From Antedon bifida (lineage: Eukaryota > Echinodermata > Crinoidea > Comatulida > Antedonidae), in NCBI GenBank assembly GCA_963402885.1, contig OY727102.1, positions 13,454,001-13,518,000 of the forward strand: a stretch of DNA of 64,000 nt, read 5' to 3'. A program made the position numbers and the translations under genes. Position 1 is the first letter of the stretch, and each line of letters starts with the position of its first letter. Below the pieces are notes generated by a model. That model did not search any database. It was given only the letters and a program-made list of their open reading frames with translations, and was not told where the DNA came from. Of this stretch, positions 1-64,000 are shown one piece after another.

Positions 1-129
1 CTCGGAATGGCACGCTGCATCTAAAAATAGGAGCACCACATGTATATAACGTTTTTGTTTATTAATTAATTAAATGTTATATACAGGTGGTAATATTAAT
101 ATTTCTATTCTATTTACGTTTTAAATTAG

Positions 130-425
130 TTTTACACATCCAGTAAAAGATACAACAAATTGTATTAAATAATAATGACGAAAATGAATTGTTCCATGAT
201 CGAAAAAAGAATAAAATGTAGTTTTAATTTATTACACATCCAGTAAAAGATAGAATAAAAGTTATTAAATAATAATAATGGCGGAAATGAATTGTTCCAT
301 GATCGAAAAAAGATTAAAATGTAGTTTTAATTTATTACACATCCAGTAAAAGATAGAATAAATGTTATTAGATAATAATAATGAAAATTAATTTTTCTGT
401 GATCGAAAAAGATTAAAATGAGGTT
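130..425. repeat. Short tandem repeat, about 100-bp unit, three copies
   Basis: Three adjacent copies of a unit containing 'ttacacatccagtaaaagat' followed by a TTATTA/AATAAT run and 'ttccatgatcgaaaaaagat'. The third copy is more diverged. No coding potential is visible here or in bases 426-833, which are plain AT-rich DNA. Confidence 0.75.
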
Positions 426-833
426 GTAATGTATTCTTGAAAGTTAGCCAGCTGTCACAAACTTAGGAATCTTTTATCCCCATCGGTTGTTATAATCTCA
501 TAAATTTTCCAGGAATACAGTATTTTGTGGAATCAATTTTAACTTTCAAATGAATAACAAAAATGTATTAACATGCTGATGGCTGAAATTAATGTTATCA
601 AGAACAATGGAGTCAAATGAACATGTAAATAAAAGTTTACAAACAAACAAGCAATATTTATAGCTTCTGTTGTGCAAAGTCCTACTGTAGTTATTGTTTC
701 ATAAAACCAGAATCCTGACATTTACCCGCTTTTTTTTTATCCTTTGTGGTTAACCACCACCTTTATTCATTCAATGTTTCATAAACAACAATTACAGAAT
801 CTCTAAGCATTTTCTACATTTTATCTATAGTTC

Positions 834-1557
834 ACTATGTCGGTCGTTTGGTCGGTCTGTCTGTCTGTCGGTCTGTCTGTCGGTCGGTCCGGTATCACTA
901 TGCGTTTTATCGCTTTCTGACCTTATCTTGATATCAGTTTAATCTAGCTAAGTCAATTTTTCACAGAATATTCCTTATGGCCAGGAATCGATGTGGTTAT
1001 GTTTTCACGGTGCGCAATAAAAAATTACGCGGTCTACGCACGATTTAACGAAATCACGTTTGTAATCATATCTTCACAACCATGAATCACAATTAAATAA
1101 AATTTGGTACTCATAAATTTCAGGGCATAAATCATCATATGGCAATACAATTACGTGCGTAGCGCATGTAACGCATGCGTACGCGCGCGTAAAATTTTCA
1201 AAATTTATTTTCGATGAAATAAGAGTACGTTTCAGGCAATTTTAAGCGTTTACAAAATTGCCATGAGTGCGCATATTTTTGCGCGCGCACTGCGCGTTAA
1301 ATGTTATTGCGCACTATTTTTGCCCGATTTCTGTTTTTTAGACTTACTTTGCAACTCGAAATTACGTTATACGAGCACGTCAAAAGTGACAGGCTACGCA
1401 CATGTAAATTAAAAAAATATAAACATTTGTAAACATGTTCAGTAATTTCGGTCAGTATAGTTCACTATGCCGGTCGGTCTGTCTGTCGGTCTGTCTGTCT
1501 GTCGGTCCGGTATCACTATGCATTGTAGCACGCGACTTAATAGCTGTTGGCCTTGTT
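834..1557 (+). mobile_element. Dispersed GTCG/GTCT-bearing element, copy 1 (5' truncated)
   Basis: This segment is nearly identical to 6801-7562. It starts 'tagttcactatg', runs through a GTCG/GTCT microsatellite, then about 500 bp of unique sequence rich in ACGCGCG words. It ends with a second GTCG/GTCT run, 'ccggtatcactatgc' and 'gcacgcgac'. The hairpin 'agtcgcgtggacgcgact' that opens copy 2 is missing here. No protein is encoded. It is best read as a non-autonomous DNA element with subterminal microsatellites. The family is not recognised. Confidence 0.6.
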
Positions 1558-1559
1558 TC

Positions 1560-4290
1560 GTTACTTTCTTATTTTTATCCTCTTTAATATTTTGGAAAAA
1601 AAATCCCTGTACTATAGTAAAGGGATTTTTTCGAAAAATGCCCAAAATATCGACTTTTTAAAATTCCATTATTATGCGATAATAAGACTATATATGGGCA
1701 TATATTGCTTTTTATCATCTTATAGAGCCATATTAACCAGTTTTGTAGAAAAATAAAAAAGTCGAAATTTAGCTATTTTTAAAAAAAATCCTTGTACTAT
1801 TAGTACAGGGATTTTTAGAAAAATGCCCACAATATCGACTTTTTAAAATTCCTTTATTATGCGATAATATGGCTATATATGCGCATATATTGCTTTTTAT
1901 CATCTTATAGAGCAATATTAACCAGTTTTGTAGAAAAATAAAAAAGTCGAAATTTACTATTTAAAAAAAAAATCCTTGTACTATAGTACAGGGATTTTTA
2001 GAAAAATGCTCAAAATATCGACTTTTTAAAATTCCATTATTATGCGATAATATGACTATATATGGGCATATTATTGCTTTTTATCATCTTATAGAGCCAT
2101 ATTAACCAGTTTTGTAGAAAAATAAAAAAGTCGAAATTTAGCTATTTAAAAAAAAAATCCTTGTACTATAGTACAGGGATTTTTTAGAAAAATGCCCAAA
2201 ATATCGACTTTTTAAAATTCCATTATTATGCGATAATATGACTATATATGGGCATATTATTGCTTTTTATCATCTTATAGAGCCATATTAACCAGTTTTG
2301 TAGAAAAACAAAAAAGTCGAAATTTAGCCATTGAAAAAAAAATCCCTGTACTATTATAGTACATGGATTTTTAGAAAAATGCCCAAAATATCGATTTTTA
2401 AAATTCCATTATTATGCGATAATAAGACTATATATGGGCATATTATTGCTTTTTATCATCTTATAGAGCCATATTAACCAGTTTTGTAGAAAAATAAAAA
2501 AGTCGAAATTTACTATTTTAAAAAAAAATCCTTGTACTAAAATAGTACAGGGATTTTTAGAAAAATGCCCAAAATATCGACTTTTTAAAATTCCATTATT
2601 ATGCGATAATATGACTATATATGGGCATATTATTGCTTTTTATCATCTTATAGAGCCATATTAACCAGTTTTGTAGAAAAATAAAAAAGTCGAAATTTAG
2701 CCATTTTTGAAAAAAAAAATCCCTGTACTAATAGTACATGGATTTTTAGAAAAATGCCCAAAATATCGACTTTTTAAAATTCCATTATTATGCGATAATA
2801 AGACTATATATGGGCATATATTGTTTTTTATCATCTTATAGAGCCATATTAACCAGTCTTGTAGAAAAATTAAAAAGTAGAAATTTAGCTATTTAAAAAA
2901 AAATCTTTGTACTATAGTACAGGGATTTTTAGAAAAATGCCCAAAATATCGACTTTTTAAAATTCCATTATTATGCGATAATATGACTATATATGGGCAT
3001 ATTATTGCTTTTTATCATTTTATAGAGCCATATTTACCAGTTTTGTAGAAAAATAAAAAAGTCGAAATTTAGCCATTTTTGGAAAAAAAAAATCCCTGTA
3101 CTATTTTTAGTACAGGGATTTTTAGAAAAATTCCCAAAATATCGACTTTTTAAAATTCCATTATTATGCGATAATATGAATATATATGGGCATGTATTGC
3201 TTTTTATCATCTTATAGAGCCATATTAATCAGTTTTGTAGAAAAATAAAGAAGTCGAAATTTAGCTATTTAAAAAAAAAATCCTTGTACTATAGTAAAGG
3301 GATTTTTAGAAAAATGCCCAAAATATCGACTTTTTAAAATTCCATTATTATGCGATAATATGACTATATATGGGCATATATTGCTTTTATCATCTTATAG
3401 AGCCATATTAACCAGTTTTGTAGAAAAATAAAAAAGTCGAAATTTAGCCAATTTTGGAAAAAAAATCCCTGTACTATAGTACAGGGAGTTTGTAGAAAAA
3501 TGCCCAAAATATCGACTTTTTAAAATTCCATTATTATGCGATAATATGGCTATATATGCGCATATATTGCTTTTTATCATCTTATAGAGCAATATTAACC
3601 AGTTTTGTAGAAAAATAAAAAAGTCGAAATTTAGCCATTTTTGTACAGGGATTTTTTAGAGAAATGCCAAAAATATCGACTTTTTAAAATTCAGTTATTA
3701 TGCGATAATATGGCTAGGCTATATATGCGCATATATTGCTTTGTATCATCTTATAGAGCCATGTTAACCAGTTTTGTCGAAAAATTAAAAGGTCGAAATT
3801 TAGCCATTTTTTTACAGGGATTTTTTCGAAAAATTCCCAAAATATCGACTTTTCAAAATTCCATTATTATGCGATAATATGACTATATATGCGCATATAT
3901 TGCTTTGTATAATCTTATAGAGTCAAATTAACCAGTTGTGTCGAAAAATAAAAAGGTCGAAATTTAGCCATTTTTTTACAGGGATTTTTTTTCGAAAAAT
4001 GCCCAAAAATAAAAAAGTCGAAATTTAGAAAGGCCAAAAATATCGACTTTTTAAAATTCAGTTATGCGATAATATGGCTAGGCTATATATGCGCATATAT
4101 TGCTTTATATCATCTTATAGAGCTATGTTTTTCAAAATTCCATTATTATGCGATAATATGACTATATATGCGCATATATTGCTTTGTATAATCCTATAGA
4201 GTCAAATTAACCAGTTGTGCAGAAAAATAAAAAAGGTAAAAAAGGTCGAAATTTAGCCATTTTTTGCAAAAAAAAAAATCCGGACAGAGA
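1560..4290. repeat. Satellite array, about 185-bp unit, roughly 14-15 copies
   Basis: Successive units repeat 'aaaaatgcccaaaatatcg', 'attccattattatgcgataa', 'atcatcttatagagcca' and 'accagttttgtagaaaaata' at intervals of about 182-191 bp. Each junction carries a palindrome of the form aatccctgtacta/tagtacagggatt. Copies after about 3640 lose one arm of this palindrome and are more diverged, so the 3' side looks older. The short reading frames inside are repeat shadows and not genes. Confidence 0.9.
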
Positions 4291-4470
4291 TTTTCGACTT
4301 TTTCCTTTTTCGACAAAACTGGTTAAATAGCAAAATGTCTACCATTTTATTTTTTTGCATAATTAGTTAGTATGGCTCTATAAGATGATGATAACAAAAT
4401 AAATGCGCATATATCGCATAATTATTGAATTTAAAAAAGTGGATATTTTGGCCATTCTTAAAAAAAATTC
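4291..4470 (-). repeat. Inverted single satellite unit closing the array
   Basis: Read on the - strand this segment matches the satellite unit: 'cgacaaaactggttaa', 'ggctctataagatgatga' and 'tatcgcataattattgaat' are reverse complements of its landmarks. The array therefore ends in a head-to-head junction. Confidence 0.65.
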
Positions 4471-6781
4471 TTTTGATAGTTTCCAACTATTAGCCAACTT
4501 ACTATACTGTAGTACATGCGTAATACAGTTTAATGAAATTGTTTCACTCTTATTGTTATTAGGCTGTGTGTTTCTTTAATAATAACTTGAGTTGAAGCTT
4601 AGTTTAAATGCCTCAGTGATTCTAATACAGACAATGAAAGCACATACCGTGTCAAACCTATTAATAATTCGGCAGAAACAACAGAAAATGCAAGCATACT
4701 AATAGAACACCTACTTTTAGTCTATTTATTTTTCTTTGCTTATATTTTATTTGCTTAATATGCCTATACATTCCCAAATTATACGGAGTAGTACTACAAT
4801 AATTATGACATGTTGATGTCGAATTCTCACTTACTGTACAATCGTCTCGCGGGCCTGTAAGTACTATTATTATATACATTTCATATTAATTAGACAAAAT
4901 TCTCCATGAGCTACGCATCGGTCACTTCTACGAACAGAATAGAAGCATGTTTTTTATTTCAATCGCACGAATGTACAACAGCATGAATAAGAACAATTTT
5001 TTTTAAACTCGTAAAAAACATATCATGAACCGGATGTATCGAAGTTGTATGACCAGAGAAGATTTCACTCTTCCCTGGTATAACCATACTATCAAACAAC
5101 CAACCAAAAATGCTGCATATGTATATTATATTATATCCATAAGAGCACGAAGAAATGATAATGACGAATTTGTTATTTAAAATATCTATTAAGGTATGTT
5201 ATTTTAATACGTGTGTATTCATTTGTTACTGCGTATGAAGAGGGCGCAGTCATTTTAGCAGGTCGAGTACAACAGAATATTATTTACGTTTCGTGACAGA
5301 GTGGAAAGGCGACGATTGATCTACAATATCTTCATAACGGTAAAGTATTCTCATTACCTTTCATTGAATTAAGTTATGAATTATGGACCAGTTAGTTCAG
5401 GGAGATATTGACTAGTTATTTAAAGATATGTAGGCCTAATAAAATAGATGTGTTAGTTGTTGAGTCCGTGAATATATCCGGTATAGACCTACTGTATGCT
5501 ACAACAAGGAAGTAAATAATGTTTGTCATTCGGGCCTGGTGTGATGTGATGATTAAACATTATTTAAAATGTTTGTGTTAAAATACTATGAATAAAAGAA
5601 AGAAGTATAATTGTTTTTCTTTATATATTATAATATAATATATTATTGAAAAAAAGATATTCAGAAGAAAAGGGTGTTTGAAATAAAATAGTATCATTAC
5701 TAAACATAGGCCTAAACGTAGTGTAGGCCTATGAACTTAATAGGCGGCCTACACTAAGTTTTTTTGCATATTATAAAAATAATAATCACTACATCCGATC
5801 GTTGTTCATTCACTATAGGATATATAGAATATAGGCCTACCACTTAATTTAGGCTAGGCATACGAAATAACACTAATAAATCACATAGTGTAATACGAAC
5901 AAATACATTATAGAAATAACATTGGGTGAAGCTGTTGATTATATAGATAAACCTTATAATAATCAAGCAAGCCCTCTCAAGAAAAATAAACATTATGCAG
6001 TGGACGAATATTGAAAAGGAAATGCTAAGTAATCAAATTTGTAATCTGATATTATTGAGAATATAGAATACATGCACAAACCAACAGGAAATACTTTCCA
6101 GTGCATAAAAGAAGTGTTTTGTATTGTTCAATCAAAACATAATTGTATTTCATATCCTCAATATAAATTGAGATTTCGGAGCAGCGCATGTGCAGTAGTC
6201 ATGGCGAACAGCGTGCTGCAACAGGTACAGTTCACAAGTTTTACATTCGGTTGTTAGGCCTATAGGCCTACACATAATGAATGTTTATGAGTGGAGTATG
6301 GTACAAATAAGTTCATGAGATGAAAGTTTATATTAGGCAAAGCCGAGTGAAATATAACAAATGTTCAATGTCACCGAATTAAATTATTTGTACTATCTTA
6401 CAAAAAGGAAGGCGCAAATAGCAGTACTCCATTGTATAAAGAGACACCGCACTCTTGAGAGTGCAACATAACATTTATTTAATACCATGTGACCCACAAT
6501 CCAATGACAAGAATCTATATAAGTATCTAGAATATCTAGGTCCACAGTATACAGATACACGTTTAAATGCCAAGAGGGGAAAATCAATCAATCACTACTA
6601 TTACTAGGAAAGAATAACTAAATTGATACATTCGTAATTATTTGATAATCATCCTATCTCTCCCATTCTGTCAAGAAATTGTTCAATTCAAGCTAACAAA
6701 ATAAATAAATAAAATAAAATATATAGCAAGATAGGTGTAAATTCATAAAGAGCACACCCAATTGCCATTTAATGTATTTTT
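4471..6781. other. Intergenic DNA upstream of gene A, with a weak beta-module match
   Basis: No convincing gene is visible. TAGGCCTA-type palindromes are dense between 5700 and 6270. Around 5455-5520 'gagtccgtgaatatatccgg' resembles the 'gagtcctcgaatatatccgg' core of the beta modules near 13760, 21710 and 59010. This may be the diverged upstream module of gene A. Around 6420-6530 is a weak match to the end of repeat delta ('catgtgacccaca'). Confidence 0.4.
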
Positions 6782-7542
6782 AGTCGCGTGGACGCGACTC
6801 TATAGTTCACTATGTCGGTCGGTTGGTCGGTCTGTCTGTCTGTCTGTCTGTCGGTCTGTCTGTCGGTCTGTCTGCTGTCGGTCCGGTATCACTATGCGTT
6901 TTATCGCTTTCTGAACTTATCTTGATATCAGTTTAATCTAGCTATGTCAATTTTTCACAGAATATTCCTTATGGCCAGGAATCGATGTGGTTATGTTTTC
7001 ACGATGCGCAATAAAAAATTACGCGGTCTACGCACGATTTAACGAAATCACGTTTGTAATCATATCTTCACAACCATGAATCACAATTAAATAAAATTTG
7101 GTACTCATAAATTTCAGGGCATAAATCATCATATGGCAATACAATTACGTGCGTAGCGCATGTAACGCATGCGTACGCGCGCTTAAAATTTTCAAAATTT
7201 ATTTTCGATGAAATAAGAGTACGTTTCAGGAAATTTTAAGCGTTTACAAAATTGCCATGATTGCGCAGATTTTTGCGCGCGCACTGCGCGTTAAATGTTA
7301 TTGCGCACTCTTTTTGCCCGATTTCTGTTTTCTTGACTTACTTAACTCGAAATTACGTTATACAAGCACGTCAAAAGTGACAGGCTACGCACGTGTAAAT
7401 TAAAAAAATATAAATGTTTTTAAACATTTCAACATTTTTAAACATGTTCATTAATTTCGGTCAGTATAGTTCACTATGTCGGTCGGTCGGTCTGTCGGTC
7501 TGTCTGTCGGTCCGGTATCACTATGCATTGTAGCACGCGACT
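6782..7542 (+). mobile_element. Dispersed GTCG/GTCT-bearing element, copy 2 (complete)
   Basis: The element begins with the hairpin agtcgcgt-gg-acgcgact and ends ACGCGACT, so its ends are AGTCGCGT...ACGCGACT. Two GTCG/GTCT microsatellites lie just inside the ends (about 6812-6885 and 7478-7514). The interior matches 834-1557 with few differences. It has no coding capacity. It lies immediately upstream of gene A, about 95 bp before the inferred 5' UTR acceptor, so it could contribute to that gene's promoter or 5' intron. Confidence 0.65.
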
Positions 7543-7659
7543 TAATGGCTGTTGGCCTTGTTCTCATTTTGTTTTACTTCTAAATCCTCTGATTTCACCT
7601 ATAATCATTGTATTCTGAACTTTTCTTTGCTTATAGAAGGATATACATACCAGAATAAA

Positions 7660-10600
7660 ATGGATAAAAAGATGATGAATTACTTGAAAGGATTAGCTGA
7701 ATCGTTCAAGCGGAGTTTCAACATGCGAGTTTTAGCAGACGATACCGAGATTAAAGAAGCTTACAAAACTGCTCAAGAAAAAGGAAAAGTACCATTTAAC
7801 AGAACCAAGCTTCTTATTATGGGTGATCATGGTGCCGGGAAAACGTCAACCTGCAGGCGTTTACAAGGAAAAGATTTTCGACCAGAAGAGCCTAGTACAA
7901 TCGAAATAGAAACAAACACTGTTTCCGTGAACGTTAGTGATGTTAATAGTAAATGGTGTGAAGTAACCAGCACCCCACTTGAAGATTATGAAAGTTCAGC
8001 AGCATGGTGGACAGTATCACATGTGCTCCAACAGAGCAAACGTAAAATATCGAGAGCCTTTGGTTCGTCTGACACAAATACATTATCAATCCGAAAGCTA
8101 CTGGAGGAGATTTGTTATCTAATGTTGTATCTGATCCCTTTTACTGTCATACTGTGTTTTGGTGGGTTTACATTCGGGTTTGGTCCAGTCGTGTGGTTAT
8201 ACATCGTTTGTATTATGACAATATGTGATGTCCACAGTGCATATCGCTTTGGATGTGGATGCACTATAGTGATGGTCCTTGTAGATAAAGCAACACAATT
8301 AAGTGAGCAGACTGAACAAAGTATGGAGTTAAATACATGGGTTTATGTGACAGCACCACTAATGATTGTTTGCTTGTATGGATTGGGATCGTTCATCGTC
8401 GGATTGCTCATGGGTACAGGTGGTAGGACGGGTATCTGTTTAGCATTGTGCTTCATGGTACATCCAAAACAATACATTATTTCTATGGAATTCTTTTTAG
8501 AAAAACTGTCATTTATTTGCAAACTATACATTGAATTCGTCATTTCTGCAGTAATTATAACAGTAATTTATAGAAGCATTCACACAAAAATATTTTCAAT
8601 CAGTCGAAGAAAGTTTACTATTGTGTTATTACTTAACATAATCATTATCATTGCAACGACATATTATTTCGGAAGAAACAATTTTGTTGACATATCTATT
8701 TTATTTTGCTTGCTTGCAATTGTATTTTCGTTAACATCCGGGGTTTTATTAGGAAGAAAGGTTATGGCTTACGGCTATGTGCCTGAAAATTACATTTTAA
8801 AGAAATCTTTTGGTTTTATGGCTGGGATATGTTTAGCAAAAATATGTGGCTGGGAATTTGGAAATAAAAACAATTTAAATAATTTAATCAATGGCCATAA
8901 TCATTCAAAATCACGGTATTGTTTGGACTTTTTATTTTTTGCGCCAATTGTTGCGTTTATTATCTATGAGTTATTAGCTTATGTCAAAGTAAAAACTACG
9001 TCATCAATACCAATACTGCATATCAGAAAATCAATGAAAGCAGATCTTCGAAATGAAACAAATATTGATGCCAGACTAAGTTTATGGGATTTTTCAGGAC
9101 AAGAAATGTACTATAATACACACCATCTGTTTATGCCAAAGCAAGGCGTATACTTGGTTGTTTTCAACGCTGTAGCGGCGATTTCTAATCCTGATAGATA
9201 CATTAAACAGCTACAATTCTGGTTACAATCTATTGCTATGCATGTTGATATTGAGAATGCTGTAGTGTTTCTTGTAGGAACAAGAAGAACCAGTGTTGTA
9301 CGTGATGAAAAAGCTTTTTCTACGTTTGATAAATTTGTAAATGCACATCTTTACAAAAGGTTTTCAAGATTACTTGCTTTTCATCCAAGTGGACGACTTT
9401 GCTTTTTTATTGAAAACGCATTTAAAATTGATAAGGAGCTTAACATCTTACGAGAAAGAATATATAGTGAAGTTTCGAAATTAAAATACTTTTGTGAAAA
9501 GTTTTCTTTAAAATACTTATTATTTAAAAACACGTTAAATGGATTTCGTCATAGACAGTCCGTTATTGTGAGTATAAAAGATATTGAAAATGAATTAAAG
9601 TTAGCAAGCACCATTTTTGTGAAATTTGAGGTACGTCAACTTTTGAAGTTTTTGGATAAATCTGGAGATATCATATACAATGAACTTGATGAACTACTTC
9701 AGAATTATGTGGTCTGTGATCCTCAGGTATTAATAGACATTCTGAAATTATTAGTGAATGTGCCTGAACCACACAAAAGAAACAGAGCTGTGTCTGATCT
9801 TTGGCAGAGATTACTGGAAACAGGAATTGTTGATAGTAGACTATTGGAACACATTTGCCGAATGAAAGGAATTTGGAGAGTTTATCCTTATGTGATTCAG
9901 TACTTGGTAGGAACACAGTTGATGTTTCCACTTACAATAACTAATCAAGTTGATCAAGTTGGAACATTCTGTCTTCCTTGCAAATTGCCCAAAATTGATG
10001 AAATTAATTATAGTGATCATACTTCTGACATATTTTATTTCGATTTTGGTGAAGTTTTGCTAGAATTTATATTTCTTCGACTTATTGCAAAATGTTGCCA
10101 AGTTTTTGATTGGACTAGAATATATTATAACTCTGCACATTTCAAAGCAAGTGAAACACTGTTTTTTCAAATAAACACTAAAACAGTTTCTTCTTGCAGT
10201 ATTTTCTTATACGATAGAAATCTCATCAAACTGTCAGTGTCTAAAGAAATCCCGAGTCAGTCAGTAAATATCTTACAGAAAATGCATACTTTCATTGAAG
10301 AAATAGTCTTACAGACATTTAATCCGGATTACTTTCGTGATCAGCTACTTTTTGGTCCAGTGTGTGAAAGATGTAGTTCATTGGATGGAACGATGTGTTT
10401 GGTTAATCTAGTTGACTTAAGTGACGATGTATCTGCATTGAATGAATACAGACCAGATGAACACCACAAAGTTTATCGTAAACCAGATGTAACTATTTTA
10501 CCTTGTGCATGCTTGTTTTTCTTCTATTAGGCCTACTATAATGTTTGCTTTTATAATTTCATTCCAAAGTCTCCATGAGAGGCCAGGTAGTCACATGGCC

Positions 10601-10740
10601 CTAGTAATTTGTAACGCGGCCATATTCCAGTGTATGTAAACAAAGATAAATCATTTGTAGATAATTTTAATTTTAAACGCTTTGTTTTTTTTCAGTTCCG
10701 TTTTACCTGCAGTAGACCGACAACGATCATCAAACAATAA
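7660..10740 (+). CDS. Gene A: Roc-COR-type GTPase interrupted by a multi-pass membrane domain
   Basis: Inferred join 7660-10488 plus 10696-10740, 957 residues. The reading frame is open from further upstream, but the ATG at 7660 is the one conserved as M-D/E-K in all paralogs, and an acceptor-like 'ttgcttatag' ends at 7636. P-loop GDHGAGKTS is at 55-63. Hydrophobic segments lie near 152-192, 202-212, 228-266, 287-307, 320-365, 380-395 and 424-445. G3 is at about 476-481 and reads WDFSGQ, where the other five read WDFAGQ. Then come VGTRR in place of the usual THxD, a COR-like region (about 610-770, with LLQNYVVCDPQ) and CERC near 900. Switch I reads TIEIE, where the others have TIGIE. The exon 1 donor is GAT|gtaact. 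Exon 2 follows a T-rich tract and cag and encodes FRFTCSRPTTIIKQ. Binding and hydrolysis of GTP at a membrane is inferred from the family. The biological role is unknown. Confidence 0.85.
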
Positions 10741-10789
10741 TACAGTGTATGTATGTATCTTCTGTATCCAGTCAGTTGTCTTCGCTCGC

Positions 10790-11880
10790 GTACCATCTAG
10801 GTCGTGCCCACAGATGGTTCTCGAATACACAGTCATTTCAGCGTAAAAAAACTGGCTATTTCAAATGTAAGTAACGCAGGACTATAATACATTGTCGTTT
10901 ACAGAGAAACAAATAAATAGACACGATGATTTATGTAGTCAACTAAAATTATCGCCCTGGGAATTACTTTCGAAAGAGAAACTTGTCACAAAATGATTCC
11001 ACACTTTTTATTTGAACTGATTTGTGTTTTGTTTGTAATAACAATTGGGTTGAGAGAATGGGAAGAGGATGGTACAAAGAGAAACAATTTTTAAATATAT
11101 TCTTTATCCACTCAGTAACGACGTATTGCTTTCATGTTTTATAGGCCTATAAATAATAATTATACTACTAAATACAGTAAAACATTTGCGATTTAATACT
11201 TTGTTAAAACTGTCGCTGTCATAGTCGATTGAAATAATAAAGTACAGTACATGTAACGATACACCACTACGACGTTAGTATTTTGTAATAAAGTTTATTT
11301 GTATATTATGTGTTTATATATCTAACAGTACCCACACTCACAGAATAAAGTTTATTTGTATATGTGTTTATATATAACAGTTCCCACACTCACAGTAAGA
11401 CATTTGCTTTTCAAAGTATTGCAATAATATACCTAAATATTTTAGGTGTATCCCCTAGCCCATAAATTTGCCTACTTGTGTTAAACCAACTGGGAGATTG
11501 GAATGTTCCATTCATCGCAAATCAATACATTTGTATAAACGTATTAAAAATAGTATTTTTTTAAAAGAAAATCGGCCTGTCTTCAACATTATGATGCTGT
11601 ACTCGATCTGTTCAACCGGTTTTCACCTATTGAAAACAATTATCACAGGAAGAGATAGGAAAATGCGAAGCATCCTCGTATTATTGTGTGTGGGTATTTT
11701 TCAAGATGGACATCCATTAGACAGTGTCTACCACGGTCGGAAAACATTTTGTTTGGGGCAAACCGTTGAACCTAAATTCGGTTTAATTGTCAATAACTAA
11801 TTATCTAACTTTATATACCATCGAGTAAACATTCGAGAAATAACGATTTACTGAATTTTGCCCTTACGTAAATTTATATA
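10790..11880 (+). repeat. Dispersed module alpha, + orientation (copy after gene A)
   Basis: It begins near 'cccacagatggttctcgaat' and ends near 'accatcgagtaaacattcg'. The same sequence recurs at 20030-20350 (shortened) and 55940-57330, and inverted at 33167-33910, 35401-35766 and 40540-41645. At 40.5 kb it interrupts another repeat (gamma), so it behaves as a discrete mobile unit. The 110-codon frame at 11468-11800 is not preserved in the other copies and is not called a gene. Confidence 0.65.
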
Positions 11881-12484
11881 TAGATTAAGGTAAATGTCAT
11901 TTATTATTAAATGACGAAATAACTAAATATATAATGTAAAACTACTGTAATAATAATAAATATTGAATATATAGTATTAACAATTAGCATTCACAATTGT
12001 TATATAGATAAACGCACCATTAATATACTTGTAAAATAACCGATACTATAATATAAAAGTTATAGGTCTATACAGAATCGTAACTAACATATCGTAGAAT
12101 TAATATTCATAAACAAATTGAGATATAATTATTATGGGCACACACGCTAAATTGAGATATAATTAATTAATTCTATCATGAAACGGTGGAAAGAAGGGGT
12201 GGATGGAGGGAATAACAATTTATTGACGTGTTGGTCCGAAGGAAGGCAAAGGAAAAAGAATGTACATTACTTAAACACTTATACAAAATATCCCCTGAAC
12301 GCCAATGGGTCAAAGACATGACCTTCTCAAAGGTAAAAGCCATTAAACACTTATACAAAATATCCCCCTGAACGCCCTTGGGTCAAAAGTCACGACCTTC
12401 TCAAAGTTAAAAGGAATAACAGAACCCTTGGGAACATTCCTGAACTCTATCGACACAAACCCATCTTTCATTTGGTGAAAAATG
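11881..12484. other. AT-rich intergenic stretch with a local 77-bp duplication
   Basis: No gene is seen. Bases about 12268-12415 contain two adjacent copies of a unit with 'cacttatacaaaatatcccc' and 'gaccttctcaaag'. Confidence 0.5.
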
Positions 12485-12603
12485 TTCTTTTTTTCTTACA
12501 CGAAAAAAGGTACTATTAAACGATCGTTTATTAGTGCGTACTATTGCACGACATGTGACCCACGATCGTCCAATCAAATGACAGGAATGTATTTAGGTAT
12601 ATA
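12485..12603 (+). repeat. Right-end remnant of repeat delta
   Basis: 'ggtactattaaacgatcg' and 'cgatcgtccaatcaaatgac' match the right end of the complete delta copies at 42257-42878 and 57434-58104. Confidence 0.65.
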
Positions 12604-14045
12604 GTTTTTGATTTTACAAATACTTAAAATCAAACATTATCGTACAGAAATCAACTGAATTCACTTATATAACAAGTAGGGTAGCATTGTTATTGCCATT
12701 TATTGTTTTATGTATGATCTACTACATGCTTATTTGATACCATTTGATAACAATACCTAGGGGCTTAAGAGGAATATACCCTTTGTCTGTTTATAAAATT
12801 CCCGTTTGTGACTGTAGGCCCTATACTATAACACTATACCTTTAAAAGTGGATAATTAATTTTAAAATAAGTTTTTAAAACATAGATTATTCTAAAGATT
12901 ATTTTTTTTTAAAGATCTTGAGCTAATGTATTGCTATTGAGTAAGGAATGAATGGTATAAACAACAGCCATACATTACAAACAAAAGAACTGATATGTAA
13001 CCTAGTGTCTGATAGTAACATGTTCAAAGTAATATTATATTAAAGAAATAAATAATAATGAAAAGTCCATTATTATAAGTTATATACTTATGTTGTGTTT
13101 TTGCATTAGCTTTATTGAGAGAGAAGCAATGAATTCTAATTGAAGAATCCAATCAAATCAAAGAAGATTCTGATATTTCAGCGAAAACAAAAGAGAGCAA
13201 AAGGACAACCCAAAAACCACCTGGAAATATGTATAGAAAATGATACGAAAAAAAATAAATAGCACACAACAATCGTTCTGATTAGAGAAGTCAATTTGTT
13301 TCTTCATGTTCTTTTGTCTCTCAAAAAATACTTTCTGATACTGATTTCCGTCTGTTTGCTGATGACAAATGTAATTCGTTCCTTCTTCTAGAGTGCTATT
13401 GAACCTTTATATTAACAATATTATAATGTATAATAGTATGTTTGTAAGGTTTTTATAATTTAGGCCTATGCCTTTGTCATTTAAAGAATAAATGTCAGGG
13501 ATTGACGAACCGGGAAATAAATTGGCTTGATTCAGTGGTTATAGTTCGGTACGTTACTTTTATTTGTTGTACGTTTGTTGGTTGTGTATCTACACATGGA
13601 TAACTGTTTGACAGTAGTCCGAATGGAGAGAGGTAGACTGATTCAGTATAGATAAATTATGAACTTCAACATTTTAAGCAGATAGACCAGTTTCGATTTA
13701 TTGTTTGGACATAGAAGATAGTAATTAACCTAAATTCTTAAACGGTACGTGTTGCTCCGAGTCCTCGAATATATCCGGCATTAAGGAAATAAATTGTACT
13801 GATCACTCAAAGGATATTAAGGTACTGAGTAGGCTTGGGTAAGATTACAATCAATTTATACTTTAAACATTATCCATTTCAAGAAGTAACTTTGATTCCT
13901 TACATGTTGATGTTGTCAAATGTATATAGCGCTTTTAACAATTGTTCCAAAGGGCTTAAAAATTAAGAACAAAGAACAAAAAGGTGGGTTTTTAAAGGTT
14001 TGACAACTTCGATAGATTGTGTATTTTGAATTGAATTAGTTTAGT
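12604..14045 (+). repeat. Module beta (array upstream module), copy 1
   Basis: Long stretches match 20570-21779 and 58105-59337, including 'aaatcaactgaattcactta', 'ttccgtctgtttgctgatg', 'gtttgttggttgtgtatct' and 'gagtcctcgaatatatccgg'. Beta copies precede array members: pseudogene 1 here, and gene C at 20.6-26.6 kb. They may therefore carry promoter or 5' UTR sequence, but no TATA box or transcription start can be fixed from the sequence alone. Confidence 0.6.
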
Positions 14046-14898
14046 AGCTGCAACTGCAAAGGCTCAAAGGCAAGTACAGTATAGATGTACTAGTAGTCGA
14101 CCTAAGAGACCTCTTACAGACTGAAGATCTACGTATAATTAAGGTGGAAATATATGATGGTGATTTTGGCATGGGTTGTTTATACAATGTTTACTCAATA
14201 TTATAGAAAAAGTAACAAATGTAATAAGAAACAAAAAACACCGCTCGACTTTTTGGTTAACATTTTTAATCATTGTTCTTTCTTGAGATACAATGATTTA
14301 TTATATCAATTATTTTCAATCAGTAGCAAACATTCTGTGTAAATTTAGTCTGGCCTACTGTACAGAACAAAAATATAATCATAAACTAAACTACAGTATA
14401 TCATCATGGATTAAGCCATGAGTATAATTATGCACATATTCCCGGGTAGGAGCATTAACTTCCTAGGTTTAACGATGCAACATTAGAAGTTAATAGCATA
14501 CATTGTCTGTTAATATTTTGTATCAATATTAAAATAAAGAAAGAATTATGAAAATCTGACTAGTAGTTTTTTAAATATAGGGTTCAAAACATCGCCAAAA
14601 ATCGTTTTAGCCACAAACGAAGTAAATAAATTGCGCCCCAGTAGGCAATTGTATGAACTTAAACAATTACGGTTTTTATTAATATATTTTGTATATCAAC
14701 ATTTTAAAATTCAATCAAATATGATAATAGGGTTAGGGTTAGGCTATATTTACACAAAATGTTTACTACCGATGACTACTGACAGTCTGTAAGAGGTCTC
14801 TTAGGTCGACTACTAATAGTACTGTAAGAGGTCTCTTAGGTCGACTACTAATAGTACATCTGTACTTTACTTGTCTTTGAGCCTTTGCAGTTGCAGCT
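14046..14898. repeat. Inverted repeat pair flanking about 660 bp, upstream of pseudogene 1
   Basis: The left arm (14046-14123, 'gctgcaactgcaaaggctc' to 'cctcttacagactg') is the reverse complement of the right arm (14783-14898). The right arm also contains a tandem duplication of about 35 bp ('gtaagaggtctcttaggtcg' twice). The interior includes a stretch at 14150-14230 that matches 26640-26700 upstream of gene C. Confidence 0.7.
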
Positions 14899-14949
14899 CC
14901 TAAACTGTGAATTTCAATGCATTATTTTCCCGATTTGTGTTGGACATGC

Positions 14950-15612
14950 TAGTCGTTATGGAGATGGTTCGTTCCTTATTGGTGTGTTTATGAGTACAGG
15001 TGGAAGGACTGGTATCTGTATGGCATTGTACATCATGGTACATCCAAATCAGACTGATATTTCCATTGACAGTTTAAAAAAAAACATCTTTCTTTATAAT
15101 ATAATATTATATTGTTTTAAATTCCTATTTTCGGCAGTTACTATAATTGTAATTTTTAGGAGCAATAACAGACACATATTTTCATTAAGTCGAAGGAAGT
15201 TGATTATTCTGTTAATGATAAAAATATTGTGTATCATTACTTTTGGAAGTAATAATTTCGTCGAGATATGTATTTCATTTTGCTTTATAGCAATTATCTT
15301 TTCATAGCACGTGGGACTATATTAGGAAGAATGATTGTAGCGTATGGGTATGTCTCTGATAACTAAATTGTAAAGAAGACTATTGGGTGTATTGCTGGAA
15401 TATATATTGGCAAAATGTGTGGTTGGGAATTGTTCAATTTTACGATTTAACTATTTTAGAGAAAGAACATAACTTTTCTTTATCAAGACATCGTTTAAAG
15501 TTGTGTCATTGTGCACAATTTGCCGAATGAAGGGAATTTGGATAGTTTATCCTTATGTGATTTGGTAGTTGCAGGGTACACGGTTGATATTTCCACTTAC
15601 AATAACTAATCA
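14950..15612 (+). pseudogene. Pseudogene 1 of the membrane Roc-COR GTPase family
   Basis: Homology starts inside the membrane domain (GSFLIGVFMSTGGRTGIC, near 14960) and follows it to the LGR segment. There is a frame break near 15305, an in-frame stop in place of the paralogs' NY-I-LKK segment, and another frame loss near 15440. At about 15508 it jumps to the late COR sequence (ICRMKGIW...YPYVI). G3, G4 and most of COR are therefore deleted. The P-loop exon start is also absent. The first part is closest to gene C, and the part after 15300 is closest to gene E, so the parent was itself mosaic. Confidence 0.85.
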
Positions 15613-16087
15613 ATTAATTAATACATACACTGTACATAGAATCATATTTTATTTGGCAATTTTGTGATTTAGAAGCCAATAAGTACATTAGCCTGCAGTT
15701 TAAGTATGGTATGTACTTCCTGGATTGAAAGAGCGGATACTATTAGTTACACCCTGCTTGTTCACGGAATACCCAGAACGTAGATATTTCCGCTTGCTCA
15801 CCAGCTCATTATATAACCCTGGATGAATTATTTAGAATATCCATGTTATAACTAAGCATTGCTGCTATTGTCATTATGGTTTTATGTACGATCTACTACA
15901 TACTTATTTTATAGCTTTGGATAACAATAGATTCAACAATTGTCTGTCTATAAGATATTGTATATAAAAAGAGTACTATACCTTTAAAAGTGAACGATAA
16001 GGCAACAATGGTTAAAGCCTAGTTTCTAAAGATTATTTTTAAAGGCACTATTTTGAGCTTCGTTGTATACTTATTTACCATGCACCA
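15613..16087 (+). repeat. Pseudogene 3' flank, shared with pseudogene 2
   Basis: It matches 32061-32470, for example 'gcattgctgctattgtcatt' and 'ggttttatgtacgatctact'. The two pseudogenes share this flank and the same decayed COR tail, so they are copies of one already broken ancestor. Confidence 0.65.
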
Positions 16088-16222
16088 GTATATATATATA
16101 TATATATATATATAGATTTCCTCATCTTTAAGTTTCAGTATATCACCGGGCGGTTTAGAATTAATGTTCATTGCCTGATGATCAGGCAAAGAACATTAAT
16201 TCTATATATATATATATATATA
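16088..16222. repeat. TA microsatellites flanking a hairpin
   Basis: Two (TA)n runs bracket an imperfect inverted repeat: 'gaattaatgttcattgcctg' and 'caggcaaagaacattaattc' are near reverse complements with a loop of a few bases. Bases 16223-16603 beyond it show nothing recognisable. Confidence 0.7.
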
Positions 16223-16603
16223 AATCCAAAGGCAAATTACTGAAAAATGACAATGCTGTGGGTATCAGTGGCTGGATCTCAATGGAGATACAAAAAAAAG
16301 CGAAAAGCTAAATCAAAACGATAAAGTAAAACAGCCAGAAAAGTTAGCAGAGCTTTCGGGCAATACTTTATTGACTACAAATTTGTTTCGTATGCTAGCA
16401 AAGCTAACAAACTCGTCAGGTCAAAAGTACAACCATAACTGACACAGCTCTACAGGGTTACATAACATGTATGGGCAGGAAGTCGGATTGTTCAAAATTG
16501 CCTATTGTTTGTGGTTCATTTTTTACATTGTTTTATAATTTTCCATTTAATATTATAGTGTATCTTTGAGTCCTTGAGAGTCCATATATTAAATGAAAAA
16601 TAG

Positions 16604-16784
16604 TACCAGTTCAAGCAAAATTTTTCAAATACAGATCGAAAGCTACTGGACAATACAATACTGTCAAAAGTAACAGGGTAAGTATGAAATTTACCGGATT
16701 CTCGATCAGATATGTAGAAAAAATGTTGACCAATAACATTAGATGTTGTTAAAGATATGTTAATATTGACATTATTTTATATAG
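16604..16784 (+). promoter_or_regulatory. Inferred 5' UTR exon and intron of gene B
   Basis: Bases 16604-16677 match 33038-33111 upstream of gene D almost base for base and end in the strong donor aacagg|gtaagtatg. An acceptor-like 'attttatatag' ends at 16784, 46 bp before the gene B ATG. The intron would be 107 bp. The conservation of donor and acceptor with gene D supports this, but the transcription start is not visible. Confidence 0.55.
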
Positions 16785-16830
16785 CACACGATTTGATGCT
16801 ACTCAGCCAAGGTAAAGATAGTCCTTTGAG

Positions 16831-19800
16831 ATGGATAAAAACCATTTGAATTACTTGAGAGGATTTGCTGAGTCTTTCAAGCGAAGTTTTAACATGCGAG
16901 TTTTAGCAGACGATAATGAGATTAAAGAAGCTCATAAAACTGCTCAAGAAAGAGGAAAAATACCATTTAACAGAACCAAGGTTCTTATTCTTGGTGATCA
17001 TGGTGCCGGGAAAACGTCGACTTGTAGGCGTTTTCGAGACAAAGATTTTCGGCCAGAAGAGCCTAATACAATCGGAATAGAAACAAACACAGTACAGGCG
17101 AAAGTCAGTGATGTTAATAGTAAATGGTGTGAAGTAACAAACACTCCTTTAGAAGATTATGAAAGTTCAGCAGCATGGTGGACAGTATCACGTGTTCTTA
17201 AACAGAGCAAACATAAGCTACCAAAGGCACTTAATAAATATGATAATGATGTAAATGTGTCGATCCGAAAAATATTTGAGGACATAACTTACCTGCTGTT
17301 TCAGTTTATTCCTATGACTATAATTTTCTGGTTTGGTGGACTTTCTTTCGGGTTCGGACCAGTTGCATGGTTATACATTATTTATCTTTCAAGAATGTAT
17401 GATGTTCACAGTGCCTATCGCTTTGGTTGTGGGTACACAATATGTATGGTATTCATAGACAGTGCTACACAATTGAATGAACAATTTGCCCAGCAACCTA
17501 TCGTTGAGTTAAATATATGGCTTTATATGACTGTTGTTATGGTTGTTTGCTTGTATGGGTTGGGTTCGTTCCTTGTTGGTGTGCTTATGAGCGCAGGTGG
17601 TAGGACTGGTATTTGCTTAGCTTTTTGTCTCATGGTACATCCAAAACAGAATATTATTTCTATTGAAGTTTTTTTAGAAAAAATATCATTCATTTACAAT
17701 ATAATATACATTGAGTTTGTAATTGCTGCAGTTATTTTAATGGTTATTTTTAGAATTATGCATACCAAAATATTTTCACTTAGTCGAACAAAGTTGGTCT
17801 TTGCATTTATACTAAATATAATGCTTATAACAACAGCAATATATTTTGGAAGCCATAATTTTGTTGACATATTTACATTTTTTTGCTTTATTTCCTTGGT
17901 GTTTTTTATAATTTGTGGAGTTTTTATAGGAAGGAAATTTGTAGCGTATGACTATTTCCCTGAACACTACCTTTTTAAAAAGGCTATTGGGTTTATTGCT
18001 GGGATTTATATTGGCAGAATGTGTGGTTGGAAATTTGACAATTTTAACCATCTAACTAACGTAGAGAAAGACTATAACGTTTCAAAATATTTGCTTAAAG
18101 TTTTGTCATTTGTTGCACCAATTGTGTTTTTTATTATCTACGAGTGGCATTCTTACATGAAAGTAAAATCTACGTCATCAATACCAGTAGTGCATATCAG
18201 AAAATCAATGAAAGCAGATCTACGAAACGAATGTTACATTGACGCAAGATTAAGTTTATGGGATTTTGCAGGACAAGAAATGTACTATAATACACACCAT
18301 CTGTTTATGCCAAAGCAAGGCGTATACTTGGTTGTTTTCAATGCTGTAGCGGCGATTTCTAATCCTCATAGACATATTAAACGGCTACAATTCTGGTTAC
18401 AATCTATTGCTATGCATGTTGATATTGAGAATGTTGTAGTGTTTCTTGTAGGAACAAGAAGAGGAAGTGTACGTAATGCAAATGCGTTTTCCACCTTTGA
18501 GAGATTTGTAAATGCACATCTTTACAAAAGGTTTTCAAGATTGCTTGCTTTTCATCCAAGTGGACGACTTTGCTTTTTTATTGAAAACGCATTCAACGTT
18601 GATAAGGAGCTTAACATCTTACGAGAACGAATATATAATGAAGTAACAAAATTGAAATACTTTTGCGAAATGTTTTCTGTAAAGGACCTATTATTTAAAA
18701 ACACTTTAAATCAATTTCGACATAGACAGTGTATTATTGCGAGTGTAAACGATATTGAAAATGAATTAAGGTTAACAAGCAAAATCTTTGTGAAATATGA
18801 GGTGCGTCAACTTCTGAATTTCTTTGATAAATCTGGAGATATCATATACAATGAACTTGATGAACTACTTCAGAATTATGTTGTTTGTGATCCTCAGGTA
18901 TTAATAGACATTCTGAAATTATTAGTGAATGTACCTGAACCACACAAAAGAAACAGATTCGTGTCTGATCTTTGGCAGAGATTACTGGAAACAGGAATTG
19001 TAGACAGTAGACTTTTAGAACATATCTGCCGAATGAAAGGAATTTGGGGAATGTATCCATTTGTGATTCGGTACTTGGTTGGAACACATCTAATGTTTCC
19101 ACTTACAATAACTAATCAAGTTGATCAAGTTGGAACATTTTGTCTTCCTTGCAAATTGCCCAAAATTGAGTTACAACAACGTAAACTTGATGTTGATCAT
19201 ACTTCTGATATATTTTATTTCGATTTTGGTGAAATGTTACTGGAATTTGTATTTCTTCGACTTATTGCAAAATGCTGCAATGTGTTTGATTGGAATAACA
19301 TTTATTATAACTGTGCACGGTTCAGAGGAAGTGAAACATGTTTTTTTCAAATAAACACTGAAACAGTTTCTTCCGATAGTATTTTCTTATACAATAGACA
19401 TATCATCAAACTATCAGTGTCTAAAGAAATCCCGAGTCAGTCAGTAAATATCTTACAGAAAATGCACACTTTCATTGAAGAAATAATCTTACAGACGTTT
19501 AATCCGGATTACTTTCATGATCAGTATCTTTTTGGTCCAGTGTGTGAAAGATGTAGTTCATTTGATGGAATGATGTGTTTGGTGAATCTTGTTGGAATAA
19601 GCAAAGATGCTTCTGCATTGAATGAATACAGAGTGGATGAATACCACAAAGTTTATCGCAAACCAGATGTAACTATTTATCTTTTGCTTGTTTTTTTATA
19701 TTAGGCCTACTATAATGTTTGCTTTTTTATTTCACTCCAAAGTCTCCATGAGAGGCAAGATAGCCACATAGCCATAGTAATATGTTACGCGGCCATATTC

Positions 19801-19914
19801 CAATGTGTGTATACAAAGATAAATCATTTGTAAATTATTTTAATTTTAAACGCCTTGTTTTTTTTTCAGTTCCGTTTTACCTGCAGTAGACCGACAACGC
19901 TCATCAAACAATAA
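16831..19914 (+). CDS. Gene B: membrane-interrupted Roc-COR-type GTPase
   Basis: Inferred join 16831-19668 plus 19870-19914, 960 residues. P-loop is 55-63 (K61), switch I T80 in TIGIE, hydrophobic insert about 150-447, WDFAGQ 477-482 and VGTRR ending at 544. LLQNYVVCDPQ is near 680, FPLTITNQVDQVG near 756, and Cys residues 905, 908 and 916 form C-x2-C-x7-C. Exon 2 encodes FRFTCSRPTTLIKQ, almost identical to gene A. Through the P-loop, membrane insert and COR it is closest to gene D. The tail after about residue 880 (QKMHTFIEEI), the donor GAT|gtaact, the intron and exon 2 are closest to gene A, so the gene is a recombinant. Reading past the donor gives a hydrophobic tail that is intron sequence. 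Confidence 0.87.
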
Positions 19915-20029
19915 GACAGTGTATGTATGTATCTTCTGTATCCAGTCAGTTGTATATTATATACATGCATGCAAATAGTACAGTAAATTAACATAACTAG
20001 TTGGTACGCTCGCTTCGCTCGCGTCCCAT

Positions 20030-20350
20030 CTAAGTCGTTCCCACAGATGGTTCTCGAATACACAGTCATTTCAACGTAAAACGATTTCAAATGTACGTAT
20101 CGTAGTACTATAATAATTGTCGTTTATAGAAACGAATAAATAGACACGATGATTTATGCATTTAACTAGTACTGGAAATTACTTCATAAAGAGAAACTTT
20201 ATGAAGCATCCTCGTATTCATATGTGCGGGTATTTTTCAGTATCGACATCCATTAGACAGTAGGCCTATACCACGATCGGAAAACACCCCTATTTGGGGC
20301 AAATCGTTGAACCTAAATTCGTTTTAATTGTCAAAAACTAATTATCTAAC
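20030..20350 (+). repeat. Module alpha, shortened copy after gene B
   Basis: It starts 'cccacagatggttctcgaat' and ends in the segment with 'ggggcaaatcgttgaacc'. The middle of the module, present after genes A and F, is deleted. Bases 20351-20569 are AT-rich with no gene. Confidence 0.6.
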
Positions 20351-20569
20351 TTAACCTAATTAAGGTTATCGTTTTAATAATTAATTGATATATAGATGCC
20401 AATCTGTTCGTTTAAACACACCTAATTCAAAAAAGACTAACACAAAACATGTGTACCATTTTTAATGTGTTTCTTTGTGAACATACATCATTTTTTGGTT
20501 ATGTATATTATTCATAGTTCAAGCTGGTATCGTCAAGTAATAATATATATAACGTACACCTATAGGCCT

Positions 20570-21779
20570 AGAGTTTTGATTTTATAAATACTTAAAATTA
20601 AACATTATTATACACAAATCAACTGAATTCACTTATATAACAAGCAGGGTAGCATTGCTATTACCATTTATTGTTTTATGTATGCTCTACTACATGCTTA
20701 TTTGATACCATTTGATAACTATACCTAGGGACTTAAGGCGAATATATCTTTGTTTATAAAATTCCTTTTTGTGACTGTATACTTAAACTACTAAGTGGAT
20801 AATTACTTTTAAAATAATTTTTTAAAACATAGATTATTCTAAAGATTATTTTTCTTGAGCTAATGTATTGCTATTGAGTAAGAAATGAATGCCATACATT
20901 ACAAACAAAAGAACTGATATGTAACCTAGTATATGATAGTAACATGTTAAAAGTAATATTATATTAAATAAATAAATAATAATGAAAAGTCCATTATTAT
21001 AAGTTATATACTTATGTTGTGCTTTTGCCATAGCTTTATTGAGAGAGATGCAATGAATTATAATTAAAGAATCCAATCAAATCAAAGTAGATTCTGATAT
21101 TCCAGCGCAAAGAACTCCGATCCGATTTTATGAGAAAAGCAAAGAGAGCAAGACGACAACCCGAAAACCAGCTGGAAAAATGTATAGAAAATGATAAGAA
21201 AAAAATAAATAAATAAGTCATGCACACAACAAGCGTTCTGAATAAGTCAATTTGTTTCTTCATGTTCTTTTGTCTCTTAAAAAATACTTATAAGTATCAT
21301 CTGATTTCCGTCTGTTTGCTGATGGCAAATGTATTTCGTTCCTTCTTCTAGAGTGCTATTGGGGCTTTGTCGACAATATTATAATGTATAATAGTATGTT
21401 TGTAAGGTTTTTATAATGTAGGCTTATGCCTTTGTCATTTAAAGAATAAATGTCAGGGATTGACGAACCCGGAAATAAATTGGTTTGATTCAATGGTTAG
21501 TTCGGTACGTTATTTGTTGTACGTTTGTTGGTTGTGTATCTACACATGGATCACTGTTTGCCAGTAGTCCAAATGGAGAGAGGAAGATTGAGTAAGTATC
21601 GATAAAGTATGAACTTCAAGATTTTAAGCAGATAGACGAGTTTCGATTTATTGTTTGGACATAGAAGATAGTAATTAACCTAAGTTCTTAAACGGTACGT
21701 GTTGCTCCGAGTCCTCGAATATATCCGGCATTAAGGAAATAAATTGTACTGATCACTCAAAGGATATTAAGGCTACTTA
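20570..21779 (+). repeat. Module beta, copy 2 (upstream of gene C)
   Basis: It is collinear with 12604-13900 and 58105-59100. A donor-like 'gattgagtaagtatcg' at about 21587-21602 exists only in this copy; the matching site in the other two is altered. If used, it would make a first intron of gene C that runs over the transposon to the acceptor at 27260. That use is speculative. Confidence 0.6.
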
Positions 21780-22546
21780 GTAGGCTTGGGTGAGATTACA
21801 ATCAATTTATACTTTAAACATTATCCATTTCAAGAAGTAACTTTGATTCCTTGCATGTTAATGTTGTCAAATGTATATAGCGCTTTTAACAATTGTCCCA
21901 AAGCGCTTAAAAATACTATGGGAGAAACAGATTGAATTACAAAGAACAAAAAGGTGGCTAAGGCTACTTTGTAGGCTTGGGTAAAATTACAATCAATTTA
22001 TACTTTAAACATTATCCATTTCAAGAAGTAACTTTGATTCCTTGCATGTTAATGTTGTCAAATGTATATAGCGCTTTTAACAATTGTCCCAAAGCGCTTA
22101 AAAATACTATGGGAGAAACAGATTGAATTACAAAGAACAAAAAGGTGGCTAAGGCTACTTTGTAGGCTTGGGTAAGATTACAATCAATTTATACTTTAAA
22201 CATTATCCATTTCAAGAAGTAACTTTGATTCCTTGCATGTTAATGTTGTCAAATGTATATAGCGCTTTTAACAATTGTCCCAAAGCGCTTAAAAATACTA
22301 TGGGAGAAACAGATTGAATTACAAAGAACAAAAAGGTGGCTAAGGCTACTTTGTAGGCTTGGGTAAGATTACAATCAATTTATACTTTAAACATTATCCA
22401 TTTCAAGTAGTAACTTTGATTCCTTGCATGTTAATGTTGTCAAATGTATATAGCGCTTTTAACAATTGTCCCAAAGCGCTTAAAAATACTATGGGAGAAA
22501 CAGATTGAATTACAAAGAACAAAAAGGTGGCTAATGCTACTTTGTA
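21780..22546 (+). repeat. 191-bp tandem repeat, four copies, the last broken by a transposon
   Basis: 'gtaggcttgggta' recurs at 21780, 21971, 22162 and 22353, an exact 191-bp period. Each unit includes 'tatagcgcttttaacaatt' and 'caaagcgcttaaaaatac', a pair typical of retroelement tails. The unit is the end of module beta amplified in place. The fourth copy is cut at 22546 and its continuation ('gtaggcttgggtta') resumes at 26325. Confidence 0.9.
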
Positions 22547-23269
22547 TAGACAAGTTCTATTTCTCCTGAAATATGGTGTAAGAAGCATTTTTGGGTAGAA
22601 GCTGGGATCCACTTGATTTAGGATATTTCGACCTCGCTGATTACGAATATGGTGGATCCCAAGCAAAATTCGGCCATCTAAGCCCTTAATTTGCATAATT
22701 CAAAATGGCGGCCATTTTTTATAATTACCCTATATCTTGAGAACCACTAGTCACAGATAATTAATTTTGGTGTCAAAATGTTTTAAATATATGTTTTTAT
22801 ATTCACTTTAATGAGAAATTTTGTCAAAAAATGGATGCAAGTCTTATTTCTGACATTTTGACCCTTGACCTTGATTTATTGTATCTCAGTAACCAATAAT
22901 CGGAGAGACACGAAATAGGGCTCAAATTGTTCAGAAACTATACATTCATATTTATTATAATGAAATGTTTTTACAAAAAATGGCCGATTTTACAACTATT
23001 GACCTTTGAACTATTAGTCAAATATAATAATATAACTGGTCTTATGACATTTTTTTTCTTTTAAAATTGTATAAAACATGTGTGTTTCTATCCAGTCTAA
23101 TGGCACATTTTGTACAAGAATGGCCGATAGTATGGTTATTGACCTTTGAACTACAGCATAGGCCTACTGTATAATAAATAAAATTGCATAACTATGAAAT
23201 TATTTATACACAATAATAATGAGTAAAATTATAAAATTCACTGCCATCAAATATGATGTGTTATGATTT

Positions 23270-23780
23270 ATATAGATTACAAAAAAATGCGAACGCGCAA
23301 GTTACATTTGGAAATTACCTGCCATCAATATGATGGAGTATGATTATAGATTTTTAAAAATGTGAACACGTCAGCTACATTTGGAAATTACCTGCCATCA
23401 ATATGATTATGATTGTATAGATTTTTTTTAAAATGTGAGCACGTAAGCTACATTTGAAAATTACCTGTCATCAATATGATGGATTATTATTATAGATTTA
23501 AAAATGAATTTTAACACGTCAGCTACATTTGGAAATTTGGAAGTTACCTGCCATCAATATGATGGATTATGATTGTATAGATTTTAAAAAAAAGGTGAAC
23601 ACGTAAGCTACATTTGGAAATTACCTGCCATCAATATGATGGATTATGATTATGGATATTTAAAAAAGAATTTGACCACATAAGCTACATTTGAAAATTA
23701 CCTGCCATCAATATGATGTATTATGATTATATAGATTTAAAAGAAAATGTGAACACGTAAAGCTACATTTGGAATAAACA
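23270..23780. repeat. About 70-bp tandem repeats in the left arm (mirrored at 25210-25570)
   Basis: Six to seven copies contain 'acatttggaaattacctgcc' and 'atcaatatgatgg'. The right arm has about five copies in the opposite orientation, so copy number changed independently in the two arms. Confidence 0.8.
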
Positions 23781-23799
23781 TGTTAAGGGCATCAGTTTT

Positions 23800-24163
23800 G
23801 ATCGTTCATGCAAAGGTTTCCGTCATCTTTAGCGTTGTTACAGCGGCATAAAGCTGTACATGGTAGTTTTGACTTTTTGCACCTACATCTATTGGTTATG
23901 CATCGTGTCTTGCATCCACAATAAATCATCTCCAACGAAGCAGTAGGAATAGCTTCATTTTTCAGAAGCACTAGTTGAAGTTTACCATTAGATAGCTCCC
24001 AACCAAAATTTGTTGGTGATGGCAAATGCTGGATTGGCAATACAGCTTTTTTCCATACGAGTGCTTGGAAGTGTTCTCTTTTTATATGCTGGTGCACTGC
24101 ATCGCTTGTTGGAGGTAATGCCTCTGTTTTTTGTTTTTTTTAAACATGGCATGCCTAACTTAA
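23800..24163 (-). pseudogene. Inverted copy of the transposon ORF 3' end (CXC, tesmin-like Cys-rich region)
   Basis: The - strand encodes YCGCKTRCITNRCRCKKS followed by LPCTALCRC. This is a Cys-rich pattern like the tesmin/TSO1 CXC domain, preceded by HQHIKREHFQALVWKKA. It is the arm duplicate of the C-terminus encoded on the + strand at 24840-25207. It lacks the N-terminal part, so it is not a complete gene. The ~101-codon frame is preserved better here than in the + copy. Confidence 0.65.
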
Positions 24164-24164
24164 A

Positions 24165-25207
24165 ACTGTCGATAAAGGGCACCACCAGACAAAGACACAC
24201 AGACCAATTCGTCGAATTATAGAAAGTGGTGAGATACCGCTGACAAATTGCTGGTCAAACTTTTTGGCATTACAAGAATAAAGCAGATCTGGTACGATTT
24301 CTATCAGATGAGTTGATTCGTCAAGCTCCTATAGACAAAGAAATTGTCACAGCTGGTGGATTTATGGAAGAATCAGTTGTTAAATCATCAAAAGTCTACA
24401 CGAATACGTTGTCTCTGGTCGCAGATCATGAAGAAGTGGACACGCGACTTGTTCTTCATGCTGCCAATGTCCGATACGACACAGTTGTAGTTGCTTCTAG
24501 GGATACAGACGTACTAGTGATTCTAGTGTCTCACTACCAAAGCATGGTATCCAAAGATATATGGATGATGACAGGGACATCCAAAAAAAGAAAGTATCTT
24601 CCTATAAAAGACATTTTTTAAGCCTTCAAAGTATGCAAAAACACTGATTCCATTTCACACTATTACTAGATGCGATACTACCACATATCTAAGTGGTCAC
24701 TCAAAGGCATCGGCATGGGAAGTTACTAATTAAAGACCTGGGAGAACAACCTATCAGTGACCAAGTTATTATGAAATCGGAAAGATTCATTTGCTATACG
24801 TTTACGGTGTTGGTCAGGTTAAAAGTAGGCTACCAATGAAGTTAGGCATGCCATGTTTAAAAAAAAACAAAACCAGAGGCATTACCTCCAACAAGCGATG
24901 CAGTGCACCAGCATATAAAGTGCACACTTCCAAGCACTCGTATGGAAAAAAGCTGTATCGCCAATCCAGCATTTGCCATCACCAACAGATTTTGGTTGGG
25001 AGCTATCTAATTGTAAACTTTAACCAATGCTTCTGAAAAATGAAGCTATTCCTACTGCTTCGTTAGAGATGATTTATTGTGGATGCAAGACACGATGCAT
25101 AAACCAATAGATGTAGGTGCAAGAAGTCAAAACTACCATGTACAGCTTTATGCCGCTGTAACAACGCTAAAGATGACGGAAACCTTTGCATGAATGATCA
25201 AAACTGA
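24165..25207 (+). pseudogene. Decayed transposon protein: DTDVLVI nuclease-like core plus CXC tail
   Basis: The frame at 24313-24621 reads ELIRQAPIDKEIVTAGGF, then ADHEEVDTRLVLHAA, SRDTDVLVILVSHY and GTSKKRKYLPIKDIF. After a stop, other frames continue the family signature: R-CDTTTYLSGHSKASAWEV near 24670-24725, and a CXC-like Cys-rich tail to about 25207. Upstream at 24240-24310 a frameshifted NFLALQE...KADLVRFLSD is legible. Acidic DTD and CDTT motifs of this kind recall PIN/XPG-type nucleases. That is from memory of similar invertebrate proteins, not from a search. There are several frameshifts and stops, so it is inactive. Confidence 0.7.
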
Positions 25208-26327
25208 TGCCCTTAACATGTTTATTCCAAATGTAGCTTAAGTGTTCACATTTTCTTTTAAATCTATACAATCATAATCCATCATATTGATGGCAGGTAA
25301 TTTTCAAATGTAGTTTACGTGTTCAAATTCTTTTTTAAATTTATAATAATAATCCATCATATTGATGGCAGGTAATTTCCAAATGTAGCTTACGTGTTCA
25401 CCTTTTTTTTTAATCTATAAAATCATAATCTATAATCATAATCCATCATATTGATGGCAGGTAATTTCCAAATGTAGCTTACGTGTTCACATTTTTAAAA
25501 ATCTATAATCATACTCCATCATATTGATGGCAGGTAATTTCCAAATGTAACTTGCGTGTTGAATTTTTTTTTAAATCTATATAAATCATAACATAATATT
25601 TGATGACAGTGAATTTTATAATTTTACTAATTATTATTGTGTATAAATAATTTCATAGTTATGCAATTTTATTTATTATACAGTAGGCCTATGCTGTAGT
25701 TCAAAGGTCAATAACCATACTATCGGCCATTCTTGTACAAAATGTGCCATTAGACTGGATAGAAACACACATGTTTTAAACAATTTAAAAAGAAAAAAAA
25801 TGTCATAAGACCAACATTTTCAGAGTTATATTATTATATTTGACTAATAGTTCAAAGGTCAATAGTTGTAGAATCGGCCATTTTTTGTAAAAACATTTCA
25901 TTATAATAAATATGAATGTATAGTTTCTGAACAATTTGAGCCTTATTTCTTGTCTCTCCGATTATTGGTTACTGAGATACGATAAATCAAGGTCAAAGGT
26001 CAAAATGTCAGAAATAAGACTTGCATCCATTTTTTGACAAAATTTCTCATTAAAGTGAATATAAAAACATATATTTAAAACATTTTGACACCAAAATTAA
26101 TTATCTGTGACAAGTGGTTCTCGAGATATAGGGTAATTATAAAAAATGGCCGCCATTTTGAATTATGCAAATTAAGGGCTTAGATGGCCGAATTTCGCTT
26201 GGGATCCGCCATATTCGTAATCAGCGAGGTCGAAATATCCTAAATCAAGTGGATCCCAGCTTCTACCCAAAAATGCTTCTTGATTCGTTTTCTAGGCCGT
26301 TTTTTGAGAAATGGAACCTGTCTAGTA

Positions 26328-27260
26328 GGCTTGGGTTAGATTACAATCAATTTATACTTTAAACATTATCCATTTCAAGAAGTAACTTTGATTTCTTGCA
26401 TGTTAATGTTGTCAAATGTATATAGCGCTTTTAACAATTGTCTCAAAGCGCTTAAAACTAAAGATGGAAGAAACAGATTGAATTACAAAGAACAAAATGG
26501 TGGGTTTTTAAAGTTTTGACAACTTCAATAGATTGTGCATTTGAATTGAATTAGGAAGATTGTTCCACAGTTTAGGAGTAAACAGATGTACTATAGTAGT
26601 GGACCTAAGATCTACGTATAATTAAGGGGGAAATATATGATGGTGATTTGGGCATGGTTTATTTATACAATGTTTACTCAATGTTATAGAAAAAGAAACA
26701 AATTTAAACATTTAGTATTAAACAACGATGGACAATGAATGCCTACTGCGTATATTTTCAATCGGTAATCGGAATGAATTGTCTAATGGTAGGTCTGTTT
26801 TTGCTGCTCGTCACCAGTACAAATAATGTATTTACTTTAGACATTGGATATGTGCATGATTGTTAACGTGCAACACAATGTAAACGGACACGTTTCGTTG
26901 AGGTTATGTTGGTTATAAAATAAAGATAAACATCACGATAACCAAAAACGTCATCGTTATTCAATGGTGTTTGACAGCAGACAAATACTGACAAATGTCT
27001 GCCGTAACATAACCTAATGTACTCTACTGGCAAACCTCTAGACGGTTACCCTGTCCTAATGGTAGAATGAGCACTATCATCCAAAAGAAACAACGTCCTT
27101 CCCACACGACAACTAATGTAGACATGTATTAATTAGCATCATTCGTACTGTTGCCCTATAAACTAAAAATAAATAACAATACAAAAACTATGTTACAAAT
27201 TACTATGTCTTGACACTTTCCATTTGAATGCTTTATTAAGATAAAATCTTCTTGTTATAG
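26328..27260 (+). other. Remainder of module beta and upstream DNA of gene C
   Basis: Bases 26328-26650 continue the 191-bp unit and match 59090-59337 and 13850-14045. Bases 26640-26700 match 14150-14215. No gene is seen in 26700-27240. An acceptor-like 'ttcttgttatag' ends at 27260. Confidence 0.5.
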
Positions 27261-27270
27261 AAAAATACAA

Positions 27271-27297
27271 ATGAGGAGAGGAGCCTTTCTTAGATAA
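27271..27297 (+). promoter_or_regulatory. Short upstream ORF in the gene C leader
   Basis: ATG at 27271 opens an 8-codon frame ending TAA, 30 bp before the gene C start. If the acceptor at 27260 is used, this uORF would be in the mature leader and could lower translation. Confidence 0.35.
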
Positions 27298-27327
27298 ATA
27301 AATATCAAAAAGGAAATAACCAGCAAA

Positions 27328-30300
27328 ATGGATGAAAAGGGGGTGGAACACTTGAAAGGATATGCTGAGTCGTATAAGCGAAGTTTTAACATGCGAGTTT
27401 TAGCAGACGATACTGAGATTAAAGAAGCTTACAAAACAGCTCAAGAAAAAGGAAAAGTACCTTTTAACAGAACTAAGGTACTTATTCTGGGTGATCATGG
27501 TGCTGGAAAAACCTCGACTTGCAGGCGTTTGCAGAGTAAAGAATTTCATCCAGAGGAGCCTAGTACAATCGGAATAGAAACACACACTGTTGAGGCGAAC
27601 GTTAGTGATGTTAATAGTAAATGGTGTGAAGTGACCAGCACTCCACTTGAAGATTATGAAAGTTCAGCAGCGTGGTGGACTGTATCACGTGTGCTCAAAC
27701 AGGGTAAAAATAAGGTAACAAATGCTCGTGGTTGGTCCGAAAATAATCCACATGTATTAATACGAAAATTACTGGAGGACACATGTTACATAATGTTGTA
27801 TATTGTTCCTTTCATGACTATACTTTGTTTTGGTGGATTTACATTCGGGTTTGGCCCAGTCGTGTGGTTGTACATTGTTTGTGTTATGGCAATATGTGAT
27901 GTCCACAGTGCATATCGATTTGGTTGTGGATTAGCTATATTTATGGTAATATTAGATAGCGCTACAAAATTAAATAAACATTTTTTAAACTTACAAAGCA
28001 TAGACTCAAATATATGGATGTATGTGTCTGCGGTGATAGTTGTTAGCATTTATGGAGTTGGTTCGTTCCTTATTGGTGTGTTTATGGGTACAGGCGGAAG
28101 GACTGGTATCTGCATAGCATTGTGCTTCATGGTACATCCAAATCAGACTGATATTTCCATTGACAGTTTTTTTAAAAAATTATCATTTCTTTATAATATA
28201 ATATATTATTTTAAATTCCTATTTTCGGCAGTTATTATAATTGTAATTTTTAGGAGCACTAACAGACACATATTTTCATTAAGTCGAAGGAAGTTGATTA
28301 TTCTGTTAATGATTAATATAATTTGTATTATTACAGCAATATACTTAGGAAGGAACAATTTTGTTGAAATATGTATTTTATTTTGCTTCATTGCAATTGT
28401 CTTTTCCATAATGTGTGGGGTTATATTAGGAAGAAAGATTGTAGCCTATGGCTATACACCTGAGAATTACATTTTAAAGAAATCAACAGGGTTTATTGCT
28501 GGAATATGTTTAGCAAATGTATGTGGTTGGAGATTTGAAAATGTGTTTAATTTAAGAGATGTTCATAGCCATTCCAATTCACAGTATATATTTGAATTGA
28601 TTTTATTTTTTGCCCCAATTACTGGGTTTTTTATCTACGAGTTATTATCTTATGTTAAAGTAAAAACTACGTCATCAATACCAATAGTACATATCAGAAA
28701 ATCAATTACAGCAGATCTACGAAACGAATGTTACATTGACGCAAGACTAAGTTTATGGGATTTTGCAGGACAAGAAATGTACTATAATACACACCATCTG
28801 TTTATGCCAAAGCAAGGCGTATACTTGGTTGTTTTCAATGCTGTAGAGGCGATTTCTAATCCTGATAGATACATTAAACGGCTACAATTCTGGTTACAAT
28901 CTATTGCTATGCATGTTGATATTGAGAATGTTGTAGTGTTTCTGGTAGGAACAAGAAGAGGAAGTGTACGTGATGGAAAAGCGTTTTCTACTTTTGATAA
29001 ATTTGTAAATGCACATCTTTACAAAAGTTTTTCGAGATTACTTGCTTTTCATCCAAGTGGACGACTTTGCTTTTTTATTGAAAACTCATTCAATGTTGAT
29101 ACGGAGCTTAACCTCTTACGACAAAATATATATAACGAAATTATAAAACTGAAATACTTTTGCGAAATGTTTTCTGTAAAATACCTATTGTTTAAAGAAA
29201 CTTTAAATGGATTTCGTCATAGAAATTTCATTATTGTGAGTATAAAAGATATTGAAGATGAATTAATGTTAACAGCAAGCACCATTTTTGTAAAATTTGA
29301 GGTGCGTCAACTTCTGAATTTCTTTGATAAATCTGGAGACATCATATACAATGAACTTGATGAACTACTTCAGAATTATGTTGTTTGTGATCCTCAGATA
29401 TTAATTGATATTCTGAAATTATTAGTGAATGTACCTGAACCACACAAAAGAAACAGAGCCTTATCTGATCTTTGGCAGCGATTACAAGAAACAGGGATTG
29501 TAGACAGTAGACTATTGGAACACATTTGCCGAATGAAAGGAATTTGGAGAGTTTATCCTTATGTGATTCGGTACTTGGTAGGAACACAGTTGATGTTTCC
29601 ACTTACAATAACTAATCAAGTTGATCAAGTTGGAACATTTTGTCTTCCTTGCAAATTGCCCAAAATTGATTTACAACAACGTGAATTTGATTATATTGAT
29701 TGTACTTCTGATATTTTTTATTTCGATTTTGGTGAAATGTTACTGGAGTTTGTATTTCTTCGACTTATTGCAAAATGCTGCCAAGTATTTGATTGGAATA
29801 ATATTTATTATAACTGTGCACGGTTCAGAGCAAGTGAAACCTGCTTTTTTCAAATAAACACTGACACAGTTTCTTCTGGCAGTATTTTCTTATATGATAG
29901 AAATCTCATCAAACTTTCAGTGTCTAAAGAAATTCCGAGTCAGTCAGTTAATATCCTACAGACAATTCTTACTTCGATTGAAGAAATAATCCAACAGACT
30001 TTTAATCCGGATTACTTTCATGATCAGTATATTTTTGGTCCAGTGTGTGAAAGATGTAGTTCTTTGGATGGAACGATGTGTTTGGTGAATCTTATTTTAT
30101 TAAGTAACGATGTATCTGCATTGAATGAATACAGAGTAGATGAATATCACAAAGTATATCGTAAACCAGAGGTAAATATATTTATTTTAATTTGTGAATA
30201 TTTGGCTTTGATTTTTGTTCTCTTTAGTGAGATGTAAAGCCGTAATTTTAAAGGACTGGTTAATGGAAGTTTGTTTTTGTTTGCTAAGTGAAAACAGACA

Positions 30301-31308
30301 TATTAGTAGCATTGCATATGTTTTACAGTAAACAGTTTACGTGAAAGGAAATATTTGGAAAAACATAGCAACGTTTTAATTTCAGCAACGTTTTCACTCG
30401 TCTTAACATAACATAACATAATTACAATGCACGATGCAGTTTCACTATTTTTATACTGTATGGTGAAACCAACATTTACGTACTTATTCCATAATACTTT
30501 AAAGTTAAATTGATGTACCGGTACTTGACGTTTAAATAAATTAATATGGTCTAGTAAAAGTATCAGAAATACAACACTACTGTTAGTGATAAACAAGAAA
30601 TATTTCTTACAAAAAACGCCGCTCGTTTCGATACATTATTTTCCCGTGTATTGAACATCCTCATAGACAACGTGACTTCACGGCATGTGAGAAAATTCTT
30701 CCGCAGTGTGTTGATTCGCGTCAACCAATCAAAGGACGAGAATCCAAAATCGTTCAACCGTGAGCCCTCGTCTCTCTTCCCAGACGTACTTTGGGTCGAA
30801 CAGCATGGACCTATACATTATTCGAGTTTACAAAATCCCTAAACTCGTAGTAAATAGCTTTCGCGATGATAATAGTTTCCTAATGATTCCGTTCTCTTGA
30901 TTATAATTGCTTAAAGGCGCGGCGCGAAAAAACATGGGGTGTATGTGTGTAACTACTTGAAGTGGAGTTGTGACTTGGTGGTTATGATGCTTGGCTACCA
31001 CTCCAAGGGTCCTGGGTTCAAGTCCGGTCACATGTCAGGATTTTTTCTAAGGACAAAATTACAACTCCACTCCCAAAGACTTGTAATAAGACTTTGTTGA
31101 TGTAGAGCATCTTGTGTATATGTTTGTCTTGTGAACCTGTAAGGGTCCCTAATGATCAGCAATTGCTGGATGGATCACCCTCAATAAATATGGTAAAAAA
31201 AAACTGTAAATATGTTTATTTAACCTAACTTAATTTTAAAATGTTTTAATTTTACAGTTTAGTTTTACATGCAGTAGACCGATAACCACTAGACAAGTTG
31301 CTATTTGA
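27328..31308 (+). CDS. Gene C: membrane-interrupted Roc-COR-type GTPase
   Basis: Inferred join 27328-30171 plus 31258-31308, 964 residues. GDHGAGKTS at 55-63, TIGIE, WDFAGQ starting at W477, VGTRRGSVRD, then LLQNYVVCDPQ and CERCSS. The donor is CCAGAG|gtaaat. The 1.09-kb intron contains a tRNA-derived SINE and ends in 'ttttaattttacag'. Exon 2 encodes FSFTCSRPITTRQVAI. The membrane insert is the closest match to the first part of pseudogene 1. The start of its intron ('cttaacataacataa', 'attacaatgcacgatg') matches gene D's intron, so C and D share a 3' ancestor. Translation through the donor gives an extra hydrophobic tail that is intron sequence. Confidence 0.87.
30966..31203 (+). mobile_element. 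tRNA-derived SINE in the last intron of gene C
   Basis: The 5' part folds like a tRNA: GTGAC at 30970 pairs with GTCAC near 31026-31030, a CTTGG/CCAAG stem sits in the middle, and a B-box GGTTCAAGTCC is at 31015-31025. An unrelated body of about 170 bp follows, ending 'tcaataaatatgg' and an A-run. This is the layout of a pol III SINE in the same direction as the gene. Confidence 0.75.
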
Positions 31309-31460
31309 GAAGTTGCCTACAATTAACTTTATTCAGATGGCTAGCTGGTACCAATCACTAAATGGCGATTGCATATACACATACGTATCTCCTACATGCG
31401 GCAAGTTGTATACAGATATTTGCTTAATGTTGTCTGCCATTTGTTGCATTCAATTTGCAG

Positions 31461-32060
31461 TGCAGTGTTTCTTTTAGGAACAAGAAGAGAAAGTGTACGT
31501 GATATAAATGCGTTTTCAATTTTTGATAAATTTGTAAATGTACATCTTTACAAAATGTTTTCAAGATTGCTTGCATTTCATTCAAATGGAAGACTTTGCT
31601 TTTTTTAAATTAAAAACTCATTCAACATTGATAAAGAACTTATCCTCCTACGACAAACATTTATAATGAAGCTACGAAATTGAAATACCTTTGTGACAAG
31701 TTTTCTTTAAAACACTTTAAATGGACATAGACAGTCCGTTATTGCGAGATTAAAGATATTGAAAATGAATTAAAGCAAGATCAACAAACAAAATCATTGT
31801 GAAATTTAAGGTGCGTCAGCTTTTGAAGTTCTTGGATAAATCTGGAGATATCATATGCAATGAACTTGATGATAATACTTCAGAATTATGTTGTTTGTGA
31901 TCCTCAGATTTTAATAGACATTCTGAAATTATTAGTGACTGTACCTCAGCCACACAAAATAAACAGAGCCGTGTCTGATATTTGGCAGAGATTACTGGAA
32001 ACTGATTTGGTAGTTGGTGGGTACACAGTTGATATTTCCACTTACAATAACTAATAAATT
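31461..32060 (+). pseudogene. Pseudogene 2 of the GTPase family (C-terminal half)
   Basis: Homology begins at G4 (FLLGTRRESVRD), runs through FSRLLAFHSNGRLCFF, then breaks on a stop at about 31606. It continues in shifting frames through LDKSGDIICNELDD, NYVVCDPQILIDILKLLV and FPLTITN. The stretch giving LLEHICRMKGIW in the live genes is deleted. P-loop, membrane insert and G3 are absent. It starts only about 150 bp after gene C's last exon. Confidence 0.85.
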
Positions 32061-33037
32061 ATTACATACACATATTTCATTTGGCAATTTTGTGATTGTT
32101 AAGATGCCAATAAGTACATTAGCCTGCAGTATATATATGGTATGTACTTGGATTGAACGAAACCGCAGATGTGTGCCCAGTTCAACGGATACAAAACATT
32201 CCACCAGCTCATTTATATAACCCTGGGAGAATTAGTCCATATCCATGGTATTACTAAGCATTGCTGCTATTGTCATTATGGTTTTATGTACGATCTACTT
32301 CATGCTTATTGTATAGCGTTGGATTTCAACAAAAATTGTCTGTGTATAAGATTCCCTTTTGTAATATTGTATACAAAAGAGTACTGTACCTTTAAAAGTG
32401 AATGATGAGGCAACAATGGTTAAAGCCTAGTTTCTGAAGATTATTTTTTAAACGCACTATTTTGAGCTTCGTTGTATAATTATTTATTGTTGTTACTTAA
32501 ATAAATATATAAATATATATTTAATACCAGTAAAAATATATATATAATCTTTATGTTAAACTTACTTCAGTAATTTAAAATTATTATTTAAAAAAAATAT
32601 ATTAGTTAGTCCAATAGTTTAAGGTTTCACATGTTATGTATTGGACCTTTGTCCTGTCTTCATGTTGTTTGTAATGTACTTAACTAATTGGTGGCCGGTA
32701 AACGAGCTTCTTCATACAAGCATTTGTACAGTATTTGAAATGATTTGAAACTGAAACTAAATTGAAACTAAAACTTATGCTTTTATTAGCTTTATTGAGA
32801 GAGAAGCAATTCTCATTGCGGAATACAATAAAATCAAAGCAGTGTAAAGGCTTTTCTTTGTTCTATTGACTTTAGGTATCTATTGACATTTGTGTGTGTA
32901 TATATAATGTATATAAATTATTTATATAATAGTATACTAAAGCGGAAATCAGAAGACTCTACACCTTCGTTTCCTATACTAGCTCTTTAAACTTAAAGAA
33001 GCAATCGATTTTGAATACTATATCACATGACTACCAG
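32061..33037 (+). other. Pseudogene 2 flank and plain intergenic DNA
   Basis: Bases 32061-32470 match 15613-16080 (flank of pseudogene 1). Bases 32471-33037 are AT-rich with short TATA runs. 'gctttattgagagagaagca' near 32790 is a fragment of module beta. No gene is seen. Confidence 0.5.
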
Positions 33038-33111
33038 TACCAGTTCAGGCAAAATTATTCAAATACAGATCGAAAGGTACTGGACAATACAATACTGTCA
33101 AAAGTAACAGG
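33038..33111 (+). promoter_or_regulatory. Inferred 5' UTR exon of gene D
   Basis: It is nearly identical to the inferred leader exon of gene B (16604-16677) and ends in the same donor, aacagg|gtaagtatg at 33112. The matching acceptor 'attttatatag' ends at 36370, 50 bp before the gene D ATG. The inferred intron is therefore 3,259 bp, against 107 bp in gene B. Confidence 0.5.
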
Positions 33112-33166
33112 GTAAGTATGAAATTAACCGGATTCTTGATCAGATATGTAGAAACTACTAATCTAT

Positions 33167-33910
33167 ATATAAATTAAGGGCAACATTCGGTAAATCGCGC
33201 GTTACTTCTATAATGTTTACTCGATGGTATATAAAGTTGGTTCGTACTTTCGGTACTGATTTTAACCACCTGATGTAACCCTGTTTACTAATTGAGTTAG
33301 ATAATTAGTTATTGACAATTAAAACGAATTTAGGTTCAACGATTTGCCCCAAATAGGGGTGTTTTCTGATCGTGGTATACACTGTCTAATGGATGGATGG
33401 TCCATCTTGAAAAATACCCACACACAATAATACGAAGATGCTTCGCATTTACCTATCTCCTTCTGCGATACTTGTTTTAATAGCTGAAAACCGGTTGAAC
33501 GGCTCGAGTACAGAATCATAATGTTGAAGACAGGCCGATATACGTTTATACAAATGTTTTAATTTCCGATGAATGGAACATTCCGATCTAAGTATTAAAT
33601 CCCAAATGTTCTACTGTATTAGTGGTATATTATCTATGGGACTATAAAACATGACAAAATATTTCGTTACTGAATGGATAAAGAATATATTTAAAAATTG
33701 TTCCTCTTTGTACCCATCCTCTTCCCCCATCCCATAACCCTAATGTTGCATACAAAACACAAAAAAGACTCATTTTGTGTGACAGGTTTCTCTTTCGGAA
33801 GTAATTCCCAGGGTGCTAATTTTAGTTGACAATGTATTATAGTCCTGCGGTACGTTTGAAATCGCCAGTTCTTAGACGCTGAAATAACTGTGTATTCGAG
33901 AACCATCTAG
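33167..33910 (-). repeat. Module alpha, inverted, inside the inferred gene D leader intron
   Basis: It is the reverse complement of parts of 10790-11880. It starts 'gtaaatcgcgcgttacttc' and ends 'gtgtattcgagaaccatct'. The middle of the module is partly deleted. Confidence 0.65.
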
Positions 33911-33919
33911 TGTTAACTA

Positions 33920-34445
33920 CCGTAAATCTTCTAATAGTAACCCCCTTCTAATAGTAACCCCCCTCCTAATAGTAACCCCCCTCCTAATAGTAACCCCCCT
34001 TCTAATAGTAACCCCCCTTCTAATAGTAACCCCCCTTCTAATAGTAACCCCCCTTCTAATAGTAACCCACCTTATAAGCCAATCTATAGTAATAACCCAC
34101 TACTCAAATAGTAACCCATGGGGGTTACTATATTAGAGTTACATAAACTATTGACAATATGACACTAAAATCAACATTTGTTTATTATATATTTTTCGTT
34201 TTTGATGCAGCCGTATATTTCAGTTCAACCAAATTTGTTTATTCGTACTGTTTTATTATTTTGCTATGAGTTGCTGACCGAAAAAGTTGGGGGTGGGTTA
34301 CTAATTACAGGTGCCTAATTTAAGAGTAGTATTAGTAATAATAACCCACTGTACTTAAATAGTAACCACCTTTCTAATAGTAACCCACTATAAAAAAAAA
34401 CAATCAAAGAATAATAACCCAGGGTTACAATTAGAAGATTTACGG
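33920..34445. mobile_element. MITE with internal 18-bp repeats, copy 1
   Basis: The ends are CCGTAAATCTTCTAATAG and its reverse complement near 34425-34445, flanked by TA on both sides. This fits a Tc1/mariner-type non-autonomous element. Just inside the left end, the motif 'ttctaatagtaacccccc' is repeated about nine times. The right half has a few reversed or diverged copies. There is no ORF. Confidence 0.8.
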
Positions 34446-35069
34446 TAATTTGACTAATAACACTGATTTCGCATCGTGATATTCTACAAAACACTTGATT
34501 TTCATGTTCCCACCTAACTATCTCGGCTATTATAAATCGGATTTATTTGGATAGTAGCTCAAAATAAACTGTAGACAATACTGAACATTATGATATATGT
34601 TTGAAATTGTAAAGTTACAAAAAGTATGTGTCATTTTACGTTTTAAAACTCACCATCCATTGCCCGCTGACAGTGTGAGGTCAATTTTTTACCTATTTTC
34701 TAAAGCACCACAGTGTTTTATTTGCAATTTAAGATCACTTGTAAGTCATCAATCATTTTGGATAGTTTCTTAAAAGAAAGCTGAATATTCATAGATTCCT
34801 TACATACTTTTCTTATGAGCATTAGCTTAAAATAGACTGTGTCAAAATAGCAAAATCTATTTTGAAAAAAATCCAAGCCTTCACTTGACAGACCGTTGGA
34901 TTGTAGCTAAGGTTGGGGTTAATTTTTCATTATATAATTGTAAGTTGCATTTTAATTTTTATATCATTCTAATGTTTGATATATAAGGAACAATTATTAG
35001 GTGTTATTTAGTTATATATGTCGTGTTTTATATTCACAATTGCCAAATTAAGATACCTATGTTTGAGTG
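34446..35069. other. Unassigned sequence between the two MITE copies
   Basis: AT-rich, with no reading frame, RNA gene or repeat that I can recognise. Confidence 0.4.
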
Positions 35070-35400
35070 CTAGCGAGCTGGGATCTACCATTTTTCACTC
35101 GGGTAATGGTTATGATTATCTTTCTGTGACCTGTTTAATGAATAGATGGTAATTATTACAAAGTCTGGAAATGTTCACACTTTACTAGTTTATGTCATTT
35201 TAATTTCTTTGGTTAAAAAATGTAATCAATAATTATGAAAATTAGTTGTAGTCATAATGGTTGACCCCCCTATATAATGGACGATGACAAGACTTGGGTT
35301 GCATGAACTTGGTATGAACCTATAAGTAGATAAACAGCTCAATAGGTACATATTAAAAATCACTGTTTGGTTGCAAAATTTACACCAAGAGATTCACATG
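35070..35400 (+). repeat. Repeat gamma, uninterrupted copy
   Basis: 'gagctgggatctaccat', 'aatgtaatcaataatt' and 'ttgggttgcatgaacttgg' recur at 40437-40515 and 41646-41880. In that second locus an inverted module alpha splits gamma. Confidence 0.65.
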
Positions 35401-35766
35401 AATGTTTTAATTTCCGATGAATGGAACATTCCGATCTAAGTATTAAATCCCAAATGTTCTACTGTATTAGTGGTATATTATCTATAGGACTATAAAACAT
35501 GACAAAATATTTCGTTACTGAGTGGATAAAGAATATATTTAAAAATTGTTCCTCTTTGTACCCATCCTCTTCCCCCATCCCATAACCCTAATGTTGCATA
35601 CAAAACACAAAAAAAAGACTCATTTTGTGTGACAAGTTTCTCTTTCGGAAGTAATTCCCAGGGTGCTAATTTTAGTTTACAATGTATTATAGTCCTGCGG
35701 TACGTACATTTGAAATCGCCAGTTCTTTGACGCTGAAATAACTGTGTATACGAGAACCATCTAGTG
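35401..35766 (-). repeat. Module alpha, inverted and truncated (duplicate of 33555-33910)
   Basis: Base-for-base close to 33555-33910. Together with the following MITE it forms a direct duplication of 33555-34450 at an offset of about 1.85 kb. Confidence 0.7.
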
Positions 35767-35773
35767 TTAACTA

Positions 35774-36308
35774 CCGTAAATCTTCTAATAGTAACCCCCC
35801 TTCTAATAGTAACCCCCCTTCTAATATTAACCCCCCTTCTAATAGTAACCCCCCTTCTAATAGTAACCCCCCTTCTAATAGTAACCCCCTTCTAATAGTA
35901 ACCCCCCTTCTAATAGTAACCCCCCTTCTAATAGTAACCCACCTTATAAGAATCTATAGTAATAACCTACTACTCTAATAGTAACCCATGGGGGTTACTA
36001 TATTAGAGTTACAAAAACTATTGACAATATGACACTAAAATCAACATTTGTTTATTTTATATTTTTCGTTTTTGATGCAGCCCTATATTTCAGTTCAACC
36101 AAATTTGTTTATTCGTACTGTTTTATTATTTTGCTATGAGTTGTTGACCGAAAAAGTTGGGGGTGGGTTACTATTTACAGGTGCCTAATTTAAGATTAGT
36201 AATAATAACCCACTACTCAAATAGTAACCACCCTTCTAATAGTAACCCATCATAAAAAAAAAGCAATCAAAGAATAATAACCAAGAGTTACAATTAGAAA
36301 ATTTACGG
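35774..36308. mobile_element. MITE with internal 18-bp repeats, copy 2
   Basis: Same termini, TA flanks and interior as 33920-34445, with about ten instead of nine left-hand 18-bp units. It lies about 60 bp before the acceptor of gene D's leader intron. Confidence 0.8.
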
Positions 36309-36420
36309 TAATTTGACTAATAACATGTTCGTTGTTAAAGCTATGTTAATATTGACATTATTTTATATAGCACAAGATTAATTTGATGCTACTTAGCCAA
36401 GTTAGAGATAGTCCAATAAG

Positions 36421-39400
36421 ATGGAAAAAAACCATTTGAATTACTTGAGAGGATGTGCTGAGTCTTTCAAGCGAAGTTTTAACATGCGAGTTTTAGCAGA
36501 CGATACTGAGATTAAAGAAGCTTACAAAACTGCTCAAGAAAGAGGAAAAGTACCATTTAACAGAACCAAGGTTCTTATTCTGGGTGATCATGGTGCCGGG
36601 AAAACCTCAACTTGCAGGCGTTTTCGAGACAAAGATTTTCGGCCAGAAGAGCCTAGTACAATCGGAATAGAAACAAACACAGTTCAGGCGAAAGTCAGTG
36701 ATGTTAATAGTAAATGGTGTGAGGTAACAAACACTCCTTTAGAAGATTATGAAAGTTCAGCAGCATGGTGGACAGTATCACGTGTTCTTAAACAGAGCAA
36801 ACATAAGTTATCAAAGGCACGTAATAAATCTGATAATGATGTAAATGTGTCGATCCGAAAAATATTTGAAGACATAACTTACCTGCTGTTTCAGTTTATT
36901 CCTATGACTGTAATTTTCTGGTTTGGTGGACTTTCTTTTGGGTTCGGACCAGTTGCATGGTTATACATTATTTATCTTTCAAGAATTTGTGGTGTTCACA
37001 CTGTCTATCGCTTTGGTTGTGGGTACACAATATGTATGGTATTCATAGACAGTGCTACACAATTGAATGAACAATTTGCCCAGCAACCTATCGTTGAGTT
37101 AAATATATGGCTTTATATGACTGTTGTTATGGTTGTTTGCTTGTATGGGTTGGGTTCGTTCCTTGTTGGTGTGCTTATGAGCGCAGGTGGTAGGACTGGT
37201 ATTTGCTTAGCTTTTTGTCTCATGGTACATCCAAAACAGAATATTATTTCTACTGAAGTTTTTTTTGAAAAAATATCATTCATTTACAATATAATATACG
37301 TTGAGTTTGTAACTGCTGCAGTTATTTTAATAGTTATTTTTAGAAGTATGCATACCAAAATATTTTCACTTAGTCGAACAAAGCTGGTCTTTGTATTTAT
37401 ACTAAATATAATGCTTATAACAACAGCAATATATTTCGGAAGTCATAATTTTGTTGACATATTTACATTTTTTTGCTTTATTTCATTGGTGTTTTTTATA
37501 ATTTGTGGAGTTTTTATAGGAAGGAAATTTGTGGCGTATGACTATTTCCCTGAACACTACATTTTTAAAAAGGCTATTGGGTTTATTGCTGGGATTTATA
37601 TTGGCAGAATGTGTGGTTGGAAATTTGACAATTTTAACCATCTAACTAACATAGAGAAAGACTGTAACCTTTCAAAATATTTGCTTAAAGTTTTGTCATT
37701 TGCTGCACCGATTTTGGGTTTTATTATCTACGAGTGGCATTCTTACATGAAAGTAAAATCTACGTCATCAATACCAGTAGTGCATATCAGAAAATCAATG
37801 AAAGCAGACCTACGAAACGAATGCTACATTGACGCCAGGTTAAGTTTATGGGATTTTGCAGGACAAGAAATGTACTATAATACACACCATCTGTTTATGC
37901 CAAAGCAAGGCGTATACTTGGTTGTTTTCAACGCTGTAGCGGCGATTTCTAATCCTCATAGACACATTAAACGGCTACAATTCTGGTTACAATCTATTGC
38001 TATGCATGTTGATATTGAGAATGTTGTAGTGTTTCTTGTAGGAACAAGAAGAGGAAGTGTACGAGATGGAAATGCGTTTTCCACCTTTGAGAGATTTGTA
38101 AATGCACATCTTTACAAAAGGTTTTCAAAATTACTTGCTTTTCATCCAAGTGGGCGACTTTGCTTTTTTATTGAAAACGCATTCAACGTTGATAAGGAGC
38201 TTAACATCTTACGAGAAAGGATATATAATGAAGTAACAAAATTGAAATACTTTTGCGAAATGTTTTCTGTAAAATACCTATTATTTAAAAACACTTTAAA
38301 TGGATTTCGACATAGACAGTGTATTGTTGCGAGTGTAAACGATATTGTAAATGAATTAAAGTTAACAAGCAAAATCTTTGTGGAATATGAGGTGCGCGAA
38401 CTTCTGAATTTCTTTGATAAATCCGGAGACATTATATACAATGAACTTGATGAACTACTTCAGAATTATGTTGTTTGTGATCCTCAGGTATTAATAGACA
38501 TTCTGAAATTATTAGTGAATGTACCTGAACCACACAACAGAAACAGATTCGTGTCTGATCTTTGGCAGAGATTACTGGAAACAGGAATTGTAGACAGTAG
38601 ACTTTTAGAACATATTTGCCGAATTAAAGGAATTTGGAGAGTGTATCCTTATGTGATTCGGTATTTGGTAGGAACACAGTTGATGTTTCCACTTACAATA
38701 ACTAATCAAGTTGATCAAGTTGGAACATTTTGTCTTCCTTGCAAATTGCCCAAAATTGAGTTAAAACAACGTGAATTTGATTATATTGATCATACTTCTG
38801 ATATATTTTATTTCGATTTTGGTGAAATGTTACTGGAATTTGTATTTCTTCGACTTATTGCAAAATGCTGCAATGTGTTTGATTGGAATAATATTTATTA
38901 TAACTGTGCACGGTTCAGAGCAAGCGAAACATGTTTTTTTCAAATAAACACTGACACAGTTTCTTCTGGCAGTATTTTCTTATACGATAGAAATCTCATC
39001 AAACTTTCAGTTTCGAAAGAAATCCCGAGTCAGTCAGTAAATATCTTACAGAAAATTCTTACTTCGGTTGAAGAAATAATCAAACAGACGTTTAATCCGG
39101 ATTACTTTCGTGAAAATTATCTTTGTGGTCCAGTGTGTGAAAGATGTAGTTCATTGGATGGAACGATGTGTTTGGTGAACCTTGTTGGAATAAGCAAGGA
39201 TGCTTCTGCATTGAATGAATACAGAGTGGATGAATACCACAAAGTTTATCGGGAACGAGAGGTAATTGTATTTATTTGAATTCTGTGCATATTTGTTTTT
39301 CTTTCGTAAGTCGAATTGTTTAAGAACTAGTAGACCTACTGATGGGAGTTTTCACTCCACTTAACATAATTGCAATGTACGATGTAAGTTCAATACTTTT

Positions 39401-39580
39401 ATAGTGTATAACAATTACACAAAGATTACTGAGAATGTAATTCTACAAGCGGTCTTCCAAGAATATTTCGTCAAGTTTGCACAACAATCAATACTCTATT
39501 TTAACCTTAACTTAATTTGGTTTTAAAATGCTTTGATTTTGCAGTTCAGTTTCACATGCAGTAGACCGTTAACCACCTAG
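36421..39580 (+). CDS. Gene D: membrane-interrupted Roc-COR-type GTPase
   Basis: Inferred join 36421-39261 plus 39545-39580, 958 residues. It starts M-E-K where the others have M-D-K. GDHGAGKTS at 55-63, TIGIE, WDFAGQ from W477, VGTRRGSVRD and CERCSS are all intact. The N-terminal two thirds, including the membrane insert, are nearly identical to gene B. The tail (QKILTSVEEII) and the intron are closest to gene C. The donor is CGAGAG|gtaatt and the acceptor 'gctttgattttgcag'. Exon 2 is the shortest of the six, encoding FSFTCSRPLTT and then TAG. Within the insert, GVHTVYRFG replaces the DVHSAYRFG found in A, B, C and F. Confidence 0.87.
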
Positions 39581-40436
39581 TCAAGATTCGAGAAGTTAAT
39601 GTCTACAATTAGCTGGTACCTATAACTACTGTAGATATGCGGTCACTGATTAGATAAGTGTTTTTTTAATATTTATTTTTTATAATATAAGACCTACATA
39701 GAATATGTTACATTGTGTTCTAACTTGGTTCATCGCACATGACATTCCCTGAAAATCATGATAATGAGTAATATAGTTTGAACATCGCATCAATTTAGAA
39801 ATACCTTGTTATTGAAACCAAAACATAGTTAATAATAAAATAGACATATACAATATTATAAGACAAGAAGTAACTACTAAATAAAGTATTATTTTCATTA
39901 ATGTTAAGTAAGTTCCATAATGATAGAGACTGTAATGTATGTTGGTAGTACTGTACAATGTATTTATAGATGTTTATAAGAATTACCACGTGTTAATAAA
40001 TTATAATCTATAACCCTGATAATGAAACAGAACATGTGTTTTTTTAAATTGAATATGTGTTGTCTGCATCGCTAATTATGTTATGTAACAATACTGTATA
40101 TAGGCCACATACACAAAGTGAACCTTCTATGTTTATTGAAGACGAACAAACACAATTATTATTATTATTGGTAATATGTTTTTGGGCCCTTCTTAAAGGT
40201 AGGTTCCAGGAATAAAATTTCTAATCGTTTACTTGTAATTATTAGAGGTAGATATTGTACTTGTACAATTTTGTGAGTGTAATAATTTGTTGATTTATAT
40301 CTGAATAGGAAACGGCAATTGGCAGTAATAATGTAATTACGGTACTTTATTTGAATAGTAGCCTTAGTGGAGAGAAAGAGGTTGATTTACAAACTTATAA
40401 AGTATCAATCCAAGATTTACCTATATGTGAATACTT
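39581..40436. other. Intergenic DNA after gene D
   Basis: AT-rich. I see no gene, RNA or clear repeat in it. Confidence 0.4.
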
Positions 40437-41880
40437 GCGAGCTGGGATCTACCATTTATCACTCGGGTGATGGTTATGTTTATCTTTCTGTGACCTGTTT
40501 AACGAGTAGATGATAATCTAAATATAAATGTACGTAAGGGAAAAATTCGGTAAATCGCGCGTTATTTCTAGAATGTTTACTCGATGGTATATTAAGTTGG
40601 TTCGTATTTTCGGTACTGATTTTAACCACCTGAAGTAACCCTGTTTACCAATTAATTTGAGTTCGATAATTAGTTATTGAAAATTAAAACGAATTTAGGT
40701 TCAACGATTTGCCTCAAATAGGGGTGTTTTCCGATCATGGTATACACTGTCTAATGGATGTCCATCTTGAAAAATACCCGCACACAATAATACTAGGATG
40801 CTTCGCATTTTCTTATCTCCTCCTACGATAATTGTTCGAGTACAGCATCATAATTTTGAAGACAGGCCGATTTTCTTTTAAAAGTACTATTTTGATAGAT
40901 TTAATATACGTTTACACAAATGATTGATTTGCGATGAATGGAACATTCCAAATTATTTGGTTTAACCATGGAGGTATAGGTTTAACACAAGTTGGTAAGT
41001 TTATGGACCCTTAGAGAATAAAGTAAATACCTATTAACCACTTTTGTTTGCCATTTGAATCGCAAATTTCTTACTGTGAGTGTTAGTACTGTTAGATATA
41101 ATATAAACATATATAAAAAATAAACTGTATTACTGTGAATGAGGGAGGCCCTACTGTTAGATTAAAAACACATAATATACAAATAAACTATATTACTGAC
41201 AGTTGCTTCTCAACGTTTGTATTAATTAAAGAATACAAAAAATAAAATAAACGTCGTAGTGGTGTATCGTCACATGTACTTTACTATTTCAATCGACTAT
41301 GACAGTTTTAACAAAGTATTAAATCGCAAATGTGTTACTGTATTTAGTGGTATATTAGGCCTATAAAACATGAAAAAATATTTCGTTGCTGAGTGGATAA
41401 AGAATATATTTTAAAATGGTTTCTCTTTGTACATTCCCTCAACCTTAATGTTACATACAAAACACAAATTGGGTTTGTTTAAATGAGTCCAAAAATGTGG
41501 ATTCTCTTTCGGAAGTAATTCCCAGAGTGCTAATTTTAATTGACTACATAAATCATCGTGTCTATTTATTCGTTTCTGTAAACGACAATGTATTATAGTC
41601 CTGCGCGGTACATTTGAAATTACTGTGTATTCGAGAACGTACAATTCTGAAAATGTTCATACTATTCGACTTCATGTCATTTTAATTTTATTTGGGTAAA
41701 AAATGTAATCAATAATTGTGGAAATTATTTGTAGTCATGGTTGACCCCCTTTATTATTGACGATGACAAGACTTGGGTTGAATGAACTTGGTATGAACCT
41801 ATAAGCAGATAAACAGCTCACTAGGTACATATTAAAAATCACTGTTTGGTTGCAAAATTTGCACCAAGATATTCATATGG
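40437..41880. repeat. Repeat gamma split by an inverted module alpha
   Basis: Gamma occupies 40437-40515 and 41646-41880. Between them, about 40540-41645 is module alpha on the - strand ('gtaaatcgcgcgttatttc' to 'gtgtattcgagaacg'). Comparison with the unbroken gamma at 35070-35400 gives the ends of the insertion to within about 25 bp. Confidence 0.65.
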
Positions 41881-42256
41881 TCATGTTGAAATATGAAGAA
41901 GACATTTGTGTAGGGAGGAAGTATTTTCTATGGTTCGCCCTGTATGTTAACAAGTTATATTCAATAGTATTGGAAAACGATATATACCGTATACAAAGAG
42001 GAACAATTAAATACTTCACGGTCCTTGAATCACAATAGGAATAACGAATTTTTCTTTTGGAAAAGTTATACTGAACTTTAAAAATACAATACTGATTTTG
42101 GTGATTGTAAATAATACAGTACACAGTACGATCATATTCAAATAATGAATGTTTATGAGTGTAATTGTCGGCTGTCGCCTCGTTGATATATAACCTTTCA
42201 TCATTCACCTCATTATTTGTAGCATTACACGAATATCAAGCATTCATTATTTGTTT
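41881..42256. other. Intergenic DNA before repeat delta
   Basis: Overlapping short reading frames on both strands show no recognisable protein. No repeat is identified. Confidence 0.35.
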
Positions 42257-42878
42257 TATATAACATCTAAATAGCATTTGATTCACATTAATTAAAACAG
42301 TAACATTTGGTTTTTAGTAATTATATTAAATATTATTATTTATTTATGGATTTTATAAATGCACCTACTGTTAGTGTTAATTATGTCATCAAACGACCAA
42401 ACATTCCAAGGCCTAGTAAGGCCAAACCCCCAAGCCCTAGCCTAATACTAACAGGCCTATGCCTACTACTGGGCGTAGCTAGGCCTGGACTGAAAGACAG
42501 CAATATACACTTCGACAGACAACTGGAACTCATCTAGGCTAATTATGTTTTTGCAACGATTCAACGTCTTAAAAACGATCTAAAGTTGATTTAAATGCCT
42601 TTTTGATCTAAATTATTACATATATATCTCGCCAAAAATGTACTTCCATCACGAAACCAGTCATAACAATAACAGTTGCGCCAAAATTACAAAATAGGTG
42701 GCGCTGTTGCATTTCAAAAGCAATAGTATAACAAAAATATTTTCCAACGGCGAACAGACTTTTTTTTCGTACACGAAAAAAGTACTATTAAGCGATTGTT
42801 TAATACTGCGTACTATTGCACGCCATGTGAACCACAGTCGTCCAATCAAATGACATGAATTTATTTAGGTGTTATATA
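42257..42878 (+). mobile_element. Repeat delta (MITE-like), complete copy
   Basis: The terminal inverted repeats are 'tatataacatctaaata' at the left and 'tatttaggtgttatata' at the right. The interior has the near palindrome 'agtactattaagcgattg...' and a cluster of AGGCCT words (42405-42490). Further copies are at 57434-58104 (+) and 48051-48617 (-). Remnants lie at 12485-12603 and possibly about 6430. Confidence 0.75.
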
Positions 42879-43009
42879 ATATAACTTATTGCACTATTAA
42901 AGAGTATAGACATTTATACAAACTAAATAGCAAATGAAAATCAAACAAAGAAAAAGAGATAAAATGACAAATAGACGGTTCGGTTCTCCTTCCTTCCTCC
43001 TCTTTTCAG

Positions 43010-43378
43010 AAAGAGTTAGAAAAATATGTTCAAAGCATTCGGCATCAACACAACTATGTAATCACGCCATCAGATTATAGAAGAATATGGACCGACAAAG
43101 AAGAAACACCGCAGTACCACACCACTTCAGTAAGCCAGCCAATCAGTCGGAAAAACTTTGTACATGAGGTTATAAAAATGTGCATGCATGAGCGATTTTC
43201 AATTGACCAATCAATTGCGTTGATTCTGAATCTATCTACCCGAATCCTAACCACTTTGAAGAAGAAATTATATCACCAGAGACCAAAGCGCACACGATTC
43301 ACAAGTATTACCCTGAATTTAAACATAATTGGCCATCTAGAGGTCAATCTGTTTAGTGACAGAATGTCATTCTTCTGA
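43010..43378 (+). CDS. Unrecognised exon-like open frame (123 codons)
   Basis: A strong pyrimidine tract and acceptor ('tccttcctcctcttttcag') end at 43009. From there one frame is open for 123 codons to TGA at 43376-43378, in DNA where a stop is expected every 15-20 codons. It begins KELEKYVQSIRHQHNYVITP and continues SDYRRIWTDKEETPQYHTTS. A donor-like 'gtaagc' at 43131 could end the exon after TTS. A second frame over 43202-43354 (NHFEEEIISPETKAHTIHKY) also looks protein-like, so the piece may contain a frameshift. It is not related to the GTPase array. I do not recognise the family. It could be an exon of an unrelated gene or a gene fragment. Confidence 0.35.
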   Translation, partial: KELEKYVQSIRHQHNYVITPSDYRRIWTDKEETPQYHTTSVSQPISRKNFVHEVIKMCMHERFSIDQSIALILNLSTRILTTLKKKLYHQRPKRTRFTSITLNLNIIGHLEVNLFSDRMSFF

Positions 43379-44889
43379 AAATGCTGTTAGTGAAAAGAAC
43401 AAAACTGATAAGGTAACTTTTAAACATCTTTCATTTTAATATACTGTTTTGTTTGTTTTTTTAACACTATTACCAGTCATTTAGTTGTTCTACGTCAATT
43501 AAAAAAAATACTGTTAAAGTAAATTGCAGAATGACGGACATTAGGGATCTCTTTTGTATACTCGAGTAGTTTTATGATATAAAATGGCGCATATCAACAC
43601 ACAACCCTCAGTTAAATTTAAATGTAACAGTGTGTTACATACATTTTCTGCAATGAAATGCAACGTAAGTTTATATTAATTAATTTGTATAACAAACACG
43701 CAATCGGGGTTGTTTTCAATGTCACTGTTACTACCTCAAGGTGATTAGAATCCTTTATTCTGTTAAATACTAAACGTGAAAAGTATATTAACATAAAAAT
43801 ACCAACAATTCCCAATTCAAATCCAACATATTTGTTATTGAAATTACACAATCGTAATAATACAGAATTATAATGGATCACTGAACTTTAAAAGTGACTT
43901 GCTTTTCTTCACAAATAGGCTATACAAAATGTTTAGCATTGAAATTGGAATCACTAGGTCATACTAATATGTATGACTGTCATTGAGCAGAAAATGGTGA
44001 TCCACATAATAAACTATGCTTCCTTATTGTGTATCGTTTATTATTTGCAGCATTTTTAAAGTCCAACATAAGAAACATGTGACTAAAATATAATGTATTA
44101 CATGATCTTCATTGAAACTTGGTAAAATATTTTTTTTTAATGAAAACCGAATATACAACAAATCAGATACATGGTTCTAAATTGTTCATAACATCTATTC
44201 TGAAAAAACATTGTTCCTAAAGCGCCTCAAGCAGATATCGTAACAGCTACATTCCATACATGATTATGCAGTGGAAACGCAACTGATCTTACTTCTGTAT
44301 TGAAAATAATTTTATTCCTCTGTATAATATAATGTTGAAGTAATAAGAATCAAATATAATATGTTAGGTAATTTTTTTTTCAATTCACTTGGCCAGTCAT
44401 TTAGATTTTTACTAGTTTTGATGTTGTGCTCGTTTATTTTAATGTTTTTATATGATGTATTGTGTGGTTCTCAATTTTAGATGTTATTTTATGCTATCTT
44501 TTTAAAACATTTTAAATATTTTAAGTACCTTTTAATAATGTAAAAAATTGTCACAATTCATTTTTTCTGTGAAGATGATTTTAATAAATATACCATTATG
44601 AATGAATGAATGAATGAATGAATGAAAAGCAGGCAATATCTCTATAACGAATCGTCTTAATAATAGATACACTTGTGAGTGATGGTGTTAAAAACGTCAT
44701 ACAATGCACTCCGATCCGATTTAGTGTGGCATGGTAATTAACTGGTAAATTGTTATCATTTATAATTTCAATAATTGAGAACAGTAGTCTCAGCCTCTCA
44801 TAAACGCTTGGGTGCGGGTGGATATATTAATGATTTTCATTTTAATTTTTGCTTTATTAAACTGTATTATAAAAATGTTCTTGATACAG
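43379..44889. other. Intergenic DNA upstream of gene E, with a (GAAT)n run
   Basis: Apart from the GAAT microsatellite at about 44601-44627, preceded by 'ttttaataaatataccatta' and possibly a retroelement 3' end, I see no feature. An acceptor-like 'ttcttgatacag' ends at 44889, 71 bp before gene E. Confidence 0.4.
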
Positions 44890-44960
44890 AAACAGAGAGG
44901 GGAGTAAACTATCTTAGATAAATATCAGAAAGTTAGAAATCTCAAATAACGTACAATAAG

Positions 44961-47797
44961 ATGGATAAAAAAGGCCAGAATTACTTAACCGGATATACTA
45001 CATCTTTTAAGCGAAGTTTTAACTTGCGAGTTTTAGCAGATGATACAGAAGTTAAAGACACTTACAAAACAGCGGAAGAGAGAGGGAAAATACCCTTTAA
45101 TAGAACTAAGATTCTCCTTTTGGGTGACCATGGTGCCGGGAAAACTTCGACTTGCAGGCGTTTACATGGAAAGGATTTTCGAGCAGAAGAGCCTAGTACA
45201 ATCGGAATAGAAACAAACACTGTTGAGGCGAACGTTAGTGATGTTAATAATAAATGGTGTGAAGTGACTAGTACTCCACTAGAAGATTATGAAAGTTCAG
45301 CAGCGTGGTGGACTGTGTCGCGTGTACTCAAAAAGGGTAAACATGTATCGAAGAAGACAAGTGTGTTGTCTGATAAAAATAAACGAGTATCGATTCGAAA
45401 AGTACTGGAAGACATATGTTATTTAATGTTGTATATTATACCTTTCACTATTATACTATGTTTTGGTGGGCTTACATTCGGGTTCGGGCCAGTCGTGTGG
45501 ATATACATCATTTGTATTATGGGAATATGTGACTTTCACACGGCCTACCGCTTTGGTTGTGGAATAGCTGTATGGATGGTACTCGTAGATAGTGTTACAC
45601 AATTAAATGAAAATTTCGAAAATGTACAAAGCATGGACTTATGGATTTACACAACAGGTGTAATGGTTGTTTGCATGTATGGAGTTGGTTCGTTCCTTAT
45701 TGGTGTGCTTGTCAGTGTAGGTTGTAGGATTGGTATTTGTCTGGCATTGTGTTTCATGGTACATCCAATACAAACTTCAATCGAGGACTTTTTAGAAAAA
45801 CTCTCATTTATTGACAATCTAGTTTACCTTAAATTTGTTATTTCTGTCGGTATTATATCAGCAATATTTAAGAGAATTCACACTAATATATTTTCACTTA
45901 GTCGAAGGAAGTTGATTATTGTGTTCACGATAAACATACTTTGTATCATTGCAGCAATATATTATTTCGGAAGTAATAATTTCGTCGAGATATGTATTTC
46001 ATTTTGCTTTATAGTAATTACCTTTTTCATAGCATGTGGGACTATATTAGGAAGATTGATTGTAACGTATGGGTATGCCCCTGATAACTACATTTTAAAG
46101 AAGACTATTGGGTTTATTGCTGGAATATATATTGGCAAAATGTGTGGTTGGGAATTCTTCAATTTTAACCATCTAACTATTTTAGAAAAAGAACATAACT
46201 TTTCCTTATCAAGACATTTGCTTAAAGTTGTGTCATTTGTTGCACCAATTTTGTGTTTTATAATCTACGAATGGCATTCCTACATGAAAGTAAAAAATAC
46301 GTCATCCATACCAATAGTGCAAATCAGAAAATCGATTAAATCAGAAGTGCGTAACGAATGCTTGATTGACGCCAGACTAAGTTTATGGGATTTTGCAGGA
46401 CAAGAAATGTACTATAATACACACCATCTGTTTATGCCAAAGCAAGGCGTATACTTGGTTGTTTTCAATGCTGTAGCGGCGATTTCTAATCCCCATAGAC
46501 ACATTAAACGGCTACAATTCTGGTTACAATCTATTGCTATGCATGTTGATATTGCGAATGTTGTAGTCTTTCTGGTAGGAACACGAAGAGGAAGTGTACT
46601 AGATGAAAAAGCGTTTTCTACTTTTGATACCTTTGTAAATGCACATCTTCACAAAAGGTTTTCAAGATTGCTTGCTTTTCATCCAAATGGACGACTTTGC
46701 TTTTTTATTGAAAACTCATTCAACGTTGATAAAGAGCTTATCCTCCTGCGACAAACATTATATAATGAAACTTCGAAATTGAAATACTTTTGCGAAATGT
46801 TTTCTTTAAAATACCTATTATTTAAAGATACATTAAATGGATTTCGTCATAGACAGTGTGTTATTGTAAGTGTTAAAGATATTGAAAATGAATTAAAGTT
46901 GACAAGCAAAATCTTTGTGAACTTTGATGTGCGTCAGCTTTTGAATTTCTTTGATACATCTGGAGATATCATATACAATGAACTTGATGAACTACTTCAG
47001 AATTATGTTGTTTGTGATCCTCAGATGTTAATAGACATTCTGAAACTATTAGTGAATGTACCTGAACCACACAAAAGAAACAGAGCTGTGTCTGATCTTT
47101 GGCAGAGATTACTGGAAACAGGAATTGTAGACAGTAGACTATTAGAACATATTTGCCGAATGAAAGGAATTTGGAGAGTTTATCCTTATGTAATTCGGTA
47201 CTTGGTAGGAACACAGTTGATGTTTCCACTTACAATAACTAATCAAGTTGATCAAGTTGGAACATTTTGTCTTCCTTGCAAATTGCCCAAAATCGAGTTA
47301 CAACAATGTGAATTTAATTATAGCTATCATAACTCGGACATATTTTTTTTCGATTTTGGTGAATTTTTACTAGAATTTATATTTCTTCGACTTCTTGCAA
47401 AATTCTGCGAAGAGTTTGATTGGATTAAGATCTATTATGACTGTGCATATTTCAGATCAAGTGAAACATGTTTGTTTCAAATAAACACTGAAACAATTTC
47501 TTCTGGAAGTATTTTCTTATATGATAGAAATCTATTAAAACTGTCAGTGTCTAAAGTAATCCCTAGTGAATCAGTTAATATCTTACGGAAAATGCATACT
47601 TTCATTGAAGAAATAATCCTACAAACTTTTAATCCGGATTACTTTCATGATCAGTATCTGTTTGGTCCAGTATGTGAAAGATGTAGTTCTTTGGATGGAA
47701 CGATGTGTTTGGTGAATCTTCTTGCAATAAGTAATAAAATCTCCACATTGAATGAATACAAAGTAGACGAATATCACACAGTATATTGTAAATCAAA

Positions 47798-47834
<37 letters not shown>

Positions 47835-47990
47835 TTATATTGTTTTGCTTTAATATTTTCTCTGTTTTTAAGTGAGATGTAACACCTCTTTTGTTGTGTG
47901 TTATTTACTAATTTGATTTATAAATGTTTTTTTTTTCAGTTCAGTTTTACCTGCAGTAGACCAATCACCTTCACCCAGACAAGTGTTTGA
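44961..47990 (+). CDS. Gene E: membrane-interrupted Roc-COR-type GTPase
   Basis: Inferred join 44961-47798 plus 47940-47990, 962 residues. GDHGAGKTS at 55-63, TIGIE, WDFAGQ from W476, VGTRRGSVLD and CERCSS are present. The donor AAATCAAAG|gtaaat runs straight into a (TA)n tract at the intron start. The acceptor is a T-run plus cag, and the intron is only 141 bp. Exon 2 encodes FSFTCSRPITFTQTSV. It is the most diverged intact member. The insert reads VGCRIGIC where the others read GGRTGIC, and the segment before G3 reads IKSEVRNECLIDARLS. Its second half of the insert resembles pseudogene 1. A frame running past the donor reads IYIYIYI and is intron, not protein. Confidence 0.87.
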
Positions 47991-48010
47991 GAAGTTGCTA
48001 CATCTTAGTA

Positions 48011-48016
48011 AATAAA
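48011..48016 (+). terminator. Candidate polyadenylation signal of gene E
   Basis: AATAAA 20 bp after the gene E stop codon. It would give a very short 3' UTR. Position and sequence are the only support. Confidence 0.4.
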
Positions 48017-48050
48017 ACACAAACAGTTTATAATAGTGTTTAATTGTTAT

Positions 48051-48617
48051 TATATAACACCTAAATAAATTCCTGTCATTTGATTGGACAATTGTGGGTC
48101 ACATGGTGTGCAAGAGTACGCACTATTGAACGGTCGTTCAATAGTACTTTTTTAGCGTACAAAAAAAAAAGCCGCCTATGTTGTTGACAATATTCCGTCG
48201 CGAAACGAGAATTTTTGGAGAGATATACATACTAACTTAGGCCAAAAAAGCATTTAAATTAGCTTTAGATCGTTTGTATGATTTTGAATAATTAATGGAA
48301 ACAACTCTACAAGACATAGAATTGTTGGAAAACACAGAATTAGCCTAGAACAATGTTAGTTGCCTGGCGAAGTTTCGTTGGTATCGCTGCCTTTCAGCCT
48401 AGCTAGCCTAGCTAGGACTAGCAGGATTGTTTGGGAGTTCGTTAATTAATACGAAGTAGGTGTGATTATAAAATCAAAATAAATACATTTAAAATATTAT
48501 AAAAAACCAAACATATATAATTATTTTGCAATGTAAATATGTTACAAAAGTATCAATGTGAATCAAAATGTAGGCCTAACTTTTCTGATTCAAATGAATA
48601 TATTTAGATGTTATATA
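48051..48617 (-). mobile_element. Repeat delta, inverted copy
   Basis: The reverse complement begins 'tatataacatctaaata' and ends 'tatttaggtgttatata', matching 42257-42878. It includes the palindromic 'actattgaacggtcgttcaa' near 48121. Bases 48618-49725 downstream are AT-rich with no identified gene. Confidence 0.75.
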
Positions 48618-49725
48618 AAACAAATAATGAATGTTTTATATTCGTACCGTGTGATGGTACATTGTCACGTTTGTTAAGATGCGTTGCATAATATCATATG
48701 GAATTGATAGTGTAAGTAAGGATAAAAATTAATTGTAATATAATAATGTAAAATAATCATAATTATTATCATCGTCATAATATTGCATGGTTATTAAATG
48801 TTACATCTACTTTTTCATCACACATGACCCTCACCTTGAAAATTAGGATTTTTTTTTCTAATAAAACTGTAAAAAAATAATAATGAACAACTAAACAACT
48901 TTGTATAATTGTATTTAAATGTATAATGATGTAAAATGTTTTTTGTGTATTTCTACAGTTCACATTTTCCTCGTTTTTAATTTTTTAACTGTTTCCACTT
49001 CTTACTTTTTCTGATTTTAAATATATGGACCCAATTGGAAATAAATCGGCCACTTAATTGTCGACTTAATAGATACCTTACCGTACACAAGCTATATGAA
49101 ATAAACTGAATACCGACAAATAATGTTTTTCTACAAATATCATATAGGACAATTTTAATTATTATTATATTATATAATGAGAATACACAGGATAATGAGT
49201 AGACGTTTTTATTTATTGAAAACATAGACTTCCAATAAAAGCAAAACGAGAATTAATTTCAATCAAATAATTATGAAATGACAATAACTAAAAAAGGATA
49301 GCTCCATATACTGAATGTAGATTCTATAAATAAACCTTGCCCCTTCATTTAAATAATGTATTCATGTATATCTACTTCCTCTATTCACAATCCTACATGA
49401 TTTTCTGCAAACAACGTCATTCGATATCACTCTGCAATAATAATAATAACTATATTCCATGCTGGAAAGATATTTCTATTTAAGTATAAGTAAACCATCC
49501 GTGAAGATCTTTTAAATGTACCTGATCTCGAAATATGGTGAGTAATACTAATATTTACGAAACGATATCCATACAGTCTGCTGTAAATGCGGAACTGTTT
49601 CGCCTCTAATTTCAAGTTCACAACGATATCAATAGAGGCTAGATAAACCATGAATTAACAAACGCAACAGCGTATTGTCACCAGAGAACGAACAGTTTTA
49701 AAGACTGGCATTTAGGATAAAAACC

Positions 49726-50685
49726 CTCCCCCTTCCCAACGTGTAGTTTTTCCCCCTTCCCAACGTGTAGTTTTCCCCCTTCCCAAAGTGTAGTTTTTCC
49801 CCTTCCCAAAGTGTAGTTTTCCCCTTTCCCAAAGTGTAGTTTTTCCCCTTCCCAACGTGTAGTTTTTCCCCTTCCCAACGTGTAGTTTTCCCCCTTCCCA
49901 AAGTGTAGTTTTTCCCCCTTCCCAACGTGTAGTTTTCCCCCTTCCCAAAGTGTAGTTTTCCCCCTTCCCAAAGTGTAGTTTTTCCCCCTTCCCAAAGTGT
50001 AGTTTTTCCCCCTTCCCAAAGTGTAGTTTTCCCCCTTCCCAACGTGTAGTTTTCCCCCTTCCTAAAGTGTAGTTTTTCCCCCTTCCCAAAGTGTAGTTTT
50101 CCCCCTTCCCAAAGTGTAGTTTTCCCCCTTCCCAACGTGTAGTTTTCCCCCTTCCTAAAGTGTAGTTTTTCCCCCTTCCCAAAGTGTAGTTTTCCCCCTT
50201 CCCAACGTGTAGTTTTCCCCCTTCCCAAAGTGTAGTTTTCCCCCTTCCCAAAGTGTAGTTTTTCCCCCTTCCCAAAGTGTAGTTTTTCCCCCTTCCCAAA
50301 GTGTAGTTTTTCCCCCTTCCCAAAGTGTAGTTTTCCCCCTTCCCAACGTGTAGTTTTCCCCCTTCCTAAAGTGTAGTTTTCCCCCTTCCCAAAGTGTAGT
50401 TTTTCCCCCTTCCCAACGTGTAGTTTTCCCCCTTCCCAAAGTGTAGTTTTCCCCCTTCCCAAAGTGTAGTTTTTCCCCCTTCCCAAAGTGTAGTTTTTCC
50501 CCCTTCCCAAAGTGTAGTTTTCCCCCTTCCCAACGTGTAGTTTTCCCCCTTCCTAAAGTGTAGTTTTCCCCCTTCCCAAAGTGTAGTTTTTCCCCCTTCC
50601 CAAAGTGTAGTTTTTCCCCCTTCCCAAAGTGTAGTTTTCCCCCTTCCCAAAGTGTAGTTTTCCCCCTTCCTAAAGTGTAGTTTTT
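49726..50685. repeat. Minisatellite, 23-24-bp unit, about 40 copies
   Basis: The unit is 'ttcccaaagtgtagttttcc' plus CCC, with variants CAAAG/CAACG/TAAAG and four or five T. The - strand carries GGG-AA-GGGGG every 23-24 bp, so it has G-quadruplex potential. Because the unit length alternates between 23 and 24, all frames on the - strand read a repetitive GRGKNYTL / GKGEKLHF / WEGGKTT pattern. These frames are products of the repeat. Confidence 0.95.
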
Positions 50686-51399
50686 ATCTTTAAAATCCCA
50701 CTGTGTTTTAGCGTTTTGTATCCTATTTTCGATTTTTACTAAAAGACCCATTATGGAAACTGGTGTAAATTTACCAGAGGTAGTGAGCGCATCCTGTAAT
50801 TCACAGTTATTGCTAAAAAATATTAAATATAGACTAACTAACTAGACTAAACGGTACATTTGAAATTCGTGAGAGACTGGTGAGTTTAGGTAGGCTATGT
50901 TTAATGATTAATTAGATTGTATATCCGACTAGTAGTGCAATAGGCAGAATACATAATGTACGATATAGGCCTACATTGATTTTCAAACTTAAGGTATCGT
51001 TAGTTTTTCAGGATTTTGCGGAAACAATTTTCGATCATTTAAGAATAGGAAATGGAGGGTCATTCAAAGTTTATGTAGTTGAGTTCTCAAATATAGGCCT
51101 ATCCAGTTTTACGAGGAAGTATTATACATCAATAGTCTATGAAGAAAGGATCGTTTTTGTAATTAAATAATAAATGAACTTCAAGGAAAAGGACAGATTA
51201 GTTCGATACGTTACTTTCAATACATTGCTTTCAATACAGAGAGTCTTCGTACTAAGTGTGTGGTTGGTTGAGATCTAAAGTACGTATACTTCATCTGATG
51301 GATGGATTGTAGGCCTACAAAGTAGACATCTGCTATATTATGTAAGAATCATTAATTACAAAAAGGATGTTAAAAACATATTGATATAGTCTATATTTT
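50686..51399. other. Intergenic DNA upstream of gene F
   Basis: Bases 51180-51300 resemble the beta core loosely ('gttcgatacgttactttc', 'gtgtggttggttgagatct'), so a diverged upstream module is possible. No gene is seen. Confidence 0.35.
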
Positions 51400-51911
51400 G
51401 TGATATCTATATTAACAATAATATTTATTATTATTATAGTTATTTATATAGGGCTTTTCCCAGAGACCAAAGCGCTGTACAAAAATATAAATCTTACATA
51501 CAATAATTTTCCGAATCAAAAAATATTACATATGACATTGACTCAGTACTTAAAAGATTGCACATTAGAAACCTCACGAACCCAATCAGGTAGGCAATTC
51601 TATAACCAAAGCCCAAAAACTACAAATGCCAGTTTGGTAGACGAGGACTTATCTGAATAGGATATTATCCTATTCAGATAAGTCCTCGTCTACCAAACTG
51701 GTATTTTAAGATACAATTAACAAATAATCAGAGGCCAGGTCATAAAGGAAATTTTACACATGCAGTAATATCTTATACTCAATTATCTGCTGGACAGGCA
51801 ACCAGTGCAACTCACGAATGAGTGGGGCTGCAAAAGTGGGCTTGTCAACCTTAAAGACCAGACGCGCCGCACGATTCTGCAGTACTTGTAGTCTCTGAAC
51901 ATCGATGTTTC
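51400..51911 (-). mobile_element. LINE 3' fragment with reverse-transcriptase end
   Basis: On the - strand 51757-51903 encodes LQVLQNRAARLVFKV, then PLIRELHWLPVQQIIEYK, then a stop. This is the conserved end of the RT region of CR1/jockey-like LINEs. Further along the - strand, the 'agcgctttggtctctggg' and 'ccctatataaataac' tail with TAATAA repeats (51400-51480) looks like the element's 3' end. The element is heavily truncated. Confidence 0.7.
51624..51706. repeat. Near-perfect 40-bp-arm hairpin
   Basis: The left arm, containing 'agtttggtagacgaggac' and ending 'aataggata', and the right arm are reverse complements with one mismatch and a one-base loop near 51665. It sits inside the LINE remnant. 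Confidence 0.9.
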
Positions 51912-52084
51912 TGGTATCTCTTGATAGTTTTTACTGTTAAATGTATGACATTTGTATTTGTATATATATAATATTGAGAATACAATTAATAAAAATGTGT
52001 TTACTCTTTAAAAGGAAAAGTATTGATAAAAATTATTTCTTTCTCTTTACAGAAAATAAATGTGAGAAGTCTAACTATAGATAA

Positions 52085-52102
52085 AATGCCAAAACCTATT
52101 TA
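52085..52102 (+). promoter_or_regulatory. Five-codon upstream ORF in the gene F leader
   Basis: ATG CCA AAA CCT ATT TAA, ending 10 bp before the gene F ATG and downstream of the acceptor-like 'tctttctctttacag' that ends at 52052. It could reduce initiation at the main start. Confidence 0.35.
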
Positions 52103-52112
52103 ACTGGATAAC

Positions 52113-55099
52113 ATGGATAAAAAGGCACTGAGTTACTTGAAAGGATATTCTGAATCGTACAAGAGAAGTTTTGACATGCGCGTTCTAGCAGACGATACTG
52201 AGGTCAAAGAAGTTTACAAAACCGCCCAAGAAAACGGAAAAGTACCATTTAACAGAACAAAGGTACTTATTCTGGGTGATCATGGTGCTGGAAAAACGTC
52301 AACTTGCAGGCGTTTACAAGGAAAGGATTTTCGTCCAGAAGAGCCTAGTACAATCGGAATAGAAACAAACACTGTTGAGGCGAACGTCAGTGATGTTAAT
52401 AGTAAATGGTGTGATGTGACAAACACTCCACTAGAAGACTATGAGAGTTCAGCAGCGTGGTGGACTGTATCGCGTGTACTTAAACAGGGTAAACATAAGT
52501 TGTCAAAAGGAAACTGTTCATCTACAAATAATTCACTGATGCGAAAAGTACTGGAGGACACATGTTACTTAATGTGGTATCTTATCCCTTTTACGGTTAT
52601 ACTATGTTTTGGTGGGTTTACATTTGGGTTCGGGCCAGTCGTGTGGTTATACATTATTTGTATTATGGGAATATGCGATGTCCATAGTGCCTATCGCTTT
52701 GGTTGTGGATATTCTATATGTATGGTCCTCTTAGATAAAGCTACACAATTAAAGGAACTGTTTGGAAGCATAGACAACATAGATTTAAATATCTGGATTT
52801 ACGTGACTACTGTTACAGTTGTCTGCATATTTGGATTGGGTTCGTTCATTGTCGGTGTTCTTATGAGTACAGGTGGTAGGACTGGTATATGTTTAGCATT
52901 GTGCATCATGGTACACCCAGATCAGACTCTAATTTCCATTGACAGTTTTTTAGAAAAACCATCGTTTCTTTACAATATAATATATTATCTTAAATTCCTC
53001 CTGTTTCCTGCAGTTTTTATAATTGTAATTTTTAGGAGCCTGAACACACAAATATTTTCAATTAGTCGAAAGAAGTCAATTATTGTATTAATAGTTAACA
53101 TAATTTGCATTGTTGCAGCAATATACGTCGGAAGGAGCAATTGTATTGACATATGCATTTTATTTTGCTTTATTGCAACAATATTTTTAATGTTGTATGG
53201 GGTTATTTTAGGAAGGAAGGTTAAAGCGTATGGGTATGCACCTGGAAATTACTTTTTAAAGAAAGCTATTGGCTTTATTGCTGGAATATGTTTAGCGAGA
53301 ATGTGTGGTTGGGAATTTAGACATGTGAACAATTTCATTAATGTAAGGGATGACCATATCGATTCCAAATCACAATATTTCTTTAATTTATTTTCATTTT
53401 TTGCCCCTATTACTGGTTTTATCATCTACGAATGGCATTCTTATATGAAAGTAAAAACTACGTCATCGATACCAATAGTGCATATCAGAAAATCAATGGA
53501 AGCAGATCTACGAAACGAATGTTACATTGACGCCAGACTAAGTTTATGGGATTTTGCAGGACAAGAAATGTACTATAATACACACCATCTGTTTATGCCA
53601 AAGCAAGGCGTATACTTGGTTGTTTTCAACGCTGTAGAAGCGATTTCTAATCCTGATAGACACATTAAACGGCTACAATTCTGGTTACAATCTATTGCTA
53701 TGCATGTTGATATTGAGAATGTTGTAGTGTTTCTTGTAGGAACAAGAAGAGGAAGTGTACGTGATGCAAATACGTTTTCTACTTTTGATAAATTGGTAAA
53801 TGCACATCTTTACAAAAGGTTTTCAAGATTGCTTGCTTTTCATCCAAGTGGACGACTTTGCTTTTTTATTGAAAACGCATTGAAAGTTGATGAGAAGCTC
53901 AACAACTTACGAGAAAGTATATATAGTGAAGTAACCAAATTAAAATATTTTTGGGAAAAGTTTTATGTAAAATTCTTGTTATTTAAACAAACGTTAGATG
54001 GATTTCGTCACAAACAGTGTATTATTGTGAGTATTAAAGATATTAAAAGTGAATTAATGTTGACAACCAATACTTTTGTGCAATATGAGGTGCGTCAACT
54101 TCTGAAATTCTTTGATAAATCTGGAGATATTATATACAATGAACTTGATGAACTACTTCAGAATTATGTTGTTTGTGATCCTCGGATGTTAATAGACATC
54201 CTGAAACTATTAGTGAATGTACCTGAACCACACAAAAGAAACAGAGCTGTGTCTGATCTTTGGCAGAGATTACTGGAAACAGGAATTGTAGACAGTATAC
54301 TATTAGAACATATTTGCCGAATGAAAGGAATTTGGAGAGTGTATCCTTATGTAATTCGGTATTTGGTAGGAACACAGTTGATGTTTCCACTTACAATAAC
54401 TAATCAAGTTGATCAAGTTGGAACATTTTGTCTTCCTTGCAAATTGCCAACAATTGATTCACAACAATTTAAATTTAATTCTAGCGATCACACTTCTGAC
54501 ATATTTTATTTCGACTTTGGTGAAGTTTTAATAGAATTTGTATTTCTTCGACTTCTTGCGAAATGCTGCCAAGTATTTGATTGGATTAGGATATATTATA
54601 ACTGTGCATGGTTCAGAGCAAGTAACACATGTTTTTTTCAAATAAACTCTGAAAAAATTTCTTCTGGCAATATTTTCTTGTATGATAGAAATCTTATCAA
54701 GCTTTCAGTGTCTAAAGAAATCCCGAGTCAATCATTTACTATCTTACGAAAGATTAATATCTTCATTGAAGAAATAATCCAACAAACTTTTAATCCGGAA
54801 TACTTTCGTGACCAGTATCTTTTTGGTCCAGTATGTGAAAGATGTAGTTCATTGGATGGAACGATGTGTTTGGTGAATCTTATTTCATTAAGTAACGATG
54901 TCTTTGCATTAAATGAATACAGAGTGGATGAATATCACAAAGTGTATCGTACATCAAAGGTAATTTTCTTATATAATACATAATAATGCATAGAACAATA
55001 ACTTCGTTTTATTAATGTAATTAAATATTTTTTTTTTTTTTGCAGTTCAGTTTTACCTGCAGTAGACCAATGACCTTCACAAACACAAGTATTTCATAA
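52113..55099 (+). CDS. Gene F: membrane-interrupted Roc-COR-type GTPase
   Basis: Inferred join 52113-54959 plus 55046-55099, 966 residues, the longest of the six. GDHGAGKTS at 55-63, TIGIE, WDFAGQ from W479, VGTRRGSVRD, LLQNYVVCDPR and CERCSS are present. The donor is ACATCAAAG|gtaatt. The intron is 86 bp and ends in a long T-run plus 'gcag'. Exon 2 encodes FSFTCSRPMTFTNTSIS. Sequence details set it apart in COR (SILLEHICRM for SRLLEHICRM). It is the last intact member: the beta module after it is not followed by another copy within the window. Confidence 0.87.
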
Positions 55100-55939
55100 T
55101 ATTGATTACAAGCTTTTTAATGGAAACTCATGTTGGACATTTGTATCGTTTGTTTGAAATCCAATTCGAATATAAACACTGTTCTTGTTTTTAGACAATC
55201 ATCCTTGATTAAAATTACTCGTTGCGAACAATTAATTTGCGAGGGGTATTGACAGCATGCACAATTGCGATGAATAAACGGTAAACATCACTTTTTTAAT
55301 AATTCCATAAATTACACGAAATCGGAACAAAATCAAACGTATGCGCGATGCAAACAATATTTGTATTTTACTTGTTAAGTTGTATTGTTATGTTGTATTG
55401 TTTACATAATGTATTATTCAATATTTGTAAATGTCTCTTGCCGCAACCATGGAGGTAAAAAATGTATTTGTTTACTACCATGCCGCAATCCTCTATAGAA
55501 AGTTTCGAATCAACTGGTAGTCGTAAATAACTATCAACAACAAAACCTACCGTACACATTATTAATCGTGTGTGCAGTCGGATTGCTGTATTGATTTATA
55601 TGCGTCAAGGGTTTATTAACAAATATATTATACTGCACTTGTCTTTAATTTAATTAAAATCGGACAATGGAAAGTTCCTTTTTTTACGACCGACCGGCCG
55701 TACTTCCTTCTAAGTATTAATTATTATTATTAAAATACATTGTTCCGGAAAACTCCTAAAGCTAAACTTACGGAAAACTATAGCCTATAATACAGTAACT
55801 CTGTTTTAATAGGCTGCGCGAATGACTTGCAGATACTGTACGTTACTTCGTCGTATTTCAATATTATTAAAGTGCTTTGGGAGTACTGGGATCATAACTC
55901 ATGCGCATATCGAGGTTTTGTATACAGATGATACGCTCG
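55100..55939. other. Intergenic DNA after gene F
   Basis: No gene seen. 'acgaccgaccggccgtac' near 55685 is a GC-rich palindromic word of unknown meaning. Confidence 0.35.
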
Positions 55940-57330
55940 CTTCAATCTCGTCCCATCTAGGTCGTTCCCACAGATGGTTCTCGAATACACAGTAAATTCT
56001 GCGTACAAATATTGGCGATTTCAAATGTACGTACCGCAGGACTATAATACATGATTGTCGTTTATAGAGAAACAAAATAAATAAATAGACACGATGATTT
56101 ATGTAGTCAACTAAAATTATCACCCTGGGAATTATTTTCGAAAGAGAAACTAGTCACAAAATGAGTCCACATTTTTTTATTTTTTATTTGGACTGATTTG
56201 GACTTTTCCTAAACAATTTGTATTTTGTTTGTAATAACAATCGGGTTGAGAGAATGGGAAGAGGATGGTACAAAGAAGAACAATTTTTAATTATATTCTT
56301 TATCCACTCCACGAAGTATTGTTTTCATGTTTTATAGGCCTATAAATAATAATTATAGGCTACTACTAAATACAGTAAAACATTTGCGATTTAATACTTT
56401 GTTAAAAATGTCGCTGTCATAGTCGATTGAAATAGTAAAGTACATAATTCCACATTTATTTAGTCATCAATTACATCATAATTGCAATACAAATGATAAC
56501 AAGGATCCTGCATAAAAAAGCTGTAGCTTTGTTTTTTGTAGGACCCTTTTACAAAAGAACAATATAAGTAAATAGAACTTAGATAAAACAGTCATTTCCC
56601 ATAAACAAAGGTGTTGTTAATCAGCATATAGTGATAAAAAGTATTTTTTGACCTGTTTTTTATACATTAATTTTGTTTCTTTAAAATAACTGGTTTATTA
56701 CCACCATTACAAGTGAATTCTTTCCACAATTTTGGTCCATATATGTGTATAAACTGTTGACTGCAAGTTAGTCTTGTGAAGGGAATTTCGAATTCAGTTT
56801 CTTTTCTGAGGTTATGAGTAGGCCTAATACTGTCACAGTAATTAAAAATATTGAAATATGATGTGGTAATTCATTGAATTTTACGTTTGCCATAAATCGT
56901 ATGACGTTTACTTTGTAAATATCATAAACGTTTAATATTTTTAGTGGCTCTGAGGCTTGTCTGTAACAATACACCACTAACTACGACGTTTATATTTTGT
57001 AATAAAGTTTATTTGTATAGTATGTGTTTATATATCTTACAGTACCCATTGTATATGTGTTTATATATAACAGTACCCACACTCACAGTAAGACATTTGT
57101 TATTCAAAGTATTGCAATACTATACCTAAATATTTTAAGTGTATCCCCTAAGGGCCCATAAATTTACCTACTAGTGTTAAACCAACTGAGAGATTGGAAT
57201 GTTCCATTCATCGCAAATCAATACATTTGTATGAACGTATATTAAATCTATCAACATTATGATGCTGTAATCGTTCTGTTCAACCGGTGTTCACCTATTG
57301 AAAACGCATCCTCGTATTATTGTGTGCGGG
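55940..57330 (+). repeat. Module alpha (copy after gene F) with an internal insertion
   Basis: It is collinear with 10790-11800 except for about 510 extra bases at 56447-56958 (from 'attccacatttatttagtca' on), which split the 'agtaca...gtaacaatacacc' join seen after gene A. A short GTCG run with 'gctcactatgtcggtcgg' follows at 57339-57377, a fragment of the element at 6782-7542. Confidence 0.65.
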
Positions 57331-57433
57331 TATTTCTACAGCTCACTATGTCGGTCGGTTGGTCGGTAGGTCGGTAAACACTAACTTGTTTGTACCATTA
57401 CACGAATAAATATAAAACATTCCTTATTTGTTT

Positions 57434-58104
57434 TATATAACATCTAAATATATTCATGTCATTTGAATCAAATAAAAGGTAGGCCTAACCAAGGCCTACA
57501 TTTGATGCACATTGATTAAAACAGTAACATTTAGTTTGTAATAATATTATATTAAATGTTATATTTATATTGATTTTATAAACACATGTACCTACTTTGG
57601 TGTTAATTATGTCAACAAAGGACCAAATAATACTAGGCCTAGCAAGGCTAAAACGCCTAAACTAGGCCTAGCCTATTTCTAATAGGCCTATAGGCCTAGT
57701 ACTAGCTAGGCTGAAAGGCAAAACTTCGACAGAACCTTAGAACAAATTAGGCTAATTATGTTTCTTTTCAACGATTCCACGTCTTGTAGAGATGTTACCA
57801 TTAATTAATCAAAATCCTAAAAATGATCTCAAGCTAATTTAAATGCCTTTTTGATCTAAATTAGTACATATATTATCTCTCCAAAAATGTACTTTCATTG
57901 CTAAACCAGTAATAACAACATTCGCGGCGAAAGTACAAAATAGGTGGCGCTGTTGTATTTCAAAAGCAATAGTATAAACAAATATTTTCCAAACGTGAAA
58001 GATTTTTTTTTTCGTACACAATAAAAGGTACTATTAAACGATCGTTTAATAGTGCCATGTGACCCACGATCGTCCAATCAAATTACAGAAATTTATTTAG
58101 GTAT
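57434..58104 (+). mobile_element. Repeat delta, third copy, right end truncated
   Basis: Same left terminus and interior as 42257-42878. The 30-bp palindrome at 58027-58056 (ggtactattaaacga and its reverse complement, one mismatch) is best preserved here. The last bases of the right inverted repeat are lost and module beta begins directly. Confidence 0.7.
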
Positions 58105-59337
58105 AGTTTTTGATTTTTCAAATACTTAAAATTAAACATTATCGTACACAAATCAACTGAATTCACTTATATAGCAAGCAGGGTAGCAATGTTTTTGCCA
58201 TTTATGGTTTTATGTACTATGATCTACTACATGCTTATTTGATACCATTGGATAACAATTCCTAAGGACTTTATGGGAATAAACCCGTTTGTAACCTAGT
58301 ATCTGATAGTAACATGTTAAAAGTAATATTATATAAATAACAATGAAAAGTCCATTATAAGTTATATACTTATGTTGTGCTTTTGCATTAGCTTTATTGA
58401 GAGAGAAGCTATGAATTCTAATTGAAGAATCCAATCAAATCAAAGTAGATTCAGATATTCCAGCGCAAAGAGGACAACCCGAAAACCACCTGGAAATATG
58501 TATAGAAAATGATACGAAAAGAAAAAATAAATAAGTCATGCACATTTGGCCATCCATAAATAGTCAATTTGTTTCTTCAGGTTCTTTTGTCTCTCAAAAA
58601 ATACTTACATATATCATCTGATTTCCGTCTGTTTGCTGATGACAAATATATTTCGTTCCTTCTTCTAGAGTGCTATTGAGCCTTTATATTAACAATATTA
58701 TAATGTAAAATAGTATGTTTGTGAGGTATAAGGTTTTTTTAAAAGATTAAATGTCAGGGGTTGACGAACCAGGAAATAAATTGGTTTGATTCAATGGTTA
58801 GTTCGGTACGTTATTTGTTGTAAGTTTGTTGGTTGTGTATCTATATATGGATCACTGTTTGCCAGTAGTCTGAATGGAGAGAGGAAGATTGATTAGGTAT
58901 CGATAAAGTATGAACTTCAAGATTTTAAACAGATAGACCAGTTTCGATTTATTGTTAGGACATGGAAGATAATAATTAGCCCAAGTTCTTAAACGTTACG
59001 TGTTACGCCGAGTCCTCAAATATATCCGGCATAAAGGAAATAAATTGTACTGATCACCTAATGGATATTAAGGCTACTTAGTAGGCTTAGGTAAGATTAC
59101 AATCAAATTATCCATTTCAAGAAGTAACTTTTATTCCTTGCATGTTGTTGTTGTCAAATGTATATAGCGCTTTTAACAATTGTCTCAAAGCGCTTAAAAA
59201 TAAAGATAGAAGAAACAGATTGAATTACAAAACAAAATGGTGGGTTTTTAAAGTTTTGACAACTTTAATAGATTGTGCATTTGAATAGAATTAGGAAGAT
59301 TGTTCCACAGTTTAGGAGTAAACAGATGTACTATAGT
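58105..59337 (+). repeat. Orphan module beta with no gene downstream
   Basis: It matches 12604-14045 and 20570-21779, including 'gagtcctcaaatatatccgg' near 59010. The match stops at 'cagatgtactatagta' (59337), where an ATT-rich run begins. This is the 3' edge of the array in this window. Confidence 0.65.
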
Positions 59338-60840
59338 ATAATAATTATTATTATTATTAAAAAATAATACGCTAAAATATGATTATGCTAAAATGAATAT
59401 GCAAAAATATGATTACGTTAAGAAATTAATTTGCTAAAATTATGACCTATGTTAAGAAATGAATATGTTACGAAAATGAATGTATTAAGAAAGAATAGGT
59501 TAAGAAAAAGGAATAAGATATGAATACTTTTAGAAATGATTATGTCAATGAATATTTTAAGATATCAAGATTATGAAATGTCATTATGAAAAAAAAAACT
59601 CTTTTTTTTCTTTTATTACTAAAGTATATTCATCATCAGTCCAAAATGTTTTTTTTTTTTGTTAAAACATACTAAAATATAGGCGTATACAGATATTAGT
59701 ATCTAAAATCTATCCTGGGTTGTTTATTATTAATTACTTATTTTTTCCATAAATTCAAAACGGCTGCCATTTGAAAAACTTTTTCCATAATTTTCTCTTT
59801 AACCTCTAAGTTTTTTGTAAAGTTTGTTTTAAACACATACAAACATTATCCTTAAAATTCAGAATAACTAATTTAATTCTGCCTTTGGAGTCTAGATCAA
59901 AGGCCAATTTATTACACTATATACAATTATTTTATATCTTAAACTTGAGTATTTTGAATAAGAATGTATTAGGTACAAATATAAATGTGGCCTTAAAGCT
60001 TTAAAATAACATTTAATCTGTGCTTTCTTCTGGAGATACAATGTTAAAGGTCAAAGGCTTAATTGACCCTCTACACTTTTTTTTAATTATTGAATAAGCC
60101 ATTTTAATGTTACAATAGTTATTCACTTTGACAACAAAATTGATGGAAAATTTATTTAACCTAATAAAATCATGATTTTAAAAAAGAGTAGTAAACTTGA
60201 AGCCCATTATCTGAAATTCAATGGGTTTGTATTTGATTTACTGTTTTTATTTTTTTAAAGTTAAATCATTATTTTTTAAATAACCTGATTAAAATACGAG
60301 ACGTCTACACTACGTACATTTTTTGGTATCTTTATGTATGCCTACCTATATCCAGTGAACACAAAATCGATGTTAACATTAAAAATTCTCATCCCTAAGG
60401 TGGGATTTTAACGTATTTCTAATTATACCAATCAGTTCCACGGGGTAGGGAACACAAATATCTGTAAGTGCAGTTTTCCTTACTCATAATTTTTGGTATC
60501 AATGTATAAAGCAATGTCTCTTTATTTTGATGTAAGTTGATTGTAATTAGATAATTAATGACGTCACATAAGGTTATGTTTTTTTAAAGATGTATTGTCC
60601 CCCAAAAACATGAAAAATGAAGATTAATTACATCAGACTTTGATAGGTTATTTGTAGTTTTAATCAAGTTAATCAATTGCGTAGAAAAAAAAACGAAGAA
60701 AAAATCATGTTTTCACTAAAATGACACTAAACCAAAAATCCATTGGCTAGCAGCCAATTTGACTTTGCTTTAAATTACATTTTTTTCAGTTAAATAATTT
60801 TGTTTTCGATCCAAGTTTTGGTCAAAGTTTATTATTATAG
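59338..60840. other. Non-array AT-rich DNA
   Basis: Bases 59370-59580 are a degenerate short repeat around 'atatgattatg' and 'gttaagaaatgaatatg'. The rest shows 'aaaacggctgccattt' and long T/A runs, reminiscent of transposon arms, but no gene or proven element. Confidence 0.35.
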
Positions 60841-60854
60841 TATTTAAGGTTAAT

Positions 60855-60935
60855 ATGTTTCATGGTTTTCACAAGCGCCTTGAGCACTTTAGTGGATATG
60901 TGCGCTGTATAAATCTTATTATTAATATTATATAT
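60855..60935 (+). mobile_element. Retroelement 3' tail
   Basis: 'agcgccttgagcacttta' then 'gtgcgctgtataaatc' followed by TTATTA repeats. This is a common 3' end of deuterostome LINEs/SINEs. The body of the element is not recognised. A (TA)n run lies at about 61100-61122. Confidence 0.5.
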
Positions 60936-61379
60936 AAAGTGGATAACTATTATATATGATATTAAAATGCCATAATCAACAACAAAATTTTAAAAAAAAA
61001 TTGTTTAGGGGGACAATACAACTTTAAATAATGAACATTTCCGTATCTAAAACATGTAAATATTAATTTTAAGATATCACTAATATATCTAAAATTATCA
61101 TATATATATATATATATATAATATATGATAGGCCTATACTCTGATTCATTTAAGCATCGTTATGCACATGTTTATAGATATGAATATGTACACAAGTTAA
61201 CAAAACACTGAGTTCTAGATTATTAAAGAATTTTCAAATAACATATCCTGAAATCAGAAAAAATACAAACTTTTGCGACAACATCAGTATAACAAAAATG
61301 TATTCCCCAAAGTTTTTTGGCTTTTATCCATTCACATAAGGTTCAAGGTTCGCAATTCAAGTGTTGCCATATACGTTGT

Positions 61380-61470
61380 GCAGGCCCGTAGTCAGGGGGG
61401 TTTTTATGGTTCGGGCGAACCCCCCCCCCCCCCTTTACAGCGAACCACCCCCCCCCCCCCCCTTAACCGA
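61380..61470. repeat. C-rich low-complexity patch in a transposon-like context
   Basis: Two poly-C runs of about 14-17 bases, each next to 'gcgaacc', after 'cccgtagtcaggggggtttt'. A short proline-rich frame across it is a low-complexity artefact. Confidence 0.5.
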
Positions 61471-62049
61471 CTGCGAACCCCCATCCCCGACATCCCCAAT
61501 ACCTCACCACCCTCATCTCTAAAAATTCTCCAAATACGTGCCCCACAATACAAAAGGTTATTTGTAAATTGAAAAATTCGTTAACTCGTTCGTGAATAAC
61601 TCATACCTTATTGTTAAACAAATGAATTGGTTGCCGAAAAATAATACGAATTTTTGGTCCCAGGATGTAACATGATATTGACGTGAGCTTGGGCACGAAC
61701 GAATCGTACAAAGGACACCGCTAGACAACCGCGTATCTATTGTTTCGATCACTGGCAGTCAGCATGCATATATAGCCTTCCGACGTACATCAAAAAATGG
61801 AACGCTGCGGTTACCTACAATATGTATGTGTGGCTATGAAGTATAGTGGATTATAGTGAATTTAATATATTACACTATAATATCTATGGTATCATGTACT
61901 GTAGTTTACACCTATAGCATTCGATTATTTTTTTCTAGACCACCAGCCGATACGTAGGCCTACTCAACTGTATCAATACCACCTATTTACATTGATATTA
62001 TTTAGTTTCCTCAACAAATTGCTGTAAATAAATATAGATATAGAGCTAT

Positions 62050-63621
62050 CAGGGGCGGTCGCAGGACTATTTTAAGAGGGTTGCCCAAAGACTCCAGGGC
62101 TGTAGACACTGAGTATTTGAGCAAGAAAATTGTTAAATGACACCCCTAGATGGCCGCAAATGGTACTCTCGCACGTAAAATTCATGATAATTTTTTTTTC
62201 GTTCAATGCCAACGTCACGGGGAGGTCCCCGATGAAGGCACTTTTGGTACGGTAATACATTCTAATAACTGTACTCAATTAATGTAAATTAATTATCAAT
62301 TAATAATTTTAAAAAGTTATACAAAAAATATGAAGCTGTTGCTATAAATATATTGAGCAAAAGGTTAAATTGTATAATTTGGAATTTTAATTCATTTGAA
62401 AATGCTAAATAAAGTCAGATGTTAAAACCACCATTTCCAAAAATTCATTTTTATTTATCCACTATAAACTTTACAAAAGTGTTGTTTTAAACCACACTCC
62501 AAATAAAACATAGAAAAGAATGATAGGACATTTGCAGAAAGAAGCAAACTTTGCTCTGCTACCGGTATAACACGGTTCAAATTTCGGAACGTCTATAAAT
62601 TACTACGGAAATTCGGCCTAATATTTACGAACGTACGGAAATGAAGATAAATAGGGTACTACACGCATCGGAAATACAGAATACGCACAATTATTATTTG
62701 GCCTAAAAATTGGCCTAAGATTATGGAAAACCCCCGGCAAAACGCAATAATTATGGACAAATCGATTATTAGCCTTGGCAATATGCTTAATATTTATAAG
62801 GAATGAATATAGGCTATATTTCGTTTGTCGATGAATTTTTGAATTCCTGTATGAATGATTGATCCATTAGAGGTAATCTGTGATGGCTCTAGTAACACTG
62901 CTATGCGTGGGTAATTTGTGAATAACGTAGTATGCTACATACACGAGCCTAGATAGGGAAGATCTGTACTGTCGTTCATTGCGAGAGGAGGGGGAAGTCC
63001 GGTAATGTGTCATGAAAAATGTAACAAGCCAGAGATGAAATAAAATCACTAACATTTAGCTGATTGTCGTTTTTTTAGTCGTCGTCAGAAGTTTATCGAC
63101 CGACATCTATTTCTCATGTGTTGAGCGTTTCTTTAATTGAATAATTTTGGATTTTCAGTAAATTACCAATGGTTTATTCAAAGTCAAACTGTAACTAATC
63201 CCTCACTATTCAATCAAAATGTTATTATTATACTACTATATTGTTGAAAAATGGATTGCGTGACATGAAAATGGATTGATAGTAAAACGTAACAAAGATA
63301 CGTTCTTGTCTGGTTATTAGGTATTCATGCTCCGATGAAGCAGATGATTATTTTTGTAGCGTTCCATTTAAAATGAAAAGAAATATTTTGGTTGTGAAGG
63401 TCGTTTTAACAATTAGGCTAATATCAAAACATTCAACAATAATAAAATGCCCTGCAACTCTGTAACTACTTTATGACTAAGCCTATCAAGTTCCGGGTCC
63501 GGATGGATATTGTATACGATGAAATGGAACTCAATTTTAATTTAGTGGCAGAAACAACATTTAGTATCAAATTAAGGCTGTTGCCCGGGCCACAAGGGAA
63601 ACACCCCTGGGTCCGCCCCTG
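62050..63621. mobile_element. 1.57-kb non-autonomous DNA transposon
   Basis: It begins CAGGGGCGGTC and ends GTCCGCCCCTG, a short terminal inverted repeat. It is flanked by GCTAT on both sides (62045-62049 and 63622-63626), a probable 5-bp target duplication. The interior has no transposase frame. CAGGGGCG termini resemble hAT-type elements, but hAT elements make 8-bp duplications, so the superfamily is left open. Confidence 0.6.
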
Positions 63622-63839
63622 GCTATAATAAGCATTGAATTTGCCTTCTCACCCAAATTGTGCTTTTTTTGGGGGGCTTGTAACTTGAACGCAAAACAAA
63701 ATACCGAGTGAATGATCAAACAATCGGCGGTGGTTCCGCACACAGAGCACGCGCATCTAACATACGGCGGCAACAAATGTTATCGTGAGGAGGAGGAAAA
63801 AAGTACGATCGTTTTGTTCAATCGTAGCATGCTGCATGA

Positions 63840-64000
63840 GAGTGTTTTTCCGGCCAATTAGAGGTGCCATTTATCATGAATGTTATGTACGAGAGTACCA
63901 TTTCCGGCCATCAAGGGGTGTCACTAAATTCGCCTCAGACCCCACCCGCGGCGTAGTGACCCAAATACTTATTGTCCGAACCCCCCCTTGACAGATCCTG
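63840..64000 (-). mobile_element. Partial related element at the window edge
   Basis: On the - strand 'gtgacaccccttgatggcc' and 'aatggtactctcgtac' match 62130-62180 ('gacacccctagatggccg', 'aatggtactctcgcac') read in the element's forward sense. It is cut by the window end. The short + strand frame over it is not a gene. Confidence 0.5.

Follow-up and report, generated by a model that had tools for sequence, protein, structure and literature searches.

Putative membrane-embedded Roco proteins encoded by a gene cluster of the feather star Antedon bifida

We identified a cluster of six intact genes and two decayed fragments in a 64,000-nucleotide stretch of the genome of the feather star Antedon bifida (hereafter, the window). 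The genes, with products of ~960 residues, encode relatives of the Parkinson's-disease protein LRRK2. We propose that these are membrane-embedded Roco proteins ("TM-Rocos") in which a membrane sensor acts on a Roc switch, and we give this reading as a whole a probability of about 0.6. Their architecture we regard as very probable: the chain would begin in the cytosol with the first part of a Ras-like Roc domain (beta1, the P-loop, alpha1 and switch I), enter the membrane for approximately ten crossings, and return to the cytosol, where the same Roc domain would be completed (G3 to alpha5) and followed by COR-A and COR-B.

The six intact genes reported in a preliminary description of this DNA correspond to six plus-strand open reading frames of 952-973 codons, starting at 7660, 16831, 27328, 36421, 44961 and 52113. 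In each paralog, the N-terminal half of Roc, the insert and the C-terminal half of Roc share one uninterrupted exon. Every gene (6/6) also has a short second coding exon downstream of a GT..AG intron, and the final residues of the open frames are thus intron read-through. The exon 2 product of gene 3, FSFTCSRPITTRQVAI, matches the tail of Antedon mediterranea protein P0001 at every residue. In several analyses gene 1 was represented by a row to 10500, four codons beyond the end of exon 1. The features are as follows.

7660..10488, + strand: gene 1, exon 1 (943 codons), with Roc N-half, membrane insert, Roc C-half and COR; donor GAT|GTAACT
10696..10740, + strand: gene 1, exon 2 (FRFTCSRPTTIIKQ-stop)
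14858..15616, + strand: decayed copy, insert pieces (~residues 202-423) and COR pieces (~729-766), frames shifting
16831..19668, + strand: gene 2, exon 1
19870..19914, + strand: gene 2, exon 2
27328..30171, + strand: gene 3, exon 1 (948 codons; modelled)
27487..27582, + strand: gene 3, Roc N-half core, residues 54-85 (P-loop 55-63, switch I 78-85)
27748..28668, + strand: gene 3, predicted membrane insert, residues 141-447
28753..29163, + strand: gene 3, Roc C-half, residues 476-612 (G3 478-482, degenerate G4 541-545)
29164..30147, + strand: gene 3, COR-A and COR-B, residues 613-940
31258..31308, + strand: gene 3, exon 2 (FSFTCSRPITTRQVAI-stop)
31459..32061, + strand: decayed copy, Roc C-half and COR pieces (~residues 534-766), frames shifting
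36421..39261, + strand: gene 4, exon 1
39545..39580, + strand: gene 4, exon 2
44961..47798, + strand: gene 5, exon 1
47940..47990, + strand: gene 5, exon 2
52113..54959, + strand: gene 6, exon 1
55046..55099, + strand: gene 6, exon 2

An artefact of annotation or assembly, in which a membrane-protein gene had transposed into a Roco gene or coding sequence had been assigned to an intron, has nothing in its favour except the oddity of the design, and we consider it extremely improbable. Six paralogs with the insert in a single uninterrupted exon argue against it, as does the dN/dS of the insert (0.33-0.34), which indicates that the insert evolves under purifying selection. Orthologs of the window genes are present in Antedon mediterranea, and there are relatives with the same insertion point in Anneissia (a crinoid), Patiria (a starfish) and Ptychodera (an acorn worm, a hemichordate), as well as in six ENA entries. 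The insert sequence shows conservation across species.

All six window proteins carry the P-loop GDHGAGKTS (residues 55-63 in gene 3 numbering, used hereafter), followed by switch I, P(S/N)TI(G/E)IET, at 78-85 and by G3, LWDF(A/S)GQ, at 476-482, with the G3 Gln intact in 6/6. The unusually long gap before G3 noted earlier was borne out: the distance from the P-loop Lys to the G3 Asp is 416, 417, 417, 417, 416 and 419 residues in genes 1 to 6, compared with 42-50 in ordinary Rocos. In each of the six proteins the Pfam Roc profile (PF08477) finds two matching stretches, scoring 66-74 bits where the cut-off is 27. COR adjoins Roc directly (in gene 3, Roc extends to 612 and COR begins at 613); COR-A falls under the Pfam cut-off in 6/6 window proteins, but COR is above it in the three starfish proteins scanned (3/3), and it is present by structure in the models described below. 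The expected order of G3, G4 and a COR-like region stood for G3 and COR, whereas G4 (GTRRG in five window proteins, GTRRT in one) lacks the guanine-reading Asp. This loss, in 6/6 window proteins, 7/9 Antedon rows and 4/4 Patiria rows, counts against the TM-Roco reading; the Asp is kept in two of the nine Antedon rows, none of the four from Patiria, the single Ptychodera row and all six ENA rows. Patiria also has Asp in place of the G3 Gln (4/4 rows). The window proteins gave no Pfam row for LRR, ankyrin or kinase, and fewer than 50 residues lie upstream of the P-loop strand, so that a kinase does not precede Roc. By their Roc and COR matches the window proteins belong to the Roco family, with the two halves joining as one Roc in the predicted models only. 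The absence of the G4 Asp bears on the word GTPase, and we did not treat it as defining the Roco family.

We examined AlphaFold2 models of the window gene 3 protein and of the Ptychodera protein. In each, the halves form a single Ras-like domain with COR downstream, and the insert makes up about ten helices. The structures on which the models superpose include LRRK1, LRRK2, M. barkeri Roco2 and C. tepidum RocCOR. The preliminary description had asked whether the halves pack together; in these predictions from two different phyla they do, superposing jointly on the single G domains of Rab21 (162/165 residues) and Rab6B (155/163). The models are of medium confidence (mean pLDDT 69.3 and 69.4, pTM 0.59 and 0.54), and in gene 3 pLDDT falls below 50 at switch I (80-107) and near G3 (468-481). 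We also counted the tendency of AlphaFold2 to complete a Ras fold against the one-domain reading. It is conceivable that the halves form no single site and are independent fragments flanking a membrane protein, the second being a non-binding Ras-like remnant. The low confidence at the switches would fit this view, as would five entries from Antedon or Anneissia (P0008, P0015, P0025, P0026 and P0053) without a P-loop or G3 by pattern match, which suggest that one-half forms are at least annotated. The joint superposition speaks against it, as does the joint conservation of the halves across the rows from crinoids, starfish, the hemichordate and ENA, and we judge it very unlikely.

Between the halves, the six window proteins have 6-8 non-overlapping 19-residue windows at a Kyte-Doolittle value of >=1.3, and a hand count of the gene 3 model gives ten long helices (141-166, 175-187, 192-213, 228-255, 258-267, 289-315, 320-340, 342-373, 381-398 and 417-447). 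An odd number, which had been named as a point against the design, was not found in the gene 3 or Ptychodera model; however, the ten counted include 258-267, a helix of just 10 residues (9 in Ptychodera), but not the short helices 215-222 and 278-284 (gene 3) and 281-289 (Ptychodera), and since short helices are in or out by choice, an odd count is still possible. We infer that the predicted bundle is inserted in the membrane with both ends on the cytosolic side. Lys/Arg-rich flanks are present on both sides of the insert. Absolute Lys+Arg counts, inside versus outside, are approximately equal (window 5.5/5.2, Anneissia 5.4/5.4, Patiria 4.5/4.5), and only the density differs. Glycosylation sequons were rejected as a topology test because they occur on both assigned sides.

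A bundle of this kind might instead conduct or transport, with Roc-COR as its gate and the output, rather than the input, at the membrane. Approximately ten helices is a common transporter size, and several insert positions are near-invariant in the joint alignment (among rows with a residue: W180, G250 and R258, 40/40 each; G364, 42/42; G368, 41/42). In contrast, the insert is linked to no channel or transporter by Pfam, where two families each matched one of nine insert sequences (best E 0.051) and were rejected as assignments, or by PDB sequences (0 matches at E up to 10), and the sole stand-alone insert homolog among the matches listed, from 7997 scored candidates, is one Antedon fragment, P0053. 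We regard a nucleotide-gated channel or transporter as unlikely. Searches with the whole models in Foldseek and VIA-align listed no membrane protein with a credible score, and the Ptychodera model had 0 matches to a viral structure library at E 0.001.

The bundle could also be a plain anchor or scaffold that merely holds a Roco at the membrane, in crinoids as a pseudo-GTPase dimer platform that has lost nucleotide binding. The missing G4 Asp in the window proteins would fit such a role, as would the divergence of the paralogs, which is greatest in the bundle: identity there is 53-68% in 14 of the 15 pairs, versus 82-90% across G3-G5 in the same 14 (the exception, genes 2 and 4, is 93% identical in the bundle). 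The intact P-loop and G3 Gln in 6/6 window proteins point the other way, and one or two helices with few conserved positions would presumably suffice for an anchor. We consider this alternative rather unlikely.

Profile comparison strongly supports homology of the inserts from crinoids, starfish and the hemichordate, which match one another at E 2.4e-12 to 4.9e-18. Homology is marginal for the two ENA_B proteins (P0036 and P0037; 32.6 and 32.4 bits versus crinoid and Ptychodera, 22.3 versus Patiria) and unproven for the four ENA_A proteins (P0032-P0035), whose 16.0-27.0 bits versus the four other groups, set against a highest score of 21.2 bits among 20 reversed controls, do not establish it from the insert alone. 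Support for ENA_A comes from shared position and length, the Roc-COR tree, and W180, G250, R258, G364 and G368, which the aligner may line up by chance. In a tree built without the insert, the 15 TM-Roco rows form one clade; this tree left out P0043-P0049 (7/29 rows), which the G3 pattern missed. A second tree included all seven, with 10 TM rows instead of 15, and labelled P0043 and P0047 "ordinary" though their gaps are 166 and 162, which affects its "ordinary" and "longloop" counts. In this second tree a 100/99 branch places seven long-gap Rocos (P0038, P0039, P0041, P0043, P0047 and Mytilus P0055 and P0056) on one side together with the TM-Rocos; both trees are unrooted and carry long-branch warnings and a small outgroup sample. 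These long-gap proteins likewise have extra residues between switch I and G3, but differ in having 147-175 residues from Lys to Asp and no membrane window.

We found a C-terminal Death domain in Ptychodera P0052 and in the three Patiria C-termini scanned alone (3/3; the fourth, P0051, was outside the scan). Pfam gave no Death row in the six window proteins or in Anneissia P0007, and hence a Death output is not general. The stretch from switch I to G3 moves with nucleotide state in G proteins. Because the bundle is attached within this nucleotide-responsive part, an event at the membrane (ligand, lipid, ion, tension or bundle dimerisation) would alter switch I and the COR dimer; in the reverse direction, nucleotide state would alter the bundle. 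We favor the sensor-to-switch direction as more likely. Output would be through dimerisation of COR and, in members from starfish and the hemichordate, also through the Death domain, by which a membrane-embedded Roco switch may feed Death-domain signalling; this sensor-to-Death mechanism is a tentative proposal. Similarly tentative is the view that TM-Rocos are a new class of polytopic signalling proteins, in which the bundle is a G-domain insertion mechanically wiring switch I to a module of approximately ten helices that resembles a receptor or channel. Such a class would have arisen once from long-loop Rocos. Its starfish and hemichordate members would have the order Roc(N)-10TM-Roc(C)-COR-Death, and in crinoids it would have expanded into tandem arrays whose switches are conserved while their bundles have diverged, as expected of a receptor repertoire.

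If this reading is correct, a GTP switch is built straight into a membrane receptor or channel without an intermediary. It would offer a direct route to asking how membrane events are answered by Roc-COR, which is the regulatory core in LRRK2, and would provide a candidate class of death or immune signalling receptors. Ordinary domain scans hide the class, as Pfam gives two separate Roc stretches and nothing on the bundle between them. In the open-licence literature we found no Roco of this design, in line with the preliminary description, and no paper on these proteins that would point to an immune role.

Known Rocos (LRRK1/2, DAPK1, MFHAS1, and bacterial and archaeal Roco) have Roc followed by COR, as do the window proteins, which differ in that their G domain is broken by the predicted ten-helix membrane module and in giving no LRR, ankyrin or kinase row. 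Mitofusins, termed transmembrane GTPases, combine a GTPase with membrane helices, but these lie outside the G domain. The Ras-like fold of heterotrimeric G-alpha subunits, like that of TM-Rocos, carries an inserted domain near switch I, but that domain is soluble, helical and located before switch I. Kidins220/ARMS and PifA are KAP P-loop NTPases, which have fewer membrane helices than are predicted for TM-Rocos. In KAP NTPases, judging by the title of Aravind et al. 2004, membrane segments lie inside the NTPase domain, an arrangement that resembles the predicted TM-Roco architecture. Tmn is classed with the KAP NTPases, and its two transmembrane domains are described as unusual. The window proteins have instead a Ras-like Roc and COR, a type to which the KAP domain does not belong, and none of the six gave a KAP row with Pfam at E up to 10, a setting at which most weak hits are still removed by the HMMER filters. 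Architecturally, the closest precedent is provided by the KAP NTPases, and the design is not unprecedented among P-loop proteins. The DAPK group is defined to include a C-terminal Death domain (PMC6337361), a feature common to the starfish and hemichordate TM-Rocos and not to the window proteins; nor do the window proteins have the kinase that stands ahead of Roc in that group. Among brown-algal Rocos, at least one protein is reported to carry non-conserved sequence within its Roc domain (PMC11378527), an insertion comparable to that of TM-Rocos in lying inside Roc.

The six intact Roco genes of the window (genes 1-6, starting at 7660, 16831, 27328, 36421, 44961 and 52113; residues are numbered as in gene 3) had been described as encoding a G domain split by a multi-pass membrane domain. 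The positions claimed for the P-loop, switch I and G3 were confirmed in all six proteins. The Pfam Roc match comes in two stretches (n=6), and 416-419 residues separate the P-loop Lys from the G3 Asp. The split G domain is real, as is its insert, a predicted membrane module or bundle at residues 141-447 between switch I and G3, and these genes add a new architectural variant to the Roco proteins. The mechanism proposed, that of a membrane-embedded Roco, is one that we infer.

All six genes lie on one strand, with start-to-start spacing of 7.2-10.5 kb. Exon 1 is open for 943-949 codons and encodes the insert together with both G-domain halves, namely the N-half (P-loop and switch I) and G3-G5. 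A GT..AG intron, 86-1086 bases long, separates it from a short final exon, which codes for F(S/R)FTCSRP and a few further residues. The nearest named proteins to genes 1, 3 and 5 come from the feather star Antedon mediterranea: P0003 (88.6% identity), P0001 (92.0%) and P0004 (93.6%), respectively (P-numbers denote related proteins found by search). Gene 3 and the annotated P0001 have identical C-terminal tails. The window probably comes from a different Antedon species or a near relative. Two decayed copies of the family were also found:

14858-15616, pieces of the membrane insert and of COR, the domain that follows Roc
31459-32061, fragments from the Roc C-half and from COR

Searches returned 56 related proteins, of which six (P0008, P0015, P0025, P0026, P0053 and P0054) lacked a P-loop or G3 by our own patterns; gap classes were drawn from the other 50 and the six window proteins. 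In seven proteins the Lys-Asp gap spans 42-50 residues. In another 42 (TM-Rocos) it spans 384-429 and contains 5-10 hydrophobic windows. Seven others (P0038, P0039, P0041, P0043, P0047, P0055 and P0056) have a gap of 147-175 residues and no hydrophobic, membrane-type window. Their extra residues sit at the same site as the membrane insert, and the switch I-G3 site is possibly an insertion hotspot.

Comparison of insert profiles linked crinoids with Patiria (E 4.4e-13) and Ptychodera (4.9e-18), and Patiria with Ptychodera (2.4e-12); the best reversed control reached 21.2 bits. Among ENA entries, the insert of ENA_B (P0036, P0037) scored 32.6 bits against crinoids, 32.4 against Ptychodera and 22.3 against Patiria, while that of ENA_A (P0032-P0035) scored 16.0-27.0 bits, inside or slightly above the reversed-control range. 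In Roc-COR trees built without the insert, which have long branches, no outside root and a small sample, the TM-Rocos form a single clade (100/99; 15 rows, 10 in the second tree). A 100/99 branch divides the long-gap Rocos, comprising the TM-Rocos and the seven proteins with 147-175 residues, from seven short-gap ones. Together, these groupings suggest that the switch I-G3 loop lengthened first and the bundle was gained later, once.

We used AF2 models of medium confidence for gene 3 and Ptychodera P0052 to assess topology. By our count, each model has ten long insert helices, the fifth being short (10 residues in gene 3, 9 in Ptychodera); shorter helices were left uncounted (gene 3 215-222 and 278-284; Ptychodera 281-289). 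Hydropathy by itself gives 6-8 hydrophobic windows per window protein.

Gene 3, long predicted helices (model): 141-166, 175-187, 192-213, 228-255, 258-267, 289-315, 320-340, 342-373, 381-398, 417-447

With an even number of helices, the two ends of the insert would lie on the same side. In 7/7 groups the inner loops are denser in Lys+Arg than the outer ones (window, 0.141 vs 0.078 per residue); since the outer loops have more residues, absolute Lys+Arg comes out about equal inside and outside in rows from the window, Anneissia and Patiria. The flanks average 8.0 Lys+Arg and 4.2 Asp+Glu (108-149), and 5.7 and 2.2 (442-470), in the window proteins. Since we placed the helix borders from model and hydropathy, this charge pattern is consistent with both ends lying on one side but is no proof of it.

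The insert has a mean dN/mean dS of 0.33-0.34 across 15 paralog pairs (single pairs 0.23-0.68), resembling COR (0.31) and G3-G5 (0.32) and exceeding the N-half (0.21). Three ortholog pairs share 85-93% identity in the insert, 91-95% in G3-G5 and 90-96% in COR. Between paralogs, insert identity is 53-68% in 14 pairs, in which G3-G5 identity is 82-90%; genes 2 and 4 are 93% identical in the insert. At synonymous sites, paralogs differ by a mean dS of 0.70 in the insert, against 0.19 in G3-G5 and 0.28 in COR. The simplest reading of these sequence comparisons is that gene conversion would have homogenised the 3' half, the switch part, and spared the bundle, which diverges.

Among the rows listed, the P-loop is intact in 6 window, 8/9 Antedon (one is a gap row), 14/16 Anneissia shown, 4 Patiria, 1 Ptychodera and 6 ENA proteins. 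The G3 Gln is present in 6/6 window proteins and is Asp in 4/4 Patiria proteins. The G4 Asp is found in 0/6 window and 0/4 Patiria proteins and is gone from 7/9 Antedon rows (Glu in four, Gly in three); of the 16 Anneissia rows, at least four have it (among the commonest strings listed). It is retained in Ptychodera (1/1) and ENA (6/6). From these nucleotide-site residues, the family's ancestor probably bound GTP. In the crinoid cluster, nucleotide preference may have changed or the switch been lost.

In Ptychodera P0052 a Death domain scores 36.7 bits against a cut-off of 22.6; the solved Death domains nearest to it include those of p75NTR, NRADD and MyD88 (E 2.8e-4 upward). Patiria C-termini scanned alone gave Death domains in P0030 (26.5 bits), P0031 (31.2) and P0050 (24.7); whole-protein scans at E 0.1 gave none in P0030, P0050 or P0051. 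The Death regions of P0052 and P0031 are 41% identical. The domain scan gave no Death match in the six window proteins or Anneissia P0007.

KAP NTPases are a precedent for membrane segments within an NTPase domain, apparently a convergent one for TM-Rocos. Searches of open-access literature, with passages of PMC6337361, PMC8195603, PMC11846954, PMC11378527 and PMC4104024 among it, brought up no Roco whose Roc domain encloses a membrane domain. Brown-algal Rocos are reported to have non-conserved sequence inside Roc (PMC11378527) and C-terminal domains resembling transmembrane proteins (PMC4104024).

The window also contains several repeats. A 23-base unit, TCCCCCTTCCCAAAGTGTAGTTT, occurs in 41 copies at 49727-50685, an array of ~1 kb with several open frames on the minus strand. 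Satellite-like arrays lie at 1588-4008 (units of 186/164 bases) and 21768-22546 (unit of 191 bases), and an 18-base unit, CTTCTAATAGTAACCCCC, is common to two separate arrays at 33928-34077 and 35782-35949.
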